Below, in pieces: positions 1 to 64,000 of a stretch of DNA of 64,000 nucleotides. The notes beneath the pieces were generated by a model. That model was given only the letters and a program-made list of their open reading frames with translations, ran no database searches and was not told where the DNA came from. The stretch is from Lactarius indigo (Eukaryota > Basidiomycota > Agaricomycetes > Russulales > Russulaceae), in assembly GCA_025766275.1 (NCBI GenBank), contig JAFKAC010000143.1, positions 53,803 to 117,802 on the forward strand. Reading direction: 5' to 3'. How positions within the stretch are numbered: position 1 is the first letter of the stretch; the number at the start of each line of letters is the position of its first letter. The position numbers were made by a program, and so were the translations under genes.

Positions 1-130
1 CTGTTGGCTCGATGTTTTGCAGATGCGAAGAAACGTTGTTTTTTTGCAGCAGCTCACCAAATGTCTCAAGCGTGTACATCTTCCCAAGAAAAGTGAAATG
101 GTGTAGTGGCCAAGAACCTGAGTTTGCCTA

Positions 131-446
131 TTCCCCCTCTTCAGAGCTGCCGAACAATTCAATATCCTTTCCATGTTAATGGGGCGTGTTCATACTGCTT
201 TCATAGAGACTATACTATCAAGCTCTATGTATTAATCTAGCTGTGCGAGACAAATCTGTTGTTTTTTGTCTACAGTGACTGAGGATCTAGATTTGTGAAT
301 GCAGAGTGCTCCCTCCTCTGAGCTGCCGAACAATCAAAATCCTCATGATGTTAATGGGGCGTGCTCATACTGCGTCCTCAGAGTCCATACTATCGAGCTT
401 TATTTCTCAATCTAGCTGCACAAGATAAATGCTTTGTTTTTTTGTC
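131..446 (+). repeat. two-copy direct repeat, period 176 bp
   Basis: Copy 1 (about 131-270) and copy 2 (about 307-446) align through GAGCTGCCGAACAAT, TTAATGGGGCGTG and a T-rich end before TTTTGTC. They differ by scattered substitutions. Each carries one CTGCCGA word. I see no coding frame in 1-700 that I can support. A minus-strand open frame at 468-722 has no recognisable features. Confidence 0.7.
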
Positions 447-706
447 AAGACAGACCCATCTTAGCGGTTATCTATCTTGGCACTGTTGATATCGTAAATA
501 GGGTCTGGTTGTAACATTGGCAAAACCAGGCCATCTAAGGACCCTAGATCGTGCTTCGGCAGCTACCGACTGATGCGCCCAGATGACAGACTCCAAAATG
601 ATGGCTTGCTGCACTTTCAGGTGCCTTAATAACTGCCTTTTGCAGGACCCATTCGTGGATGTATAACAGGCCGTTGTCCCGCAATCCTTTTCCCTTACAG
701 CAAACG

Positions 707-1737
707 ATGAAGAGAACAGCATACTATCAAAGGTGAGTAATATTATGGCACTGTTTCCCTGCTCTTAAATACGAGTGGCCAGATATCTTATTTGCTGAAT
801 TCCTAGGAACAAAAAACCCCTCCAGACTTACCAGCGGGAATATGCTCGGCGGAAGCGAGCACCTGGGCACCGAAAGGTCAGCAAAGCAGAGCGTGCACTA
901 TTGGAGGAAAGGTGTGCACAGAGGTGCATGCTAATGGCAGCGGAGGACCTGCCGAAGTGCTCAAAGGCTGCTCTTTCCCGGTGCGTCTGCTACCCCCTCC
1001 AGTCACTTGGTTCTCACATGGATATCAAGGGGCTACGAATGTTCTCTCATCTTACAATCCAAATCGGCAGATTCCCGAAGAACCCCAGACATGATAGAGG
1101 AGGAAGAAAGGGCCCGCAACTGCTTCGATGAGTTGAAATTCATACTTCAAACATTCTGCCTTTTCCCGTGGATAGAGCCATTCCAGAAGCATGTTGAAGA
1201 CTTTATTCAAGAGCGGCTTTCGGAAGCAGCAAGTATTATAGCGGTACCAGGAATAGAAGAAGAAGACTCAATCCGCCTTCATGGATTACGACGCTTGGTA
1301 GCTGGCGCCATTCAAGAAGTGGAGCTGGTACAGCAACCTTGGTATGCCGCTACATGTGCTAGGGAGGACGGCGCTATTATATGGGATGGTCGAGGGTACG
1401 TGATTAAAAACTTATCTGCTGTGTCCTTGCCTCGCACACCTTCTCAGAGTTAATTCGAGGAAGTTTCGGCAGCGTTATGGCTGGTGATACCAATTTCCCA
1501 GCACTTGTTCAAGCTACATGTGTATTTAGCTACATATGGTCTATCGTCCCATATCCATATAAAGTAAATAAAAAATGCGTTACATTCATGAAGTGGCCAT
1601 TGGCTATCGGTGAGGACATCAGGTGCATTGGAAGGAAAATGTCCAGAGAATGTCTCCAACAGACATTGGACTCGTTGAACATCCCAGAGTGGTTTGGGAG
1701 GCTGCCGATGCCGGTCCCTCAAATCCACCAACAGTAG
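707..1737 (+). CDS. hypothetical KDZ-A accessory protein, multi-exon
   Basis: I do not recognise this protein. ATG at 707 opens a 26-nt exon followed by a good donor (AG|GTGAGTAA at 733) and acceptor (CCTAG, ending 806). Splicing gives a continuous, very basic N-terminus rich in K/R (807-980). A second intron lies somewhere between about 981 and 1080; its exact junctions are unresolved. The next exon is acidic (EEEE run, then FDELKF and an IQERL segment) and runs to 1395. A third intron, 1396-1472 (GTACGT...TCGGCAG), joins in phase to an exon ending at 1737. The product would be about 240 aa, with no signal peptide or membrane segment obvious. Its position 5' to the transposase and its CTGCCGA words suggest element cargo. 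Confidence 0.5.
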
Positions 1738-1804
1738 AGTGGGCGGCTATAGGTCCAGATCTATCCGATCTGCAAATACAATGCCTGGCCTGCCAAAGCT
1801 GTAA

Positions 1805-1858
1805 ATGAAATATCTAGACTGCCGAAGCTGCCGAAGCTACCGAAGCCACTGAAGCTGC
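1805..1858 (+). repeat. short tandem array of a CTGCCGA-containing 9-mer
   Basis: About five imperfect copies of AAGCTGCCG occur just upstream of the transposase start (1960). They may be part of its promoter or a clustered protein-binding site. I saw no separate TATA box close to the ATG. Confidence 0.7.
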
Positions 1859-1959
1859 CAGAACAATACTCGGACCGCCAACGTTTCCGGTAGGCTGATA
1901 AGAGGCACTCCTCCAAGCATATACGCCACAACGCAAAACCCCACCTATCTAGGCTCCCC

Positions 1960-4900
1960 ATGGCACCCAAAGGTATAAAGGCATCCAAAGTCTTCCAGAG
2001 AAAGTCTAAGGCCAAGATAATCGACTGGGTGACTCGGGAGGGCTCTCGAGGAACTAGAAGCGTCCCAGTTGAAGTGATCACCTCAACAGATTTGCCGGTA
2101 CCGAGGAGAGGTGCTGGTGGAAGAGAGATAGACAATCATGAGGCAACTTTGCATGAAACTGATCCTCCAGCTATGGATATCGACGACACATTCTGGATAG
2201 AGGAGCCAGAACAGAAAAGAGTGAGTTCACTCACACGTCTGTCCTTGACAGTAATTGACATGTCTCAGTCCCAACGTACCTATATGGAGGAGTTTATTCC
2301 TAGGATTGGCCCTTACCTGCGCTGCCTCCTCGATTCTGAGGGCGTCCCTGCTATGACAACGTGTCAGAGCTGCATGTCTGCTCCATTTGAGTGGAGGTGC
2401 ACTGAATGCTTTCCTACTCTGGTGCTCTGCAAGGAGTGTTGCCGAAAGTCCCACCAGCGGCTCCCTTTCCACAGGGTCCAGAGATGGACAGGAAAATACT
2501 TTATTTCATCTTGGATGCGGGAGGTTGGGGTAAGCTTGCGTCTTGGACACTCTGGAGATTTATGCCCCAATCAATTGAATCAAAGCGTGCGTTGCGAATC
2601 CTTTTATATTTTAAATCACATCCCAATCGATACAGTCACAGATGGACTGCGACGATGAAGACCGCCAGGTCGGCAGCCAAAATGAATATGACACAGCTGC
2701 CGACTTTGGCTTCGGCACAGCTGCCGACCTTGGTTTCAACAACTCAAAACCTGGTCGTCGTGACAAAGACGGAAACCCAATCATTACTGTTATTGATAGG
2801 TCTGGTGTTCATGATATTGGTGTCAGCTGGTGCTGCTGCCCTGAAGCTCCCGAGCACGACATGCAGTTGATGACGGCAGGGCTCTTTCCAGCTACATTTC
2901 GCAACCCAAGGACAGCATTTACCTTCCGGGTGCTAGAAGACTTCCATTTGGATAATCTTGAATGCAAGACAACTCCGAGCCAGTTTTTCAGTCGCCTAAG
3001 GAGACTCACAAATGATGAGTTTCCGAATACAGTGCCGGTAGGAGGATTTACAAGCCTATCTGCCGACGGTAAACTAAGTGGAATACTTAGGACCGATATC
3101 GGGAGCTTCTGAGGGCCTGCCGACAGTGGAGAGTGCTCATTTCCCGAAAGCGATTTGGTTTTGGGTATGGAGGGGATGAAGAACAGAAGTCAGGATCGAT
3201 GGCTATATTTTGTGCTTTGTGTGCACAACCCGGGATCAACCTCCCTGAAGATTGGAGAGAGTATGAAAATAGGTGCGTTAATAGACATCAGTACCTGGCA
3301 GCTGCCGACATATATCACTTTAGCGACGTCCTTTTTATGCGAGGTTTCATGATGGATGGCAACTTCCAGGCAGAGCACATGAAGATGAGAAATCCAGAGA
3401 ATGATATTCCACTTTCCGAAGGCACAGGGTTCATGGTCAGCCGAGAACCATACGAATCGCATCTGAAATCGGCAGTTGAGAGGCGGCAGGTCGGTACTAC
3501 ATCTTGTATTTCGGCAGAGGAAAGCTCACACTCAAGCAGAGGTCGACATGCCATGATCACCGTGCAGTAAATAATGTAAACAAGCATAGCTCACACCTTG
3601 AATCAACTGGAATCGGCGCCACAGCCTGTATTCATGGGGCCTTTGTCCCTGATTCTGTTGTTGACTTTCAAAAGGGAGAAGCGTGAGTTTTCATATTTAT
3701 CAATATATGCTAGGTGAAAACCAACCTCCAAAAGCCAGAAGAACATGGACTACTCCATTTTCAAGGCCCTTAACTTTAATATGGAGGGAATAGAGGCCGC
3801 CCTCATCTGCTACGATGTTATGTGTCAATGGAGTGTTCATATGGCGGAGAGGGTTGTCGGCAGCAACTATCTTGAACTTCCCGATAACCTGGAGCTTAGG
3901 TTGGGCATCGGCCTTTTTCACATACACGGACACCAAGATACCTGCTTAGCTAGGTACTCACCCAGCTTTATCAAAGGTGGACGACAAATCGATGGCGAGA
4001 CCATTGAAACACTTTGGGCTCCGCTCAATGAGATCACTAGAAGCACAAGGGGGATGTCAACATCACACCGTAGGGAGGTCATAGACGACCACATGAACGA
4101 CTCCAATTGGAAAAAACTTATCGACCTAGGCAAGTTCTTTCCTATGGATGCCACACCGGTGCTCACTCTGGTTGTGTAGTCAATGCCGTGTCTAGACGCT
4201 ACCGAAAGGCACTTTCGGCAGCTATGCTGAGCACGGCAGCATTTGAGTCCATAAGTGCATCGGCAAGTCCAGAACGTATTAAGGCTTGGGGTGCCGAAGA
4301 GGAGCACGCACAAAGGGAGCGAGGTCGTGATGTAAAAGTGATGGACATCTATGACATCAAGATGAAACGATGTGGGTCTGGTTGCTCCGTGATTGTTTTT
4401 GCCTAACATGAGGATTCAGTCCCATCGCGTGCAGAAATACTTCTTGATTTGACAGAGAAGGAGATAGAGGGCTCTGGCCATAAGGGGCATGCTACGTGGC
4501 TCAGTAGCGGGTTGAAGATTCAGGAGACGCAGTATGATTTTCGGCAGCTTTCTGAGGGAGACTTCTGATCATGGTTTCACAAAAAATGTAGGTTATCCCT
4601 TCAAGCACTGGAAAGGAAGATTGGGTCCCATCCAACACCAGATCAACAAAGGGATATTGCCTTGAAGCATGCTCGGCTTCAAGAAAGAGTTGACACGTTC
4701 CAAAAGCAGGCGGCTAACATTCTCCGGGCTTCCCCTGACAGTGGAGGTGACTCCTGGGATAACACCCCTTTAAGAGAAAGATATATCGGCATCGAATTTG
4801 ATGGCATTGGTGAAGGAGAAGACGATGACGAGTGTGCATCATCTGCCGAAGAACATGATCAATTGCAAGTATCAGGAAATAACTCCACTGACGGCAGTAT

Positions 4901-5729
4901 TGATGCAGAGTATATCCCATTGCATCTCCCCTCACATCTCGGATATGACTGGTGTGACAAAAATGGTGCCGAAGACCTGGCGAAGGCGGAACTTCACCTA
5001 AGGGAGGGCCAACTCAATGACTCTCTGCATCATATTCGCATTGCCCTGGGACACAAATCCTATCTGTTCAGACATGACGTTCGTCCAGCACGTACACAGA
5101 GACTCAAAACGCGTGCTTGGACAGAGGTGCATGCTGCCGAGTCAACTGTTCAACATCATGCTCGGGTGTATACTTGTGCACGGCAAGCAATAGTAGACCT
5201 TGGCGCCGGCAGCTCTCTCCTTGACAGGTACAAAGTCTTGAGGCGCCAGGACTTGAGTGTCAAGACAAGCGTAATTGCACCCCATGTACGTGGACAACGG
5301 AACAAATCATTGCCTTGGTTTTGGACAATGGATGTTCGGAGAGATGCCGACGTTGGGGAATGGATGGAAGATTGTACGGGCTACTCTGTTCATACATGCT
5401 TAAGAAATCTAACACTCCACACAGTCTACCGGGTCCATTGGCTTCGAGCAAAAGCTCAAAAAATGCGGTGGATTGAAGAGCTTCAGTGTCTCCAAGTCGA
5501 GATGGACTCTGCCATTAGGTTCTTCAGGCATCAAGAGAAATTTTGGCAAGCAAAGAAGGAGCTCATTGAGCCCCAGTCACAGCCGGGGCATGCTGTGTGG
5601 GCAGCAAGACAAAGCGCTATGTGGAGTTCAATGGCTGTCCAGGCGGGGTCCAAGTTTACTGCTTTGCTTAAGAGTGACCCACCTCCTGAGTTTGCCAAGG
5701 TCCTACTACAGCCAAAAACGAGTAGATAA
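1960..5729 (+). CDS. KDZ transposase A with CxC2-like cysteine cluster
   Basis: This is a cut-and-paste type transposase of the KDZ class. The conceptual product is about 1085 aa from 11 exons: 1960-2220, 2269-2586, 2636-3037, 3091-3272, 3324-3489, 3540-3682, 3735-4129, 4180-4371, 4420-4531, 4592-5373 and 5425-5729. All phases agree and there is no stop or frameshift. Introns are 48-60 nt; the seventh has a GC donor (GCAAGT). Residues about 119-155 form a Cys/His cluster (CQSC, CTEC, CKECC, then two His) like the CxC2 domain fused to fungal KDZ proteins. The RNase H-like core shows MDGNF (Asp about 399), YDVMCQ (Asp about 518), a HIHGHQDxC segment and GETIETLW (Glu about 579 or 582) as probable acidic catalytic residues. 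The C-terminus is helical and basic (RVHWLRAKAQ). CTGCCGA words interrupt coding exons. The gene is probably functional by sequence alone. Confidence 0.88.
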
Positions 5730-6214
5730 AATTATTCAAATACATACAGTAATCTCAACTAGTCGTCGGTAGTCATTGGGGGCTAAAATATCGGCAGCAT
5801 CCAATGGCAAGTTGGGCTTGTTTCTATCTACTAAGGGAAGCCATGTGGACAGTGGAATCGCTGCCGATGACGTTGTATTGGCCAATAGCTGGCAGGGAAC
5901 TGGCAAACAACATCCTCACATGGGCCCACAGAACCCATCGTGTTGACCCAAAGTTGTTGGGAGAGCTGCCGAGTGTAGGCCGATGGGTTAAGCTGCCGAG
6001 CCAACACCTCATATGGGCCTATAGTCTCTGTCTATGGCCACCCATTGGCCTATAGAACCCATTGCGCTGGTCTAAAGTTGTCGGGAGAGCTGCCGAGCAT
6101 GGTCCCAGGATCACGTGTATGATTTGGTGGCGTAACCCTACCTTAGATTATTAGGACTCATAGGCAGCTTCCAAAGGCAATATCACACTCCATTCACGTC
6201 ACACACTACATACT
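5730..6214 (+). other. spacer with direct repeat and paired words
   Basis: I see no gene here. A direct repeat of about 50 bp (around 5925-5974 and 6049-6098, period 125) ends in GGGAGAGCTGCCGAG. Copies of TGGGCC/GGCCCA sit beside the CTGCCGA words, the same pairing as in the large arrays at 9.9-12.2 kb and 61-63 kb. Confidence 0.6.
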
Positions 6215-6905
6215 ATGTCAGCTGAAACAGGCACCTCTATATTAGATGCTGTGCTCACCTGCATCGGCGAGAGAATATCCTCTATCTTGCTCAACTCTGC
6301 CGATAAAGATGAAAAGTATATCGCCAGCTTACACAATGAAGTGGCAAGCATTAATTTTCCATCCAAAACAAGTGGAACACATTCTGATTAGAATTTGGAT
6401 TTAGCTTGCTGCCGTATGGGTCACTGGCCTTTTATCGTCTAGCGGCAGCCCCCCTCATGTGCCAGAGGCAGTCAGGATTGCCTTTCACCATTTTTCGGAC
6501 ATCAGGAACCCGGCATCCTATGCAGCACATGATGCAGACCAGAGGCTGAAATGCAAGATTGAGGCATTAGCCATTCCACGATTTAAACTTACGGAGTGGT
6601 GGAAAATTGGAGAAGGGGTGACGATGAAAGAACCATTTGATGTCCGCGATGAGTTAGTAGCAGAGTTGTTGCGTGCTCTAGAGATGGTATGCACCCTGCT
6701 TCATTTACAAGTCCTCAAAGTAACTGGAACTGCAGCAGGAAGCTGGCTCAAGTCTTCGCACTAGGGTAACAGAAAGGTTCAAACAAGCTCGGCAGCTGTC
6801 CAAGAATATCGAGAGCTGCCGCGATTCCATTTATCGCATGTTCGATGATACTTATCGCAGTTTTGAGGCAGAGGCTAACCGTTTGGAGAATGAAAACTCT
6901 GGTTG
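6215..6905 (+). CDS. small KDZ-A accessory protein, coiled-coil-like
   Basis: I do not recognise this family. ATG at 6215 opens a frame (starting MSAETGTS) that runs to 6391. After an intron near 6390-6455, a frame open from about 6459 encodes a charged, helical segment (IAFHHFSD, LTEWWKIGE, DELVAELLRALE). One or two further introns lead to a last exon from about 6767, with RQLSKNIESC and a charged heptad-like tail, ending at TGA 6903-6905. The last junctions are not settled. It converges on the minus-strand gene at 6941-7453. Both lie just 3' of the transposase, so they look like co-mobilised cargo. Confidence 0.5.
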
Positions 6906-6940
6906 ACGATTACTGTAGTTCTACACATCACAGAATACGA

Positions 6941-7453
6941 TTACAGCTGCCGATCCTCCCCAATGAAGGCGTCTGCCATAACCATCTCATTGTCCAAATC
7001 ACGCAGAAGTTCCTCCAATAGTTCGATCTTCTCTGATTGCTTATCTTTCAGGAGGTTAGCTCGATCTCTGGCAATTGAAAGCCATCGTGGAGAGACACCC
7101 TTTGGAGGATCCTGGATTGTTTTAGCTGATGTCAATCAGATGACACTTGAGTTACCTTGTCAATGAGCTTTCCAATCACAGGTTGTAAGAGTGTCACACT
7201 TTTCGGGACCTCGCTGAAACCTTCGGCATCTGCTGTTGGGCCGGAGGGTCCCACCATTCCTTGCTGGTGTTGACCCACATCAGACTCCATTCCATTGAGG
7301 AGTTTGACCCCATTCCAGAATGCAGATCGCATCTATAGGCATCGGCTCAGCGTTCTAGTAAAGCATTAGTTTTGATACACACACCGCCTCCTTGAAGCTG
7401 TTCTCCTCTGACTCATAGACACCTTGTTTCATCTCTGAGGACTTCCCCTGCAT
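6941..7453 (-). CDS. small KDZ-A accessory protein with C-terminal coiled coil, 138 aa
   Basis: There are three exons on the minus strand: 7453-7385, 7332-7156 and 7111-6941. The introns are 52 nt (GTGTGT...TATAG) and 44 nt (GTAACT...TCCAG), both phase 0. The product is 138 aa. The N-terminal two thirds are polar, while residues about 93-125 (RDRANLLKDK, then EKIELLEELLRDL) form a strong heptad-like helix. The function is unknown. A similar layout (basic stretch, then an acidic helix ending in ELDN) appears in the truncated minus-strand frame at 63569-63769, which may be a relative in a second A-type element. One CTGCCGA-type word lies at the 3' end. Confidence 0.6.
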
Positions 7454-8116
7454 GGTTGATAGATTGTTGATCGGATATCAGTAGATGTCCCTCACAGTAT
7501 GACGTCATAAGCGCTTATGTACACATGCGGATCTATGAATCTGAAACAAGTTACATGGGGTGGCAACAATCTATATCCCCTTCTGATTAGTTGGAATGGG
7601 CCAAAAGCGAGAGAACTGCTGGGTTAGACATGAGAGCTGCCGGGTTAGACATGAGAGCTGCCGGGATAGACACATGAGCTGCCGAGCTGGATACAAGAGC
7701 TGCCGGGCTAGACACTGGCATAGGCCAGCCATATGTTTGTGTTTTGACTGCCGGCTGAACAAATTAAGCCCACGCAAGCAGCACGCATAACACCCAATAA
7801 TCTTCCCTGAAACATCTTCTGAAACGTGCCTGTGTGGGTCAATGGAATCTATGTGTGAGCTCCCAACAAACTTGCGGCAGCCCCAACAATATGCCGGCAA
7901 GTGAAGCGCTTGCCTGGCCCATATAGTACACCCACACACACTGCCGATGAAACTAGATTCCCCTAATAGGATGTTTCACAATATATCTATCTGCATAGTT
8001 GATAATTATGGATGGACATACCCAGGCCACGCTCCTACTGTTTCCTCCTATATATACTCCCGACACCTCTTGCCTTCGATCCATAAGACCATTGACACCA
8101 CCCTTCCTCTGTGACC
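7454..8116 (+). promoter_or_regulatory. intergenic region with CTGCCGG/A tandem array and TATA box
   Basis: About five imperfect copies of a 20-21-bp unit, GAGCTGCCGGGTTAGACAT, lie at roughly 7627-7712. A TATATATA at 8049-8056 is 61 bp upstream of the ATG at 8117 and is the likely core promoter of the downstream gene. I see no gene in this stretch. Confidence 0.6.
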
Positions 8117-9781
8117 ATGTCAACTTCCAATCTCAGTCTAACCCAGGACGAACAAACTCTTCACCACTATGCAGCTATGCTCGAGAAGGAACTAGAAGCC
8201 TATCATGCATGCATACCTAGAGATGAAAAGGTGTGGAGGAAGAAATTCAGAACGCACTTGGTATTCTAGTCTTCCTACAATCCACTTCTATAAGCTGAGC
8301 TGAGGTCTATACAGAAGACTTCAGTGGACTATTATTTCGGTGCCAATAGAAGAGGCTCTGTACCTCCCCGCATTCACCCACTGTTGTTAAGCCTCATGGA
8401 AGTGATCAGAGAGGGTGGAACCTCTGTGAAAATAAGTTCAGTCTCAGTGAAGGATCCAAGGATTTTGATGAGCAACTATTATACTTCACCAACGGATCTC
8501 CCACCACTGAATATACATTTACCAGGCCAAAATGGTGTGGATCCTCTCTCTGACATTCATGTCTGTCGACTGACATCGGCAGCTTCTTGTCAAGAATGCA
8601 TGGACAGTTTGGCATCAGTAGGTGGCATGATGATAAATATGCCATCGGCAGCTTCCAGTCCAGCTCCTATAGCACCTGGGCATCAAGAAAATCCAGCAGG
8701 TGGAAACATAATGACTACCTCAGTGGCAGCTTCTGGTCTAGAACCTATGGCATCTGAACCTCAAGAGCCCTCGGCAGAGATAGGCAATCCAAGAGCCCCT
8801 ATTCCCAGGAGGAAGAAGGATTTGTATGCGTCTGGTAGTGGTGTTCGCAGTGAGTCCTGAATTTTGTCATGCAGATGTGTTGAGGAATAAAATTGCCAAA
8901 GAAATTGTTACCAGATCGGCAGCAAAAAGGAGTGCTGCCGATGACACTGGTGAAGCAGCTATCAGCACTACATACAAGACTAGGAGGCGTGCAGGAGTTA
9001 ATAATCCGAGTGCAGCTAGGCCAAATATCAAGGGTAAGGGAGAACGGGATAAGAGGACAAGCTCAAGAAAGGGCAAGCCTCTACACCCAGAAGAGGACCC
9101 TGACAACTGGGAGGATGAAGCTCAACCTCTCAATAAACCAATGGGGGGAACCAATGAGGAGGCGTCGCCAGGTGCATTAGGTCTAGCTTCCATTGGTTCT
9201 ATGCTCATCACATTTACCGGCAGCTAAAGAAATTGTTACCAGATCGGCAGCAAAAAGGAGTGTTGCCGATGGTATTGGTGAAGCAGCTATCAGCACTACA
9301 TACAAGACTAGGAGGCATGCAGGAAATAATAATCCAAATGCAGCTAGGCCAAATATCAAAGGTAAGCGGAAACAGGATATGAAGACAAGCTCAAGGAAGG
9401 GCAAGCCTCTACACCCAGAAGAGGACCTTGACAACAACCGGGAGGTCGAAGCTCAACCTCTCAATAAACCAATGGAGGGAACCAATGAGGAGGCATCGCC
9501 AGGTGCATTGGGTCTAGTTTCCATTGGTTCTATGCTCACCACATCGATCGGCAGCTGAAGGCGAAGATAACAATAATATAGTTAAACAGCTCGAATGGGA
9601 GGTCCAGAGTCTAAAGGTCAGATGTGACTGGCAAGAGAAAACAATTAAGGATCTGAAATCCAGATGCGATAGCCATGAGAAGGTCCTTGAGTCACTTCGG
9701 CAGCAAATTGTGGGTCTCCATGAGAGAGGGAAGAGCCTGAATACTACATATTTTGGGGAGAACTATGATCTCATGCCATAG
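8117..9781 (+). CDS. KDZ-A accessory protein: basic repeat plus coiled coil
   Basis: I do not recognise this family. ATG 8117 has a favourable context (GACCATG). Exon 1 is 8117-8260 and intron 1 is 8261-8314 (54 nt, phase 0). Exon 2, from 8315, is rich in S/P/A and ends near 8834; intron 2 is about 8835-8874. Then come two nearly identical exons carrying a basic, NLS-like module (TRSAAKRS, TYKTRRRAG, SSRKGKPLHPEED). Each is followed by a short intron ending in cGGCAG at 9222 and 9555. The last exon, 9556-9781, is a coiled coil (WEVQSLKVRC, IKDLKSRCDS). Without the repeat this would be an acidic/basic nuclear-type protein with a dimerisation tail. DNA binding is a guess. Confidence 0.6.
8898..9555 (+). 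repeat. tandem duplication of one exon plus its intron, period 328 bp
   Basis: The segment starting at GAAATTGTTACCAGATCGG (about 8900) is repeated at about 9228, and both copies contain the same exon and the same 3' intron. The break is phase-compatible, so the basic module is doubled without a frameshift. The copies differ at scattered sites and by a few codons (for example WEDEA versus NREVEA). Confidence 0.85.
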
Positions 9782-9889
9782 CTACACTCCTCATACCAAT
9801 ATAGGCTCATCAGCAGGATGAATGCATGGGTATTGCAGGTCAATACATGCTTGTCAGAAGAGTACAGATATGAACACTGTGAGCCAACT

Positions 9890-12200
9890 TCATTGGAAGA
9901 AGAAACTGCAGGCCAATACAAGCACATCGGCAGGACGCACACATCGGCAGAATGGGCCAGTACAAGCTCATCGGTAGGATACATACCTTGACACCATGGG
10001 CCAATACAAGCTATTCGGCAGAATACACACGCTTCTACCGTGGGTCAATACAAGCTCGTCGGCAGCATGTACACTTTGGCGCCATGGGCCAATATAAGCC
10101 ATTCAGGAGAATAGACACACAAATTCCATGGGGCAATACAAGCTCATCAGCAGAATATGTATATAAGTACAGCAGGCCAATACAAGCTCATTGACAGAAT
10201 ACACACATCGGTGGCATGGGCCAATACAAGCTGTTCGGCAGAATTCACCCATGGGAAGAATAGGCCAATACGAGCTTGTCAGTAGAATACATACATAGGC
10301 ACCATGGGCCACTACAAACCCATCGGCAGCATGTACACATTGGCAGCATGGGCCAATACAAGCTGTTCGGCAGAATTCACCTTTGGGAAGAATGGGCCAA
10401 TACAAGCACTTCAGCAGAATACATACATGAGTACAGCGGGCCAATACAAGTTCATCGACAGAATACACACATCAGCGCCATGGGCCAATACAAGCTATTC
10501 GGCAGAATTCACCCATGGGAAGAATGGGCCAATACAAACTCATCGGCAGCATGTACACATTGGCAGTGTGGGCCAATACAAGCTGTTCGGCAGAATTCAC
10601 CTATGAGCAGAATGAGCCAATACAAGCTCTTCGGCAGAATACATACATGGGTACAGCGGGCCAATACAAGCTCATCGACAGAATACACACATCGGCGCCA
10701 TGGGCTAATACAAGCTATTCGGCAGAATTCACCCATGGGAAGAATGGGCCAATACAAGTTCGTCGGCAGAATACATACATGAGCACCATGGGCTAATACA
10801 AACTCATCGGCAGCATGTACACATTGGCAGTGTGGGCCAATACAAGCTGTTCGGCAGAATTCACCTATGGGCAGAATGGGCCAATACAAGCTCGTCGGCA
10901 GAATACACACATGAGTACAGCGGGCCAATACAAGTTCATCGACAGAATACACACATCGGCGCCATGGGCCAATACAAGCTGTTCGGCAAAATTCACCAAT
11001 GGGCAGAATGGGCCAATACGAGCTTGTCAGCAGAATACATACATGAGCACCATGGGCCACTACAAACCCATCGGCAGCATGTACGCATCGGCAGCGTGGG
11101 CCAATACAAGCTATTCGGCAGAATTCACCCATAGGAAGAATGGGCCAATACAAGCACTTCGGCAGAATACATACATGAGCACCGTGGGCCAATACAAGCC
11201 CATCGGCAGCATGTATACATTGGCAGCGTGGGCCAATACAAGCTATTCGGCAGAATTCACCCATGGGAAGAATGGGCCAATATGAGCTTATCGGCAGAAT
11301 ACATACATGAGTACCGTGGGCCAATACAAACCCATCGGCAGCATGTACACATTGGCAGTGTGGGCCAATACAGGCTGTTTGGCAGAATTCACCAATAGGC
11401 AGAATGGGCCAATACGAGCTTATCAGCAGAATACATACCTGAGCACCATGGGCCACTACAAACCCATCGGCAGCATGTACGCATCGGCAGCGTGGGCCAA
11501 TACAAGCACTTCGGCAGAATTCACTCATGGGAAGAATGGGCCAATACAAGCACTTCGGCAGAATACATACATGAGCACCGCGGGCCAATACAAGCTATTC
11601 GGCAGAATTCACTCATGGGAAGAATGGGCCAATATGAGCTTGTCGGCAGAATACATACATGAGTACCGTGGGCCAATACAAACCCATCGGCAGCATGTAC
11701 ACATTGGCAGTGTGGGCCAATACAAGCTGTTCGGCAGAATTCACCAATGGGGAGAATGGGCCAATACAAGCTTGTCAGCAAAATACATACATGAGCACCA
11801 TGGGCCAATACAAACCCATCGGCAGCATGTGCACATTGGCAGCGTGGGCCAATACAAGCTGTTCGGCAGAATTCACCTATGGGCAAAATGGGCCAATACA
11901 AGCTCGTCGGCAGAATACATACATGAGCATCGTGGGCCAATACAAACTCATCGGTAGTATGTACACATCGGCAGTGTGGGCCAATACAAACTGTTCGGTA
12001 GAATTCACCCATGGGCAGAATGGGCCGATACAAGCTGTTCGGCAGAATTCGCTCATGCAAAGAATGGGCCAATGCAAGCTCGTCGGCAGCATGCGCACCT
12101 TGGCAGCATGGGCCGATTACAATCTCATCGGGACAAATGTCACAGGTGCATTGTGGGCCCATGCAAGTGATTCGTTCGGCAGCTATCCTACCAGCAGTAC
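9890..12200 (+). repeat. A-type minisatellite, about 44-bp units
   Basis: Roughly fifty tandem units carry the core TGGGCCAATACAAGCT followed by TCGGCAGAAT or TCGGCAGCATGTA. Three or four unit variants alternate in a higher-order pattern, and many contain GAATTC or CCATGGG. Every unit keeps one TCGGCAG and one GGGCCA. The array is open in several frames on both strands because its units lack stops. I read it as non-coding, subterminal element DNA. Confidence 0.9.
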
Positions 12201-12311
12201 AGATAATGTGGGCCCACACGAGACTGTTTGCAGACAAGCCTGATGGGCCCATACGAATATATGCACATTATATCTACAATGGGCCCACATGGGCTTTGCC
12301 GACTGACACGG

Positions 12312-13276
12312 CACAATTGCACATGGGCTTTACCGAGTCTATCGCAAGGATTTGCGTCATGGGCTCGCAAAGCGCCGTCAACGCAAGGCCAGCACATCTG
12401 CTAAGGCAAAGGGAAAGGGAAAGGAATCCCTTCCGGACCCTGTACGTCTGTTTTTCTCTCCGAGTGGTGGTGCGATAATCTGGCATCCAGGGATTCTGTG
12501 GGCCATGCCAGATGTCCAATGCGAAGGAGTGTGTCCCCCAGGTCAACGCTCCAAAGGCCATAGCATGTGCGCTCTGCCGGAGTCGCAAGGTGCAATGCCA
12601 GCCTCCACCAGCTTGGGCACTCCCGATCATCGAATCCATCGAGCGCTCGAAGCTTGCGAAGGAGGAGAGGAAACAGCAGCCGCCCCGGAGGCGTTCGGCC
12701 GCATGTGCGCAATTGACCGCAGTCCGTCCGAACTAATTTAACGTTCCCTTACAGCTGTCTTCGACGATATGACGCCGACACTTGACTCTCTTAAGCGCGG
12801 ACAAGAAAGGCTTGAAGAGCGCCTTGCAGCTCTCCAGATTGGCCAGAACAATCTGGAACTACTCCTCCGTGCGCTGTGCATGTGCCACGACGTCATTCCA
12901 TCGACCCTCAATCTCCATACCCCACCAGTCCCTCTGTTCAACTCAGCATCTGCCGTCTCGCCATCTATAGCTTCCACACTCAGTACCACAGCTTCCACAG
13001 CTGCTTCGACATCCTCCACTGGCGTTGACGTCTCCAGGCTGTCCATCTCAGCCAGTCCAGCCACAGGATCGTCCGGAAGCGGTGCTGGGAATGTGCCAGC
13101 TAATGGTGCGTCGTCCGAAATCGGACTCTATTTCGGACTCGTTTGCCTTATGTCTGACCCCTGTTAGTGTCTACTGGGCGCAGTGGAGCGACCATCAAGC
13201 CGGCCTCTAGGGCCCCAAGTGTCTCTAGGGCCCCTAGTGCTCCTGGGTCAAGGGCATCCTTGCGCAGTCGGCCATA
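12312..13276 (+). CDS. KDZ-B accessory protein: CxxC..C motif and coiled coil
   Basis: The start codon is not resolved; the frame is open from about 12308. The first exon is basic (KRRQRKAS, then a K/G-rich stretch) to 12438. An intron of about 73 nt ends in GCCAG before ATG 12512. The second exon has CALCRSRKVQC, resembling the first half of a fungal Zn(II)2Cys6 cluster, but the second half is absent. After an intron ending at 12752 (TTACAG), a helical segment follows (LKRGQERLEERLAALQ) and then an S/T/A-rich region. A last intron, from about 13109 to 13166, holds two TCGGAC words. The final exon is S/R/P-rich and stops at TAA 13274-13276. GTCCGA words near 12726 and in the last intron assign it to element B. 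It may be a DNA-binding accessory factor. Confidence 0.5.
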
Positions 13277-13476
13277 ATGGTCACAGTTATCATTTAAACC
13301 AAGTAATAGAATGTGTCGTTCATATGTAGTACCAGAGAATGTCTAGAAATGAAAGTTGGATTGCTTGCTTGCTTACCATATGTGGTCATGTTGACCTTGA
13401 GTTTGGACTGAGCTTATGCACATTCTATGACTCACACAGACTTGGGCGAATTGGGTGTCGGATAGGCACTGTCTCG

Positions 13477-14290
13477 GATGCACACCAACTCGGACGCACC
13501 AACTCGGACGCACGCACACATGCTCGGATGCACACCGACTCGGACGCACACATACTCGGACGCACACATGCTCGGACACACACCAACTCGGACGCACACT
13601 TGCCCGGACGCACACCGACTCGGACGCATACATACTCGAACGCACACATGCTCGGATGCACACATGCTCGGATGCACACATGCTCGGATGCACACATGCT
13701 CGGACGCACACCAACTCGGACGCACACCAACTCGGACGCACATATGCTCGGACACACACCAACTCGGACGCACACCAACTCGGACGCACACTTGCCCGGA
13801 CGCACACCGACTCGGACGCACACATACTCGGACGCACACCAACTCGGACGCACACATACTCGGACGCACACATACTCGGACGCACACCAACTCGGACGCA
13901 CACCAACTCGGACGCACACATACTCGGACGCACACCAACTCGGACGCACACATACTCGGACGCACACCAACTCGGACGCACATATTCTCGGATGCACACC
14001 GACTCGGACGCACATATTCTCATACGCACACCGACTCGGACGCACATATGCTCGCACGCACACCTACTCGCACGCACACCATCTTGGATGCACACCTACT
14101 CGCACGCACACCAACGTGCATGCACACATGCTCGCACACACATATTCTCGGACGCACACCATCTCGGACGCACATCGACTCGCACACACACCATCTCGCA
14201 TGCACACATCCTCAGATGAACACCATCTCGGACACACACCATCTTGGGACAACACCTTGGACACACACCATCTCGGACACATACCATCTC
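13477..14290 (+). repeat. B-type minisatellite, 16-bp units
   Basis: About fifty copies of a 16-bp unit of the type CTCGGACGCACACCAA or CTCGGACGCACACATA occur. At the 3' end they decay to CTCGCACG and CTCGGACA variants. Sixteen is not a multiple of three and the units lack stops, so long spurious open frames exist on both strands. Every intact unit has one TCGGAC. Confidence 0.92.
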
Positions 14291-14299
14291 AGATGCACT

Positions 14300-15363
14300 T
14301 AGTGTTAGAGTCACTCTGTTTTGCACTCACACCTCCCCAGCTCACTCTGTCTCTGATACTATGTACTGTATACATCCTATTTCACCCCATGTTTGATGCA
14401 CTTATTCTATTAAATATGTTCAATTGATTTAGGGAGATCATCTGACTAATTCCTCATAATACTCCTTAAGTCTCGACTTCATGCGCATCTTGGGACACTA
14501 TATATAATGCTATTCACAGAACATCCTAAGCGACTTCAGTAATCTCAGGTCCACATCAGATGCCTTATTCTCAGTCCAGTTTCATCATACTTAGTGGATA
14601 TGTACTGTCCTTGTCATGGAATTGCGGTGATGCATATTGAGCACTCTGCTCCCATCTCTGTGCCAAACAGACAGGGGAGCACATGTGTCTGTTATGTTTG
14701 TATATCATTACATAGTGTATCTTCGGTACATGTGTTAGCATGACTTGGTGTACCTGTATCAATTAAGAGAACTGATGGCATCAAAGACTGTCCACTAATA
14801 GCCAAAACATGCATCCTGTTGACATCGGACATTCATTTCCGTGAATCTCGGACATTCATTTCCGTGAATCTCGGACATTTATTTCTGTGAATCTCGGACA
14901 TTCATTTGCGCAGACATCGGACTTTGGTGTGTGTCAGTGACTAATATCCATCCAAATTGGGTGTCTAGGCAAGGATGCTGATACTAATGCTAAGCAATCA
15001 AGTACGAATTGCTAGGCACATAGTGCATTCATTATGATCGTATGACTAGCAGACTAGTAATCCTTGTGTGTGTTGCCTATGCTGTGGTGACATCTCTACA
15101 TATCCAATGCAACCCAAGAGATCTTGCAGAGTATTCACTCACTCCACATACATCACACATGTTTCAATTCAAACCCAGTGAAGTGCTATACTTGACAATA
15201 GGTGATCGGAGTGGGGTGGGGTACTGTGTTACAGATTATGCCATTATCCATGAGATATTGGATACTCAGATAGCTTATAAATGCTCACGAAACACTGTAC
15301 CATACAACCACTGTATACACAACCATAGTCAATTCCGAACCTCACTCCGAATCCATCAGGAAG
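14300..15363 (+). other. AT-rich spacer of element B with a 22-bp tandem array
   Basis: About four copies of a 22-23-bp unit, TCGGACATTCATTTCCGTGAA, lie at 14826-14935. Otherwise I see no supportable gene. A plus-strand frame at 15042-15407 has no motif and overlaps the next gene out of frame. Confidence 0.6.
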
Positions 15364-15793
15364 ATGTTGCCAATGACAGAAACACATGGATCCTTGTTTA
15401 CACATGACCATGATACACCTTCCAATCTCTCCGAGCCAGAGACCTGCATCTCATCAGGTTTTGAATCATTTGATGAAGAAGATATGTATCCGGCCCACTA
15501 CAATGATGAAGGCATCAGCACTAGTTCTGATGCAAGCAGCTCAAATTCGGATGTCTCTGGTTTGGATGGTTCCAACTCGGACTTAGAGTCACTAGTTGCC
15601 TTGGGAAACCTGGTATGTGCATCACTCTGGAGCATATTTTACGGTATCCTTATGTGGGCCATAGTATAATCAGATCATTGTGGAGATCGACAGGCTCCAC
15701 ATTGACCTCCAGAATATGTGCATCATGGCTAAGGCACTTTGTGATGCACAGGGGATTGCGCTGCCTTCGGAGTATGTTGAGATGAGTGGATGA
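15364..15793 (+). CDS. small KDZ-B accessory protein, 125 aa
   Basis: There are two exons, 15364-15612 and 15665-15793. They are joined by a 52-nt phase-0 intron with a textbook donor (GTATGT) and a TAG acceptor. The product is 125 aa. The first part is acidic and serine-rich (EDMYPAHYND, SSSNSDVSG). The end is a predicted amphipathic helix (NQIIVEIDRLHIDLQNM) ending in PSEYVEMSG. I do not recognise a family. It lies upstream of the transposase in the same orientation, like the first hypothetical gene of element A, but I see no convincing similarity to it. One or two TCGGA words lie in its coding region. Confidence 0.55.
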
Positions 15794-16432
15794 TCCTTCC
15801 AACACTTGCACCAGAGGTGTTGTCATGGGTGGGTGGTACTATTGTAGTATATAGGTCTGCAGGTAGCTATTGCATGTACCTGTGTTTGGACTGAGTACCC
15901 AATCAATGAACTAGATCTACATGGTCTATATCATGAATGTTGGCATACCATACATTCTGTTACTGCTTCTGAGATGTATGTGGGGTAACACAACTCTGAG
16001 AGATGAATATGAAATATTAGATTGTCAAACTCCATGAAATGGAATCAGTGGACAATCTCGGACTGAGAATCACAGACTGAGAATCATGGACTGATAGTCT
16101 CAGTCTGACAGTCTCAGACTGACAATCTCGGACTGACAATCTCGGACTGACAATCTCGGACTGACAATCTCGGACTGACAATCTCGGACTAACAATCTCG
16201 CACTGACACTCTCGCACTGACAATCTCGCACTGGCAATCTCGGACTGACATACCCATATAGATTCAGTGTCCGAGACACCTGCCACAAACTATCAGGTAT
16301 CTCTGAGATCAATAATGGACATATATGAGATGTGCATGGAGCAGCAGATATAAAAGGAACATTGATACATACCGAAATAGCATCATCCACCACAGATACA
16401 CCCCTCCTGTTTATACTTTCTGATCACCAGAG
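15794..16432 (+). promoter_or_regulatory. upstream region of transposase B: 14-bp array and TATA box
   Basis: About twelve units of the 14-mer TGACAATCTCGGAC, with variants CTCGCAC and TCAGAC, occupy 16095-16250. A TATAAAAGG at 16349-16357 lies 76-84 bp upstream of the ATG at 16433 and is a probable TATA box. The array is thus placed like an upstream regulatory cluster of the transposase gene. Confidence 0.7.
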
Positions 16433-19400
16433 ATGCCTCGGAGACGTGCAGCTGAATCTCTTCTACCAGCTGAGGAGGGTATTGAAGAAGTTATCATTCA
16501 TCACAGACGGACCAAGAGGGGCATTCGGACCACGCAGAAGTCTGTCCCCATTCTCCTCCCAACCAAGGCAAAGGCTGGAGAGTCTTCCAACTCAAAGAAG
16601 GGAAAGAAGGACAAAGCATTAGATCCAGCCACAGCAGAGGGATCTCAAATGGCCTCAGCTTCCTTCAAAGATACACAAGCCGAGCAATGGATAGATGAGC
16701 AAATGGATAAGCTTCCAAATGATGAGACCAAGCAGTCTCAACCACAGGCACCTGTATGTACCAGATATCCACTACATGGGGTGAAGGATGCTAATATGAT
16801 GTAGACTGTCATGGAGCAATGGCTTCAACTCCGGAGCAGATATCTCCATATACTTTTGGCGATGGAGAGTCGGCCTTCCTCCTCCACATGCTCTATATGC
16901 CATGGCCATGGAGAGGTCAAGTGCCCTGACTGTGTCGGAGCACCACTGTTTTGTCAATCCTGCTGTGTCAAGTCTCACAGGCATTCACCATTTCATCGGC
17001 CACTTCTATGGACTGCAACACACTATACTCCGGTTTCACTGCACTCACTGGGATTTGTGCTGTTCCTTGGGCATGCTGGTGCACCATGTCCATTGACTGT
17101 TGAAGTATAATACCATTGCATTGTCTCATGTGTACCTGTGCTCATGCTCATCTAGGGAATCAGAGCAACACAGGGACCCCATGGCAAGAGAAATAAACAC
17201 ACCGGACCTGGGTTGTCATCTTCGCTGCACTCCGTTCAAGAGGAACTAGAATCTCTCCAACTTTCAGACCACTCAGCCACACCCCAGGATACCCCGAAGC
17301 CTTGTGGTGTATCAACTACTCCAATCATTTCAGATGCACTATTTGACAATTCGGACATCTTTCCGGATTCAAGTGACAAGCACATGTCCATGGATCAAGC
17401 ACCCAGAGAGCTTTCAGGAAATCAGATTCTAACAATTGTCGACAGGAGTGGTATCTTTGAAATGGAGACAGTGTTCTGTGTCTGCTCCGAATCGGATAAC
17501 CAAGATGAACAGCTGCTCCAGAGTGGTCTATTTCCTGCTACCTTCAAGCAAGTCAGGACTCTGTTCACATTCTCAGTTCTTGATGACTTTCTGAATGACA
17601 ACTTGGAGTGCAAGACCACAGCCCAACAGTACTATTCCAAGTTGCAAAGCCAGACCAGTAGAATGTTCCCAGGACTTGTTCCGGTCCGTTCCTCTTCTTC
17701 CACATCACCCACAGTCGATAATGAATTGTTGCAGAATTTGTATAGACAACTATTGAGGACATCACGCCAATGGCGAGACCTCAGGTCCAGAATGGAGCAG
17801 GGACTCGGACACCAGTCGGAGGAAATGTCTCCGGATGGCTCCATGGCAATTTTCTGCCCAGCATGTCCACAGCCAGGAGTCAACCTCCCAAGAGATTGGA
17901 AGGCCAGATATGAACCGTATGTGGAATCTTCGGACACTGTTTTCATGTCATTGACCCCCTATAGGAATGAATTGATCCGAACATTCATTATGGATGGAAA
18001 TTTCTCTGCAGAGCACATGAGGCACAGGTCTGGAGAGAAGGATGTTGCACTGTCTGCTGGAATGGCCTTCATGGCGAATCCAGAACTGTACAAGGCTCAT
18101 CTTAAAAGTGGCCATGAAATTGTCCAGGTATGTTGTGCCTCCCTACCAGGTTTGGTTTGGCTGATGGCCCAATAGCCAAGCACATGTAACACATACAAAG
18201 CCATTGAACAGGCAAATTCAAGTAGGGCACATCTTGATGTCACAGGGATTGGTGCAACAGCTTGCTGCCATGGATTCTTTGTTCCGACTTCTGTGGTAGA
18301 CTTCCAGAAGGGAGAGAGGCATGCCCCATTCACTAAAAGTCTCAGTCTGCAACTGATTTACAATGATCACCAGGCAAATAAATATGGACTACAGCATCTG
18401 CAAAGCTCTTTCTTACAACATGGAAGACATGCCAGTTGCACTGGTGATGTATGACATCATGTGCCAATACAGAGTGCACTTCCAGGAGCGAGTAAGGAGC
18501 AGTCCAGGATTGTCACTACCCAGTTCCGAGGCCTTGGACATCCGGATGGGTATCGGACTGTTCCACATTCATGGCCACCAAGATTCTTGCTTACCACAAT
18601 TCTCTCCGAGCTACATTCCTGGTGCAAAGCAGGTTGATGGAGAGATCATAGAGACCTTATGGGCCCCACTGAATAACATATCATGGAGCACACGAGGGAT
18701 GTCCCTGGCTCATAGGCAAGAGGTCCTAGATGCCCACATGAACCACTCCAACTGGAAGAAGCTGGTCCGGATCGGTATGGCCGGATTATACATAATGGCA
18801 TACAGAGTTAACATCACTTGAATATGACAGTTCCATCACTTCTCAAGCGGTGGAAGCGCTCGGAGCATGGCCTAGATGCAAGCAGCAAGGCATTTGAATC
18901 TCTTAGTGAACATTTTAAGGACAAGACCAAGCAATGGCTAGAGGAGGACATGGCTGCACAGACACAGAGAGGTGTGGACCCTTCTAGCATGGACATATAT
19001 GACACAGTGAAGCAGAAAGGTTCGGACACCAATCATGGATAGCCTCCTCCGAACTAATGCTGGATTTAAGCACCTTCTCGTGCCATGATTCAACAGCAAC
19101 TGATGGCAGATGAGGATGGGAACCATTCCATTCGTGGTGGGACATCATGGATTTCATGTGGCCTCAAGATTCAGGAAATGCAGTCAGTTGGCCATCAGTG
19201 TTAACATCACCAGAATTGTACACCTGATGGCTTGCTTAGATTGGCCATCAGATATCAGCTCCGGACCCATGGCTCACACACAATTGAAGACTTTCAAACA
19301 ATTGAGAACAAGCGGATCCACCTGCAGAAGCTGATTGACATGTTTTCACACCAGGCAGATGCCTTTCTGCTCCACCATCAACCACTGGATGCACCCATCC

Positions 19401-20303
19401 CATCACTGGGTGACTATGGAGAGTATGACCATGTGGATGATATGGAGGATTCCACAGTTCCAAGATCCAAGACTCAGATATCGGACATCTCTGGATCGGA
19501 GGGTACCAATGCAGAGGACATTCCGATTTTACTCCCATCAACACTTGGAGCAGAATGGTGTATCACTCATGGTGTCAAATCTCTTGCACTTAAGGAGGCT
19601 AAGTTGCGCTATGCCCAGGCAAATGATTCGATCCACAGGATTCGCCTGGCATTGGGCTTCAAATCGGCACTGTTCCGGACCCAGGTCCGAGGTGCGCGAA
19701 CACAGAAAACGAAGACTCGTGCCTGGACTGCAGTCCAGAGCGTTGATAACACAGTCCATGAGCATGCTCGGACATATAGCATGGCAAGAGATGCATACAT
19801 CAAGGTGCAGCAAATATCCAAAGATTTACAAGAACTACCATTACTCCAGGCAACAGATCTCCGTGTTCATACAGCCATCCTTGGTGCTGGAGTAGTGGGG
19901 CAGCGGAACACACAGCTTCCATGGCTCTGGAGCTTTGGTACTTCTGAAAAGAGAGGTGGTGCATGGTTTGATGAATGTGAGTAACTACTTTTATGCATGC
20001 CCATGACCCATGCTGATTGAATGAATAGTTAACCGTGTGCATTGGCTGCGAGCAAAGTCACAGCTTGAACGATGGAAGGAGGAAGATAAGAGCATCAGAA
20101 ATGAAGCATTGTGGGTTCCAGCTTACTTCCATGCAAAGGCAGAGTGTTGGAAGACATGGATGGATGTGGCAACAAAGGGGAGGTTGGATGGGCACAGTGC
20201 ATATGCATCATACCAGGTGCACAGATGGGAGGAGATGTGTAGGAGTTCAGTCAAGGCACTCACTCCAATAACATCTGCTCATAATAGATTGGAGGATCAA
20301 TAA
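16433..20303 (+). CDS. KDZ transposase B with CxC2-like cysteine cluster
   Basis: This is a KDZ transposase of about 1116 aa from 11 exons: 16433-16753, 16805-17104, 17156-17683, 17735-17916, 17965-18127, 18176-18318, 18374-18774, 18831-19019, 19071-19182, 19240-19976 and 20029-20303. All phases agree and no lesion was found. The ten introns (48-57 nt) match transposase A one for one; the sixth has a GC donor (GCATGC). The N-terminus is basic. Residues about 136-171 form the cysteine cluster (CSIC, CPDC, CQSCC, two His). Core motifs are MDGNF (Asp about 454), YDIMCQ (Asp about 573), HIHGHQDSC and GEIIETLW (Glu about 636 or 639). The protein aligns with A throughout but is clearly diverged. 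GTCCGA/TCGGAC words lie in exons and introns. Confidence 0.88.
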
Positions 20304-20630
20304 ATCAGATTACTGTGGGCCCATATCTTGGGCAGATGACATTGAACAGCATCGAAGAATATATCATTTGTGCAACATTTCCAAGAGATGGTGTCCAGAA
20401 GTAATTTGGGTTATCAGTATAAGATGTATTCCTACAAGGGGCTTCCTGGTAATAGGTGGCTACTGATATGAGCTCTCGAAGATATACTTTTTGAAGGTGG
20501 TAATTATCACCTGTCTGACATACACTGTCAAAGAAGACACAGTAATCTGTTTGAGATCACATCATGAAGGGTGTTCGCAGTTATCTGCCTGAGATATATT
20601 GTCGGTGGGCATGATCAAGACCTATTATTG
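20304..20630 (+). other. 3' flank of transposase B
   Basis: I see no gene here. The sequence grades into the palindromic array, with degenerate words such as GAGATATATTGTCGG. Confidence 0.5.
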
Positions 20631-21690
20631 ATCTGTATACACAATAATGTGTCCGAGATATATTCTCGGACAATGTTCTTGATCATCTGTCCGAGATACA
20701 TTCTCGGACAATGTGCCTAATCATCTGTCCGAGATATATTCTTGGACAATGTTCATGATCATCTGTCCAAGAATACATCTCAGACAATGCTCTTGATCAT
20801 CTGTCCAAGAATATATCTTGGACAATATCCTTGATAATCTGTCCAAGAGTATACCTCGGACGACGTTCTCAATCATCTGTCTGAGATATATTGTTGGACG
20901 TGGTTCTTCACCAACCATCCGAGATATGTTCTCGGACGTAGATCTTAGCCATCCGTCCGAGATACTATCTCGGACGTAGATCTTAAGCATCCGTCCGAGA
21001 TACTATCTCGGACGTAGATCTTAACCGTCCGTCCAAGATACGTTCTCGGACATAGATCTCAAGCATCCGTCCGAGATAGTAACTCGGACGTAGATCTTAG
21101 CCATCCGTCCGAGATACTATCTCGGACGTAGATCTTATGCATCCGTCCGAGATACGTTCTCGGACGTAGATCTTAAGCATCTGTCCGAGAACGTATCTCG
21201 GATGTAGATCTTAAGCATCCGTCCGAGATACGTTCTCGGACGTAGATCTTAGCCATCCGTCCGAGATAGTATCTCGGACATAGATCTTAAGCATCCGTCC
21301 GAGATACTATCTCGGACGTAGATCTCAAGCATCCGTCCGAGATAGTAACTCGGACGTAGATCTTAGCCATCCGTCTGAGATAGTATCTCGGACGTAGATC
21401 TTAACCATCCGTCCGAGATACTATCTTGGATGTAGATCTTAACCGTCCGTCCGATATACTATCTCGGACGTAGATCTTAAGCATCCGTCCAAGATAGTAT
21501 CTCGGACGTAGATCTTAAGCATCCGTCCGAGATAGTATCTCGGACGTAGATCTTAAGCATCCGTCCGAGATAGTATCTCGGACGGTGATATTAGCCATCC
21601 GTCCGAGATGTGTTCTTGGATGTACTTCTTAGCTGTCCGTCCGAGATATACTCTCAGACAATAATCACGATCATCTGTCCGAGAATGATG
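20630..21690 (+). repeat. palindromic B-type minisatellite, about 40-bp units
   Basis: About twenty-six units alternate a spacer (GTAGATCTTAAGCATCC) with a nearly perfect 21-bp palindrome of the type GTCCGAGATACTATCTCGGAC. Each unit therefore presents the GTCCGA word twice in inverted orientation. Early units (20640-20880) are degenerate (TCCAAGAATATA); those from about 20930 are well conserved. Confidence 0.92.
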
Positions 21691-21807
21691 GTCCTTGATG
21701 CCATATATCCCATATCTTTGAAAATGTCTAATGTGATTCTCCTGACAATACACCCTTGGTTTGCGTTCGGTCATCTCACTCGGAGGTATTTATACATTTT
21801 GTCCGTC

Positions 21808-21915
21808 CGAGCCGACGTCGGTTGACCCATGAGTCTTGGGAGATTCTTTGCCGTCGGCCGACGTCGGCTGGCCCATGACATATGAAAGATTCTCACCGTC
21901 GGTTGGCCCATCAGT
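21808..21915 (+). repeat. right-edge repeats of element B
   Basis: There are two and a half copies of a unit of about 47 bp with the self-complementary core CCGACGTCGG and TGGCCCAT. They recall the TGGGCC pairing of A-type arrays. This could be the subterminal region of element B. Confidence 0.55.
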
Positions 21916-21959
21916 TATGGAAGTCATGCCGGATCATTGGCTGTGTAACCACCAAAGGG

Positions 21960-23858
21960 TCAAGGGACAAGCATTTGGAACAGATAAAACAAGTACTTCA
22001 GATACTTCAGGAAAATGACTTATTCTTGAAGCCAGAAAAATGCAAATTCCTTTGTTCCTCCGTTGAATACCTTGGAGTTATCATTGGGTGAGAAGGTATT
22101 GAAATGGACTCCGTCAAACTAACTGGGCTCATTGACTGGCCAACACTGTGCTCCGTCACTGAGGTTTGGTCCTTTTTAGGATTTGGAAATTTTTACAAGC
22201 CCTTTATCGCTGACTATGCCCATGTTGCACATCCACTCCACGACTTGACGAAGAAGGGGACCCCTTTTATCTGGGGTGACGCCCAACAAACAGCCTTCCT
22301 GTCACTGAAGGAGAGATTCACGTCATGACCTGTTTTAGCCACAATTGACTATGATAAACCTTTCACAGTTCAAACTGACACATCTAACTTCGCTATTGGC
22401 GCCACTCTTTCACAACCACAAGACAATGGACAGCTACACCTGGTCATGTTCTTTTCCGCCTCCCTTCTCCCTGCTGAAATAAATTACAATATTTATGACC
22501 GGGAACTCCTAGCAATTGTGAAAGCACTTCAACACTGGTGCCACCACCTTCTAGGAGCCTGCCACTCTATCTCCATCCTTACTGACCACAATAATTTGTC
22601 ATACTTCCATGTGCCCCATAAAATTTCAGGAAGACAGGCACGCTGGATGGAAACCTTAGCTGAATTTGATTTCACCCTCAAACACATACCGGGCCACTCT
22701 AACACCGTCACCGACCTACTCTCATGACATCCCGACCTTAATGGGGGGGTAAATTCCATCAATGACAATGTTACTGTTCTTCCAGACAACCTTTTCACAC
22801 GGCTCATAACACTACACAATGACGAGGAACGACGAAAAGCCCTCTACGAATGCCATGACACTCCGATAGCAGGGCATCCAGGAATAGCGAACACTTGGGC
22901 ACTTGTGAAACAATGATACACAGGAAAAGCATTAAAAGAGTTTACGGAGCAATACGTCAAGGGATGCCCAACATGCCAGATGAACAAAAGTAGAATGCAA
23001 GGCAAGGCACCCCTACAACACATAAACATACCCACAGAGGAAGGACCATTCCAATACATCAGTCTAGACTTGATAACGGACCTACCGTCAACAGGGAAGT
23101 ACAATACTATCCTCACCATCGTAGACCAAGGTTGCAGCAAGGCAACAAAGTTCATTCCATGTATGAAACAAATCACAGGAGAAGGAGTGGCAACCCTCTA
23201 TCTCCGACATGTGTTCCCATGGTTTGGTATTCTGAAACAGATTATCTCAGATCGAGACCCCAGATTCACTAGTGCCTTTGCCACGGCCATTTGCAAACAA
23301 ACAGGTATTCAACAAAACCTGAGCACAGCCTTCCATCCACGAACAGATGGACAAACAGAAAGGATGAACGCCTGGGTGGAACAGTATCTGCAACATTGGG
23401 TAAGACAACAGGGTCAAGACAATTGGGATCAATACCTACCAATTGCGGAATATGCGCATAACTCCTGGCCACACAACATAACTAAACGAACACCCCATGA
23501 GTTATTGTTTGGCACGAATCCCACAGTAAATATTGAAGCCGATGAAGATAATCGATCTCTGACAGCAACGGATTGATTACTCCAAATCCAAGAAGCACGT
23601 TTACATGCCGCACAATCTATCCTAAAACAATACAAGACCAGAGAACCCCATGTCACTTATCAAGAAGGTGATCAAGTATGGCTAGACGGGTGCAATCTCA
23701 AAGTGACAGCACCCTCTAAGAAGCTAGCGCCAAAGCGATATGGCCCCTTCATGATCACACAAAAGGTCTCATTGGTGGCATACAAACTGCGACTTCCGGA
23801 AACCATGAGGATTCACGATGTGTTCCATGTTGACCTTCTTCTTCCGTTTCAGGAGACT
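21960..23858 (+). pseudogene. element I pol fragment: RT end, RNase H, integrase
   Basis: The reading frame begins inside the RT palm/thumb (EKCKFL, VEYLGVIIG). RNase H shows TDTSNFAIGA and YDRELLAIVKAL. The integrase has an HHCC finger (HPGIANT, CPTCQ) and the DDE core (DLITDLPS, SDRDPRFTS, GQTER). A GPY/F-like module then ends at HDVFHVDLL. There are five in-frame stops, all TGA (22090, 22325, 22725, 22914, 23574). In at least two of these places the related elements read arginine (LSRRPD, for example). The fragment is inactive and cut at 23858 by element F. Confidence 0.88.
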
Positions 23859-24349
23859 TGTAACACCGTCACGACGTTAGCTTGACTTGAGCTTGGAAAG
23901 CGACTGTTTGACTTAGCTAGGCACATCACGAGACATATGGTGCGAAGGCAGGTGTAGATGCTCACAGGCACTACGCAAACAACAACTCCTCAGAAGTCTG
24001 AATGACCTTGGAGTTCTCAGAATAAGACAGAAGATAGAAGAGAAAGAAGTGACGATTGAAGAAGACCAAGATGGTGTGTCTTGGTCTTCCGCAGCTATCT
24101 TAAATACAAGTTGGGCAGGCTTTCAAGCGCTGCCATGAGTCACAGTATCATAGCATCCAACGTATTGCATAAGTAGCACAATCCTAATACTACTACTACT
24201 ACTAGTACTAGGATCAAGTCATGAATCAGTCAGCAATCACGCGCGAATCTCCTATTGTACTACATTGTAATCCCCTAAGTCCGTGACTAATCTACCTTAC
24301 TGCCGTAGTCACAACCGGTACAGTAAGGGTTCATATGCAAACCGTAACA
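23859..24349 (-). repeat. element F 3' LTR, 491 bp
   Basis: Read on the minus strand it begins TGTTACGG and ends GGTGTTACA. It contains an ACTAGTAGTAGTAG-type microsatellite, a TATTTAAG box and the predicted transcript start ATCTTGGTCTT. It is close to the 5' LTR at 58884-59371, with mostly transition differences. Confidence 0.92.
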
Positions 24350-24379
24350 CCACCCCCTTTTCAGCGTGAGACACTGGAC

Positions 24380-25128
24380 TCACTGGAAATCACGAGATGC
24401 CCACTCGTGCTGCTCATCCTTGATGCGCCTGAAGATGTCGGCACATTCTAGACAATAGATGCAGTCCATCTTGTCCTCGCGCACCGAAAGTATCATTGCA
24501 CAGAGTTGGCAGACGCGTGCCTGCAGGCACTCCTCTTCATGGGCCATGGCACGATAGCGCATCACCTCCACAACCAGGGACTCATCCCCGATGCGGTTAA
24601 GTGCGCAATCAGTAAGTTTGTTGGCAGCGAGGATGACGAGGTCCTTGTGGGCAATGAAGGTGTGATTCGCAGCCAAGAGGTGTGGTTGGGCATAGAGGGG
24701 TTTGCCGTAGAGATAAGGGGATCCCGGGATAATTCCCAGGATAAATGGATTCGCACCTCCAACAATCTGCACGTGACTTGCCTGCTGTTCTACACCATCC
24801 AGCCCGGTGATGGGGAAAGGAACGTAATGGGGCTGTCAATCTGCCTGGAACCCTTCAGGTGCGAGGACCTGCGCAGGGTCGTCGTCAGACGTGATGGTGG
24901 TATGTGGTGCGACACCAGGCAGTCACACACGTCCTCGAGACATGGGGGTTCCGTCGGTGTGGATGAGCCATGGGGTGATTCGGGAATTAGTAGAGTGGCT
25001 GTGCATTCAAAGGAGGGGGTGTCTGACCGGGTAGTAATCTTTGTTGTCATGGTCAGCTTGGTCCAGCATTGCTGCCTGCGCCACTGCAGCTTGCTCAATC
25101 TCTCCTGCGCTAACCTCAACTGTTCGTT
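24380..25128 (-). pseudogene. element F pol C-terminal extension (distal part)
   Basis: This is the distal half of the extra region that follows the chromodomain; the proximal half is at 52277-52753. It carries RHPLL, TPWLIHTDG, HVQIVGGANPFILG, LYGKPLYAQPH and a helical tail, matching elements G and D. It contains TGA lesions where element G reads arginine. The function is unknown. The element D insertion separates the two halves. Confidence 0.75.
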
Positions 25129-25644
25129 TGTTACACTCCACTGGTGTTAGTCTGACTTGGACTCGAAGAAGGCGTGATCGACTTAGTGAAGTACAAGCGA
25201 ATGGGGATCATGTGTCAACCCAACGCAGGCTGAACAGGGGCACACTGGCACACACTGCAGCAAGAGAGTAGAACGGCACTATCCCTTGGTGGATAGGAGC
25301 GGAGGCACTCTTAGTCGAAGACTAAGGCTGACAAAAGACAAGTCAAGATGGTGGATTGAAGAAGACCAAGATGGGGACTCTTGGTCTTCCGAGACAACTA
25401 CTTATACAGATACGTGCAGGCTTTAAAGCGCCGCTGGAATAGTAAGTGACCAATAGCGTAACTAGCTTGAACCCTAGTATAGCTATCCTAGGAATGAGTC
25501 ATACACGAGTCACAATCACATGCAACCTACTATGCTGACTGATGAGATGTAAATGTCCATGACTAATACTACTATCAGGCTGTAGTCATAACTGGCCATG
25601 AGTCATCAGTGAGTCCATACCATAACAGAGTCCGTACCGTAACA
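25129..25644 (-). repeat. element D 3' LTR, 516 bp
   Basis: Minus-strand ends are TGTTACGGTACGG...GTGTAACA. It is preceded on the minus strand by a purine tract (complement of CACCCCCTTTTC at 25647). It contains a TGTATAAG box and ATCTTGGTCTT, as in the 5' copy. Confidence 0.92.
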
Positions 25645-25676
25645 TCACCCCCTTTTCAGGAGTGAGGCCCACCTCA

Positions 25677-26654
25677 CTAGTCCGCTACCGATTCCTGCCT
25701 CATCCATTCCACTTCATCTTCCATCCATGCCAATATGTTAGCCCTTTCGAGACGATAGAGACTGTCCTTTTTATCCTCAGCTGCCATCTGCCTGTCCAGT
25801 TGTAGCTGCCGAATCCGCTTCTCCAGTTGGTCTTCAGCAAAGGCAAATTGCCAGAACCGGCGCAGTTCTTGAGTAAGGGTGACATCCCCAATGTGCATTA
25901 GTAATAGGTCAGTGGGGTGTCTATCATGGAGCATAAAATACTCCTTGTGGGGAATGAAGGTGCGGTTGTTTTTTGGAAGATGGGGAGTGGCGTAGAGGGG
26001 TTTACCATAGAGGAAACCCGACCCTGGAGCTAATCTGAGTATGAAGGGGTCTCCTCCTCTGATAACCTGTACGTGGGACGCTTGTATCATCGGTCCGTTG
26101 GGGAGTTTGATCAGGAACGGAATGTAATCGGGTCCTTGATTGACCTGGAACCCTTCAGGGATGACAGCCCTGGTTGCTGGGTCTTGTTTGCCCATTGGTG
26201 TATAATGAGCTGCTTGTGCCATGGCAACTTGTCCTCTGTGTAGAGGGTTCCCGCTTGTGTCGACGAGGTAGGGAGTGGCAGCTGGATCTTCAGGGTAGAA
26301 TTCATAGTTAAGGAATGCATGCCTGAGGGGGTAGTGGTCTCCAAGCTCATCTTCATCCTCATCCTCGTCCAATACTCTCTCCGCTCCTTCATCATTCGGC
26401 GTCAGCAGGCGGCAATATGCAGTTGCTCCCGCTGCCACCACGCCGCCATCTCCTTCCATTCTTGTTTGTACTTCTGCATGGCGTTGGGTGGTTTCACCAC
26501 GCAGGACAGCTGCTTGAAGCCGAAAAAGCTCATCTTTGGTGAGGAAGACTTCGGGCTCACTGGTGTTGGGATTTGTAAGGGCATAGATTGGCGGAGGTGT
26601 TGGTTGAGTTGTTGTTGGATCGTTGCTGAGAGTTCCCTGTACGGGCACAGGGAA
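25677..26654 (-). CDS. element D pol C-terminal extension
   Basis: This lies directly downstream of the chromodomain and in the same frame as pol, separated only by one TGA (around 26655) where element G has arginine. About 325 codons are open. Visible blocks are a glutamate/aspartate run (DEDEDEDELGD), YPLRHAFL, TPYLVDTSGNPLHRG, YIPFLIKLP, HVQVIRGGDPFILRL, FLYGKPLYATPH and a charged C-terminal helix (EKRIRQLQLDR). I do not recognise the domain. The same blocks occur in elements F and G. It could be an accessory virion or targeting domain. Confidence 0.7.
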   Translation of the reverse strand, partial: FPVPVQGTLSNDPTTTQPTPPPIYALTNPNTSEPEVFLTKDELFRLQAAVLRGETTQRHAEVQTRMEGDGGVVAAGATAYCRLLTPNDEGAERVLDEDEDEDELGDHYPLRHAFLNYEFYPEDPAATPYLVDTSGNPLHRGQVAMAQAAHYTPMGKQDPATRAVIPEGFQVNQGPDYIPFLIKLPNGPMIQASHVQVIRGGDPFILRLAPGSGFLYGKPLYATPHLPKNNRTFIPHKEYFMLHDRHPTDLLLMHIGDVTLTQELRRFWQFAFAEDQLEKRIRQLQLDRQMAAEDKKDSLYRLERANILAWMEDEVEWMRQESVAD

Positions 26655-28752
26655 TCACTGCAGTGTCTGCTGCAATTCTTCAGCAGTGATAGGCCTGTCA
26701 TCCTCATGCTGCATGGTGGGATCTTCTGTGGTTGCAACTCTAATGGCTGTGGTGTCGTTGGTGGAGTCGGGGTCAACAAGCGTGGTGGTGGAGTTGTTGA
26801 CAAGAGTGGAGAGGAGTGCAAGCTGGTCATTGCATTGAGTAGAGGACATGGAAGGAGTGGGTGATGGAGACTTATCGTGGTGAGAGGTCATCCTTATATG
26901 CGTTTCCCTGTCAGGGTTGGAATTTTTGAATTCCCAAATGGCTTCATTGGCAAATATGTCATCCTTATCTATCCGTTGATTGTCTGAGTCAGGATACCCC
27001 TTCCATTTCACAAGGTATTGGAGTCGTCGTCTTCTGCCGAATCGCCAAGAGTCTAGAATCTTCTCGACCTTGTATTCTTCTTCGTTATTGACCAAATCAG
27101 GTGGTGGGTGCTGATAGTTTGGTCCATGCGTGGGTGTTTCGCGATAAGGTGTGAGAAGATCTATGTGGAAGATGTCATGGATGCTCCACTGTGTGGGAAG
27201 TTCGAGGCGATAGTTGACAGGAGACATCACCTGGACGACCTTAAATGGTCCGTGGTGTTTTGTGACCAGTTTTGCGGTTGGTTGATGAGTATGCAAGTGG
27301 CGCCCTTCAAGCCACACGAGGTCTCCTTCCTTGAATCTGGGTGTATCTTTGTGCTGACCCATGACTTCTGTGCCCTGAGCATGCAGGAGAAAGCACGCTG
27401 TCGTGCTTGTTTGAACTGGTCTATCCGTAGTGATACTTGTGGGATAGGAGAGGGCCTATCGGTCCAATCAGCATGAGGATTGAATCCCGATAAGAGAAAG
27501 AAAGGAGACTCCTGTGTGGTTTCGTTGGGCCAGTTGTTGTGCGTGAATTCTGCCATAGGCAGATAACGAGTCCAGTCGTCCTGCCGCTCATTTACCCAAA
27601 AGCAGAGGTACTGTTCCAGCCACTGATTTGTTCGTTCTGATTGGCCGTCGGTCCTGGGGTGATATGCGGTTGAGATATTTTGGCTGATGCCAAGGATCTT
27701 GCACATCTCCCGCATAAACTTGGATGTGAAGTGGGGATCTCAATCACTGATAACATGCGAGGGGAGTCTGAATCGTGGGAAGACGTGAGAGATGTACAGA
27801 GCAGCCGTTCCTTCAGCTGTTATCTCCTCGTTGCAGGGAATAAAAACGGCAGCTTTGGTACAATCATGATCAGTTACCGTCAGGATGGAGTCGTAGCCAC
27901 GGGAGATAGGGAGCTTGGTGATGAAGTCCACTGCAATAGTCTCGAATGGCAGGGCTTCTGGTTTAGGGTAGATGGGTTATAGAGGCACTCTGATAGGTCA
28001 AAGGTTGACTTTGTGCCACTGACATTCTGCACAGCCTTTGACGTATTCCGTGACATCGTTCTTCATCTGTGGCCACCAGTAATGTCGCTCTGTAAGCTGG
28101 AGAGTGCGTTTGATGCCAGGGTGACCGTAGACAGGAGAATCGTGGTGAGTGGCAATAATGGTGCGCTTGTTGTGGACACCACCAGTGACCACTCGACGCC
28201 CATCCTTGTACCATGTTCCTTCGATGTCTTTTAGTTTGTGCGCGTCAACCCAAGGTTTCAACTTAGCTAGATCTTGTTCGTAAATAGGATGTTCCAGAGT
28301 CATGTCCGCCGGAAGGATTTCTGGTCTCCAATGTGAGTGTTGCGGTTCTTCTAGCATAGTGGCGCGCACGAAGACAGTTTCGGGTAGCACTGTTATCCCT
28401 TCATTGTCGTTTTCTCCTTGGTCGTAGTCTGGTCTTTGTGACAGTGCATTGGTGCGTCCGTTGGAAGTCCCTTTGATATGGTGAATTTCAAAGTCGTACT
28501 CAGAGAGTTCAAGTACTTCCCTGGCGACACGTCTGCTAATCTTCTGCGGTGATTTCCAGTATTGTAGGTTGAGATGGTCGGAGAAGACCTTGATTTTGTG
28601 GGGTGAGCCTGCTAAGAGAGGTCTCCAATGGCAAAAGGCTTTGACAATTGCTAGGAGTTTGAGGTTGTAGATGTCGTAGTTCCGTTCTGCTTCGTTAAGG
28701 GTGGATGAGTAATAACCGATGGGATGTCGTTTGTTGTCTTTTTTGCGCTGAA
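26655..28752 (-). pseudogene. element D pol, distal part: RNase H, integrase, chromodomain
   Basis: On the minus strand, RNase H continues from the insertion with RHPIGYYSS, ERNYDIY and FSDHLNLQYW. The integrase follows (HPGIKRT, CAECQ, MDFITKLP, GQSERTNQW), then a GPF module and a chromodomain (EKILDSW, YLVKWKGYPDSDNQ). Lesions include a TGA in SDxDPHF (near 27737) and frameshifts near 28000 and 27360. Confidence 0.85.
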
Positions 28753-30087
28753 TGTCACGCCTCTGCGGGGGTGTGTGTTGTTCTGTAACAGATCCTGCCT
28801 GAGGCAAAGGACTCTGAGTCGGATCCCCACTGAGTGGAAGGACTCCCAAGGTCTTCTGTAATAGCTCCTATGCTGAGGTAGCTAAGTCGGTGACAATCCC
28901 CCTATGCGAGGTGAGAAAGTCCTTCTGTAACAGCCCCTTGTGCTAAGGTGACTGAGTCTGTGGCAATGGACGAGCATGGAGGCCTAAGTCCAAAGGTCAC
29001 GTGTCACTGGGCTGACCAGTAAGACAGAAAGAGGGTAAGAGCGAAGTCAAGGGGAAGCCTGCACAGAGGCTGAGAGGAGGATGACCCAAAGGGGATAAGG
29101 GTCAAGGGTCAGGGGTTCTGGGTCAAGGGCTTGAGTGCTGAAGGAACTGAGGCACTCAAGGAGTCAATGGGAGATACAACGCAGATAGTTGATTAAGCCA
29201 AAGCTAAGGAGCTAAGGCGCACTACAGGGTTCCTTATATAGTACAGGATTGCACCTGAGCGCATAGTGCTACTGGTTGCTATAGATAGAATAATGTGCTG
29301 GCAAGATGGTGTCAACATTGTGCAAGATGGTGTCATGCCAGCAAGGCAGAAGAAGGGTGGACAGGTGTTGATAAGTGACCTGTGCGCACTTAGCGGCTCT
29401 AATGGACTCATAGATAACGGACTACAGTAGATTAGATTATTTTGATCTGTACAATCTGGACTATGACATCACATGTATATGACATCATTTGGACTGTTCC
29501 GGACTTACTATTGTACTATGTTTCTTTGTTCTACTTTTGTTCTTATCTTTATTATGATGTCATTATGATATCATCCTGCTCTGGACTCTTCTTGTTCTCT
29601 ACGCCTTGTTCTCTTTATATCCACTCCTTTGTGTCTTGTATAGAACAATGCGTCTTGTATTCTGTGACTGGGTGTTACTCACCTTGTAATACTGTCACTC
29701 CTGTATGAGTATAAGTAGAGTACCATGTACGCTCCTGGTCCACATCAGTTCCTTACTGCTGTGTGCCAGGTATGTCTTCTCCTCTCTAAATGTATTATCA
29801 GTTCCTTACTGCTGTGTGCCAGACTTCCACTTTGCTTCACTCTGCTTGACACCCCTGTGCTGCTTCCAGTCACACTCTATATCTAACCACAGTACTATCA
29901 GTCCACTGTGAGTATAGTTCTTATGTGTCTGTTCATCAACAGGAATAGCACAGAAGGTGCTAGAACGATCAAAATAAGGGGGAAGCATAGGTTCAAGAAA
30001 GGTAACAGTCAGGAAAGGAGATGGATCAGATAAGGACAAGAAGGGAAAAGTAGTAGGGGGTTTGTGACAAGTAGGGGGTTCGTGACA
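28753..30087 (-). mobile_element. solo-LTR-like insertion in element D, with a second solo LTR inside
   Basis: It has TGTCACG...CGTGACA ends and a CTGAA duplication (28748-28752 and 30088-30092). Without the inner insert it is about 757 bp. A TATATAAGG-like box lies on the minus strand near 29240, suggesting minus orientation. No coding capacity is seen. Its removal restores the RNase H frame of element D. Confidence 0.85.
29366..29938 (+). repeat. solo LTR of a TGTTGATAAG family, 573 bp
   Basis: It begins TGTTGATAAGTGACC, ends CTGTTCATCA and is flanked by ACAGG (29361-29365 and 29939-29943). Relatives are the insertion at 56932-57538 (minus) and the truncated copy at 60951-61120. It contains TATAAGTAG near 29708. 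Confidence 0.92.
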
Positions 30088-31826
30088 CTGAAGGAGGACT
30101 GCTCCAGTTGCAAAACCCGATGCGTCGACCTCCAACTCGAATTGTTGAGTGAGGTCGGGATGTGCTAGAACAGGTTCACTAGTGACGAGGGTCTTAAGGT
30201 CTTGGAAGGCCTTTTCTTCTTCGGTTCCCCAATGCCATTCGGTGTCTTTTCGTGTGAGTTTGTTGAGTGGTTGTGCCTTGGTCACAAAACCTCGTATAAA
30301 GGGTCGATAAAAGTTGCAAAATCCAAGGAAAGAGCGGATGTCCTTAACTTTGGTTGGCATAGGCCAGTCCTTGATGCCAGAAATTTTGACAGGGTCCATG
30401 CGTGTCACCCCCTTTTCAAGGATTACCCCCAGGTAATCCATGCATGGGGAGTGGAAGAGGCATTTTTCGAGTTTGTAGTAGAGGTCGTGTTCTGCGGATA
30501 CGCAGAGGACATCCTTGACTGCTTCAATATGATCGTTTAGCAAATGCTTGAGTCCGGTGGTGATGCCAATGTCATCCATGTAGACCCTGATGACCATCTT
30601 GCATGCTTCGTGTTTTGCCATGATATCCCTGAATATGAAGTTCATCATGGTCTGGAACGTTGCAGGGGAGTTGGTTAGGCCGAAAAACGTCACCGTAGGT
30701 TCGAATAGTCCGTATTGCGTTTTAAATGCGGCTTTCTCTTCATCTCCTTCCTTGATACGTACGTTGTTATACCCCCATCTGACATCAAGTTTGGTGTAAA
30801 TGTGGGCGTTGCTTAGGTCGGTAATGAGATCGGAGATAAGAGGAAGGGGATATTGATTGCAAATGGTAACAGTGTTGATCTTTCGATAGTCTTGCACCGG
30901 CCGTAGTTTCCCATCCTTTTTTTTGATGAAGAAGAAAGATGAGGCATACAGGGATTTGGAAGGTCTTATGTATCCCTTCTTCAGCTGTTCATCTATCCAT
31001 TCTTGTAATTTCTTGTCTTCTTCTTGAGTCATTGGGTATATTTTGCAGTCAATGGCGTCAGCTGTCCCTGGTTTGAATTCAATTGCGTGATCCCAGGGTC
31101 TACTGGGAGGAAACCTGTCCGATGCTTCTTCACTGAAGAGGCGTTCAAATTCTCGATATTCGGGGGGTAACTCAGCTTTTGTGACATATTGCTGGGCCGC
31201 GATGGCAAGGTCCGTGGCTGTTGCTCTAATTCGACAATCCTCTTTGAATTGTCATTGTTGTTCGTCGGTGATGACACAGGAGTGTATGATTTCATATTCA
31301 TCTTCCTGTACTGAGGAGGCTGCCACTACAGGTGTGATTTGTTTGATACGGGGGTTTACTGATCAGATAACGATAGGGAGCATTGCTTCGTGTATGGCTG
31401 CTTGCGACCACTTGATGTGAGGGTCATATATGGCAAGCCATGGGTATCCTAATACAACATCTTCATCCCCTATGTCTGTGATGAGGAAGCATATTTCCTT
31501 ATTGATTCCTTTAGTTTGCACATCAACATCAACGTAATGGGTGATACGCCCCAATTTGTTTTCCGTATTGTCAATATTCCATATCTTCTTTGGGATGTCT
31601 AGCGGTTTGGTCCCAAACCCCATCCTTTTAACAAAGGAGAGTCTCATGAAGCAATGGGTTGCTCCCGAGTCGACTAATGCTTGTATGTCGGCCATTGCGT
31701 AACTGGTGCGGATTGATACTGGAACTCTCATTGAACAATAGCGAGTCATGATTACACTGTTACAATTAACTGCCCTCACCCAGGCCGATGGGTTCAGGCG
31801 TCCTGAAAACCCTCCTTTTTCCACAA
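30088..31826 (-). pseudogene. element D pol, proximal part: protease and RT
   Basis: Read on the minus strand it enters by -1 frameshift from gag. The protease shows ALVDSGATHCFM and VLGYPWLAIYDP. The RT shows [30 protein letters not shown] and VYMDDIGIT. The start of RNase H (LEVDASGFATGAVLLQ) abuts the insertion at 30088. Two TGA stops lie between protease and RT (near 31360 and 31245). Confidence 0.85.
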
Positions 31827-33266
31827 TTGTTGGAGGATAAGGTCTTTTACGTCGTCTGATTCTTCTGCTACTCCCTGAAGCCAATCGCTGGCACGCTGTT
31901 GAGGGGGTGCTTCTTGGACTGCCCTGGTAGCGACTTTGGGTTCTTGCTGATGATAGTCGGTATCGATATACTGACTAGTTGATGCTTGGGATTGATATTC
32001 CCTTCGTGGTTGTCTGCAATCACGGGCCATGTGTCTGTCCTTTCCACAATTGTAACATGTGACTGGCCTTTGATTATTACATCCTCCTCCTCTTTGTAAA
32101 AATCCTCCTCGAGGTCGGTATGGGGGTCGAGGAGCGAGTATATCTTCTGCTCCTGTCAGATGTCCTCGAATTCGATCTGCTGAGGTGTCCATTGCATTTG
32201 GGTCCCAAGGGAGGTTCCTCGGTTGCCAAGTACTTCGTGGTGGTCCTTGCCATTGGCGCTGTCATTGCGACCTTTCTTGCTTTTGTGGCGCTCCTTTGTT
32301 GAGCATTGCTTTGAGGTGCATGTATTGCTGCTGACAGGTGGTAGCTGCTGCTTTCCATTCTCGGTAATTTTGTGGGGAGTCAAGTGTGTATACTTTGGAG
32401 TAGAGGTCAGTGGGTAGCCCACTTGCGAACAAGTCGAGCGTCTGGGGGTCGTCAAGCTGATAATGGGCACGTCGCACTAGTTGTTCAAATTGGGTGCAAT
32501 ACTCATCTAGATTGCCTCCAACCATCTTAAGTCCCCTTTTTAATTCGTACTGGGCTTGTTCTTGTTCCATCGTGTTTTGGAAGCGCTGCATGAAGCTGCG
32601 CGTGACCTCGTTCCATAGTCCTTCACTTGTTCGGGGTATGCCGGTTTGTATCTGGCCATTAAGCCAGGTAAGCATGGCTAGCACCCATTCGTTGACATTG
32701 ACGCCTTTGATGTACGATAGGAAGAGTAGGGCTCGTCAGTATGGTGTGGCCATGATGCCTTCATTGGCATTCATGCCCCAATAGACGTGCCATTGGGTGA
32801 GAAACACTTCAACTTTTGCGCGTTCTCCATCAAATACTGTAGGTGCTTCACCAGCTAGTTTGTTATTTTGTGGAGGGATAATGGGACCTGCACCTGGTAA
32901 CCCTCCTCTGGGATGTCCTCCTCCTGGTGGTCCACTGGGGAACCCTCCGGGGAATCCTCCAAATCCGTGTCCTCGTGGCGGTGGTCCTCCTCCTGGTAAG
33001 TTGCCAGGAGGTCTGCCTCCTCCACTAGGGTGGTCGGCTATGTCTGGTCCAATTGCACGATGAATGGCAACATCATTGTCTGTCATGCGGTGACCTGTAT
33101 GTGGGTTAATTGGGGCTAGTATAGCCCTTGCTTCTTCTGCAATACATTGCTGTTCTTCTCTAGCTAATTGGTCTCTGGCGTCGGCAGCCAGTTGCACTTC
33201 TTCTTGTGTGATAGTGGCGGTGGCCATTGCGACGGCGGGGCTATGAATGTGGATTACTTCTGGTTC
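31794..33266 (-). pseudogene. element D gag, distal part
   Basis: The order on the minus strand is a short polar segment, a Gly/Pro-rich linker, a capsid-like region (VFDGERAKVEVFLTQWHVYWGMN, LSYIKG, EQEQAQYELKRG) and a CCHC knuckle (CYNCGKDRHMARDC), with the stop at 31794. One TGA sits near 32736. The N-terminal part is at 51253-51713, beyond element E. Confidence 0.85.
31806..31812 (-). promoter_or_regulatory. element D gag-pol -1 frameshift site GGGTTTT
   Basis: The minus strand reads G GGT TTT in the gag frame, 10 nt before the gag TGA. Slipping back one base enters the pol frame (GFSGRLNP). Elements F and G have the same heptamer at the same place. Confidence 0.75.
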
Positions 33267-33953
33267 TGTTATGGACTGGACTTGTTTTGACTTTACTATT
33301 AGTTTCTTACTTACACTTGCGTTCGCGGGAAAGTCTTTCCTTTCTTGGCTTTCCCTTTCTTGGACTTGCTGCGCACTAGGAGCCTTAAGATTCTCTCCTA
33401 GTGCAAAGTGAGACAATGAGACACTCATTGTCCTTATAAGTCTTTATTACTACTATACTTGGGCTAAATGCACCCTTTTATGGCAGGTGTCTCACTTTTG
33501 TTAAAACTGAGACATGTCTCACTTGCCTTTTATATCCTTGTTTCTTCTCACACTTACTGCGGATAGCTGTGCACACTTTCTTCTTTTTCCCGTGCCTGCT
33601 GCGGATTGCTGTACTTTCTTCTCACGCTTGCTGCAGATTGCGCCATTTGTTTGTTCTGCACAAACAAACCTTTTTCTATATAAGTCGTGGCCCTAGGTAG
33701 CTTGTATCCTTAGACTCGACTTCTTTACCATCACAGTATACATTGTTTTCCCATTCCCTTGGGGTAACTCTCTGCTGAACCGTCGAACCTCTTGAACCCC
33801 CTTGAACTCCACTCACATCTTGAGTATTGTGTCATACTCTGAGATCCTTGTTAACCACTTAAACCTTGCCATTACCGGCTGAACCCTCGCTTATTGACAT
33901 AGAAAGACCAGACTTGCTCATGCCGAGCTGAACGTTCCTACTGTAACATTACA
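33267..33953 (+). repeat. element E 5' LTR
   Basis: It runs TGTTATGG...CATTACA. A TATATAAG at 33678 lies 34 bp before AGACTCGACTT (33712), the predicted transcript start. The 3' copy is 31 bp longer because of an extra CTTGCTGTGGATTG-type unit near 50900. Confidence 0.92.
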
Positions 33954-33955
33954 TT

Positions 33956-33966
33956 AAGTTGAGTCT
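33956..33966 (+). other. element E primer-binding site (self-priming type)
   Basis: AAGTTGAGTCT starts two bases after the LTR. It is the exact complement of AGACTCAACTT in the 3' LTR R region; the 5' LTR copy has one G for A. This suggests priming by the element's own RNA 5' end rather than by a tRNA. Confidence 0.7.
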
Positions 33967-34264
33967 CTCCACCCTGGCTTCAAAACTAGGAAGCAGGAGC
34001 CGTTCCCAGTTCAGACCAGAATTCATCACCAGAAGAACAGAAGACGATCTCTCTGACAACATCAAGGGAGTAGCCATCTGGAAAACCTATGACGAAACTG
34101 AAGGATATTACGTTTGGAGCAAAGAAGACAATGGATATTTTTTTTTTTTTTTTTATTCCATTTCCGTGTGCTTCAGAGTACAGAACTCTACGTAGCACTT
34201 CACTTTGTATGACTAATGTATGCGTTTGTGGGTCAATCTCTTGAACAATTCTCTGCCCTTCCAT

Positions 34265-37200
34265 TTAAGACCTCCCCGCCCTTTCGGGTGGCGTTGCGGT
34301 GTGCTTGTTGTTGGTGGTGTTGGGGCGCTTAGGGGCACCACGGCAAGTTGCGGTGGGGGGATTTGCTTTGCTTCTGGTGTTGGCAGCTGGGGGGGTCAAT
34401 ATAAGGCTAATCTCCTCATCGGAATCGTCGTCCAACGCCTCCTTCAATATACGTAGCTGCTCCATGGGGTCGAGGGTGAGTGCCGGGCTTTGATGTGTTG
34501 ATGAAGCTTGAGACTCAGGTTTGTGTTCTTGAGGTGTATTGTGTTTGCGGGGCCGCTTCTTGTCTACCCAGGCTTTGACCGGTGACTCTATGCTGAATAT
34601 GTGGAGGGACTTGTTCTTGGTCAGCTGCTGGAGTATCGCCCCTGTGGGGTCTTCGAAGGCCATTACAAGGGAAGAGTGGGAGTGCGGCTGTAGTGATGAG
34701 GGGGGTCTTACCCAGCTTGGTTTTTGGGTGACCATGAGGGTTGCGTAGATGGGGTTGTGGGTGAGGAGGGAGAGGTGACAGTCGTTTGGTGACGCTGGTC
34801 CTGAGGTGGTAGTGACTCCGGTGGGTACGTTGTTGATTAGGATTTTGGACCATTTGCTATTGACTGTGAGGAGGGGGGGGGGGGAGGAGAGGAAGTCAGT
34901 GATGATGCTCTGTATCTGTGGTTCTAATTTGAAGAGTTGTTGTGCTGTAGTGCCCGGTCCGCCAGTTAGGACCAGGTTGCCTGTGCCAGACCACCTGGCT
35001 GAAGAGAAGCGCATGTGTGGTGGGGTGTCTTCCTGGAAAAGGGAGTTGAGCTTATTAATCAGACCGGAAATGGAGGGGTGTGGGGCAGAGGTGTCGATAC
35101 GTGTGTGAGCTATCAGGGTTGGTCTGAGTGGTGGCGTTGGAGGATGGGTTTGGGGTTGCGATTTTGGGGTGGGGGGAGTTGTTTTGGGGTTGGAGTTGTG
35201 GGTGGGTCTAGTGGCGCCCTTTGCCTGCCTGACTTGTGGGTCTAGCTTGGCGATAGCGCCTTTCAACTCTTTGAGCTCGTTGAGGATGGCATCAGAGGGA
35301 GGGGGTTGGTTTGAGGGTGGGTGTGGCAAAAAAGCTGCAACATCTGTGTTACTTTTTGACTCCAGTTAGCAGTGAACCCTTACTGTACCGGTTGCAACTA
35401 TGGCGGTAAGGTAGATTAGTTGCGGACTTTACTATGGTGATACAGTAGTGTGATAGGCGATTACGACTGATAGCTGACTGAGCGGTGCCTTGGTGACTCG
35501 ATACTAGTACAGGTACTAGTAGTATTAGTTTTGAGATGTTTCTGCGATACGTTGGACGCATACCTACAGTGACTCATAGCAGCGCTTGAAAGCCTGCTCG
35601 ATTTGTATTTAAATTGTCTTGTGAAGACCAAGATATGCCATCTTGGTCTTCTTGAATCGTCACTTGTTTTCTATACTTCTCTCTCTCTCTCTCTTTCTCT
35701 CTCGATCTAAGTTCTGAAGTCCAACTTTGTTTGTGACAAGTCTAAAGCAGCAGATCTTGCCGGTGTACCTCTGCGTATTCACTAAGGAGCAAGAGCACGG
35801 ACCTTCGTGTCGTTGTGACAGAATTATCGCTAAGTTGTTATCGCCATCGCGTGCTCAAGTCGAGCTAACGTCGTGACGGCGTTACATTAAGACCAAGATA
35901 CCATCGTGGCTGTAACAACAAGAGATCAGTGGACGAGCTTCCGTCCCTATTCGCTCCCTAGAAGAGGAGATCGTAACGTCCCAACACACTTCCTAGGAGC
36001 GGCAAGTTGGAGGGAAAGACAAGAAGAGACAGGATACTTTGTGGAATTCAACGGGCCTAGCAGGTTCCGACCAGTTGAGTTCAACTTCGACCATTTGTGT
36101 TGGACAGAGGTTACGTGGAATCCAATAGACGCACACTGGGACATCGTCAGACCAGCAGGACCGAGATACGGTTGCGACATCGACGCATGAGAGCTCAATA
36201 GCAGAGCAGACTGGGGCCCCATTGACGGGCAGTTGCGAGAACATACGACCGGGCAAACCATATCCGAAGAACCAGAACAAAGCCAAGAGGAAGACGACGA
36301 AGAAAGCGAAGGACGGCAACCAAATCAAACAGAAAGTAGTGGAGGGGCGATACAAGATCTCCTCATCAAACGAGCTGAGTCCGCACACATTACCGAACCG
36401 GAACCCATTCATATCAGATCGCCAGCCATCATGGCAACCATCACCCAAGCCATGGAAGAAGTCGCGCTCGAAGAATTGCGTGCCATAAGGGCCGAAGCAA
36501 GAGAAATACTCATGCCAATCAACCCTGAGACCGGAAGACGCATGACGGCTGATGACGCCGCAATATTCCGTGCCATAGGATCAGACAGAGGAGACCCACC
36601 ATCAGGGAGGCCTTTCGGACTAGAGCTACCTCCAGGAATGGGAGGACCCAGCGACGATCCACCGCCACCACCTGGTGGGGGAGTCCCTTTCGACTTACGC
36701 AGAACCGAACCACCACAAGGACCGCCCGCAGGACCGCCAGGAGGCGGAGGAGGTGGAGACGGTGGAGGAAGCGCTGGAGGAGGAGGACATCACAGTGAAA
36801 AACTAACCGGCGAGCCACCTTCCATTTTCGACAGGGACAGACTAAAAGTAGACCAGTTTCTGACACAGTGGCACGTCTATTGGGGGATGAATCTGGATGC
36901 CCCAATCATGCGAAATGACTACAGAAGATGCCTCCTGTTCCTCTCATACATAAAAGGGGGAGCAGTGAGCGAATGGGTCTTATCATTCCTCAACTAGCTC
37001 AACCGCCAGATACAAAGGGGGGTTAGCCCTTACACAAGACAACTATGGGAAGCCGTAGCCGACGGTTTCAGCCAGCGGTTCGAAAACACGCTGGAACAAG
37101 AACAAGCACAAGCCATACTAAGGAAGGGCTTCAAAATGGTGGGAGAGGATATTGACAAGTACGTCAACGACTTCAAACAGCTCGCGCGGAAGGCTCACTA

Positions 37201-40200
37201 CCGCCTTAATGAACCACAAACCATCGACCTCTTCACATCGGGACTGCCCAAGGAGCTGTTCAAAAACGCATTCCAATTCGACGATCCAACCACATTCGAT
37301 GATTGGAAAAGAGCCATCCTCAAGAGACAAAAGAACTACATACATCTCAAAGCGAGGCTCAATGAGTACAAAAATGCTCCGACACAGCCGAAGAAGCAAA
37401 GTGGCAACACGGGGTGGACACTTCCACAGAATCTGCCCCAAACCAACCCCTGGGCCATGGACACGTCGGCAGATCGTGCTAAGGTACGACTTGCAGGCTC
37501 AGAAGACATCGACTTCAACAAGCTGCCCCATCACAACTGGCCGGCACTGCCATTCCCACCGCGGGGAGGACCGGGAGTTAGAGGACGAGGAAGGGGAGGA
37601 TCCCAAAGGGACTTAAGGAACGTCCTTTGTTATAACTGTCACGCTCCGGGGCATCTCTCACGAAATTGCCTGCACCCTCGCACACAAGGACAGTGGCAGA
37701 ACGCGCCCTCGAGCAGCCGCATGACCAATACAACAGGGTACCCTCAAGGACCCATATCACAATACAAGCCGTCGCTGCCGGGATACATGTCACCAGCACC
37801 CAGCATGACGCCAATGCCACAAATTAATGCGGCTGCTACCACGAAAACCGCCGGAGAACAAGCAAAGGAATGGCTTACCCAGGTGGCCAACAGTACGGAT
37901 GAGGTGAAAGACCTCATACTTCAAGATCTGTGGGGAAAGGAGGGTTTTTGGGACGCCTGAACCCGTCAGTCTGGGTGAGGGCTCTACAATGTAATTCTGT
38001 AATCGTGACAACGTGCTACCAATCTATGCGAATACCAGTGACCGTCCGTACGAATTACCAAACGACTGAAATCAAAGCGCTGGTCGACTCAGGAGCGACC
38101 AACAACTTCATCCGACCAAGTTTGGCAGCCTGGGCCGGCATCCCGATGCAGCCACTAGACACGCCTCGCAAGATATGGAACATAGATAACACGGAAAACA
38201 AAGCTGGGTTAATCACTCATTACGTTAACCTGGAAGTGAAAACACGAGGACAGATAAAAAAGATGACCTTCCTAGTCACCAACCTTGGCAGCGAAGACAT
38301 GGTGCTGGGCTATCCATGGCTGAGCGCCTTTGAGCCTACCATTAGCTGGGCTACGGCAACGATGCACCCTGACATGCAACCGGTAGTACTGGCCACTACC
38401 GAAGAATTGCTTTCCTCAACCACTATTTGCGCACTAATTGTAGCAGAGAAAGAAGATATTTTACAAGAACTAGAAGCAGAGACCTTCGCCAGGGCCACCA
38501 CCTCGACAGAGCTGGCCATACAGGCGAAACAACAACAAACGGCAGCTGTACTCCCCTCGGAGTACGCCATGTTTAGCAAACTATTCAACGAGCAAGCCTC
38601 GCATCGCTTTCCCCCGGCAAGGCCATGGGACCACGCCATCGACTTCAAACTGACCGCGCCGGCCGCTATAGACTGCAAAATATATCCCATGACGCAGAAG
38701 GAAGAGAGCGAGCTCAAGGAATTCCTGGAAGAGAAGCTGAAACAGGGGTATCTACGCCCCTCCATCTCCCTGTACGCATCCTCCTTTTTCTTCATTAAAA
38801 AGAAGGACGGGAAGCTACGCCTGGTTCAGGACTACCGGGTGATCAACTCCCACACTATCCACAACCAGTACCCGCTGCCGCTCATCCAGGACCTCATTCT
38901 CGACCTTAGCAACACCCACATCTACACGAAACTCGAAATTCGCTGGGGCTACAACAACGTGCAGATTCGCGACGGAGATCAAGAGAAGGTGGCGTTCAAA
39001 ACCAAATTTGGCCTTTTTGAACTGACGGTCATGTTCTTTGGTCTCACTAATTCCCCTGCCACCTTCCAGGCCATGATGAACCACATCTACCATGATACGA
39101 TAGCAAAACACAAGCTCCTGGGCACCACGATACGTGTTTATATGGACGATATTGGAATAGCCACTCACTTCGACCATGACTTAACAGCCCATGTTGCTGC
39201 CGTGCGTGATGTCTTGCGCGTCGCGCAGGAGCATGACCTCTACTTCAAGCTTGAAAAATGCCTATTCCATCAGCCGCGTATGGATTACCTGGGGGTAATC
39301 CTTGAAAGGGGGGTAACTCGAATGGACCCTGTAAAAGTTCAAGGCATCAAAGACTGGCCGACACCGACGAAGGTCAAAGATGTCCGCTCTTTCTTAGGCT
39401 TCTGCAACTTTTACAGACTTTTCATCCGCGGCTTCGCAACTCACGCCAAACCACTCACCAAGTTAACACGAAAGGACGAAGAATGGTGGTGGACAGAAGA
39501 GGAGAATAAGGCATTCAACACATTGAAGCGCCTCATAACAGAGGAACCAGTGTTAGCACACCCCGTTCTCCAAGACCCATTCGAACTGGAAGTTGATGCC
39601 TCAGGCTACGCAGTGGGAGCCGTATTACTGCAAAAGAAATCTGACGGAAAACGACACCCCATAGGATACTACTCAGCAACGCTCTCCGAGGCAGAGCGAA
39701 ATTATGACATCTACGATCTAGAGTTGCTTGCAATAGTCAAGGCCCTGCAGAACTGGAGACCGCTACTTGCAGGAGCCCCCCACAAAATTAAAATCTACTC
39801 GGATCACCTAAATCTACAATATTGGAAGTCGCCGCAGAAGATCAGCAGGCAGGTTGCTAGGGAAGTACTTGAACTCTCTGAGTACAACTTCGAGATTCAC
39901 CACATCAAGGGAAAGAATAATGGAAGGGCCGACGCACTGTCGCGACGACCTGACTACGACCAAGGGATAGGAGACAACAGCGAAGTTGTAGTACTACCAC
40001 CGGAAGTCTTCGTCAGAACCCTTAACACGGCAAGAATGCTCACCCTTAACCCAAACCTGCTGCAACCGCGACATCAGCAAGACGAGGAAGTAATCAAGGT
40101 ATGGGTAGACCCCTACCAGCTGAAAAGGATACAAGGAGAGTGGTACAAGGATGGCAGGTTTGTAATAACTGGACCAGCATCAACGCATCGCGTACTGATC

Positions 40201-43200
40201 CACGACCACCACAACCTACCAATACACGGACATCCCGGGATCGCGAGAACACAACGAATCCTAGAAAGACATTACTGGTGGCCGCGATTACAATGGGACG
40301 TTTACAAGTACGTCCAAGGGTGTGCCGAATGCCAGCGAAACAAAGTCAATACGCGCCCCATACGGGCAGCTCTACATCCCATCACACCAATACTCGACGC
40401 AACCCCTTTTCAAACCGTAGCGGTGGACTTTATTACCAAATTGCCGGTGTCAAAAGGACACGACAGCATCCTCACCATCACGGACCACGACTGTAGCAAA
40501 GCCTCAGTGTTCATACCGTGTAGGGAAGAGATAACGGCAGAAGAAACCGCAGAACTGTACGTCGGTCATGTCTTTAAACAATTCGGATTACCGCGTAAAA
40601 TCATCAGCGACCGAGACCCGCGATTCACGTCGAAGTTCACAAAGGAAGTATGCTGAATCCTGGGGGTCCAACAAAACATATCCACGGCTTATCATCCGCG
40701 CACCGACGGGCAATTGGAAAGGACCAATCAATGGCTGGAACAATACTTGCGCTTCTGGGTGAACGAGTGCCAAGATAACTGGACCACTTATCTGCCAATC
40801 GCTGAATTTGCGCACAACAACTGGCCCCATGAACACACGAAACAGTCGCCATTTCAGCTTCTGATGGGGTACGACCCGCAAGCTGATTGGACCGATAAGC
40901 CCTCTCCTATTCCCCAAGTAACCGCGCGACTGACGCAGCTGAAAGAGGCCAGAGATAACGCCCAACACCTCATAAAAAAGGCACAAGAACCATGGGTACG
41001 CAACAGAGATACGCCCAAGTTCCAGATCAACAACCTCATATGGCTAGAAGGAAGGCACCTCCAGACCAATCAACCTACGGCAAAACTAGCGGCGCGACAC
41101 CACGGACCTTTCAGGGTGATTCAGGTGATGTCGCCCTATAATTATCGACTGGAACTTCCCACACAGTGGAGCATACATCCAGTGTTTCACATTGATCTTC
41201 TCACCCAGTACAAACAAACTCCCTTACATGGGGAAAATTTCATGCGACCGCCGCCCGAACTGATCGACGGAGAAGAAGAATACGAAGTCGAGGCCATTCT
41301 GGACTCCCGGCACTTCGGCAGGGGGAGATGTCTTCAATATCTCGTGAAATGGAAGGGATATCTGGACTCGGAGAATCAGTGGGTCAACAAGGATGACGTC
41401 TTCGCGCCGGACGCGCTTCGTCTATATCAAGAAGCACAGACGCACGTGAAAACAGTTAAAACGAGTAGCGTAAGGACCGAAGGAAGTCATCCCCTTCTCC
41501 TTCGTTCTATCACCACTCACATGCCTACTTCCCCATTGCGACATGTCACACAAGTGCAGCTCCTTGACTCCCTCGCGGAAGACGCCCGTGCCCTCTTGGC
41601 TGAGGACGACGACACCGAAGTACCCAACACTCAGCTCACGCCATGGACACCTCTTACACCAGCAGAGGGGCCCATCACCGCACAAGAATGGATCAATGTC
41701 GTCACCAGATTCCCCGACCCAACGACTGCCCCCGACGACGAACGAGCAGTCGTCCACGTCTTCCGAAACGACCGCAGCGAATGCGAACCGATCACCGCTA
41801 TCCCCCCAAGCGACGACCTCATCGGCGTTCACGGAGTTTTCCCGAGCAACGACCAGTGTTCAAGCACTGATGGAGTACGAGTTGGAGGAGTGGAGGAGAG
41901 TAGCAGCGGAGTGGCAGAAGGAACAGCTCGACTCAGCAGCGGCCCGACTGAGGGAGATGCGCGAGCGACGGCAGCGATGGAGGCAGCTGAGGCTGGCCAT
42001 GACGACGAAGATTATTACCTGGCGAGACACTCCTTCCTTCGAACGAAACGCGATGCTGATAATCCCGGGGTCACACGGGGTCACACCCTGGCTTGTCTAC
42101 ACCGACGGTTCCCCCATGTATCAAGGACGTGTGCGCGTGCCTGGTGCCGCCGATCACCGTCCATTCACCGCTGCCGAGGACCCCGCACATGTCATTGCGC
42201 CTGAAGGGTTCCGGGCGAACCAACGACCCCATTACATTCGATACCCCATCACCGGGCCCGACGGAGTAGAGAGGGACACGTCGCACGTCCAGATCATTGG
42301 AGGGGCAGACCCCCTCATACTAGGAGTCATACCGGGTTCACTGCACGTCTACGGTAAGCCCTTCTACGCCGAACCACACGTATCGGCCGCACTCCGCCCC
42401 ACGTACCCCCACGAAGACCTTGTCATCTTCGAGGCAGACTGAATCACCGACCGCGCGCTCAACTGCATCAACGACGAGTCGCTCACGGCTGAGGTTACAC
42501 AATTCCGCGCGGCCAACTACGAGCTCGACCGTCTCCGTGTCCGAGTCAGCCAACTCCGCACCATGATCGAATGTGCGCAGGACGACAGGTGGGACTCCAT
42601 CTACCGGTTGGAGAGGGCAACGGCACTAGAGCGCATTGCTGACAAACAGCGCGACTGGCCGGCAAGGGACTTTCGGTGAGTCGGGGCCTCACGCTGAAGA
42701 GGGGGTGATGTTACGTTTCGACTCGAGTTAGCAGTGAACCCTTACTGTACCAGTTGCAACTACGGCGGTAAGGTAGATTAGTTGCGGACTTTACTATGGT
42801 GATACGGTAGTGCGATAGGCGATTACGACTGATAGCTGACTGAGCGGTGCCTTGGTGACTTGATACTAGTACAGGTACTAGTAGTATTAGTTTTGAGATG
42901 TTTCTGCAATACGTTGGATGCATACCTATGGTGACTCATAGCAGCGCTTGAAAGCCTGCTCGATTTGTATTTAAATTGTCTTGTGAAGACCAAGATACGC
43001 CATCTTGGTCTTCTTGAATCGTCACTTGTTTTCTCTACTTCTCTCTCTCTCTCTCTCTTTCTCTCTTGATCTAAGTTCTGAAGTCCAACTTTGTTTGTGA
43101 CAAGTCTAAAGCAGCAGATCTTGCCGGTGTACCTCCACGTATTCACTAAGGAGCAAGAGCACGGACCTTCGTGTCGTTGTGACAGAATTATCGCTAAGTT

Positions 43201-43439
43201 GTTATCGCCATCGCGTGCTCAAGTCGAGCTAACGTCGTGACGGCGTTACAATCTGGGTGTGAGAGGAATTGGTTGAGGGATAATTTACACTCAGTAGCGA
43301 GTTTGGGTGAGGAGGTGGCCATTTGCTTTAAAGCTACGCGTATTTGCATAAGTGCAGCTTCAAGGCATATGGGGGTTGGTGGGAAGAGGGTGACTGGAGT
43401 GGTGAGGGAGGGGGGGAGGTCGAACAATTCCTGCGCCAT
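34265..43439 (-). CDS. ORF1 (gag-like) protein of retroposon H, split by element G
   Basis: ATG is at 43439 and the frame runs to the insertion at 43251. After removal of element G and one ATCTG copy it continues in frame from 35341 to the stop at 34265, giving 421 codons with no lesion. The first 60 residues are helical (LEAALMQIRVALKQM). A short coiled coil (ILNELKELKGAI) follows, then a T/P-rich stretch. Next comes a block with ARWSGTGNLVLTGGPGTTA and VNSKWSKILINNVPTG, resembling the RNA-binding region of Tad-like LINE ORF1 proteins. The C-terminus is K/R/P-rich. No zinc knuckle is seen. It was intact until element G landed. Confidence 0.7.
35347..35886 (+). repeat. element G 5' LTR
   Basis: It runs TGTTAC...GGCGTTACA. 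A TATTTAAAT box at 35605 lies 34 bp before ATCTTGGTCTT (35639), the likely transcript start. A CT microsatellite is at about 35680-35703. Confidence 0.93.
35889..35899 (+). other. element G primer-binding site (self-priming type)
   Basis: AAGACCAAGAT, two bases after the 5' LTR, is the exact complement of ATCTTGGTCTT at 35639-35649, the predicted first 11 nt of the transcript. This is the arrangement known from Tf1 self-priming. Elements D and F have the same pair. Confidence 0.75.
35906..37960 (+). pseudogene. element G gag
   Basis: The frame is open from an in-frame TAA at 35888, with no ATG before the conserved matrix-like block (RGDRNVPTHFLGA, GYFVEFNGPSRFRPVEF). A Gly/Pro linker follows, then a capsid-like region (SIFDRDRLKVDQFLTQWHVY, EQEQAQAILRKGF, FTSGLPKELF), an RG-rich stretch and a CCHC knuckle (CYNCHAPGHLSRNC). 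Stops are TGA 36188 and TAG 36995, the latter where element F has tryptophan. The start is unusual: element D has ATG at the equivalent of ACG here. Confidence 0.85.
37930..42679 (+). pseudogene. element G pol with C-terminal extension
   Basis: Pol is entered by -1 slip at 37942-37948 (GGGTTTT). The protease has ALVDSGAT near 38080 and LGYPWLSAFEP. The RT has [27 protein letters not shown] and VYMDDIGIA near 39140. RNase H has LEVDASGYAVGAVLLQ. The integrase has HPGIART, CAECQ, VDFITKLP, SDRDPRFTSK and a GPF module. The chromodomain (AILDSRHFG, YLVKWKGYLDSENQ) lies near 41280-41420. A conserved extension of about 400 codons follows. Lesions are TGA 40654 and 42440, and a tandem 10-bp duplication at 42067-42086 that shifts the frame. 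Otherwise it is well preserved. Confidence 0.9.
42709..43250 (+). repeat. element G 3' LTR
   Basis: It matches the 5' LTR along its length. In the first 113 bases I count about seven differences, mostly transitions. Confidence 0.93.
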
Positions 43440-44889
43440 AGCGTGGGAGATTTGTGAGATGGTGGTGGTTCAGGTTTAAGGAGTCCTCGACAACGGATAT
43501 ATTCCTATTGAATACATAGAAGACAAATGACTTTGGGTAGTCATCACACAATCATCCAAAGACCACAAGTGGTTCTCTGTCAAACCAGTACCACTAGAAT
43601 TCGGACTTGGTCCATATAGAAACAACCCAGTTGGCATAGTTGTCGACTCAGATACAGAAGAACCTGCTCAGGATTCGGATCAACATCAATCCCCTGTTGC
43701 ATCAGTGGAAGCTACGTCAGGTGTCCCCTCTTTAGCCCCACAAGAACCCATAGATTCAGGTGCTCGCACACCAACAAACTCAAGCATTAGAATGACAAGC
43801 ACAGCCACACAAATCAACACCTCAATCACCCACACCCCTAGTGGAGGTGGCGGTAGCAAAGGAGGAGGTGGAGGTGGAGGTGGAGGTGGAGGTGGAGGAA
43901 TCCCTGCTGGAAGAGCCCCACCTTTAGCCCCCCCTCCTGCCGGAGATAAATTAACAGGCCTACCACCAAAAGAATTCACTGGAGACCGAGCCCACAGCAA
44001 GAAATTCCTAAAAGAGTTCACCTTCTACCGGGCCCTCAATGGATCGATCGAGCAAATGAGAAACCCCTATCTCAGATGCATTGTCTTCCTCTCCCTAATA
44101 CGAGGAGACTTGGTTGATGACTGGGTTATGGAACAAAGTGACTGGCTTACTGATGAACTTGCTGGAGGACGGGCTACAACAGAAGAAGACCTGTGGATCA
44201 CCATCCTAGATCGCTTCCAGGCTGCTTACACAGACGTTGCAGAGAAGCAGAAGGCACAGAAGGCACTCCAAGCAGTCAAAATGGAGAATGGAGACCTTGA
44301 CACCTATATTTCTCAGTTCGCCGCCCTTGCAAAGAAGGCAGGATATGGTGCAGATGAAGAAGGAACCCTGGATATTTTCTCACAGGGTCTACCTGAAAAA
44401 CTGGTCAGGAACATCATACAGTTCGACCACCCAGATGACTGGAAATAATGGACCCAATCAGCCAGAAAGCACCATCAAGACTTCATCAATCTCCAAAATC
44501 ACTTCGGAATCAAAAAGGAAACTAAAGCCGGATTCACAAAAGGGCAATGGAACAATGCCTTTAAAGTCAAACCACGTGACCCAAATGCGATGGACATAGG
44601 AAGGACTCAAAGAGGAGCTGCAGGAAGAGCAGCCCTCACTGAAACCGAAAAACAGAAGCTCCAAGCAGAAGGGCACTGTTTCCGTTGCAAGAAACAGGGG
44701 CACATATCACAAAACTGCCCTGACAAACCAGCCAAACTCGCAGAAGCATCAACTACACCCTCTGCACCATCCACCACAAAAACCAAAGAGGAACTAGCAA
44801 ATGAGATGTGGGGAACTCTGATGGCACAGAGTGAGGAAGTGCGAGCACTGCTCGTAGAGAAAGCCTTTGCTGAGAAGGATTTTTCATAG

Positions 44890-46058
44890 GCTCGAACCCG
44901 GCGGCCTGGGCTAGAGCTTTAAACATTTCCAGTGTACAATATAGCCAATATAGATCCTTGAAAGTCCCTGTACACCTGGAAACTGCACACAAAATGGCCG
45001 ATCAAGACGTCCTAGTAGACTCTGGAGCTACGGACAATTTCATAGACCCCAGACTCCTGAAGCAAATGGGGATAGGGACGATACCCCTGTCAAACCCAAA
45101 AAAGATCTGGAATATCGATGGAACCCTTAATAAGGCAGGAGAACTAACGGCATACTCCATGCTAGATGTCCAATCAGGATCCAAGAAACTACCCATGAGG
45201 TTCCTGGTGACAAATCTAGGGGAAGAACGAATGATCCTGGGATACCCCTGGCTTGCTGCCTTTGAACCCCAATGCAACTGGAAGGACTCCACCATCGACA
45301 CCAGTCACCTCCCTGTCATCATCACTACCCAAGGACTCCAAAAACAAGACACCCCCAAACCAAAGATCCACATCTGGAAAATGTGGAGCACGTTCCTGGA
45401 AGAGTGCGGGTATGAGGAAGGAGATGAACTCTATCTCAGATTTACCCAAGATGAGGTCATTGGCAAAACCACGGTGGCCTCAGAATTGGCGCAAAAGGCA
45501 CGAGATCAAACTGAAAGAACACTAGAGGAAATGGTTCCAAGGAGTACCTACAACATCAGAAGGTCTTCAGTGAAGAGAACTCCCACCGATTCCCACCAAC
45601 CAGGTCATGGGATCACGCCATTGACCTCACTCCAAATGCCCCAGCCACTATTGATTGCAAAATATACCCTCTAACATGTGATGAAAATGAAGCCCTTACC
45701 AAATTCCTCAATGAACACCTTGAAAAGGGATATATCCAGCCCTCTAAATCCCCATACTCGTCTCCCTTCTTCTTCATCAAAAAGAAAGATGGAAAGCTTT
45801 GCCCTGTCCAAGACTACCAACGGATCAACCAGTACACTGTCAAGAATCGATACCCACTCCCCTTAATCCCAGAATTGATTGACAAGGTCCGGGATGCAGC
45901 ATTGTTTACCAAATTTGATATCTGATGGGGTTATAACAACATCCGGATCAAAGAAGGAGATGAATGGAAGGCGGCCTTCAAAACCAATCAGGGGCTGTTT
46001 GAACCACATGTCATGTTCTTTGGACTCACCAACTCGCCAAGCACATTTCAGACCATGA
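44890..46058 (+). pseudogene. element E pol, proximal part: protease and RT
   Basis: The pol frame begins with GSNPAAWARAL. The protease is VLVDSGATDNFI and LGYPWLAAFEP. A one-base deletion near 45538 shifts the frame. The RT then reads KYPLTCDENEA-type sequence, FFFIKKKDGKL and WGYNNIRI, with a TGA at 45923 where relatives have arginine. It is cut at 46058 by the Helitron-like insert, in TFQTMM. Confidence 0.85.
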
Positions 46059-46750
46059 TCTACTATAGTAAAACACCTCAGTCCTCAAAAAGGAAATATT
46101 GTTTGTCAGCTGCTGACCAATACTGTAGTGACTAAGCAAAAACCCGCTGTGTTTTCAGGGTGGCTGGCTTCCAACAAAAAAGGAAGGAGCCTTTGACTAA
46201 GCAAAAATGCGGTGGCTGGCTTTCCACAAAGGAAATGACTCAAGCTTCTAAGGTGAAGGTTGAAACAAGCTATAAAACAGGCAGATAAAACAGGCAGATA
46301 AAAAAAACACAAAAAATAAATACAAAAATTGGATTTCTGTGCTCACACTTGAAAGCTTGAACTTCCACACTCAACTTGGACTTAGTGATGTGCAAGGCTG
46401 GGCTAGGCTGGGCTCAAAAGTCTGCCAGTGGGCTTCAGCTATGCTGATGACTATTGCAAAATCTGGGAAGGAAGGAGTTAAAGGACTGGCTCCAGGTTGG
46501 TCAGATCTGCCAACCTGGGGCCAGAAACCCAACTTGATGCTCATCTCAAATTTTGTGATGTACTTAGACTTCCAAACTGATGCTTGGGCTCTTGCTTGGG
46601 CTTCTGCACTGATGCCTGGACTTCCACGCTGATGCCTGGACTTCATTTAGACCCATATAGGATTGAGTTAAGGTGGAAAAGCAGGGGTTTGGGGGCGCAG
46701 CCCCCAACAAGCTGAAGCAACCTGTGCCATAGGCACAGTGCTGAAGCTTG
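46059..46750 (+). mobile_element. non-autonomous Helitron-like insertion, 692 bp
   Basis: The insert begins TCTACTATAGTAAAACACC and ends with a perfect 17-nt hairpin (CTGTGCCATAGGCACAG, 46722-46738), eight bases, then CTTG. It lies exactly between host A (46058) and T (46751) with no target duplication. Its removal restores the RT codons for TFQTMMNVIF without a change. A second hairpin (GGGGGCGCAGCCCCC) lies near 46691. CTTG differs from the usual CTRR end. There is no Rep/helicase ORF. Confidence 0.75.
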
Positions 46751-49203
46751 TGAACGTAATATTCCGTGACATGCTCCTAACCAGAGAAGTCATAATCTAC
46801 ATGGATGACATCCTTATTGCCACTATTGATGACCTGGAAAGACACCGCAAGGTGGTCCATCAAGTTCTAGAACGCCTAGAGGAACATGATCTCTACCTAA
46901 AACCAGAGAAATGTGCCTTTGAGGTTAGGTCTATAGAGTACCTGGGTGTCATATTGGAAAAAGGGAGGGTCCAAATGGACCCGATTAAGGTTCAGGGTGT
47001 ATGTGACTGGCCCACTCCAACAACAACCAAAGAAGTCCGTGCCTTTCAAGGATTTGCAAATTTCTATCACCGCTTCATCCGAGGATTCTCCATGATTGCC
47101 CATCCCCTTAACAACCTACTCAAAAAGGACACCAAATGGGAATGGACGGAAGACTGTCAAAAGGCATGTGACACACTCAAGACCCTGCTTGGAAAGGAAC
47201 CTGTGCTCATTCAACCGGATTTGGAAAAACAATTTGAATTGGAAGTGGATGCATCCCGATTTGCCAACGGAGGGGTGCTTTACCAAAAGGATAACCAAGG
47301 AATTCGCCACCCAGTGGCCTACTACTCCTAGACATTTGGACCAGCAGAACGAAATTATGACATCTATGATCAAGAATTGCTAGCCATTGTGCGGGCTCTA
47401 TGACACTGGCAGGCATATCTAGCAGGCTCCCCTCACAAGGTAGTGGTGTACACAGACCATGCAAACCTCCAATATTGGAAAGAACCACACAAGATCAGCC
47501 GATGGGTAGCACGAGAAGTCCTGGAACTCTCCGAATTTGATATAGAGCTCCACCACATTGCCAGCTCCAAGAATGCCCGAGCAGATGCCCTGTCAAGAAG
47601 ACCAGACTATGATGATGGTTCCCATGACAACTCGGATGTAACAGTCCTTCCAGAAGAACTATTTGTCAAAGCTACAAGGGAACTGCCACAGGAACAAGAA
47701 CTATGGGCTTATGTCACACAGAACCTAGACCAGGAACGTATCAAAACCTGGATAGATACCCACAACCTAAAAGAACACTCAGGGCTCCACTGGAAAGATG
47801 AGCGCTTGGTTGTTGCAGGGAACAATGACCTTAAGAGGGGGGTAATTCACGCTTTTCATGACCTTCCAAGTGCTGGACACCCTGGAATTTCAAACACAAT
47901 GGCTCTGATAACACGAGACTACTGGTGGCCTGGCATGAAGAAAGATGTGGAAGAATATGTCAAAGGATGCGCAGCATGCCAAGCCAATAAAGTCAACACC
48001 CACCCAAAGAAGCCAAGCCTCTCACCCATTTTTGGACAGATGACAGAACCATTTGAAACTGTCAGCATGGATTTCATCATCAAATTACCCAAGTCAAAAG
48101 GCTATGACACAATCCTCACAGTCACAGATCACAATTGTTCAAAAGCAGCATTATTCATCCCTTGCAACGAAACAATAGATGCAGCTGGAGTCGCACAACT
48201 CTATTTACAACACATCTACCGCCACTATGGCCTTCCCAAGAAGGTCATTTCTGATTGAGACCCACGATTCACATCAATGTTTGCAAGAGCCCTCTGCAAA
48301 GCCTTAGACATCAAACAGAACATCTCAACAGCATACCACCCACAAACAGATGGACAGTCAGAATGAACAAACCAATGGTTAGAACAATACCTAAGGTTTT
48401 GGTGTAATACAAGACAGGATGATTGGGTAACCTGGTTACCAATGGCAGAATTTGCTCATAACTCCTGGCCCAACGCTACAACCCGAATTCCCCCATTTGA
48501 ACTAATCATGGGAAAACTCCCACGCACCACATGGACGCCAAAACCCTCCCCAGTTCCAAGTGTAGGACAACGTCTTGAAGAACTGAAGAACAAGAGGAAG
48601 GAAGCTCAGGACAACCTAAAGAAAGCACAAGATTCCCTAGCACGGCGACCCTCCAAGTTTGAACCATACAAAGAAGGAGAAATGGTGTGGCTAGAAGGAA
48701 CAAACATAAGGACTAGTCATCCAACTGCCAAACTAGCTCCAAAACGACATGGACCCTTCAAGATTACCAAAGTCCTGTCACCGGTCAACTATGAACTCGC
48801 CCTACCCCTGCAATGGAAGATCCACCCTGTGTTCCATGCCAACCTACTTACACCATATAGGGAAACACTGCTCCATGGAGAAAACTTCCCACGACCCCCA
48901 CCTGACATAATAAATGGAGAAGAAGAATGGGAAGTAGAGAAAGTTCTAGACTCTGCCAAGAAGGGACGACGACGTAAACTCCATTACCTCATCAAATGGA
49001 AGGGCTTCCCTGACAGTGACAACTCATGGGAACCAGAGGGAAATGTATCGGCCCCTGAAGCAATTCAAGACTTCTTCTGGCTACACCCAAATGCCGAAGG
49101 AGCGCCCTCCTCACATATAAGAAGTACAAGGTTGGAAGGAAAAGACCCCCACTCCTCTACTCTTACATCTTCGCACAATGCCTTCTCGCTCCTCCTCTGT
49201 TGA
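46751..49203 (+). pseudogene. element E pol, distal part: RT, RNase H, integrase, chromodomain
   Basis: RT resumes with NVIFRDM and YMDDILIA. RNase H has LEVDASRFANGG and YTDHANLQYW. The integrase has HPGISNT, CAACQ, MDFIIKLP and a TGA in SDxDPRFTS (48256). The chromodomain has EKVLDSAKKGRRRKLHYLIKW (48940-49060). Further stops are TAG 47329, TGA 47401 and TGA 48364. The three pol TGAs (47401, 48256, 48364) sit where relatives have arginine. Confidence 0.88.
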
Positions 49204-50497
49204 AGCCCTTGTTGAACGCTCCATAGAACGAGGGTTCTTCTCTCGACCCCCAACCCCAGAACAACAGACCACCATGGATGTCAACCCAGCACTGGTTGCA
49301 CTGTTGGAAACCTTCAATGGACATCCCAACTTAGTCCCGAGGTCCTCCTTGTCTCCCCCTCCTGAACCAACCGCCACTCCTCCTCCACTCCCTCCTTCCA
49401 CCCCTCCTCCTGACTCTCCCCCGGTCTCTGTGATTTCCCACTCATCGATGCCTCCACTGGAGGATGCCCCTATCGACTATGAGCGTGTAGCTGCCACTGC
49501 CAACGATGAACCGGACGAAGATGATGACCACCCAGGCCTCCCCTTCTTCCCAAACATAGAAACCTCAGCTCACTTCCACCCTCTCTATATCAACCAACCT
49601 GATGGTACTAAAGTCCTGGCCAAGTACATTGCCTACACTGGTAACCGTCAGGATGTGAAGGGCTATATGGGTAGAGGTCAGCCTGTCTATGGAGAGCCTG
49701 TGTACCTGGACAGTCTCCCAGGGGCTATGCCACAAGTCATGTCAGATGATCAGATGCAGCAGCTCTCACGTGACGACCCTTGGGCGTATGCTGTAGATGA
49801 GGCACTGAGGGACCTCAACTCCCCACAGCTAGATGCAGAGATCTCTTGCCTCCGCCACTGTTTGGAACAGTGGGCTATGCTCCAGAGGCAGTTCACTGAT
49901 CTGCAGGCTCAATGCAATTGAGTCCATGGACTACTGTTCAACACCACCTCAGAACTTGATGGAGTGCGCAGTCGGCTGGAAGCCACACATGCCTATACCC
50001 GGATTGCAGAACACTATGCTGACACATGGCAGCAACCTCGCCTCTTCCACCACCAAGACCTTCCCTTTCCCCCTCGCCCTGGAGGACCTGTAGAAATGCC
50101 TCGCCTCCAGGAAAATCACAATGGAGACCGGTGCTGGCGCTGTGATAGTCGCTACCATCGCAGCTTCAACTGCCCTTGGACCAAGCGGTACTGTTACCAT
50201 TGCCAGAGTGCAGGTCACTGGCCCAACAAGTGCCTATGGCACCGGCTTGAAGAACAACCGGGAGAAGAAGATGCTGCCAACAAGTGGTGTGGCAAGTGTT
50301 TTAGGAACGACCCCGGACATGCCGAGATCCGCTGCCCTGTCTATGAGCAGTGCTGGAAGTGCAGAGTTTGCAGACACTTCCAGTTCCTTCACACTCATCG
50401 CTGCCAGGAGATTATCGCAGAGAACTACAACTCTGACTGGGTTGACGATGACCTGGTACAGACTGATGATCCTGAGCCCAGCACAGACCGTTTCTAG
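49178..50497 (+). pseudogene. element E extra ORF with four zinc-knuckle-like motifs
   Basis: ATG 49178 overlaps the end of pol by 26 nt in another frame. One TGA (49919-49921) interrupts an otherwise open 440-codon frame. The N-terminal half is S/P-rich and acidic, then KYIAYTGNRQD, GRGQPVYGEPVYLD and a helix. The C-terminal half has CWRCDSRYHRSFNC and CYHCQSAGHWPNKC (both C-x2-C-x4-H-x4-C), then CGKCFRNDPGHAEIRC and CWKCRVCRHF. It is probably nucleic-acid binding; its role is unknown. Element I has a counterpart at 59640-60776. Confidence 0.75.
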
Positions 50498-50534
50498 GGA
50501 TGTCGAGATGACAAGGACTCTGAAGGGAGGGTAA

Positions 50535-51252
50535 TGTTATGGACTGGACTTGTTTTGACTTTACTATTAGTTTCTTACTTACACTTGCGTTCGCGGGAAA
50601 GTCTTTCCTTTCTTGGCTTTCCCTTTCTTGGACTTGCTGCGCACTAGGAGCCTTAAGATTCTCTCCTAGTGCAAAGTGAGACAATGAGACACTCATTGTC
50701 CTTATAAGTCTTTATTACTACTATACTTGGGCTAAATGCACCCTTTTATGGCAGGTGTCTCACTTTTGTTAAAACTGAGACATGTCTCACTTGCCTTTTA
50801 TATCCTTGTTTCTTCTCACACTTACTGCGGATAGCTGTGCACACTTTCTTCTTTTTCCTGTGCCTGCTGCGGATTGCTGTACTTTCTTCTCATGCTTGCT
50901 GTGGATTGCTGTGTTACTTCTCATGCTTGCTGTGGATTGCGCCATTTGTTTGCTCCGCACAAACAAACCTTTTTCTATATAAGTCGTGGCCCTAGGTAGC
51001 TTGTATCCTTAGACTCAACTTCTTTACCATCACAGTATACATTGTTTTCCCATTCCCTTGGGGTAACTCTCTGCTGAACCATCGAACCTCTTGAACCCCC
51101 TTGAACTCCACTCACATCTTGAGTATTGTGTCATACTCTGAGATCCTTGTTAACCACTTAAACCTTGCCATTACTGGCTGAACCCTCGCTCATTGACATA
51201 GAAAGACCAGACTTGCTCACGCCGAGCTGAATGTTCCTACTGTAACGTTACA
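50535..51252 (+). repeat. element E 3' LTR, 718 bp
   Basis: It starts TGTTATGG after a purine tract (GAAGGGAGGG). It is nearly identical to the 5' LTR apart from an extra 31-bp unit near 50900 and scattered transitions. Confidence 0.93.
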
Positions 51253-51713
51253 GGTTCGGTGTGATGAATGGTAAGAGACTCAGTTCGTTGTATGATATGT
51301 TCGCCGATGGCTCCCAGGCTGGCGTCTTCTGCCGGTGTAGTTCCTCTGCTTGGCGATTGTTGACTATTGGAGGCTTCTTCTCCGCTAAATCCTTCGTCGG
51401 TATGTTCTTGTGCTTGCCCGTCAATTGGACCGTAATCTGCACAACTATTAAGTTCTCGCACGTCAATGTCACAGTTGTAATTTCTTCCTGCTGGTCGCAC
51501 AATGTCCCAGCGATGATCTATGGGGTTCCAAGTGATCTTGACCCAGCAAAGGTGGTTGAAGTTGAACTCAACAGGTCGGAAGCGGTTAGGACTGTTGAAT
51601 TCCACGAAATACCCAGTGTCTTCCCCTCGTTCTCTCCACTGAGCTGCTCCTAAGAATCTTGTTGGTACGTTGCGATCTCCTCGTCGTTCAATATGGTAGG
51701 GATGGAAGGACAT
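51253..51713 (-). pseudogene. element D gag, N-terminal part
   Basis: ATG at 51713 (MSFHPYHIERRGDRN) leads into the conserved N-terminal block (FLGAAQWRER, FVEFNSPNRFRPVEFNFNHLCW, WDIVRPAG). It continues in frame to the element E insertion and resumes at 33266. The same block opens gag in elements F and G; I do not recognise it as a named domain. Confidence 0.8.
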
Positions 51714-51760
51714 CCACTAGTCTCTAGTTGAGTACACCACGATGAGGATCTTGGTCTTAA

Positions 51761-52276
51761 TGTTATGCTCCACCGGCATTAGTCTGACTTGGACTCGAAG
51801 AAGGCATGATCGACTTAGCAAAGTACAAGCAAATGGGGATCATGTGTCAACCCAACGCAGGCTGAACAGGGGCACACTGGCACACACTGCAGCAAGAGAG
51901 TAGAACGGCACTATCCCTTGGTGGATAGGAGCAGAGGCACTCTTAGTTGAAGACTAAGGCTGACAAAAGACAAGTCAAGATGGTGGATTGAAGAAGACCA
52001 AGATGGGGACTCTTGGTCTTCCAAGACAACTACTTATACAGATACGCGTGGGCTTTAAAGCGCCACTGGAATAGTAAGTGACCAATAGCGTAACTAGCTC
52101 GAACCCTAGTATAGCTATCCTAGGAATGAGTCATACACGAGTCACAATCACATGTGACCTACTATGCTGACTGATGAGATGTAAATGTCCATGACTAATA
52201 CTACTATCGGGCTGTAGTCATAACCGGCCATGAGTCATCAGTGAGTCCATACCATAACAGAGTCTGTACCATAACA
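51761..52276 (-). repeat. element D 5' LTR with self-priming signals
   Basis: Read on the minus strand, TGTATAAG near 52038 lies about 34 bp before ATCTTGGTCTT (from 52004). The sequence just after the LTR (51760 downward) is TTAAGACCAAGAT, complementary to it. Confidence 0.9.
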
Positions 52277-55200
52277 TCATTGGCCCAATCCTTGGCTGTC
52301 CTCCACCAGACCTCCTCCACCTCCGCTTCCACCCGGTCCCTCGTTAGATCAATCGGCCAGGAAAACTCCCCTAATACCAATAAGAGCATCGTCTGGGGGG
52401 ATGATGGCAATGGGTTCCTGATCGCCGTTGTCATCTCTGAAGATGTGAGCAATGGCATGCTGCTCATCGCTGGGCTGGCATGTGGGGTCTGGGAACTTCT
52501 GTAGGAGGCCAGCCCATTCTTGAGCAGTGATATGCCCTGGTCACAGGTTTGCAGGTGTGTACGGAGTGAGCTGGACCTGTGGAACCACGGTTTCTTCATC
52601 ATCTTGGAGGATGGTGGCGGCATCTTGTGCGACTTGGTCAAGGAGGATCGCTGTGGTGACATGTCTGAGGGGAGAAGCGGGCATAGAAGTATGAGAAGAT
52701 CGAATGTAGGAGGGATACTCTCCCTGGTCGTCCATGGGCTGGCTTTTAAGATGTTATGTGGCCGTTTGGCCTGCTTGATATGCCTCTATCGCTTCTGGGG
52801 CAAACACGTCGTCCTTATCGACCCACTGATTCTCTGAGTTGGGATATCCCTTCCATTTGATGAGATATTGCAGTCTTCTTCTGCGGCCGAAATGCTGGGA
52901 GTCCAGAATGGCCTCGACTTCATATTCTTCCTCACCTTCTACAAGATCCGGTGGCGGACATGGGAAGTTCTCGCCGTGAAAGGCAGTGTTCTTGTATGGT
53001 GTGAGAAGGTCGATATGAAACACTGGATGGATGCTCCACTGTATGGGGAGTTCGAGGCGGTAGTTGTAAGGGGACATCACCTGAACTACTTTAAACGGTC
53101 TGTGGCATCGCGCCGCCAATTTTGCTGTAGGCTGATTGGTCCTCAGATACCTTCCTTCCAGCCACACTTGATCGCCGACTTGATAACGTGGGGTGTCTTT
53201 GTGCTTAATCCAGCTATCTTGTGCCTTTTTGATAAGGTCTTGGGCAAGTTGGTGTGCTTCTTTCAGTTGGGTCAGTCTGGTGATCACATTTGGAATAGGG
53301 GATGGCTTATCCGTCCAATTGGCTGTTGGGTTGTATCCCATCAGAAGCATGAATGGTGATTGTTTCGTGTGTTCGTGTGGCCAATTGTTATGAGTGAATT
53401 CTGCTATGGGCAGGTATGCTGCCCAGTTATCTTGACGCTCATTAGCCCAGAATCGCAGATATTGCTTGAGCCATTGATTGGTACGTTCAGATTGTCCATC
53501 TGTGCGTGGGTGGTATGCTGTTGAGATGTTCTGCTTGATACCCAATATGCGGCATACCTCCTTGGTGAATTTTGAGGTGAATTGGGGGTCGTGGTCACTG
53601 ATAATTTTACACAGTAATCTGAATTGTCTGAATATGTGGTCGACGTACAAGATAGCGGTTTCCTCCGCTGTGATTTCTTCATTGCATGGAATAAATATGG
53701 AAGCCTTGCTACAGTTGTGGTCTGTGACAGTCAGGATGCTGTCATACGATTGAGAGGTTGGTATTTAGTAATAAAGTCCAGCACAATGGTGTGGAAAGGA
53801 GGGGCGTCTGTTATCGCTGTGATCAGGTGCAATGGTGCGCGAGTCGGTCTAGTGTTGACTTTGTTTCGTTGACACTCTGCACATCCTGTGACATATTCAT
53901 ACACATCTCGACAAAGGCACGGCCACCAGTAATGTTGTTCTACTATTCGTTGTGTGCGGCTTATTCCAGGGTGTCCGTGTACTGGGGGATCGTGGTGATC
54001 TTGTATGATGGTCCGGTATGCCGCCATGGGTCCAGTAACCACTAGTCACCTGTCTTTGTACCACTCCCCTTCTATTTTCTTGAGGTGGTGGGCGTTGACC
54101 CAGGTTTTGATTATAGTGGGATTTTGTTGTCGTCTCGGTTGTTGCAGCATGGGGTGGATTTCCATCATGCGTGTGGCATTAGTGGCTCGCACAAAGACTT
54201 CTGGAGGTAAGACAACTACACCTTGATTATCCTCCTCTCCTTGATCATAATCCGGTCGCCTTGATAACATGTCTGCCCTACCGTTGTTCTTCCCCTTGAT
54301 GTGATGGATTTCAAAATCGTATTCCATCAGTTCCAGCACTTCTTGGGCAACCCTTCGACTGATCTTTTGTGGCGTCTTCCAGTATTGTAGGTTCAGATGG
54401 TCCGAGAATATTTTGATTTTGTGTGGAGAGCCAGCAAGTAAAGGTCTCCAATGTCGAAGGGCTTTGACAATGGCGAGGAGTTCCAAGTTGTAAATATCGT
54501 AGTTGTGTTCCGCTTCGCTCAATGTTGCGGAGTAGTATCCTATGGGGTGCTTGCGCCCATCACCCTTCTTTTGTAGGAGCACAGCACCTACCACAAATCC
54601 CAAAGCGTCAACTTCTAGTTCAAACTGGTCTTGTAAGTTGGGGTGTGCCAGCACCAGTTCTTCAGTAACGAGGTGTTTGAGCGTCTTGAATGCATGATCC
54701 TCATCCTCTGTCCATCTCCATTTGGCATCCTTTCTTGTGAGTCGGTTTAGTGGTCGGGTGTGTGTAGCAAAACCTCAGATGAATAAGCGGTAAAAGTTGC
54801 AGAATCCTAGGAAGGAGCGTATGTCCCTGACTTTTGTTGGCGTTGGCCAGTCTCTGATACTGTGAACTTTTACTTGGTCCATGTGTGTTACCCCCTTTTC
54901 AAGGATTACCCCCAGGTAATCCATCCGAGGTTGGTGGAAAAGGCACTTTTCGAGCTTAAAGTATAGGTCATGTTCCTGGGCAACACGAAGGACATCCGTG
55001 ACCGCTGTGATATGATCCGCAGAGTCGTGTCCCTCATGTGTTGCAATACCAATGTCGTCCATGTAAACCCGAATGACAGTGCCGTGGAGTTCATGTTTAG
55101 TGATGGTGTCCCAGTAGATGTGGTTCATCATGGTTTGGAAGGTTGCGGGCGAATTAGTGAGACTGAAAAACATGACTGTTGGTTCAAAAGACCGAACTTG

Positions 55201-56276
55201 GTTTTGAAGGCAGCTTTCTCTTGATCACCCTCCCGTATGTGAATGTTGTTGTACCCCCAGCAGATGTTGAGCTTGGTATAAATATGTGCGTTACTGAGAT
55301 CATAAATGAGGTCTTGAATTAGAGGGAGGGGGTATTGGTTGCGTATAGTATGAGAATTGATGATCCGATAGTCCTGTACAGGGTGCAGTTTTCCGTCCTT
55401 CTTTTTGACAAAGAAGAAAGACAAAGTGTACAGGGAAATGGAAGGGTGTAGATACCCTTGTTTGAGTTTTTCGTCTAGAAATTCCTTGAGTTTCCCTTCT
55501 TCCTCTTGCATCAGCGGGTATATTTTACAATCTATGGCTGATGGAGTGTTTGGCTTGAAATCGATGGCGTGATCCCATGGTCTAGCAGGAGGGAAGCGTT
55601 GGGATGCTTCTTCGCTGAAAAGTCTCTGGAAAGCTCAGTATACTTTCAGCAGCTCCATGGATTTTTCTCCTTCTTTCACTTGGATTGCCAGTTCTGTGGA
55701 CGTACTGGTGCGTAGATATATATCCTCCTCATCTAAGGCCGAGGCTATTTCCTCCTTTTGGTTGTTAGTGAGGGTAGCTGCGATGACAGTATGACAGTGT
55801 GGACTGTCCTGTGTACTGATTACAACCGGCATGACCTCCTCATGTATTACCACATCTCACCAGTTGATGGTTGGTTCATAGGTTGCCAGCCACAGGTATC
55901 CTAGAACGATTTCTTCGCTGCCGAGATCTGTTATCAGGAATTGCATAGTCCTATGATATCCTTTGGTGTATACGTCGAGATCAGTAAAGTGAGTGATAGA
56001 CCCAGCTTTATTTTCTGTATTATCTATGTTCCAGATTTTTCGTGGCTGGGACAGCAGCTGAGTTCCAATGCCCATCTTTCTGGTAAAGCTTGGATGTATG
56101 AAGTTATCAGTGGCTCCTGAGTCCACCAACACTTTTATGTTGGCCATTCGGTAATTCGTGCGAATCGAGACTGGAATTCGAAGAGAACGAAAGTGTGTCA
56201 TGATTACAGAATTACAATTTAGAGCCCTCACCCAGGCCAATGGGTTCAGGTGCTCTGAAAACCCTCTTTCCCCCAT
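52277..56276 (-). pseudogene. element F pol: protease to chromodomain and start of extension
   Basis: On the minus strand: protease VLVDSGATDNFI (about 56120), RT FFFVKKKDGKLHPVQDYR and VYMDDIGIA, RNase H LEVDALGFVVGAVLL, integrase (HPGISRT, CAECQ, SDHDPQFTSK, GQSERTNQW), a GPF-like module, chromodomain (AILDSQHFGRRRRLQYLIKW) and the extension start (ITAQEWAGLL). Lesions are TGA near 55854, 55632, 54772 and 54043, and a one-base deletion near 55183. The extension continues at 25128 beyond element D. Confidence 0.88.
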
Positions 56277-58850
56277 AAGTCCTGCAATATCAGGTCCTTC
56301 ACTTTGTCTGGGGTGTTAGTGACCCCCGTAAGCCACTCTTTGGCACGTTCTTCCACGGTTTTACTGGTCGATGCAGCTTGTATTTGTGCTGGTGGCGGCT
56401 CCTGCGTGTAGTAGTCAGTCTCTGTCATCCGGATGTTAGATGGCCCAGGGTTTTGCGGCTGCCATTGTCATGGCTGTCTGGGATGGGGGCAATTTCGTGA
56501 GAGATGTCCCAGTGTGTTGCAGTTATAACACAACACTGCCCTTAGGTCTCGTTGGGACCCTCCTCTTCCTCAGCCTCTTGCCCCTGGGCCTCCCCTTGGA
56601 GGAAATGGGGGCAAACTGGTATATGGAGGCTTATTATAGTTGATTTCTTCTGATCTGGCCAACTGGGCCTTGGCCTGGGTGCGGTCTGCCGATGTATCCA
56701 TGGCCCATGGATTGGCAATATTCTGGGGGACCATCCACCCTGCGTTGCCTGTCTTGTTTTGCTTTTTTGGGGTGTCCTTGTAGTTGTCGAGCCTTGTGCA
56801 TATATGGATGTAGTTTTTCTGCCTTCGGAGTACCACCGCCTTCCATTCGTTGAACGTCTCTGGTTCGTCAAGGTCGTATGTGCGCTTGTACAGTTTCTTG
56901 GGTATTCCGGCAGTGAATAGATTGATGGTTTTGATGAACAGCAGACATAAACAGTATACTCACAGTGGCTAGAAGACTGTGGTGAGATATACTTGAGTGC
57001 TGGAAGCAGAGGTGTAACAGGGAGGTTGCAGGTGAAGCAAGAGAGTCTGGCACATAACAGAGTGAGAACTGATGTTAGTATTACAGGAGAGGGACTTTAC
57101 CTGGCACACAACAGAGTGAGAACTGATGTGGACCAGAGCATACAGAGTACTCTACTTATACTATACAGAGGTGTGACACTAGTACAAGGACAGTAACATA
57201 GAGTCACAGAATACAAGGAGTGTTGTTCTACATACAGGACAAAAGGAATGTACCAAAGGAGAACAAGGCGACCAGAACAAAGAAAGTCTAGACAAGTATG
57301 ATATCATAGTGACATCACAATAAAGATAACGCCACAAAGAGAACAAAGGAAGGAGTACAATGAAATGTCCAGAGTGTTCTACATGATGTCATTGTACATG
57401 ATGTCATAGATAAGCTAAGAAGTCCGAGATTGTACAGATCATATAATCTAATCTACAGGTCCAATATATCTTATCTAAAGCAGTCCATATCTGCAAGTCC
57501 TTTAGAGCCGCTAAGTGCACGCGGGCCACTTATCAACAGGTTTGTGGGTCGTTGAGTCGGTAGCCGGCCTTTCGTGCAGCCTCCTCGAATTCATTGATGT
57601 ATTTGTCAATATCCCCATCCACCATCTTCATTCCTTTCCTTAGAAGCACTTGAGCCTGTTCCTTCTCGAGTGTGTTTACGAACCTCTGATTAAACCCATC
57701 TGCTACTCTGTCCCACAATGCGTGGGTGTATTGATCGACCCCTCGTTGTATTTGGCAATTGAGCCACTTGAGATAAGACAGTACCCACTCACTGACGCTA
57801 ATTCCTTTGATATAGGATAGAAAGAGGAGCGACCGGCGATAGTCATTTCTCATGACGGGGGCATTGAGGTTCATCCCCCAGTATATGTGCCATTGCATAA
57901 GGAATGAGTCTACTTTGGTGCGGTCACCGTCAAATATGGATGGGGGCTCGCCTGTTAGTTTCTCATGTCCATGTCCTCCTCCTGGAGCTCCTCCGCCTGG
58001 TGGTCCACCTCCTGGCGGTCCTCCTTCTGGCGGTCCGTCTCCTGGTGGTCTTCTTGGTACGTCCAGAGGCATTCCTCCTCCATTGCATTGATGTGGGAAA
58101 TCGTCCCCAGGAGGGCCTCCCCTGCCAGGTGGCAGGTCCAGGGGTATTCCTTGTTGCTCAGCCAATGGTGGATCTCCTTGGTTGGGTCCTATAGCTTGGA
58201 AGATTGCCGCGTCATCTGCAGTCATTCGTACTCCAGTTTCAGGATTGATCAGGAGTAGGTGTAATTGTGATTCTTGTTGGATGGCTTCGGCCACGTCTCG
58301 TGTGGCTTGTTCTCATATGGTGATGATTTCTTCTGCTGTCATGGTGGTTGTTGCCATCTCTGCTGCAGGTGATCGTACGTGGATGACTTCTGGCTGCTCA
58401 GAGATATGTAGAGACTCAGCTCACTGAATGGTATATTGTTCGATTGGTCTGATGCTTTGCAGTCAAGTGTCTTCACTCTGTTCTTCTTCCTCTGTTTCCT
58501 CGCTGACGGCTTCTCCCGTTGAGTGTTCTTGTAGTTGTCCATCGATTGGTCCCCAGTCTGCTCGTGAATTGAGCTCTCGTTCGTCAATATTGCACTGGTA
58601 GTTTCTTCCTGCTGGTCTGACAATGTCCCGGCGATGGTCTATAGGGTTCCACGTAACCTCTACCCAACACAGATGATCAAAGTTGAACTCAACAGGTCTG
58701 AACCTCGTGGGTCCGTTGAATTCGATGAAGTATCCTGTTTCGTCTCCACATTCTCTCCACCGGGCTGCCCCTAGAAATTGAGTTGGTATGTTTCAATCCC
58801 CTCTCCGTTCTAGATGGTATGGACAGAAACTTGTCCACTGGTCGTGGGTG
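56246..58850 (-). pseudogene. element F gag, split by a solo LTR
   Basis: The N-terminal block (RFRPVEFNFDHLCW) lies near 58690. A Gly/Pro linker (57960-58130) and a capsid-like region (SIFDGDRTKVDSFLMQWHIY) follow. The insertion at 56932-57538 then interrupts, after which come FTAGIPKKLYKR, a CCHC knuckle (CYNCNTLGHLSRNC) near 56520 and GGGTTTT (AAAACCC at 56258-56264 on the plus strand). There are several TGA stops. No ATG precedes the first block. Confidence 0.82.
56932..57538 (-). repeat. solo LTR of the TGTTGATAAG family in element F, 607 bp
   Basis: Minus-strand ends are TGTTGATAAG...CTGTTCATCA, flanked by GGTTT (56927-56931 and 57539-57543). Its removal rejoins the gag frame. Confidence 0.92.
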
Positions 58851-58883
58851 TTGACAGTCGCCACAATGATATCTTGGTCTTAA

Positions 58884-59371
58884 TGTAACACCGTCATGAC
58901 ATTAGCTCGACTTGAGCTTGGAAAGCAACTGTTTGACTTAGCTAGGCACGTCATGAGACGTATGGCGCAAAGGCAGGTGTAGATGCTCACAGGCACTATG
59001 CAAACAACAACTCCTCAGAAGTCTGAATGACCTTGGAGTTCTCAGAATAAGACAGAAGATAGAAGAGAAAGAAGTGACGATTGAAGAAGACCAAGATGGC
59101 ATGTCTTGGTCTTCCACAGCTATCTTAAATACAAGTCAGGCAGGCTTTCAAGCACTGCCATGAGTCACAGTATTGTAGCGTCCAATGTATCGCATAAGTA
59201 GCACAATCCTAATACTACTACTACTAGTACTAGGATCGAGTCATGAATCAGTCAGCAATCACGCGCGAATCTCCTATTGTACTACATTGTAATCCCCTAA
59301 GTCTGTGACTAATCTACCTTACTGCCGTAGTCACAACCAGTACAGTAAGGGTTCATATGCAAACTGTAACA
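58884..59371 (-). repeat. element F 5' LTR, 488 bp
   Basis: This is a near copy of 23859-24349. The sequence 3' of it on the minus strand (58883 downward) is TTAAGACCAAGAT, complementary to the ATCTTGGTCTT inside the LTR. Confidence 0.92.
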
Positions 59372-59376
59372 AGACT

Positions 59377-59616
59377 GAGGCATATGGACCTGCGTTCAAA
59401 CCACCGCTGCCTGACCTAATCGATGGAGAAGAAGAACAAGAAGTCAAAGCCATCCTAGACGTGAGACAGTGTAAGGGACAAAAACTGGAGTATCTGATCA
59501 AATGGAAAGGATTTCCATCATTGGAAAACAAATGGGTGAGAAAAGAGGACATGCATGCTGACAACCTGGTCAAACAATTCTATCTTCAAAAGCATATAAA
59601 GACCCATCAAAACTGA
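59377..59616 (+). pseudogene. element I chromodomain (end of pol)
   Basis: This continues the integrase at 23858 once element F is removed. It reads LIDGEEEQEVKAIL, YLIKWKGFPSLENKWV and stops at TGA 59614-59616. Chromodomains of this type are thought to steer integration to heterochromatin, which fits the nesting seen here. Confidence 0.85.
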
Positions 59617-59639
59617 GTCTATTGAACAGCATCTCCTTC

Positions 59640-60776
59640 ATGTCTCTCTCAGAATCCCAACTCGCTCTTAACTACAATCATATTGTCCAAGAGGCCACAG
59701 CGGTCACTCAGCTATGGATTGCAGTTCATACGGGAACCCATACAGAGGGCGACATCCTCACTCTACAACAAATCCTTCATCCTAATCTCTTCACCAACTA
59801 TGTTGAACCTCCACCACCAACCATTGAAGAAATAGCCCAAGACGAATGGGTCAACGCTCAGCTTGCTGAAGAGCTTCCTTCTATTACCCCCCTTCGCACT
59901 TCCTACTCACAACACTCCACCATTCCCGACGATCATCCCAGTGACGACTGGTATTTTAACCACCCACATAGCCAACGGTTTTACAACTTCAACATCTCCG
60001 CCAGCATTCGACACCCAATACGTGCCAAGTATGTCAAGTATCAATGTTTCGCACCATACCCTGTCATCTACGGCACCATGGGACGTGGCAAGAATGTCTA
60101 CAAAGAACCTCTACGTGCTGATGACAGAAACCAAGGGTACCCACTGCTCAAACCTTATGAAGTCTGCATGTTTGACCCAGATATGTCAATGTGCGCTGAT
60201 GTCAATAGAGCCCTACATATCATGGACGACTGGCATGTACAAGCAGAAGTACAGAGGTTCCGAACAATGACAGAAGATCTCCAAAGCCAACACAACGTCC
60301 TTGACAAACTCAGAAAAGAAATTGCTGGCACTATGGGAGAACTTAAGGACTCGGTAAGACGTCTATCGCAAAACAATGTCTATCACCGACTTCAACAAGT
60401 CATCCAAAATGAAAACAACCACCACATGTGGGTGCCCAACGACGAGCCCCACCAACAAGTCCAAGAACACTTCAGAGGAGTTGAAGAACTGCAAAGCAAA
60501 ACCCTCTGTCGCTGGTGCCAGCATACCACTCACAATACCGAAGATTGTACCATGTTCACCCAGTGTTGCTTATGCAAGAAATATGGACATGCTGACATCA
60601 AATGTCACCAACCTCACCATCACTGCCAGGACGACTGCAAGGTACCTCGCACCCATCACTTCTTCAGCAAACCCTGTCGCTTGCATCCTTACAGCGAAGA
60701 ACCTGCCGATGAAGCCTGCTGCTGTGAACAAGCACACGATGACCGACTCATTCATCACGCTGGCTGCCACACCTAA
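59640..60776 (+). CDS. element I extra ORF, 378 aa, Cys/His-rich C-terminus
   Basis: ATG 59640 (MSLSESQLAL) is 24 nt after the pol stop, and the frame is intact. The middle has KYVKYQCFAPYPVIY, GRGKNVYKEPL and a long helix (LDKLRKEIAGTMGELKDSV). The C-terminus is Cys/His-rich: CRWCQHTTHNTEDC and CCLCKKYGHADIKC, then HHHCQDDCKV and further pairs. It corresponds to the extra ORF of element E in layout, knuckles and the GRGxxVYxEP block. It stops just before the purine tract and LTR. Confidence 0.75.
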   Translation: MSLSESQLALNYNHIVQEATAVTQLWIAVHTGTHTEGDILTLQQILHPNLFTNYVEPPPPTIEEIAQDEWVNAQLAEELPSITPLRTSYSQHSTIPDDHPSDDWYFNHPHSQRFYNFNISASIRHPIRAKYVKYQCFAPYPVIYGTMGRGKNVYKEPLRADDRNQGYPLLKPYEVCMFDPDMSMCADVNRALHIMDDWHVQAEVQRFRTMTEDLQSQHNVLDKLRKEIAGTMGELKDSVRRLSQNNVYHRLQQVIQNENNHHMWVPNDEPHQQVQEHFRGVEELQSKTLCRWCQHTTHNTEDCTMFTQCCLCKKYGHADIKCHQPHHHCQDDCKVPRTHHFFSKPCRLHPYSEEPADEACCCEQAHDDRLIHHAGCHT

Positions 60777-60788
60777 AGGAGGGGGTGA

Positions 60789-60950
60789 TGTTACACTACG
60801 TACTTTTCTTTCTCTTTCTTGACCTTTCTCAATGATTCCTAAACATCCTTCCAACTTGTTGACTCATACCTTCTGTAAGATTCGAAGGACGTTCTTGTAG
60901 GTTCCATATGACTTGTACCAATAGTACTTAAGGACCAGTTTCCATGTACT
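60789..60950 (+). repeat. element I 3' LTR, partial
   Basis: TGTTACACTACG follows a purine tract (AAAGGAGGGGG). It is broken at 60951 by a TGTTGATAAG-family LTR. No second copy is seen in the window. Confidence 0.65.
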
Positions 60951-61120
60951 TGTTGATAAGTGACCCCTGCACACTTAGCAGCTCATACAGACCGGACTTG
61001 CAGCATGGACTGCTCTAGATTAGATATACAGGACTTGTAAATTAGATACTGTTTGATCTGTACAATCTGGACTTATCATTGCATCACATATGACATCACT
61101 GTACTTCTATGACATCACAC
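60951..61120 (+). repeat. truncated TGTTGATAAG-family LTR
   Basis: It aligns with the first about 170 bp of the solo LTR at 29366. The 3' part is missing where A-type KDZ sequence begins. Confidence 0.75.
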
Positions 61121-61149
61121 ATAATGACGCAAATAATTAACGATACATT

Positions 61150-63180
61150 TGTAAAACCCCATGTGCAAATGACCCTAATACATCGGCGAAACCCACGTGG
61201 GCCTACATAGTAAAGGCAGATGTAAATCACGAATGGGCCTATTAAATAGAACTGCCAAATTGTTCGGATGGGGCCAGCGACATCAGCTGGAGATACCTTA
61301 CCATGATTAAGAGATGGGCCCACTACACAGAAAACACTTCGCAGGTGCTGCCGATAGTCTCAAATGGGCCCAATGTTATTCCTAAGTGACACTGCCGAAT
61401 TCCTTGAATAGGCCCAGTGCTGCCCCTGAGACACGCTGCCGACGGTCTCAAATGGGCCCAGTATTATTCCCCTGAAATGCTACCGATTGCCTTGAATGGG
61501 CCCATAATGGCTCCTAGGACATGCTGCCGATGGGCTCAAATGGGCCCAGAATTGATCCTTGGTGAAATTGACAATTGTATCAAATGGGCCTGGTGCCAAT
61601 CATAAGATATGCTGCCGATGGTCCCAAATGGGCCCGGTATTTTCCTAAGTGACACTACCAATTTCCTTGAATGGGCCCAGCGTTGCTCTTGATAGATGCT
61701 GCTGATGGTCTCAAATGGGCCCGGTGTTCTCCTAAGTGATGCTACCGATTTCCCTGAATGGGCCCAGTGTTGTTCTTTGGTGATTTCACCGATTGCTTTG
61801 AATGGGCCCAGAATTGATCCTTGGTGAAATTGCTGATTGCATTGAATGGGCCCAGTGCAAATCATAAGATATGGTACCGATGGTCTCAAATGGGCCCAGT
61901 GTTTTCCTAGGTGACACTACTGATTGCTTTGAATGGGCCCAACATTGCTCTTAATAAATGCTGCCGATGGCCTCAAATGGGCCCAGAAGTGATCCTTGGT
62001 GAAATTGACGATTGTATTGAATGGGCCTAGTGTCAATCATAAGATATGCTGCCGATGGTCTCAAATGGGCCTGGTGTTTTCCTAAGTGATACTACCGATT
62101 GCTTTGAATGGGCCCAGTGTTATTCTTCAGCGATTTCACTGATTGCTTTGAATGGGCCCAGCGTTGCTCTTGATAAATGCTGCCGATGGCCTCAAATGGG
62201 CCCAGAATTGATCCTTGGTGAAATTGACGATTGTATTGAATGGGCCTAGTGTCAATCATAAGATATGCTGCCGATGGTCTCAAATGGGCCCAGTGATTTC
62301 CTGAGTGACATTCCCGATTTCCTTGAATGGGCCCAGCATTGCTCTTAATAAATGCTGCCGATGGCCTCAAATGGGCCCAGAATTGACCCTTGGTGAAATT
62401 GACGATTGTATTGAATGGGCCCAGTGTCAATCATAAGATATGGTACCGATGGTCTCAAATGGGCCCAGTGTTTTCCTAAGTGACACTACCGATTGCTTTG
62501 AATGGGCCCAGTGTTGCTCTTAATAAATGCTGCCGATGGCCTCAAATGGGCCCAGCATTGATACTTGGCGAAATCGCTGATTGCATTGAATGGACCCAGT
62601 ATCAATCAAGGTATGGTACCAACGGTCTCAAATGGCCCCGATGTTTTCCCAAGTGATACTACTGAAATCTTTGAATGGGCCCGGCACTGCTCTTAATAAA
62701 TGCTGCCGATGGTCTCAAATGGGCCCAGTGTTGTTCGTCAGTGATACTACCAATTGCCTTGAATGGGCCCAGTGTTGCAAATGATTCGTGCTGCTGATGG
62801 TACCCCATGGACCCAGTGTTATTCCTGAGTGTTACTACCGATTGCCTTGAATGGGCTCAAAATTACTAGCGAGATACACTGCCAACAGGCTTAAATGGGC
62901 CCAGCATTGCTTGTGAGACATGCTGCCGGTGGGCTCAAATGGGCCCAGCATTGCCCCTTGATGACATCCCTAATCAACTCAATGTTGCTTATGAAAAGTT
63001 ATGAGGGAAAGCACCGATGGTCTTGAATGGACCCCATGTTGTTTATGAGGGGTGCTACCGCCGGGCTTAGCATCACTGACAAACCACATTGGGCCCATTT
63101 AAGACCATCGGCAGCATTTCTTAAGAGCAATTCTGGGCCAATTCAATCTAATCAGTAGTATATCACTTCGGAACAAGACT
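61150..63180 (+). repeat. second A-type minisatellite, about 55-60-bp units
   Basis: Roughly thirty-five units share the core TGAATGGGCCCAGTGTT or CAAATGGGCCCAGAATT. They alternate between a TGCTGCCGATGGTCT lead and a CTACCGATTGCTT lead. The pairing of TGGGCC with CTGCCGA is the same as at 9890-12200, but the unit is different. It is probably the subterminal array of another A-type KDZ element. Confidence 0.88.
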
Positions 63181-63185
63181 GCCGA

Positions 63186-63769
63186 CTATGTTGGCTGGGC
63201 CCAGGCATGTTCCTGTGATGCGCAGCCAACCTTCAATAGGCCCAGCCACCCATGGTCAGTCCTGAAATGTGTTGCTGATAGCTTTGAATGGGCTAAGAAT
63301 CCTTTTAAGGGCCACCATAGATTGCCTTTAATGGCCTGAGCCCTTCCCTCCAGAGTGCTGCCGATGGTCCTGAATGGGCCCAGAATTCTATGGGAAGCAC
63401 TGGCATATTTGTCTTGACATGTACCGCCTGAATGATCCCAGTGATACTCATTGTTGTCCATCGGCAGACTGTCATTCCCTGCGTTCTTGGCCAGCAAGCT
63501 CTTTTGAGCGCACTCATATGTTTTCCAATCCGAAGCTTTAACATTTGGACTATATAACACTCGATATACTACACAAGGTTCTGCACATCAGTATTGTCCA
63601 ACTCCTCGATTATATCATCTATCACCTCACTCATTTCCTTCTCCTGCTGATAGATATTCCATACCTGGGCATGGATTCGACGATTCCTTGATCCTTCAGC
63701 ACGTAAGATGGTGACCCTGGTGCTGAGATCAAACTCTTCTTGCTGTTGTAAAGCAGAATAGATGGTCAA
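63186..63769 (-). pseudogene. truncated small coiled-coil gene of a second A-type element
   Basis: The minus-strand frame at 63569-63769 reads a basic stretch (RVTILRAEGSRNRR) and then an acidic helix (EKEMSEVIDDIIEELDN). It resembles the C-terminus of the gene at 6941-7453 in layout. It is cut at its 5' side by the LTR at 63770. Downstream (63186-63560) another open minus frame may be a further exon or chance. Confidence 0.4.
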
Positions 63770-64000
63770 TGTTACGGTACGGACTTGATGACTCTTTACT
63801 TACGACTCATGATGTCACGATCACGTGACATCACTGTCACCTGTCACGAGTCACGAATCGCCAGCGCAACCGCTGGCTCACAATTATGCCAAACCCCTTG
63901 CCCAATTGCCTCAGAATAACATCTTCTTGTATCAGAATTGCGCTAGCACTTACACGTCTCTCAGCTAGTTGATGTGACCTAGATAACAGACCCGAAACCC
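63770..64000 (-). repeat. LTR fragment running off the window
   Basis: TGTTACGGTACGGACTT at 63770 matches the start of the element D LTR read on its own strand, suggesting another gypsy insertion. The rest is unlike D, and the other end lies outside the window. Orientation is not settled. Confidence 0.5.

Follow-up and report, generated by a model that had tools for sequence, protein, structure and literature searches.

CGG-containing words that differ among KDZ transposon families of Lactarius indigo, and a transposon-encoded zinc-cluster protein as their probable reader

Among transposons whose own proteins bind many short repeats, En/Spm and Ac provide TnpA and the Ac transposase, each of which binds numerous subterminal copies, while the VANDAL elements of Arabidopsis have a transposase of the Mutator type. 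Each VANDAL family bears a short motif of its own, in many copies and often in tandem arrays, which differs among relatives and is read by the element-encoded protein VANC (PMC5735166, PMC10398659). The TET-positive Kyakuja elements of Agaricomycotina (Kojima 2025) combine a KDZ transposase and a TET/JBP gene with a 7-bp target-site duplication (TSD) and a 5' CA, and those of Laccaria have the termini 5'-CA..TG-3' without TIR (PMC12730594). The same work raises the possibility that such TET enzymes have no target in Agaricomycotina, since retrotransposons too carry oxidised methylcytosine (PMC12730594). The words 'zinc', 'cysteine' and 'Lactarius' do not occur in the main text of that paper.

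The locus described here is a stretch of 64,000 nucleotides from the genome of Lactarius indigo (the window, to which positions refer; features lie on the + strand unless otherwise stated). Its first part (1..12366) belongs to element A, a Kyakuja-like KDZ transposon of the TCGGCAG family, recognised by its ends, TSD, words and domains, which measures 23,474 bp in all, starting 11.1 kb upstream of the window (G000:C50:42695) and ending at 12366. It is flanked by the 7-bp TSD GCAAAGC, the left copy lying immediately before C50:42695 and the right copy (no strand assigned) at 12367..12373, and it is inserted in a second KDZ transposon, element B of the TCGGAC family, of which the C215 copy has an uninterrupted site where A sits in the window copy. 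To the right of the insertion B occupies 12367..21943, its 3' limit being set where homology to the C215 copy breaks off; the part to the left precedes A, in L055 as far as 3892, and neither a left end nor a TSD of B was located. The first-pass annotation had described two neighbouring KDZ elements, and both are indeed present, but A is nested inside B with a TSD rather than merely placed beside it.

Both elements have KDZ and CxC domains and were classed with Kyakuja by domain match, the 7-bp TSD being a further Kyakuja feature of A and of a related family, F1 (TSD AGGACAT). The termini of A and F1 depart from CA..TG, since both begin with CA and finish with TC, and ATGACGCAAAT recurs inverted close to both ends of A. 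In A, an open frame for a CxC2 domain (2615..3112; PF18803, E 3.4e-26) is followed by the KDZ transposase frames (3091..4179; PF18758), of which 3718-4179 matches at E 3.8e-31 and 3091-3570 at E 0.0018, below the cut-off, and by a C-terminal transposase frame (4569..5729) that is 38% identical to its counterpart in B and 82% to that in F1. B has a CxC2 frame (17156..18175; PF18803, E 1.3e-21), a KDZ transposase core frame (18357..18821; PF18758, E 2.5e-29) and a C-terminal transposase frame (19205..19984) recognised by homology to the A block. The homology claimed earlier for the two transposases is seen in the exon blocks for CxC2, for KDZ and for the C-terminal part. Further upstream in B are a frame with a zinc cluster (12479..12736; cluster 12497-12598, CX2CX7CX11CX2CX6C) and another open frame (12742..13167), which shows by eye a coiled-coil-like stretch and gave no Pfam match. 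The frame upstream of the zinc cluster is open across the insertion place in the C215 copy and is broken by A in the window. The 5' end of a third A-type element, with the same terminal CACATAATGACGCAAAT as A and an array (61346-62856) carrying CTGCCGA, occupies 61118..64000 and is cut by the contig end.

The proposal that each element is saturated with its own word is borne out by the counts. On both strands of the window TCGGCAG occurs 104 times (79 in 1-12366, 9 in 22-61.3 kb and 16 past 61.3 kb) and TCGGAC 105 times (97 in 12367-21943, 2 before and 6 after), the background being 9 and 6 copies, respectively, over 39.3 kb of the window elsewhere. When tandem arrays are masked, TCGGCAG is still found 71 times in the whole of element A, as against 0 in B and 9 in the other window DNA, and TCGGAC 17 times in B, as against 5 in A and 6 in the other window DNA; arrays are thus not the sole origin of the words. 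Word-bearing arrays delimited by TRF have units of 9, 24 and 44/88 bp in A, the last forming the 3' array at 9911..12131, and of 14 (16051..16250), 16 (13473..14240), 23 (14825..14922; unit TCGGACATTCATTTCCGTGAATC) and 38 bp in B, those of 14 and 16 bp containing TCGGAC. The 38-bp units constitute the 3' array of B (20651..21659) and contain the word in both orientations (GTCCGAG ... CTCGGAC); in a B-like 38-bp array elsewhere the paired words are kept and the intervening bases differ. That several unrelated unit lengths bear the word was correctly noticed at the outset, while the lengths themselves have been revised by TRF, the 22- and 40-bp units first given for B being 23 and 38 bp. Other arrays lack the word (units of 42, 18 and a second 24 bp in A, and of 18 bp in B), and the unit of a 21-bp array of A carries the variant CTGCCGG. 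An initial pattern search for two words at fixed spacing gave no matches.

The words near the ends of A form inverted arrays, 21/21 being in the minus orientation at the 5' end and 39/39 in the plus orientation in the last 2.57 kb, and the same arrangement is seen in F1 (15/15 minus and 21/22 plus). The interior of both elements has words in both orientations at 3.6-3.9 per kb. Their reported occurrence in exons applies to A, with 11 in about 3.3 kb, but B is sparse in this respect, with 5 copies of TCGGAC in 16.4-18.8 kb. Six of the 11 exonic words of A share a single frame and strand, so that part of them may stem from a repeated Ala-Ala-Asp-like peptide.

Seven KDZ families of the genome were compared, the labels F1, 152, 160, 149 and 207 being assigned by open-frame length and score among the matches listed. 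Five have a word clearly above controls, one is borderline (CGGGG) and one has none. The words of the five, TCGGCAG in A and F1, TCGGA(C) in B, CCGGA in 152 and ACGGA in 160, all contain CGG, and a CpG is present in every word. In array-masked counts, set against a background drawn from the remaining families and from window DNA elsewhere, TCGGCAG was found 71 times in A where 2.3 were expected (multiplicity-corrected score 72.9) and 57 times in F1 (2.0 expected; 55.9), TCGGA 39 times in B (10.6 expected; 8.1), CCGGA 69 times in 152 (13.1 expected; 24.1) and ACGGA 40 times in 160 (11.5 expected; 7.6); the best word in each of six control stretches scored 1.4-4.2. Family 207 showed no word above control, despite a zinc-cluster gene and CxC2-homologous sequence. 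A candidate word for family 149 was rejected, the word-rich array downstream being read as the 3' array of a neighbouring A element (core C201:220311) whose end is undelimited, and this array was excluded from the body of family 149. The word-bearing arrays of F1 have units of 33 and 42 bp. Families with differing words have KDZ cores 80-87% identical to the B core, and copies inside one family are mostly 98-100% identical. The word was expected to track lineage, and it does follow family; yet A and F1 have a common word though identity between their zinc-cluster exons is no more than about 41% (51 of the 60 rows of the underlying search were used, 8 second pieces of places counted once already and a weak match, C10 at E 0.09, being dropped), which leaves the link between the word and the sequence of that protein unproven.

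Alignment of A with F1 showed 16 of 36 word sites to be common to both elements, each site being counted once, as against 26 of 237 sites for 222 control CpG 7-mers of the same composition (P 5e-6). In the same alignments word cores are 84.9% identical and their flanks 75.1%, whereas control words are 76.2% identical and their flanks 81.0%, sites common to A and F1 entering this test twice. A reversed-word control had no occurrences in these alignments. The earlier suggestion of selection for the word itself is favoured to the extent that site sharing exceeds that of control 7-mers and that arrays of unrelated unit length bear the word.

Most KDZ cores are accompanied by a zinc-cluster gene: among the matches listed, 113 of 134 cores have a zinc-cluster match on the same strand no more than 35 kb upstream, and 86 of 139 zinc-cluster places have a same-strand core no more than 10 kb downstream. 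(Cores were counted after removal of rows that matched the N-terminal part of KDZ, giving 133 for the TET/JBP count below; one such row was added back for the zinc-cluster count, hence 134.) The only invariant columns across eight zinc-cluster lineages, which were retrieved by a six-cysteine pattern, are the six cysteines. The predicted fold appears to resemble Zn2Cys6 DNA-binding domains. A 60-residue model (mean pLDDT 67; 73-78 over residues 1-40) lies within 1.4-1.6 A of GAL4 and PPR1 over 35-36 residues; 21 of its 22 Foldseek matches are Zn2Cys6 domains, none under E 0.001, and a profile set against PDB sequences gave five matches, all to Zn2Cys6 factors and weak (E 0.86-2.7). Judged from the sequences, the two lobes of the cluster are apparently in swapped order. 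Lobe-swapped, loop-shortened peptides had a higher Pfam Zn_clus score in all but one of the eight lineages, with A and F1 above the cut-off and B at it, a gain for which the shortened loops may in part account. In native order B, A, F1, 160 and a third TET lineage scored 8.0-18.8 bits against PF00172, below the cut-off of 21, and 152, 149 and 207 were not listed in that search; in A2, four of eight members match at E up to 1, the best at 0.0008. The full 503-residue protein P0012 was modelled with a mean pLDDT of 49.8, and Foldseek matched nothing to it under E 0.001, so no claim is made on its N-terminal helical part. Among the matches listed for KDZ or Kyakuja together with a zinc-cluster gene in open-licence papers, no title concerned such a gene; Iyer and colleagues are said to have described KDZ and TET/JBP expansions in 2014. 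The 23-bp unit of B agrees in 11 of 12 bases with TCGGACATTCAA, the footprint of the proven Zn2Cys6 factor Pho7 (PMC5559640).

Element A also encodes a TET/JBP dioxygenase (PF12851, L053 7329-7871, E 3.4e-18). Among the matches listed, 37 of 39 TET/JBP matches in the genome adjoin cores of the TCGGCAG families, upstream and on the same strand; conversely, of the 39 cores of A and F1, 37 have TET/JBP upstream, whereas among 94 other cores a single one has it at a distance of up to 25 kb, and 13 copies of TCGGCAG lie in 8 kb around that exceptional TET. Profile matches across the genome placed no TET/JBP near B, 152 or 160, in which a word is present.

It is probable, in our estimation, which also weighs the negative loci L069 and L044, that the words are binding sites of the Zn2Cys6-like protein encoded upstream of the KDZ transposase. 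The zinc-cluster protein from each family would bind that family's word, a family-specific form of a CGG-core site kept at about a hundred copies in each element, and would in this way be drawn to the family's own copies; it may dimerise through the helix that follows the cluster. Such binding would most likely serve to govern the chromatin and the ends of the element itself, coating it against silencing (together with its TET/JBP dioxygenase where the family word is TCGGCAG) and marking the ends for the transposase. The first-pass annotation had already taken the word to be the site of an element-encoded protein, with which the common CGG core and the family specificity fit, but the likelier reader is the product of the separate zinc-cluster gene, which that annotation did not name, rather than the CxC2 domain that it had in view. 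Were the CxC2 domain to read the word, in the manner of transposases that bind many subterminal sites, its presence in both A and B would be in keeping, as would the opposed orientation of the words in the terminal arrays of A and F1 and the CxC2 frames of these two one-word elements, which at 74% identity are more conserved than their zinc-cluster exons; in Pleurotus, moreover, a CxC2 region precedes every intact KDZ element (PMC7641404). The interior words, in both orientations, nevertheless exceed what end recognition needs, and family 207 has CxC2-homologous sequence yet no word above control. We know of no CGG core for CxC2, and we regard this reading as unlikely. Such a core does suit recognition by Zn2Cys6 domains (PMC5559640). 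A neutral by-product of array expansion, gene conversion and shared ancestry would explain why many copies sit in arrays and why copies within a family are so similar, but it is very improbable given the enrichment that survives masking, the sharing of sites between A and F1, the cores that are more conserved than their flanks where controls are not, the single word held by B arrays of four unit lengths, and the 38-bp array in which paired words persist while the bases between them change. Array spread alone was rejected on the masked enrichment, core conservation, unrelated units and A/F1 sharing. It is scarcely likely, too, that the elements have gathered sites of a host protein: host Zn2Cys6 factors are numerous in fungi and typically read CGG triplets (PMC5559640), but the families differ in word and each has its own upstream zinc-cluster gene, so a single common host reader is not expected.

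As to what binding by the zinc-cluster protein would achieve, anti-silencing is compatible with the preferred reading and is a serious possibility, if one to which we give somewhat less than an even chance: the protein would cause the DNA at the words to be demethylated or its chromatin to be opened, like VANC in VANDAL elements, and would do so through TET/JBP in A and F1. The association of TET/JBP with A and F1 cores and the CpG in every word point this way, as does the fact that VANC targets are family-specific tandem repeats (PMC5735166). Families B, 152 and 160, however, have words with no TET/JBP match nearby; VANC sites lie in non-coding parts, whereas A has exonic words; and Kojima's suggestion is that such TETs may have no target (PMC12730594). 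More tentative still is a version in which anti-silencing is private to each family, a lobe-swapped Zn2Cys6 protein coating the element and bringing in TET/JBP in the TCGGCAG families, and families splitting as lobe and word change together.

That several families each carry a word and a zinc-protein gene of their own suggests a private address system for acting on the family's copies, for which VANDAL/VANC is the nearest parallel. The VANDAL feature of a family-specific motif in many copies and arrays is found here in five of seven KDZ families. Unlike VANDAL, these elements have a KDZ transposase, their proposed reader is a Zn2Cys6-like protein, the words of A are also exonic and run along its whole length, and some families have a TET/JBP gene. 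The sites of En/Spm TnpA and Ac lie near the ends, whereas the KDZ element is filled throughout. If the proposed reading is right, fungi have matched the VANDAL strategy by another route, a Zn2Cys6 protein joined in some families by TET/JBP, and sequence-addressed anti-silencing would be a recurrent transposon strategy; the reading would have a bearing, too, on whether TET enzymes carried by transposons are directed to a target or act aimlessly, a matter left to speculation in the account of Kojima (PMC12730594), from whose Kyakuja elements A and F1 differ in terminating TC, not TG. The proposed reader resembles the fungal factors Gal4, Pho7, Put3, Leu3 and Ppr1 in its six cysteines, the CGG of its proposed site, a post-cluster helix and, apparently, its predicted fold (PMC5559640), and differs from Gal4-type factors in that its lobes are apparently swapped, it is encoded by a transposon, and its native sequence falls below the Pfam cut-off; a single genome would then supply a set of kindred DNA-binding domains whose natural sites differ, and with it a ready test of how zinc-cluster specificity evolves.

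The first-pass annotation described two KDZ (Kyakuja-like) transposons, each saturated with its own short word, and this saturation is real: TCGGCAG occurs 79 times at window positions 1-12366 (element A) and TCGGAC 97 times at 12367-21943 (element B), against nine and six copies respectively in the 39.3 kb of other window DNA between 22 and 61.3 kb. After masking of tandem arrays, TCGGCAG is present 71 times in the whole of A and not at all in B, and TCGGAC 17 times in B and five times in A. In the 90.3-Mb genome, where the window spans G000:C50:53803-117802, TCGGCAG is found 14,431 times versus 8,828 for the reversed word, and CTCGGAC 15,901 times versus 12,344. An array of CTCGGAC, often in 81-bp steps, occupies G000:C1:329384-333393, with no KDZ core among those listed within 80 kb; this could be either a decayed element or one that is non-autonomous.

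The two elements had been taken for neighbours, but A is instead nested inside B. In the 15 kb read on the upstream side of the window (L053, L055), A was traced back to C50:42695; it measures 23,474 bp, with first bases CACATAATGACGCAAAT and last bases, at window position 12366, ATTTGCGTCATGGGCTC. GCAAAGC flanks A on both sides, both flanks are B sequence, and at the insertion place a copy of B on contig C215 reads uninterrupted CCCTGCAAAGCGCCGTC. In that copy this sequence falls within an open frame that spans the insertion place and precedes the zinc cluster; likeness by eye to the 503-aa protein P0012 suggests that the frame is exon 1 of the zinc-cluster gene of B. The C215 copy (L032/L066) is itself interrupted by other insertions, including an approximately 0.6-kb one about 100 bp upstream of the position that A occupies in the window copy. 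F1, a relative of A represented on contig C24, has ends of the same kind and the TSD AGGACAT. The 3′ limit of B was placed at 21943, where matching of two copies stops; its left end was sought and not found. Directly after B, at 22329-23576, are open frames resembling by eye Gypsy-type retrotransposon reverse transcriptase/RNase H and integrase. Another KDZ element of the A type, the third, has its 5′ end at 61118; it occupies 61118-64000 and runs off the end of contig C50, which the window reaches.

The word arrays at the ends of A and F1 are inverted. In A, all 21 words in the first 2.8 kb are on the minus strand and all 39 in the last 2.57 kb on the plus strand; the end arrays of F1 have 15/15 minus and 21/22 plus, and orientation is mixed in the middle of both elements (total words 131 in A, 93 in F1). 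Between its arrays A houses a zinc-cluster gene, a TET/JBP gene (PF12851, E 3.4e-18) and a KDZ transposase with CxC2. A 258-aa open frame without a Pfam match lies between the first two genes (L053 5377-6153, minus strand), and at window 8895-9560 A has a direct repeat whose copies, about 335 bp long and 90% identical, encode a repeated basic open frame. B comprises a zinc-cluster gene and a transposase, with word arrays of 14-, 16-, 23- and 38-bp units, and none of the TET/JBP matches found genome-wide is near it. These number 39, of which 37 lie upstream of A or F1 cores on the same strand, mostly at 3454-3457 or about 4300-4330 bp and in a few cases at 8-22 kb. One match is 11.4 kb from a core other than A/F1, in DNA (L057) bearing 13 TCGGCAG in 8 kb; the match at C262:222485 is far from all KDZ cores listed, and a zinc-cluster match resembling F1 lies about 4 kb from it. 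TCGGCAG and TET co-occur, and the other words occur without TET.

The KDZ search counted 175 matches, and families were sorted by frame length and score from cores among the matches listed. All 30 A/F1 loci examined first had TCGGCA or CGGCAG as top 6-mer and CTGCCGA as top 7-mer; they include the window's own copy (L017) and form near-identical groups, so they amount to few independent cases. At the next 20 four-kb loci, TCGGCA was top in five (A family) and ATCCGGA or TCCGGA in five others (L033, L037, L038, L045, L047), weakly in most; neither headed the other ten, among them L044, which is 83% identical to A. Long stretches of one element from each of seven families were compared as array-masked bodies, with the other families and other window DNA as background. 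TCGGCAG had a corrected score of 72.9 in A (71 copies, 2.3 expected) and 55.9 in F1 (57, 2.0 expected). TCGGA scored 8.1 in B (39 against 10.6; TCGGAC, 17 against 2.4), CCGGA 24.1 in family 152 (69 against 13.1) and ACGGA 7.6 in family 160 (40 against 11.5; CCGGA, 39 against 14.5). The score of CGGGG in family 149 was 5.5 (24 against 5.6; best word ATATG, 6.6), and that of GCGGA in family 207 was 0.6 (26 against 12.4; best word ATCCA, 1.8). Since the best words of six control stretches, without array masking, scored 1.4 to 4.2, a word stands clearly above control in five families (A, F1, B, 152 and 160), 149 is borderline, and the masked body of the one 207 element has no word above control. 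Per kb, TCGGC reaches 5.8 in A and 5.6 in F1, TCGGA 5.2 in B, CCGGA 6.7 in 152, and ACGGA and CCGGA 4.2 and 4.1 in 160; any xCGGy in other window DNA stands at 0.56-1.42. CCGGA is also high in B (3.4) and TCGGA raised in 152, 160, 149 and 207 (2.3-2.8), so that xCGGA is common to that clade and the differences are of degree. KDZ cores of these four families are 80-87% identical to that of B; the cores of A and F1, which have a word in common, match each other at 93%.

That selection acts on the word itself, as originally suggested, is well supported. In a 7.8-kb alignment of A with F1, 16 word sites are common, 10 are confined to A and 10 to F1, and this 16/36 compares with 26/237 for 222 control 7-mers of the same composition with one CpG (P 5e-6). 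Counted from both sides, with shared sites entering twice, identity is 84.9% in word cores and 75.1% in their flanks (P 5.5e-5), and for control words 76.2% against 81.0%. A 38-bp B-like array (L067, G000:C112:448600-449900), adjoining the zinc-cluster gene in a third lineage that bears TET, keeps GTCCGAG and CTCGGAC with different bases between them.

The first-pass annotation favoured the cysteine-cluster (CxC2) domain as reader of the words, which is probably wrong; we propose a separate zinc-cluster protein, which in each family would bind its own CGG-core word. Zn2Cys6 proteins typically target CGG triplets and dimerise via a coiled coil, and the footprint of Pho7 is TCGGACATTCAA (PMC5559640), beside which may be set the beginning of the 23-bp array of B, TCGGACATTCAT. 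Against this proposed mechanism, A and F1 have one word despite only about 41% identity of their zinc-cluster exons, 207 has no word above control, and L044 and L069 are negative loci. L069 (G000:C270:1491246-1494245) has a short frame with an F1-like zinc cluster and no TCGGCAG in 3 kb; protein record P0002 lies on the same contig, and the locus is possibly a decayed or host-kept copy. The zinc-cluster protein might coat the element against silencing, together with TET in A and F1, although Kojima suggests untargeted action for TET enzymes of this kind (PMC12730594). Marking of the ends for the transposase would be compatible with coating. Coating against silencing is the interpretation that most resembles VANC (PMC5735166, PMC10398659), and the whole KDZ word system looks like a variant of the VANDAL/VANC kind.
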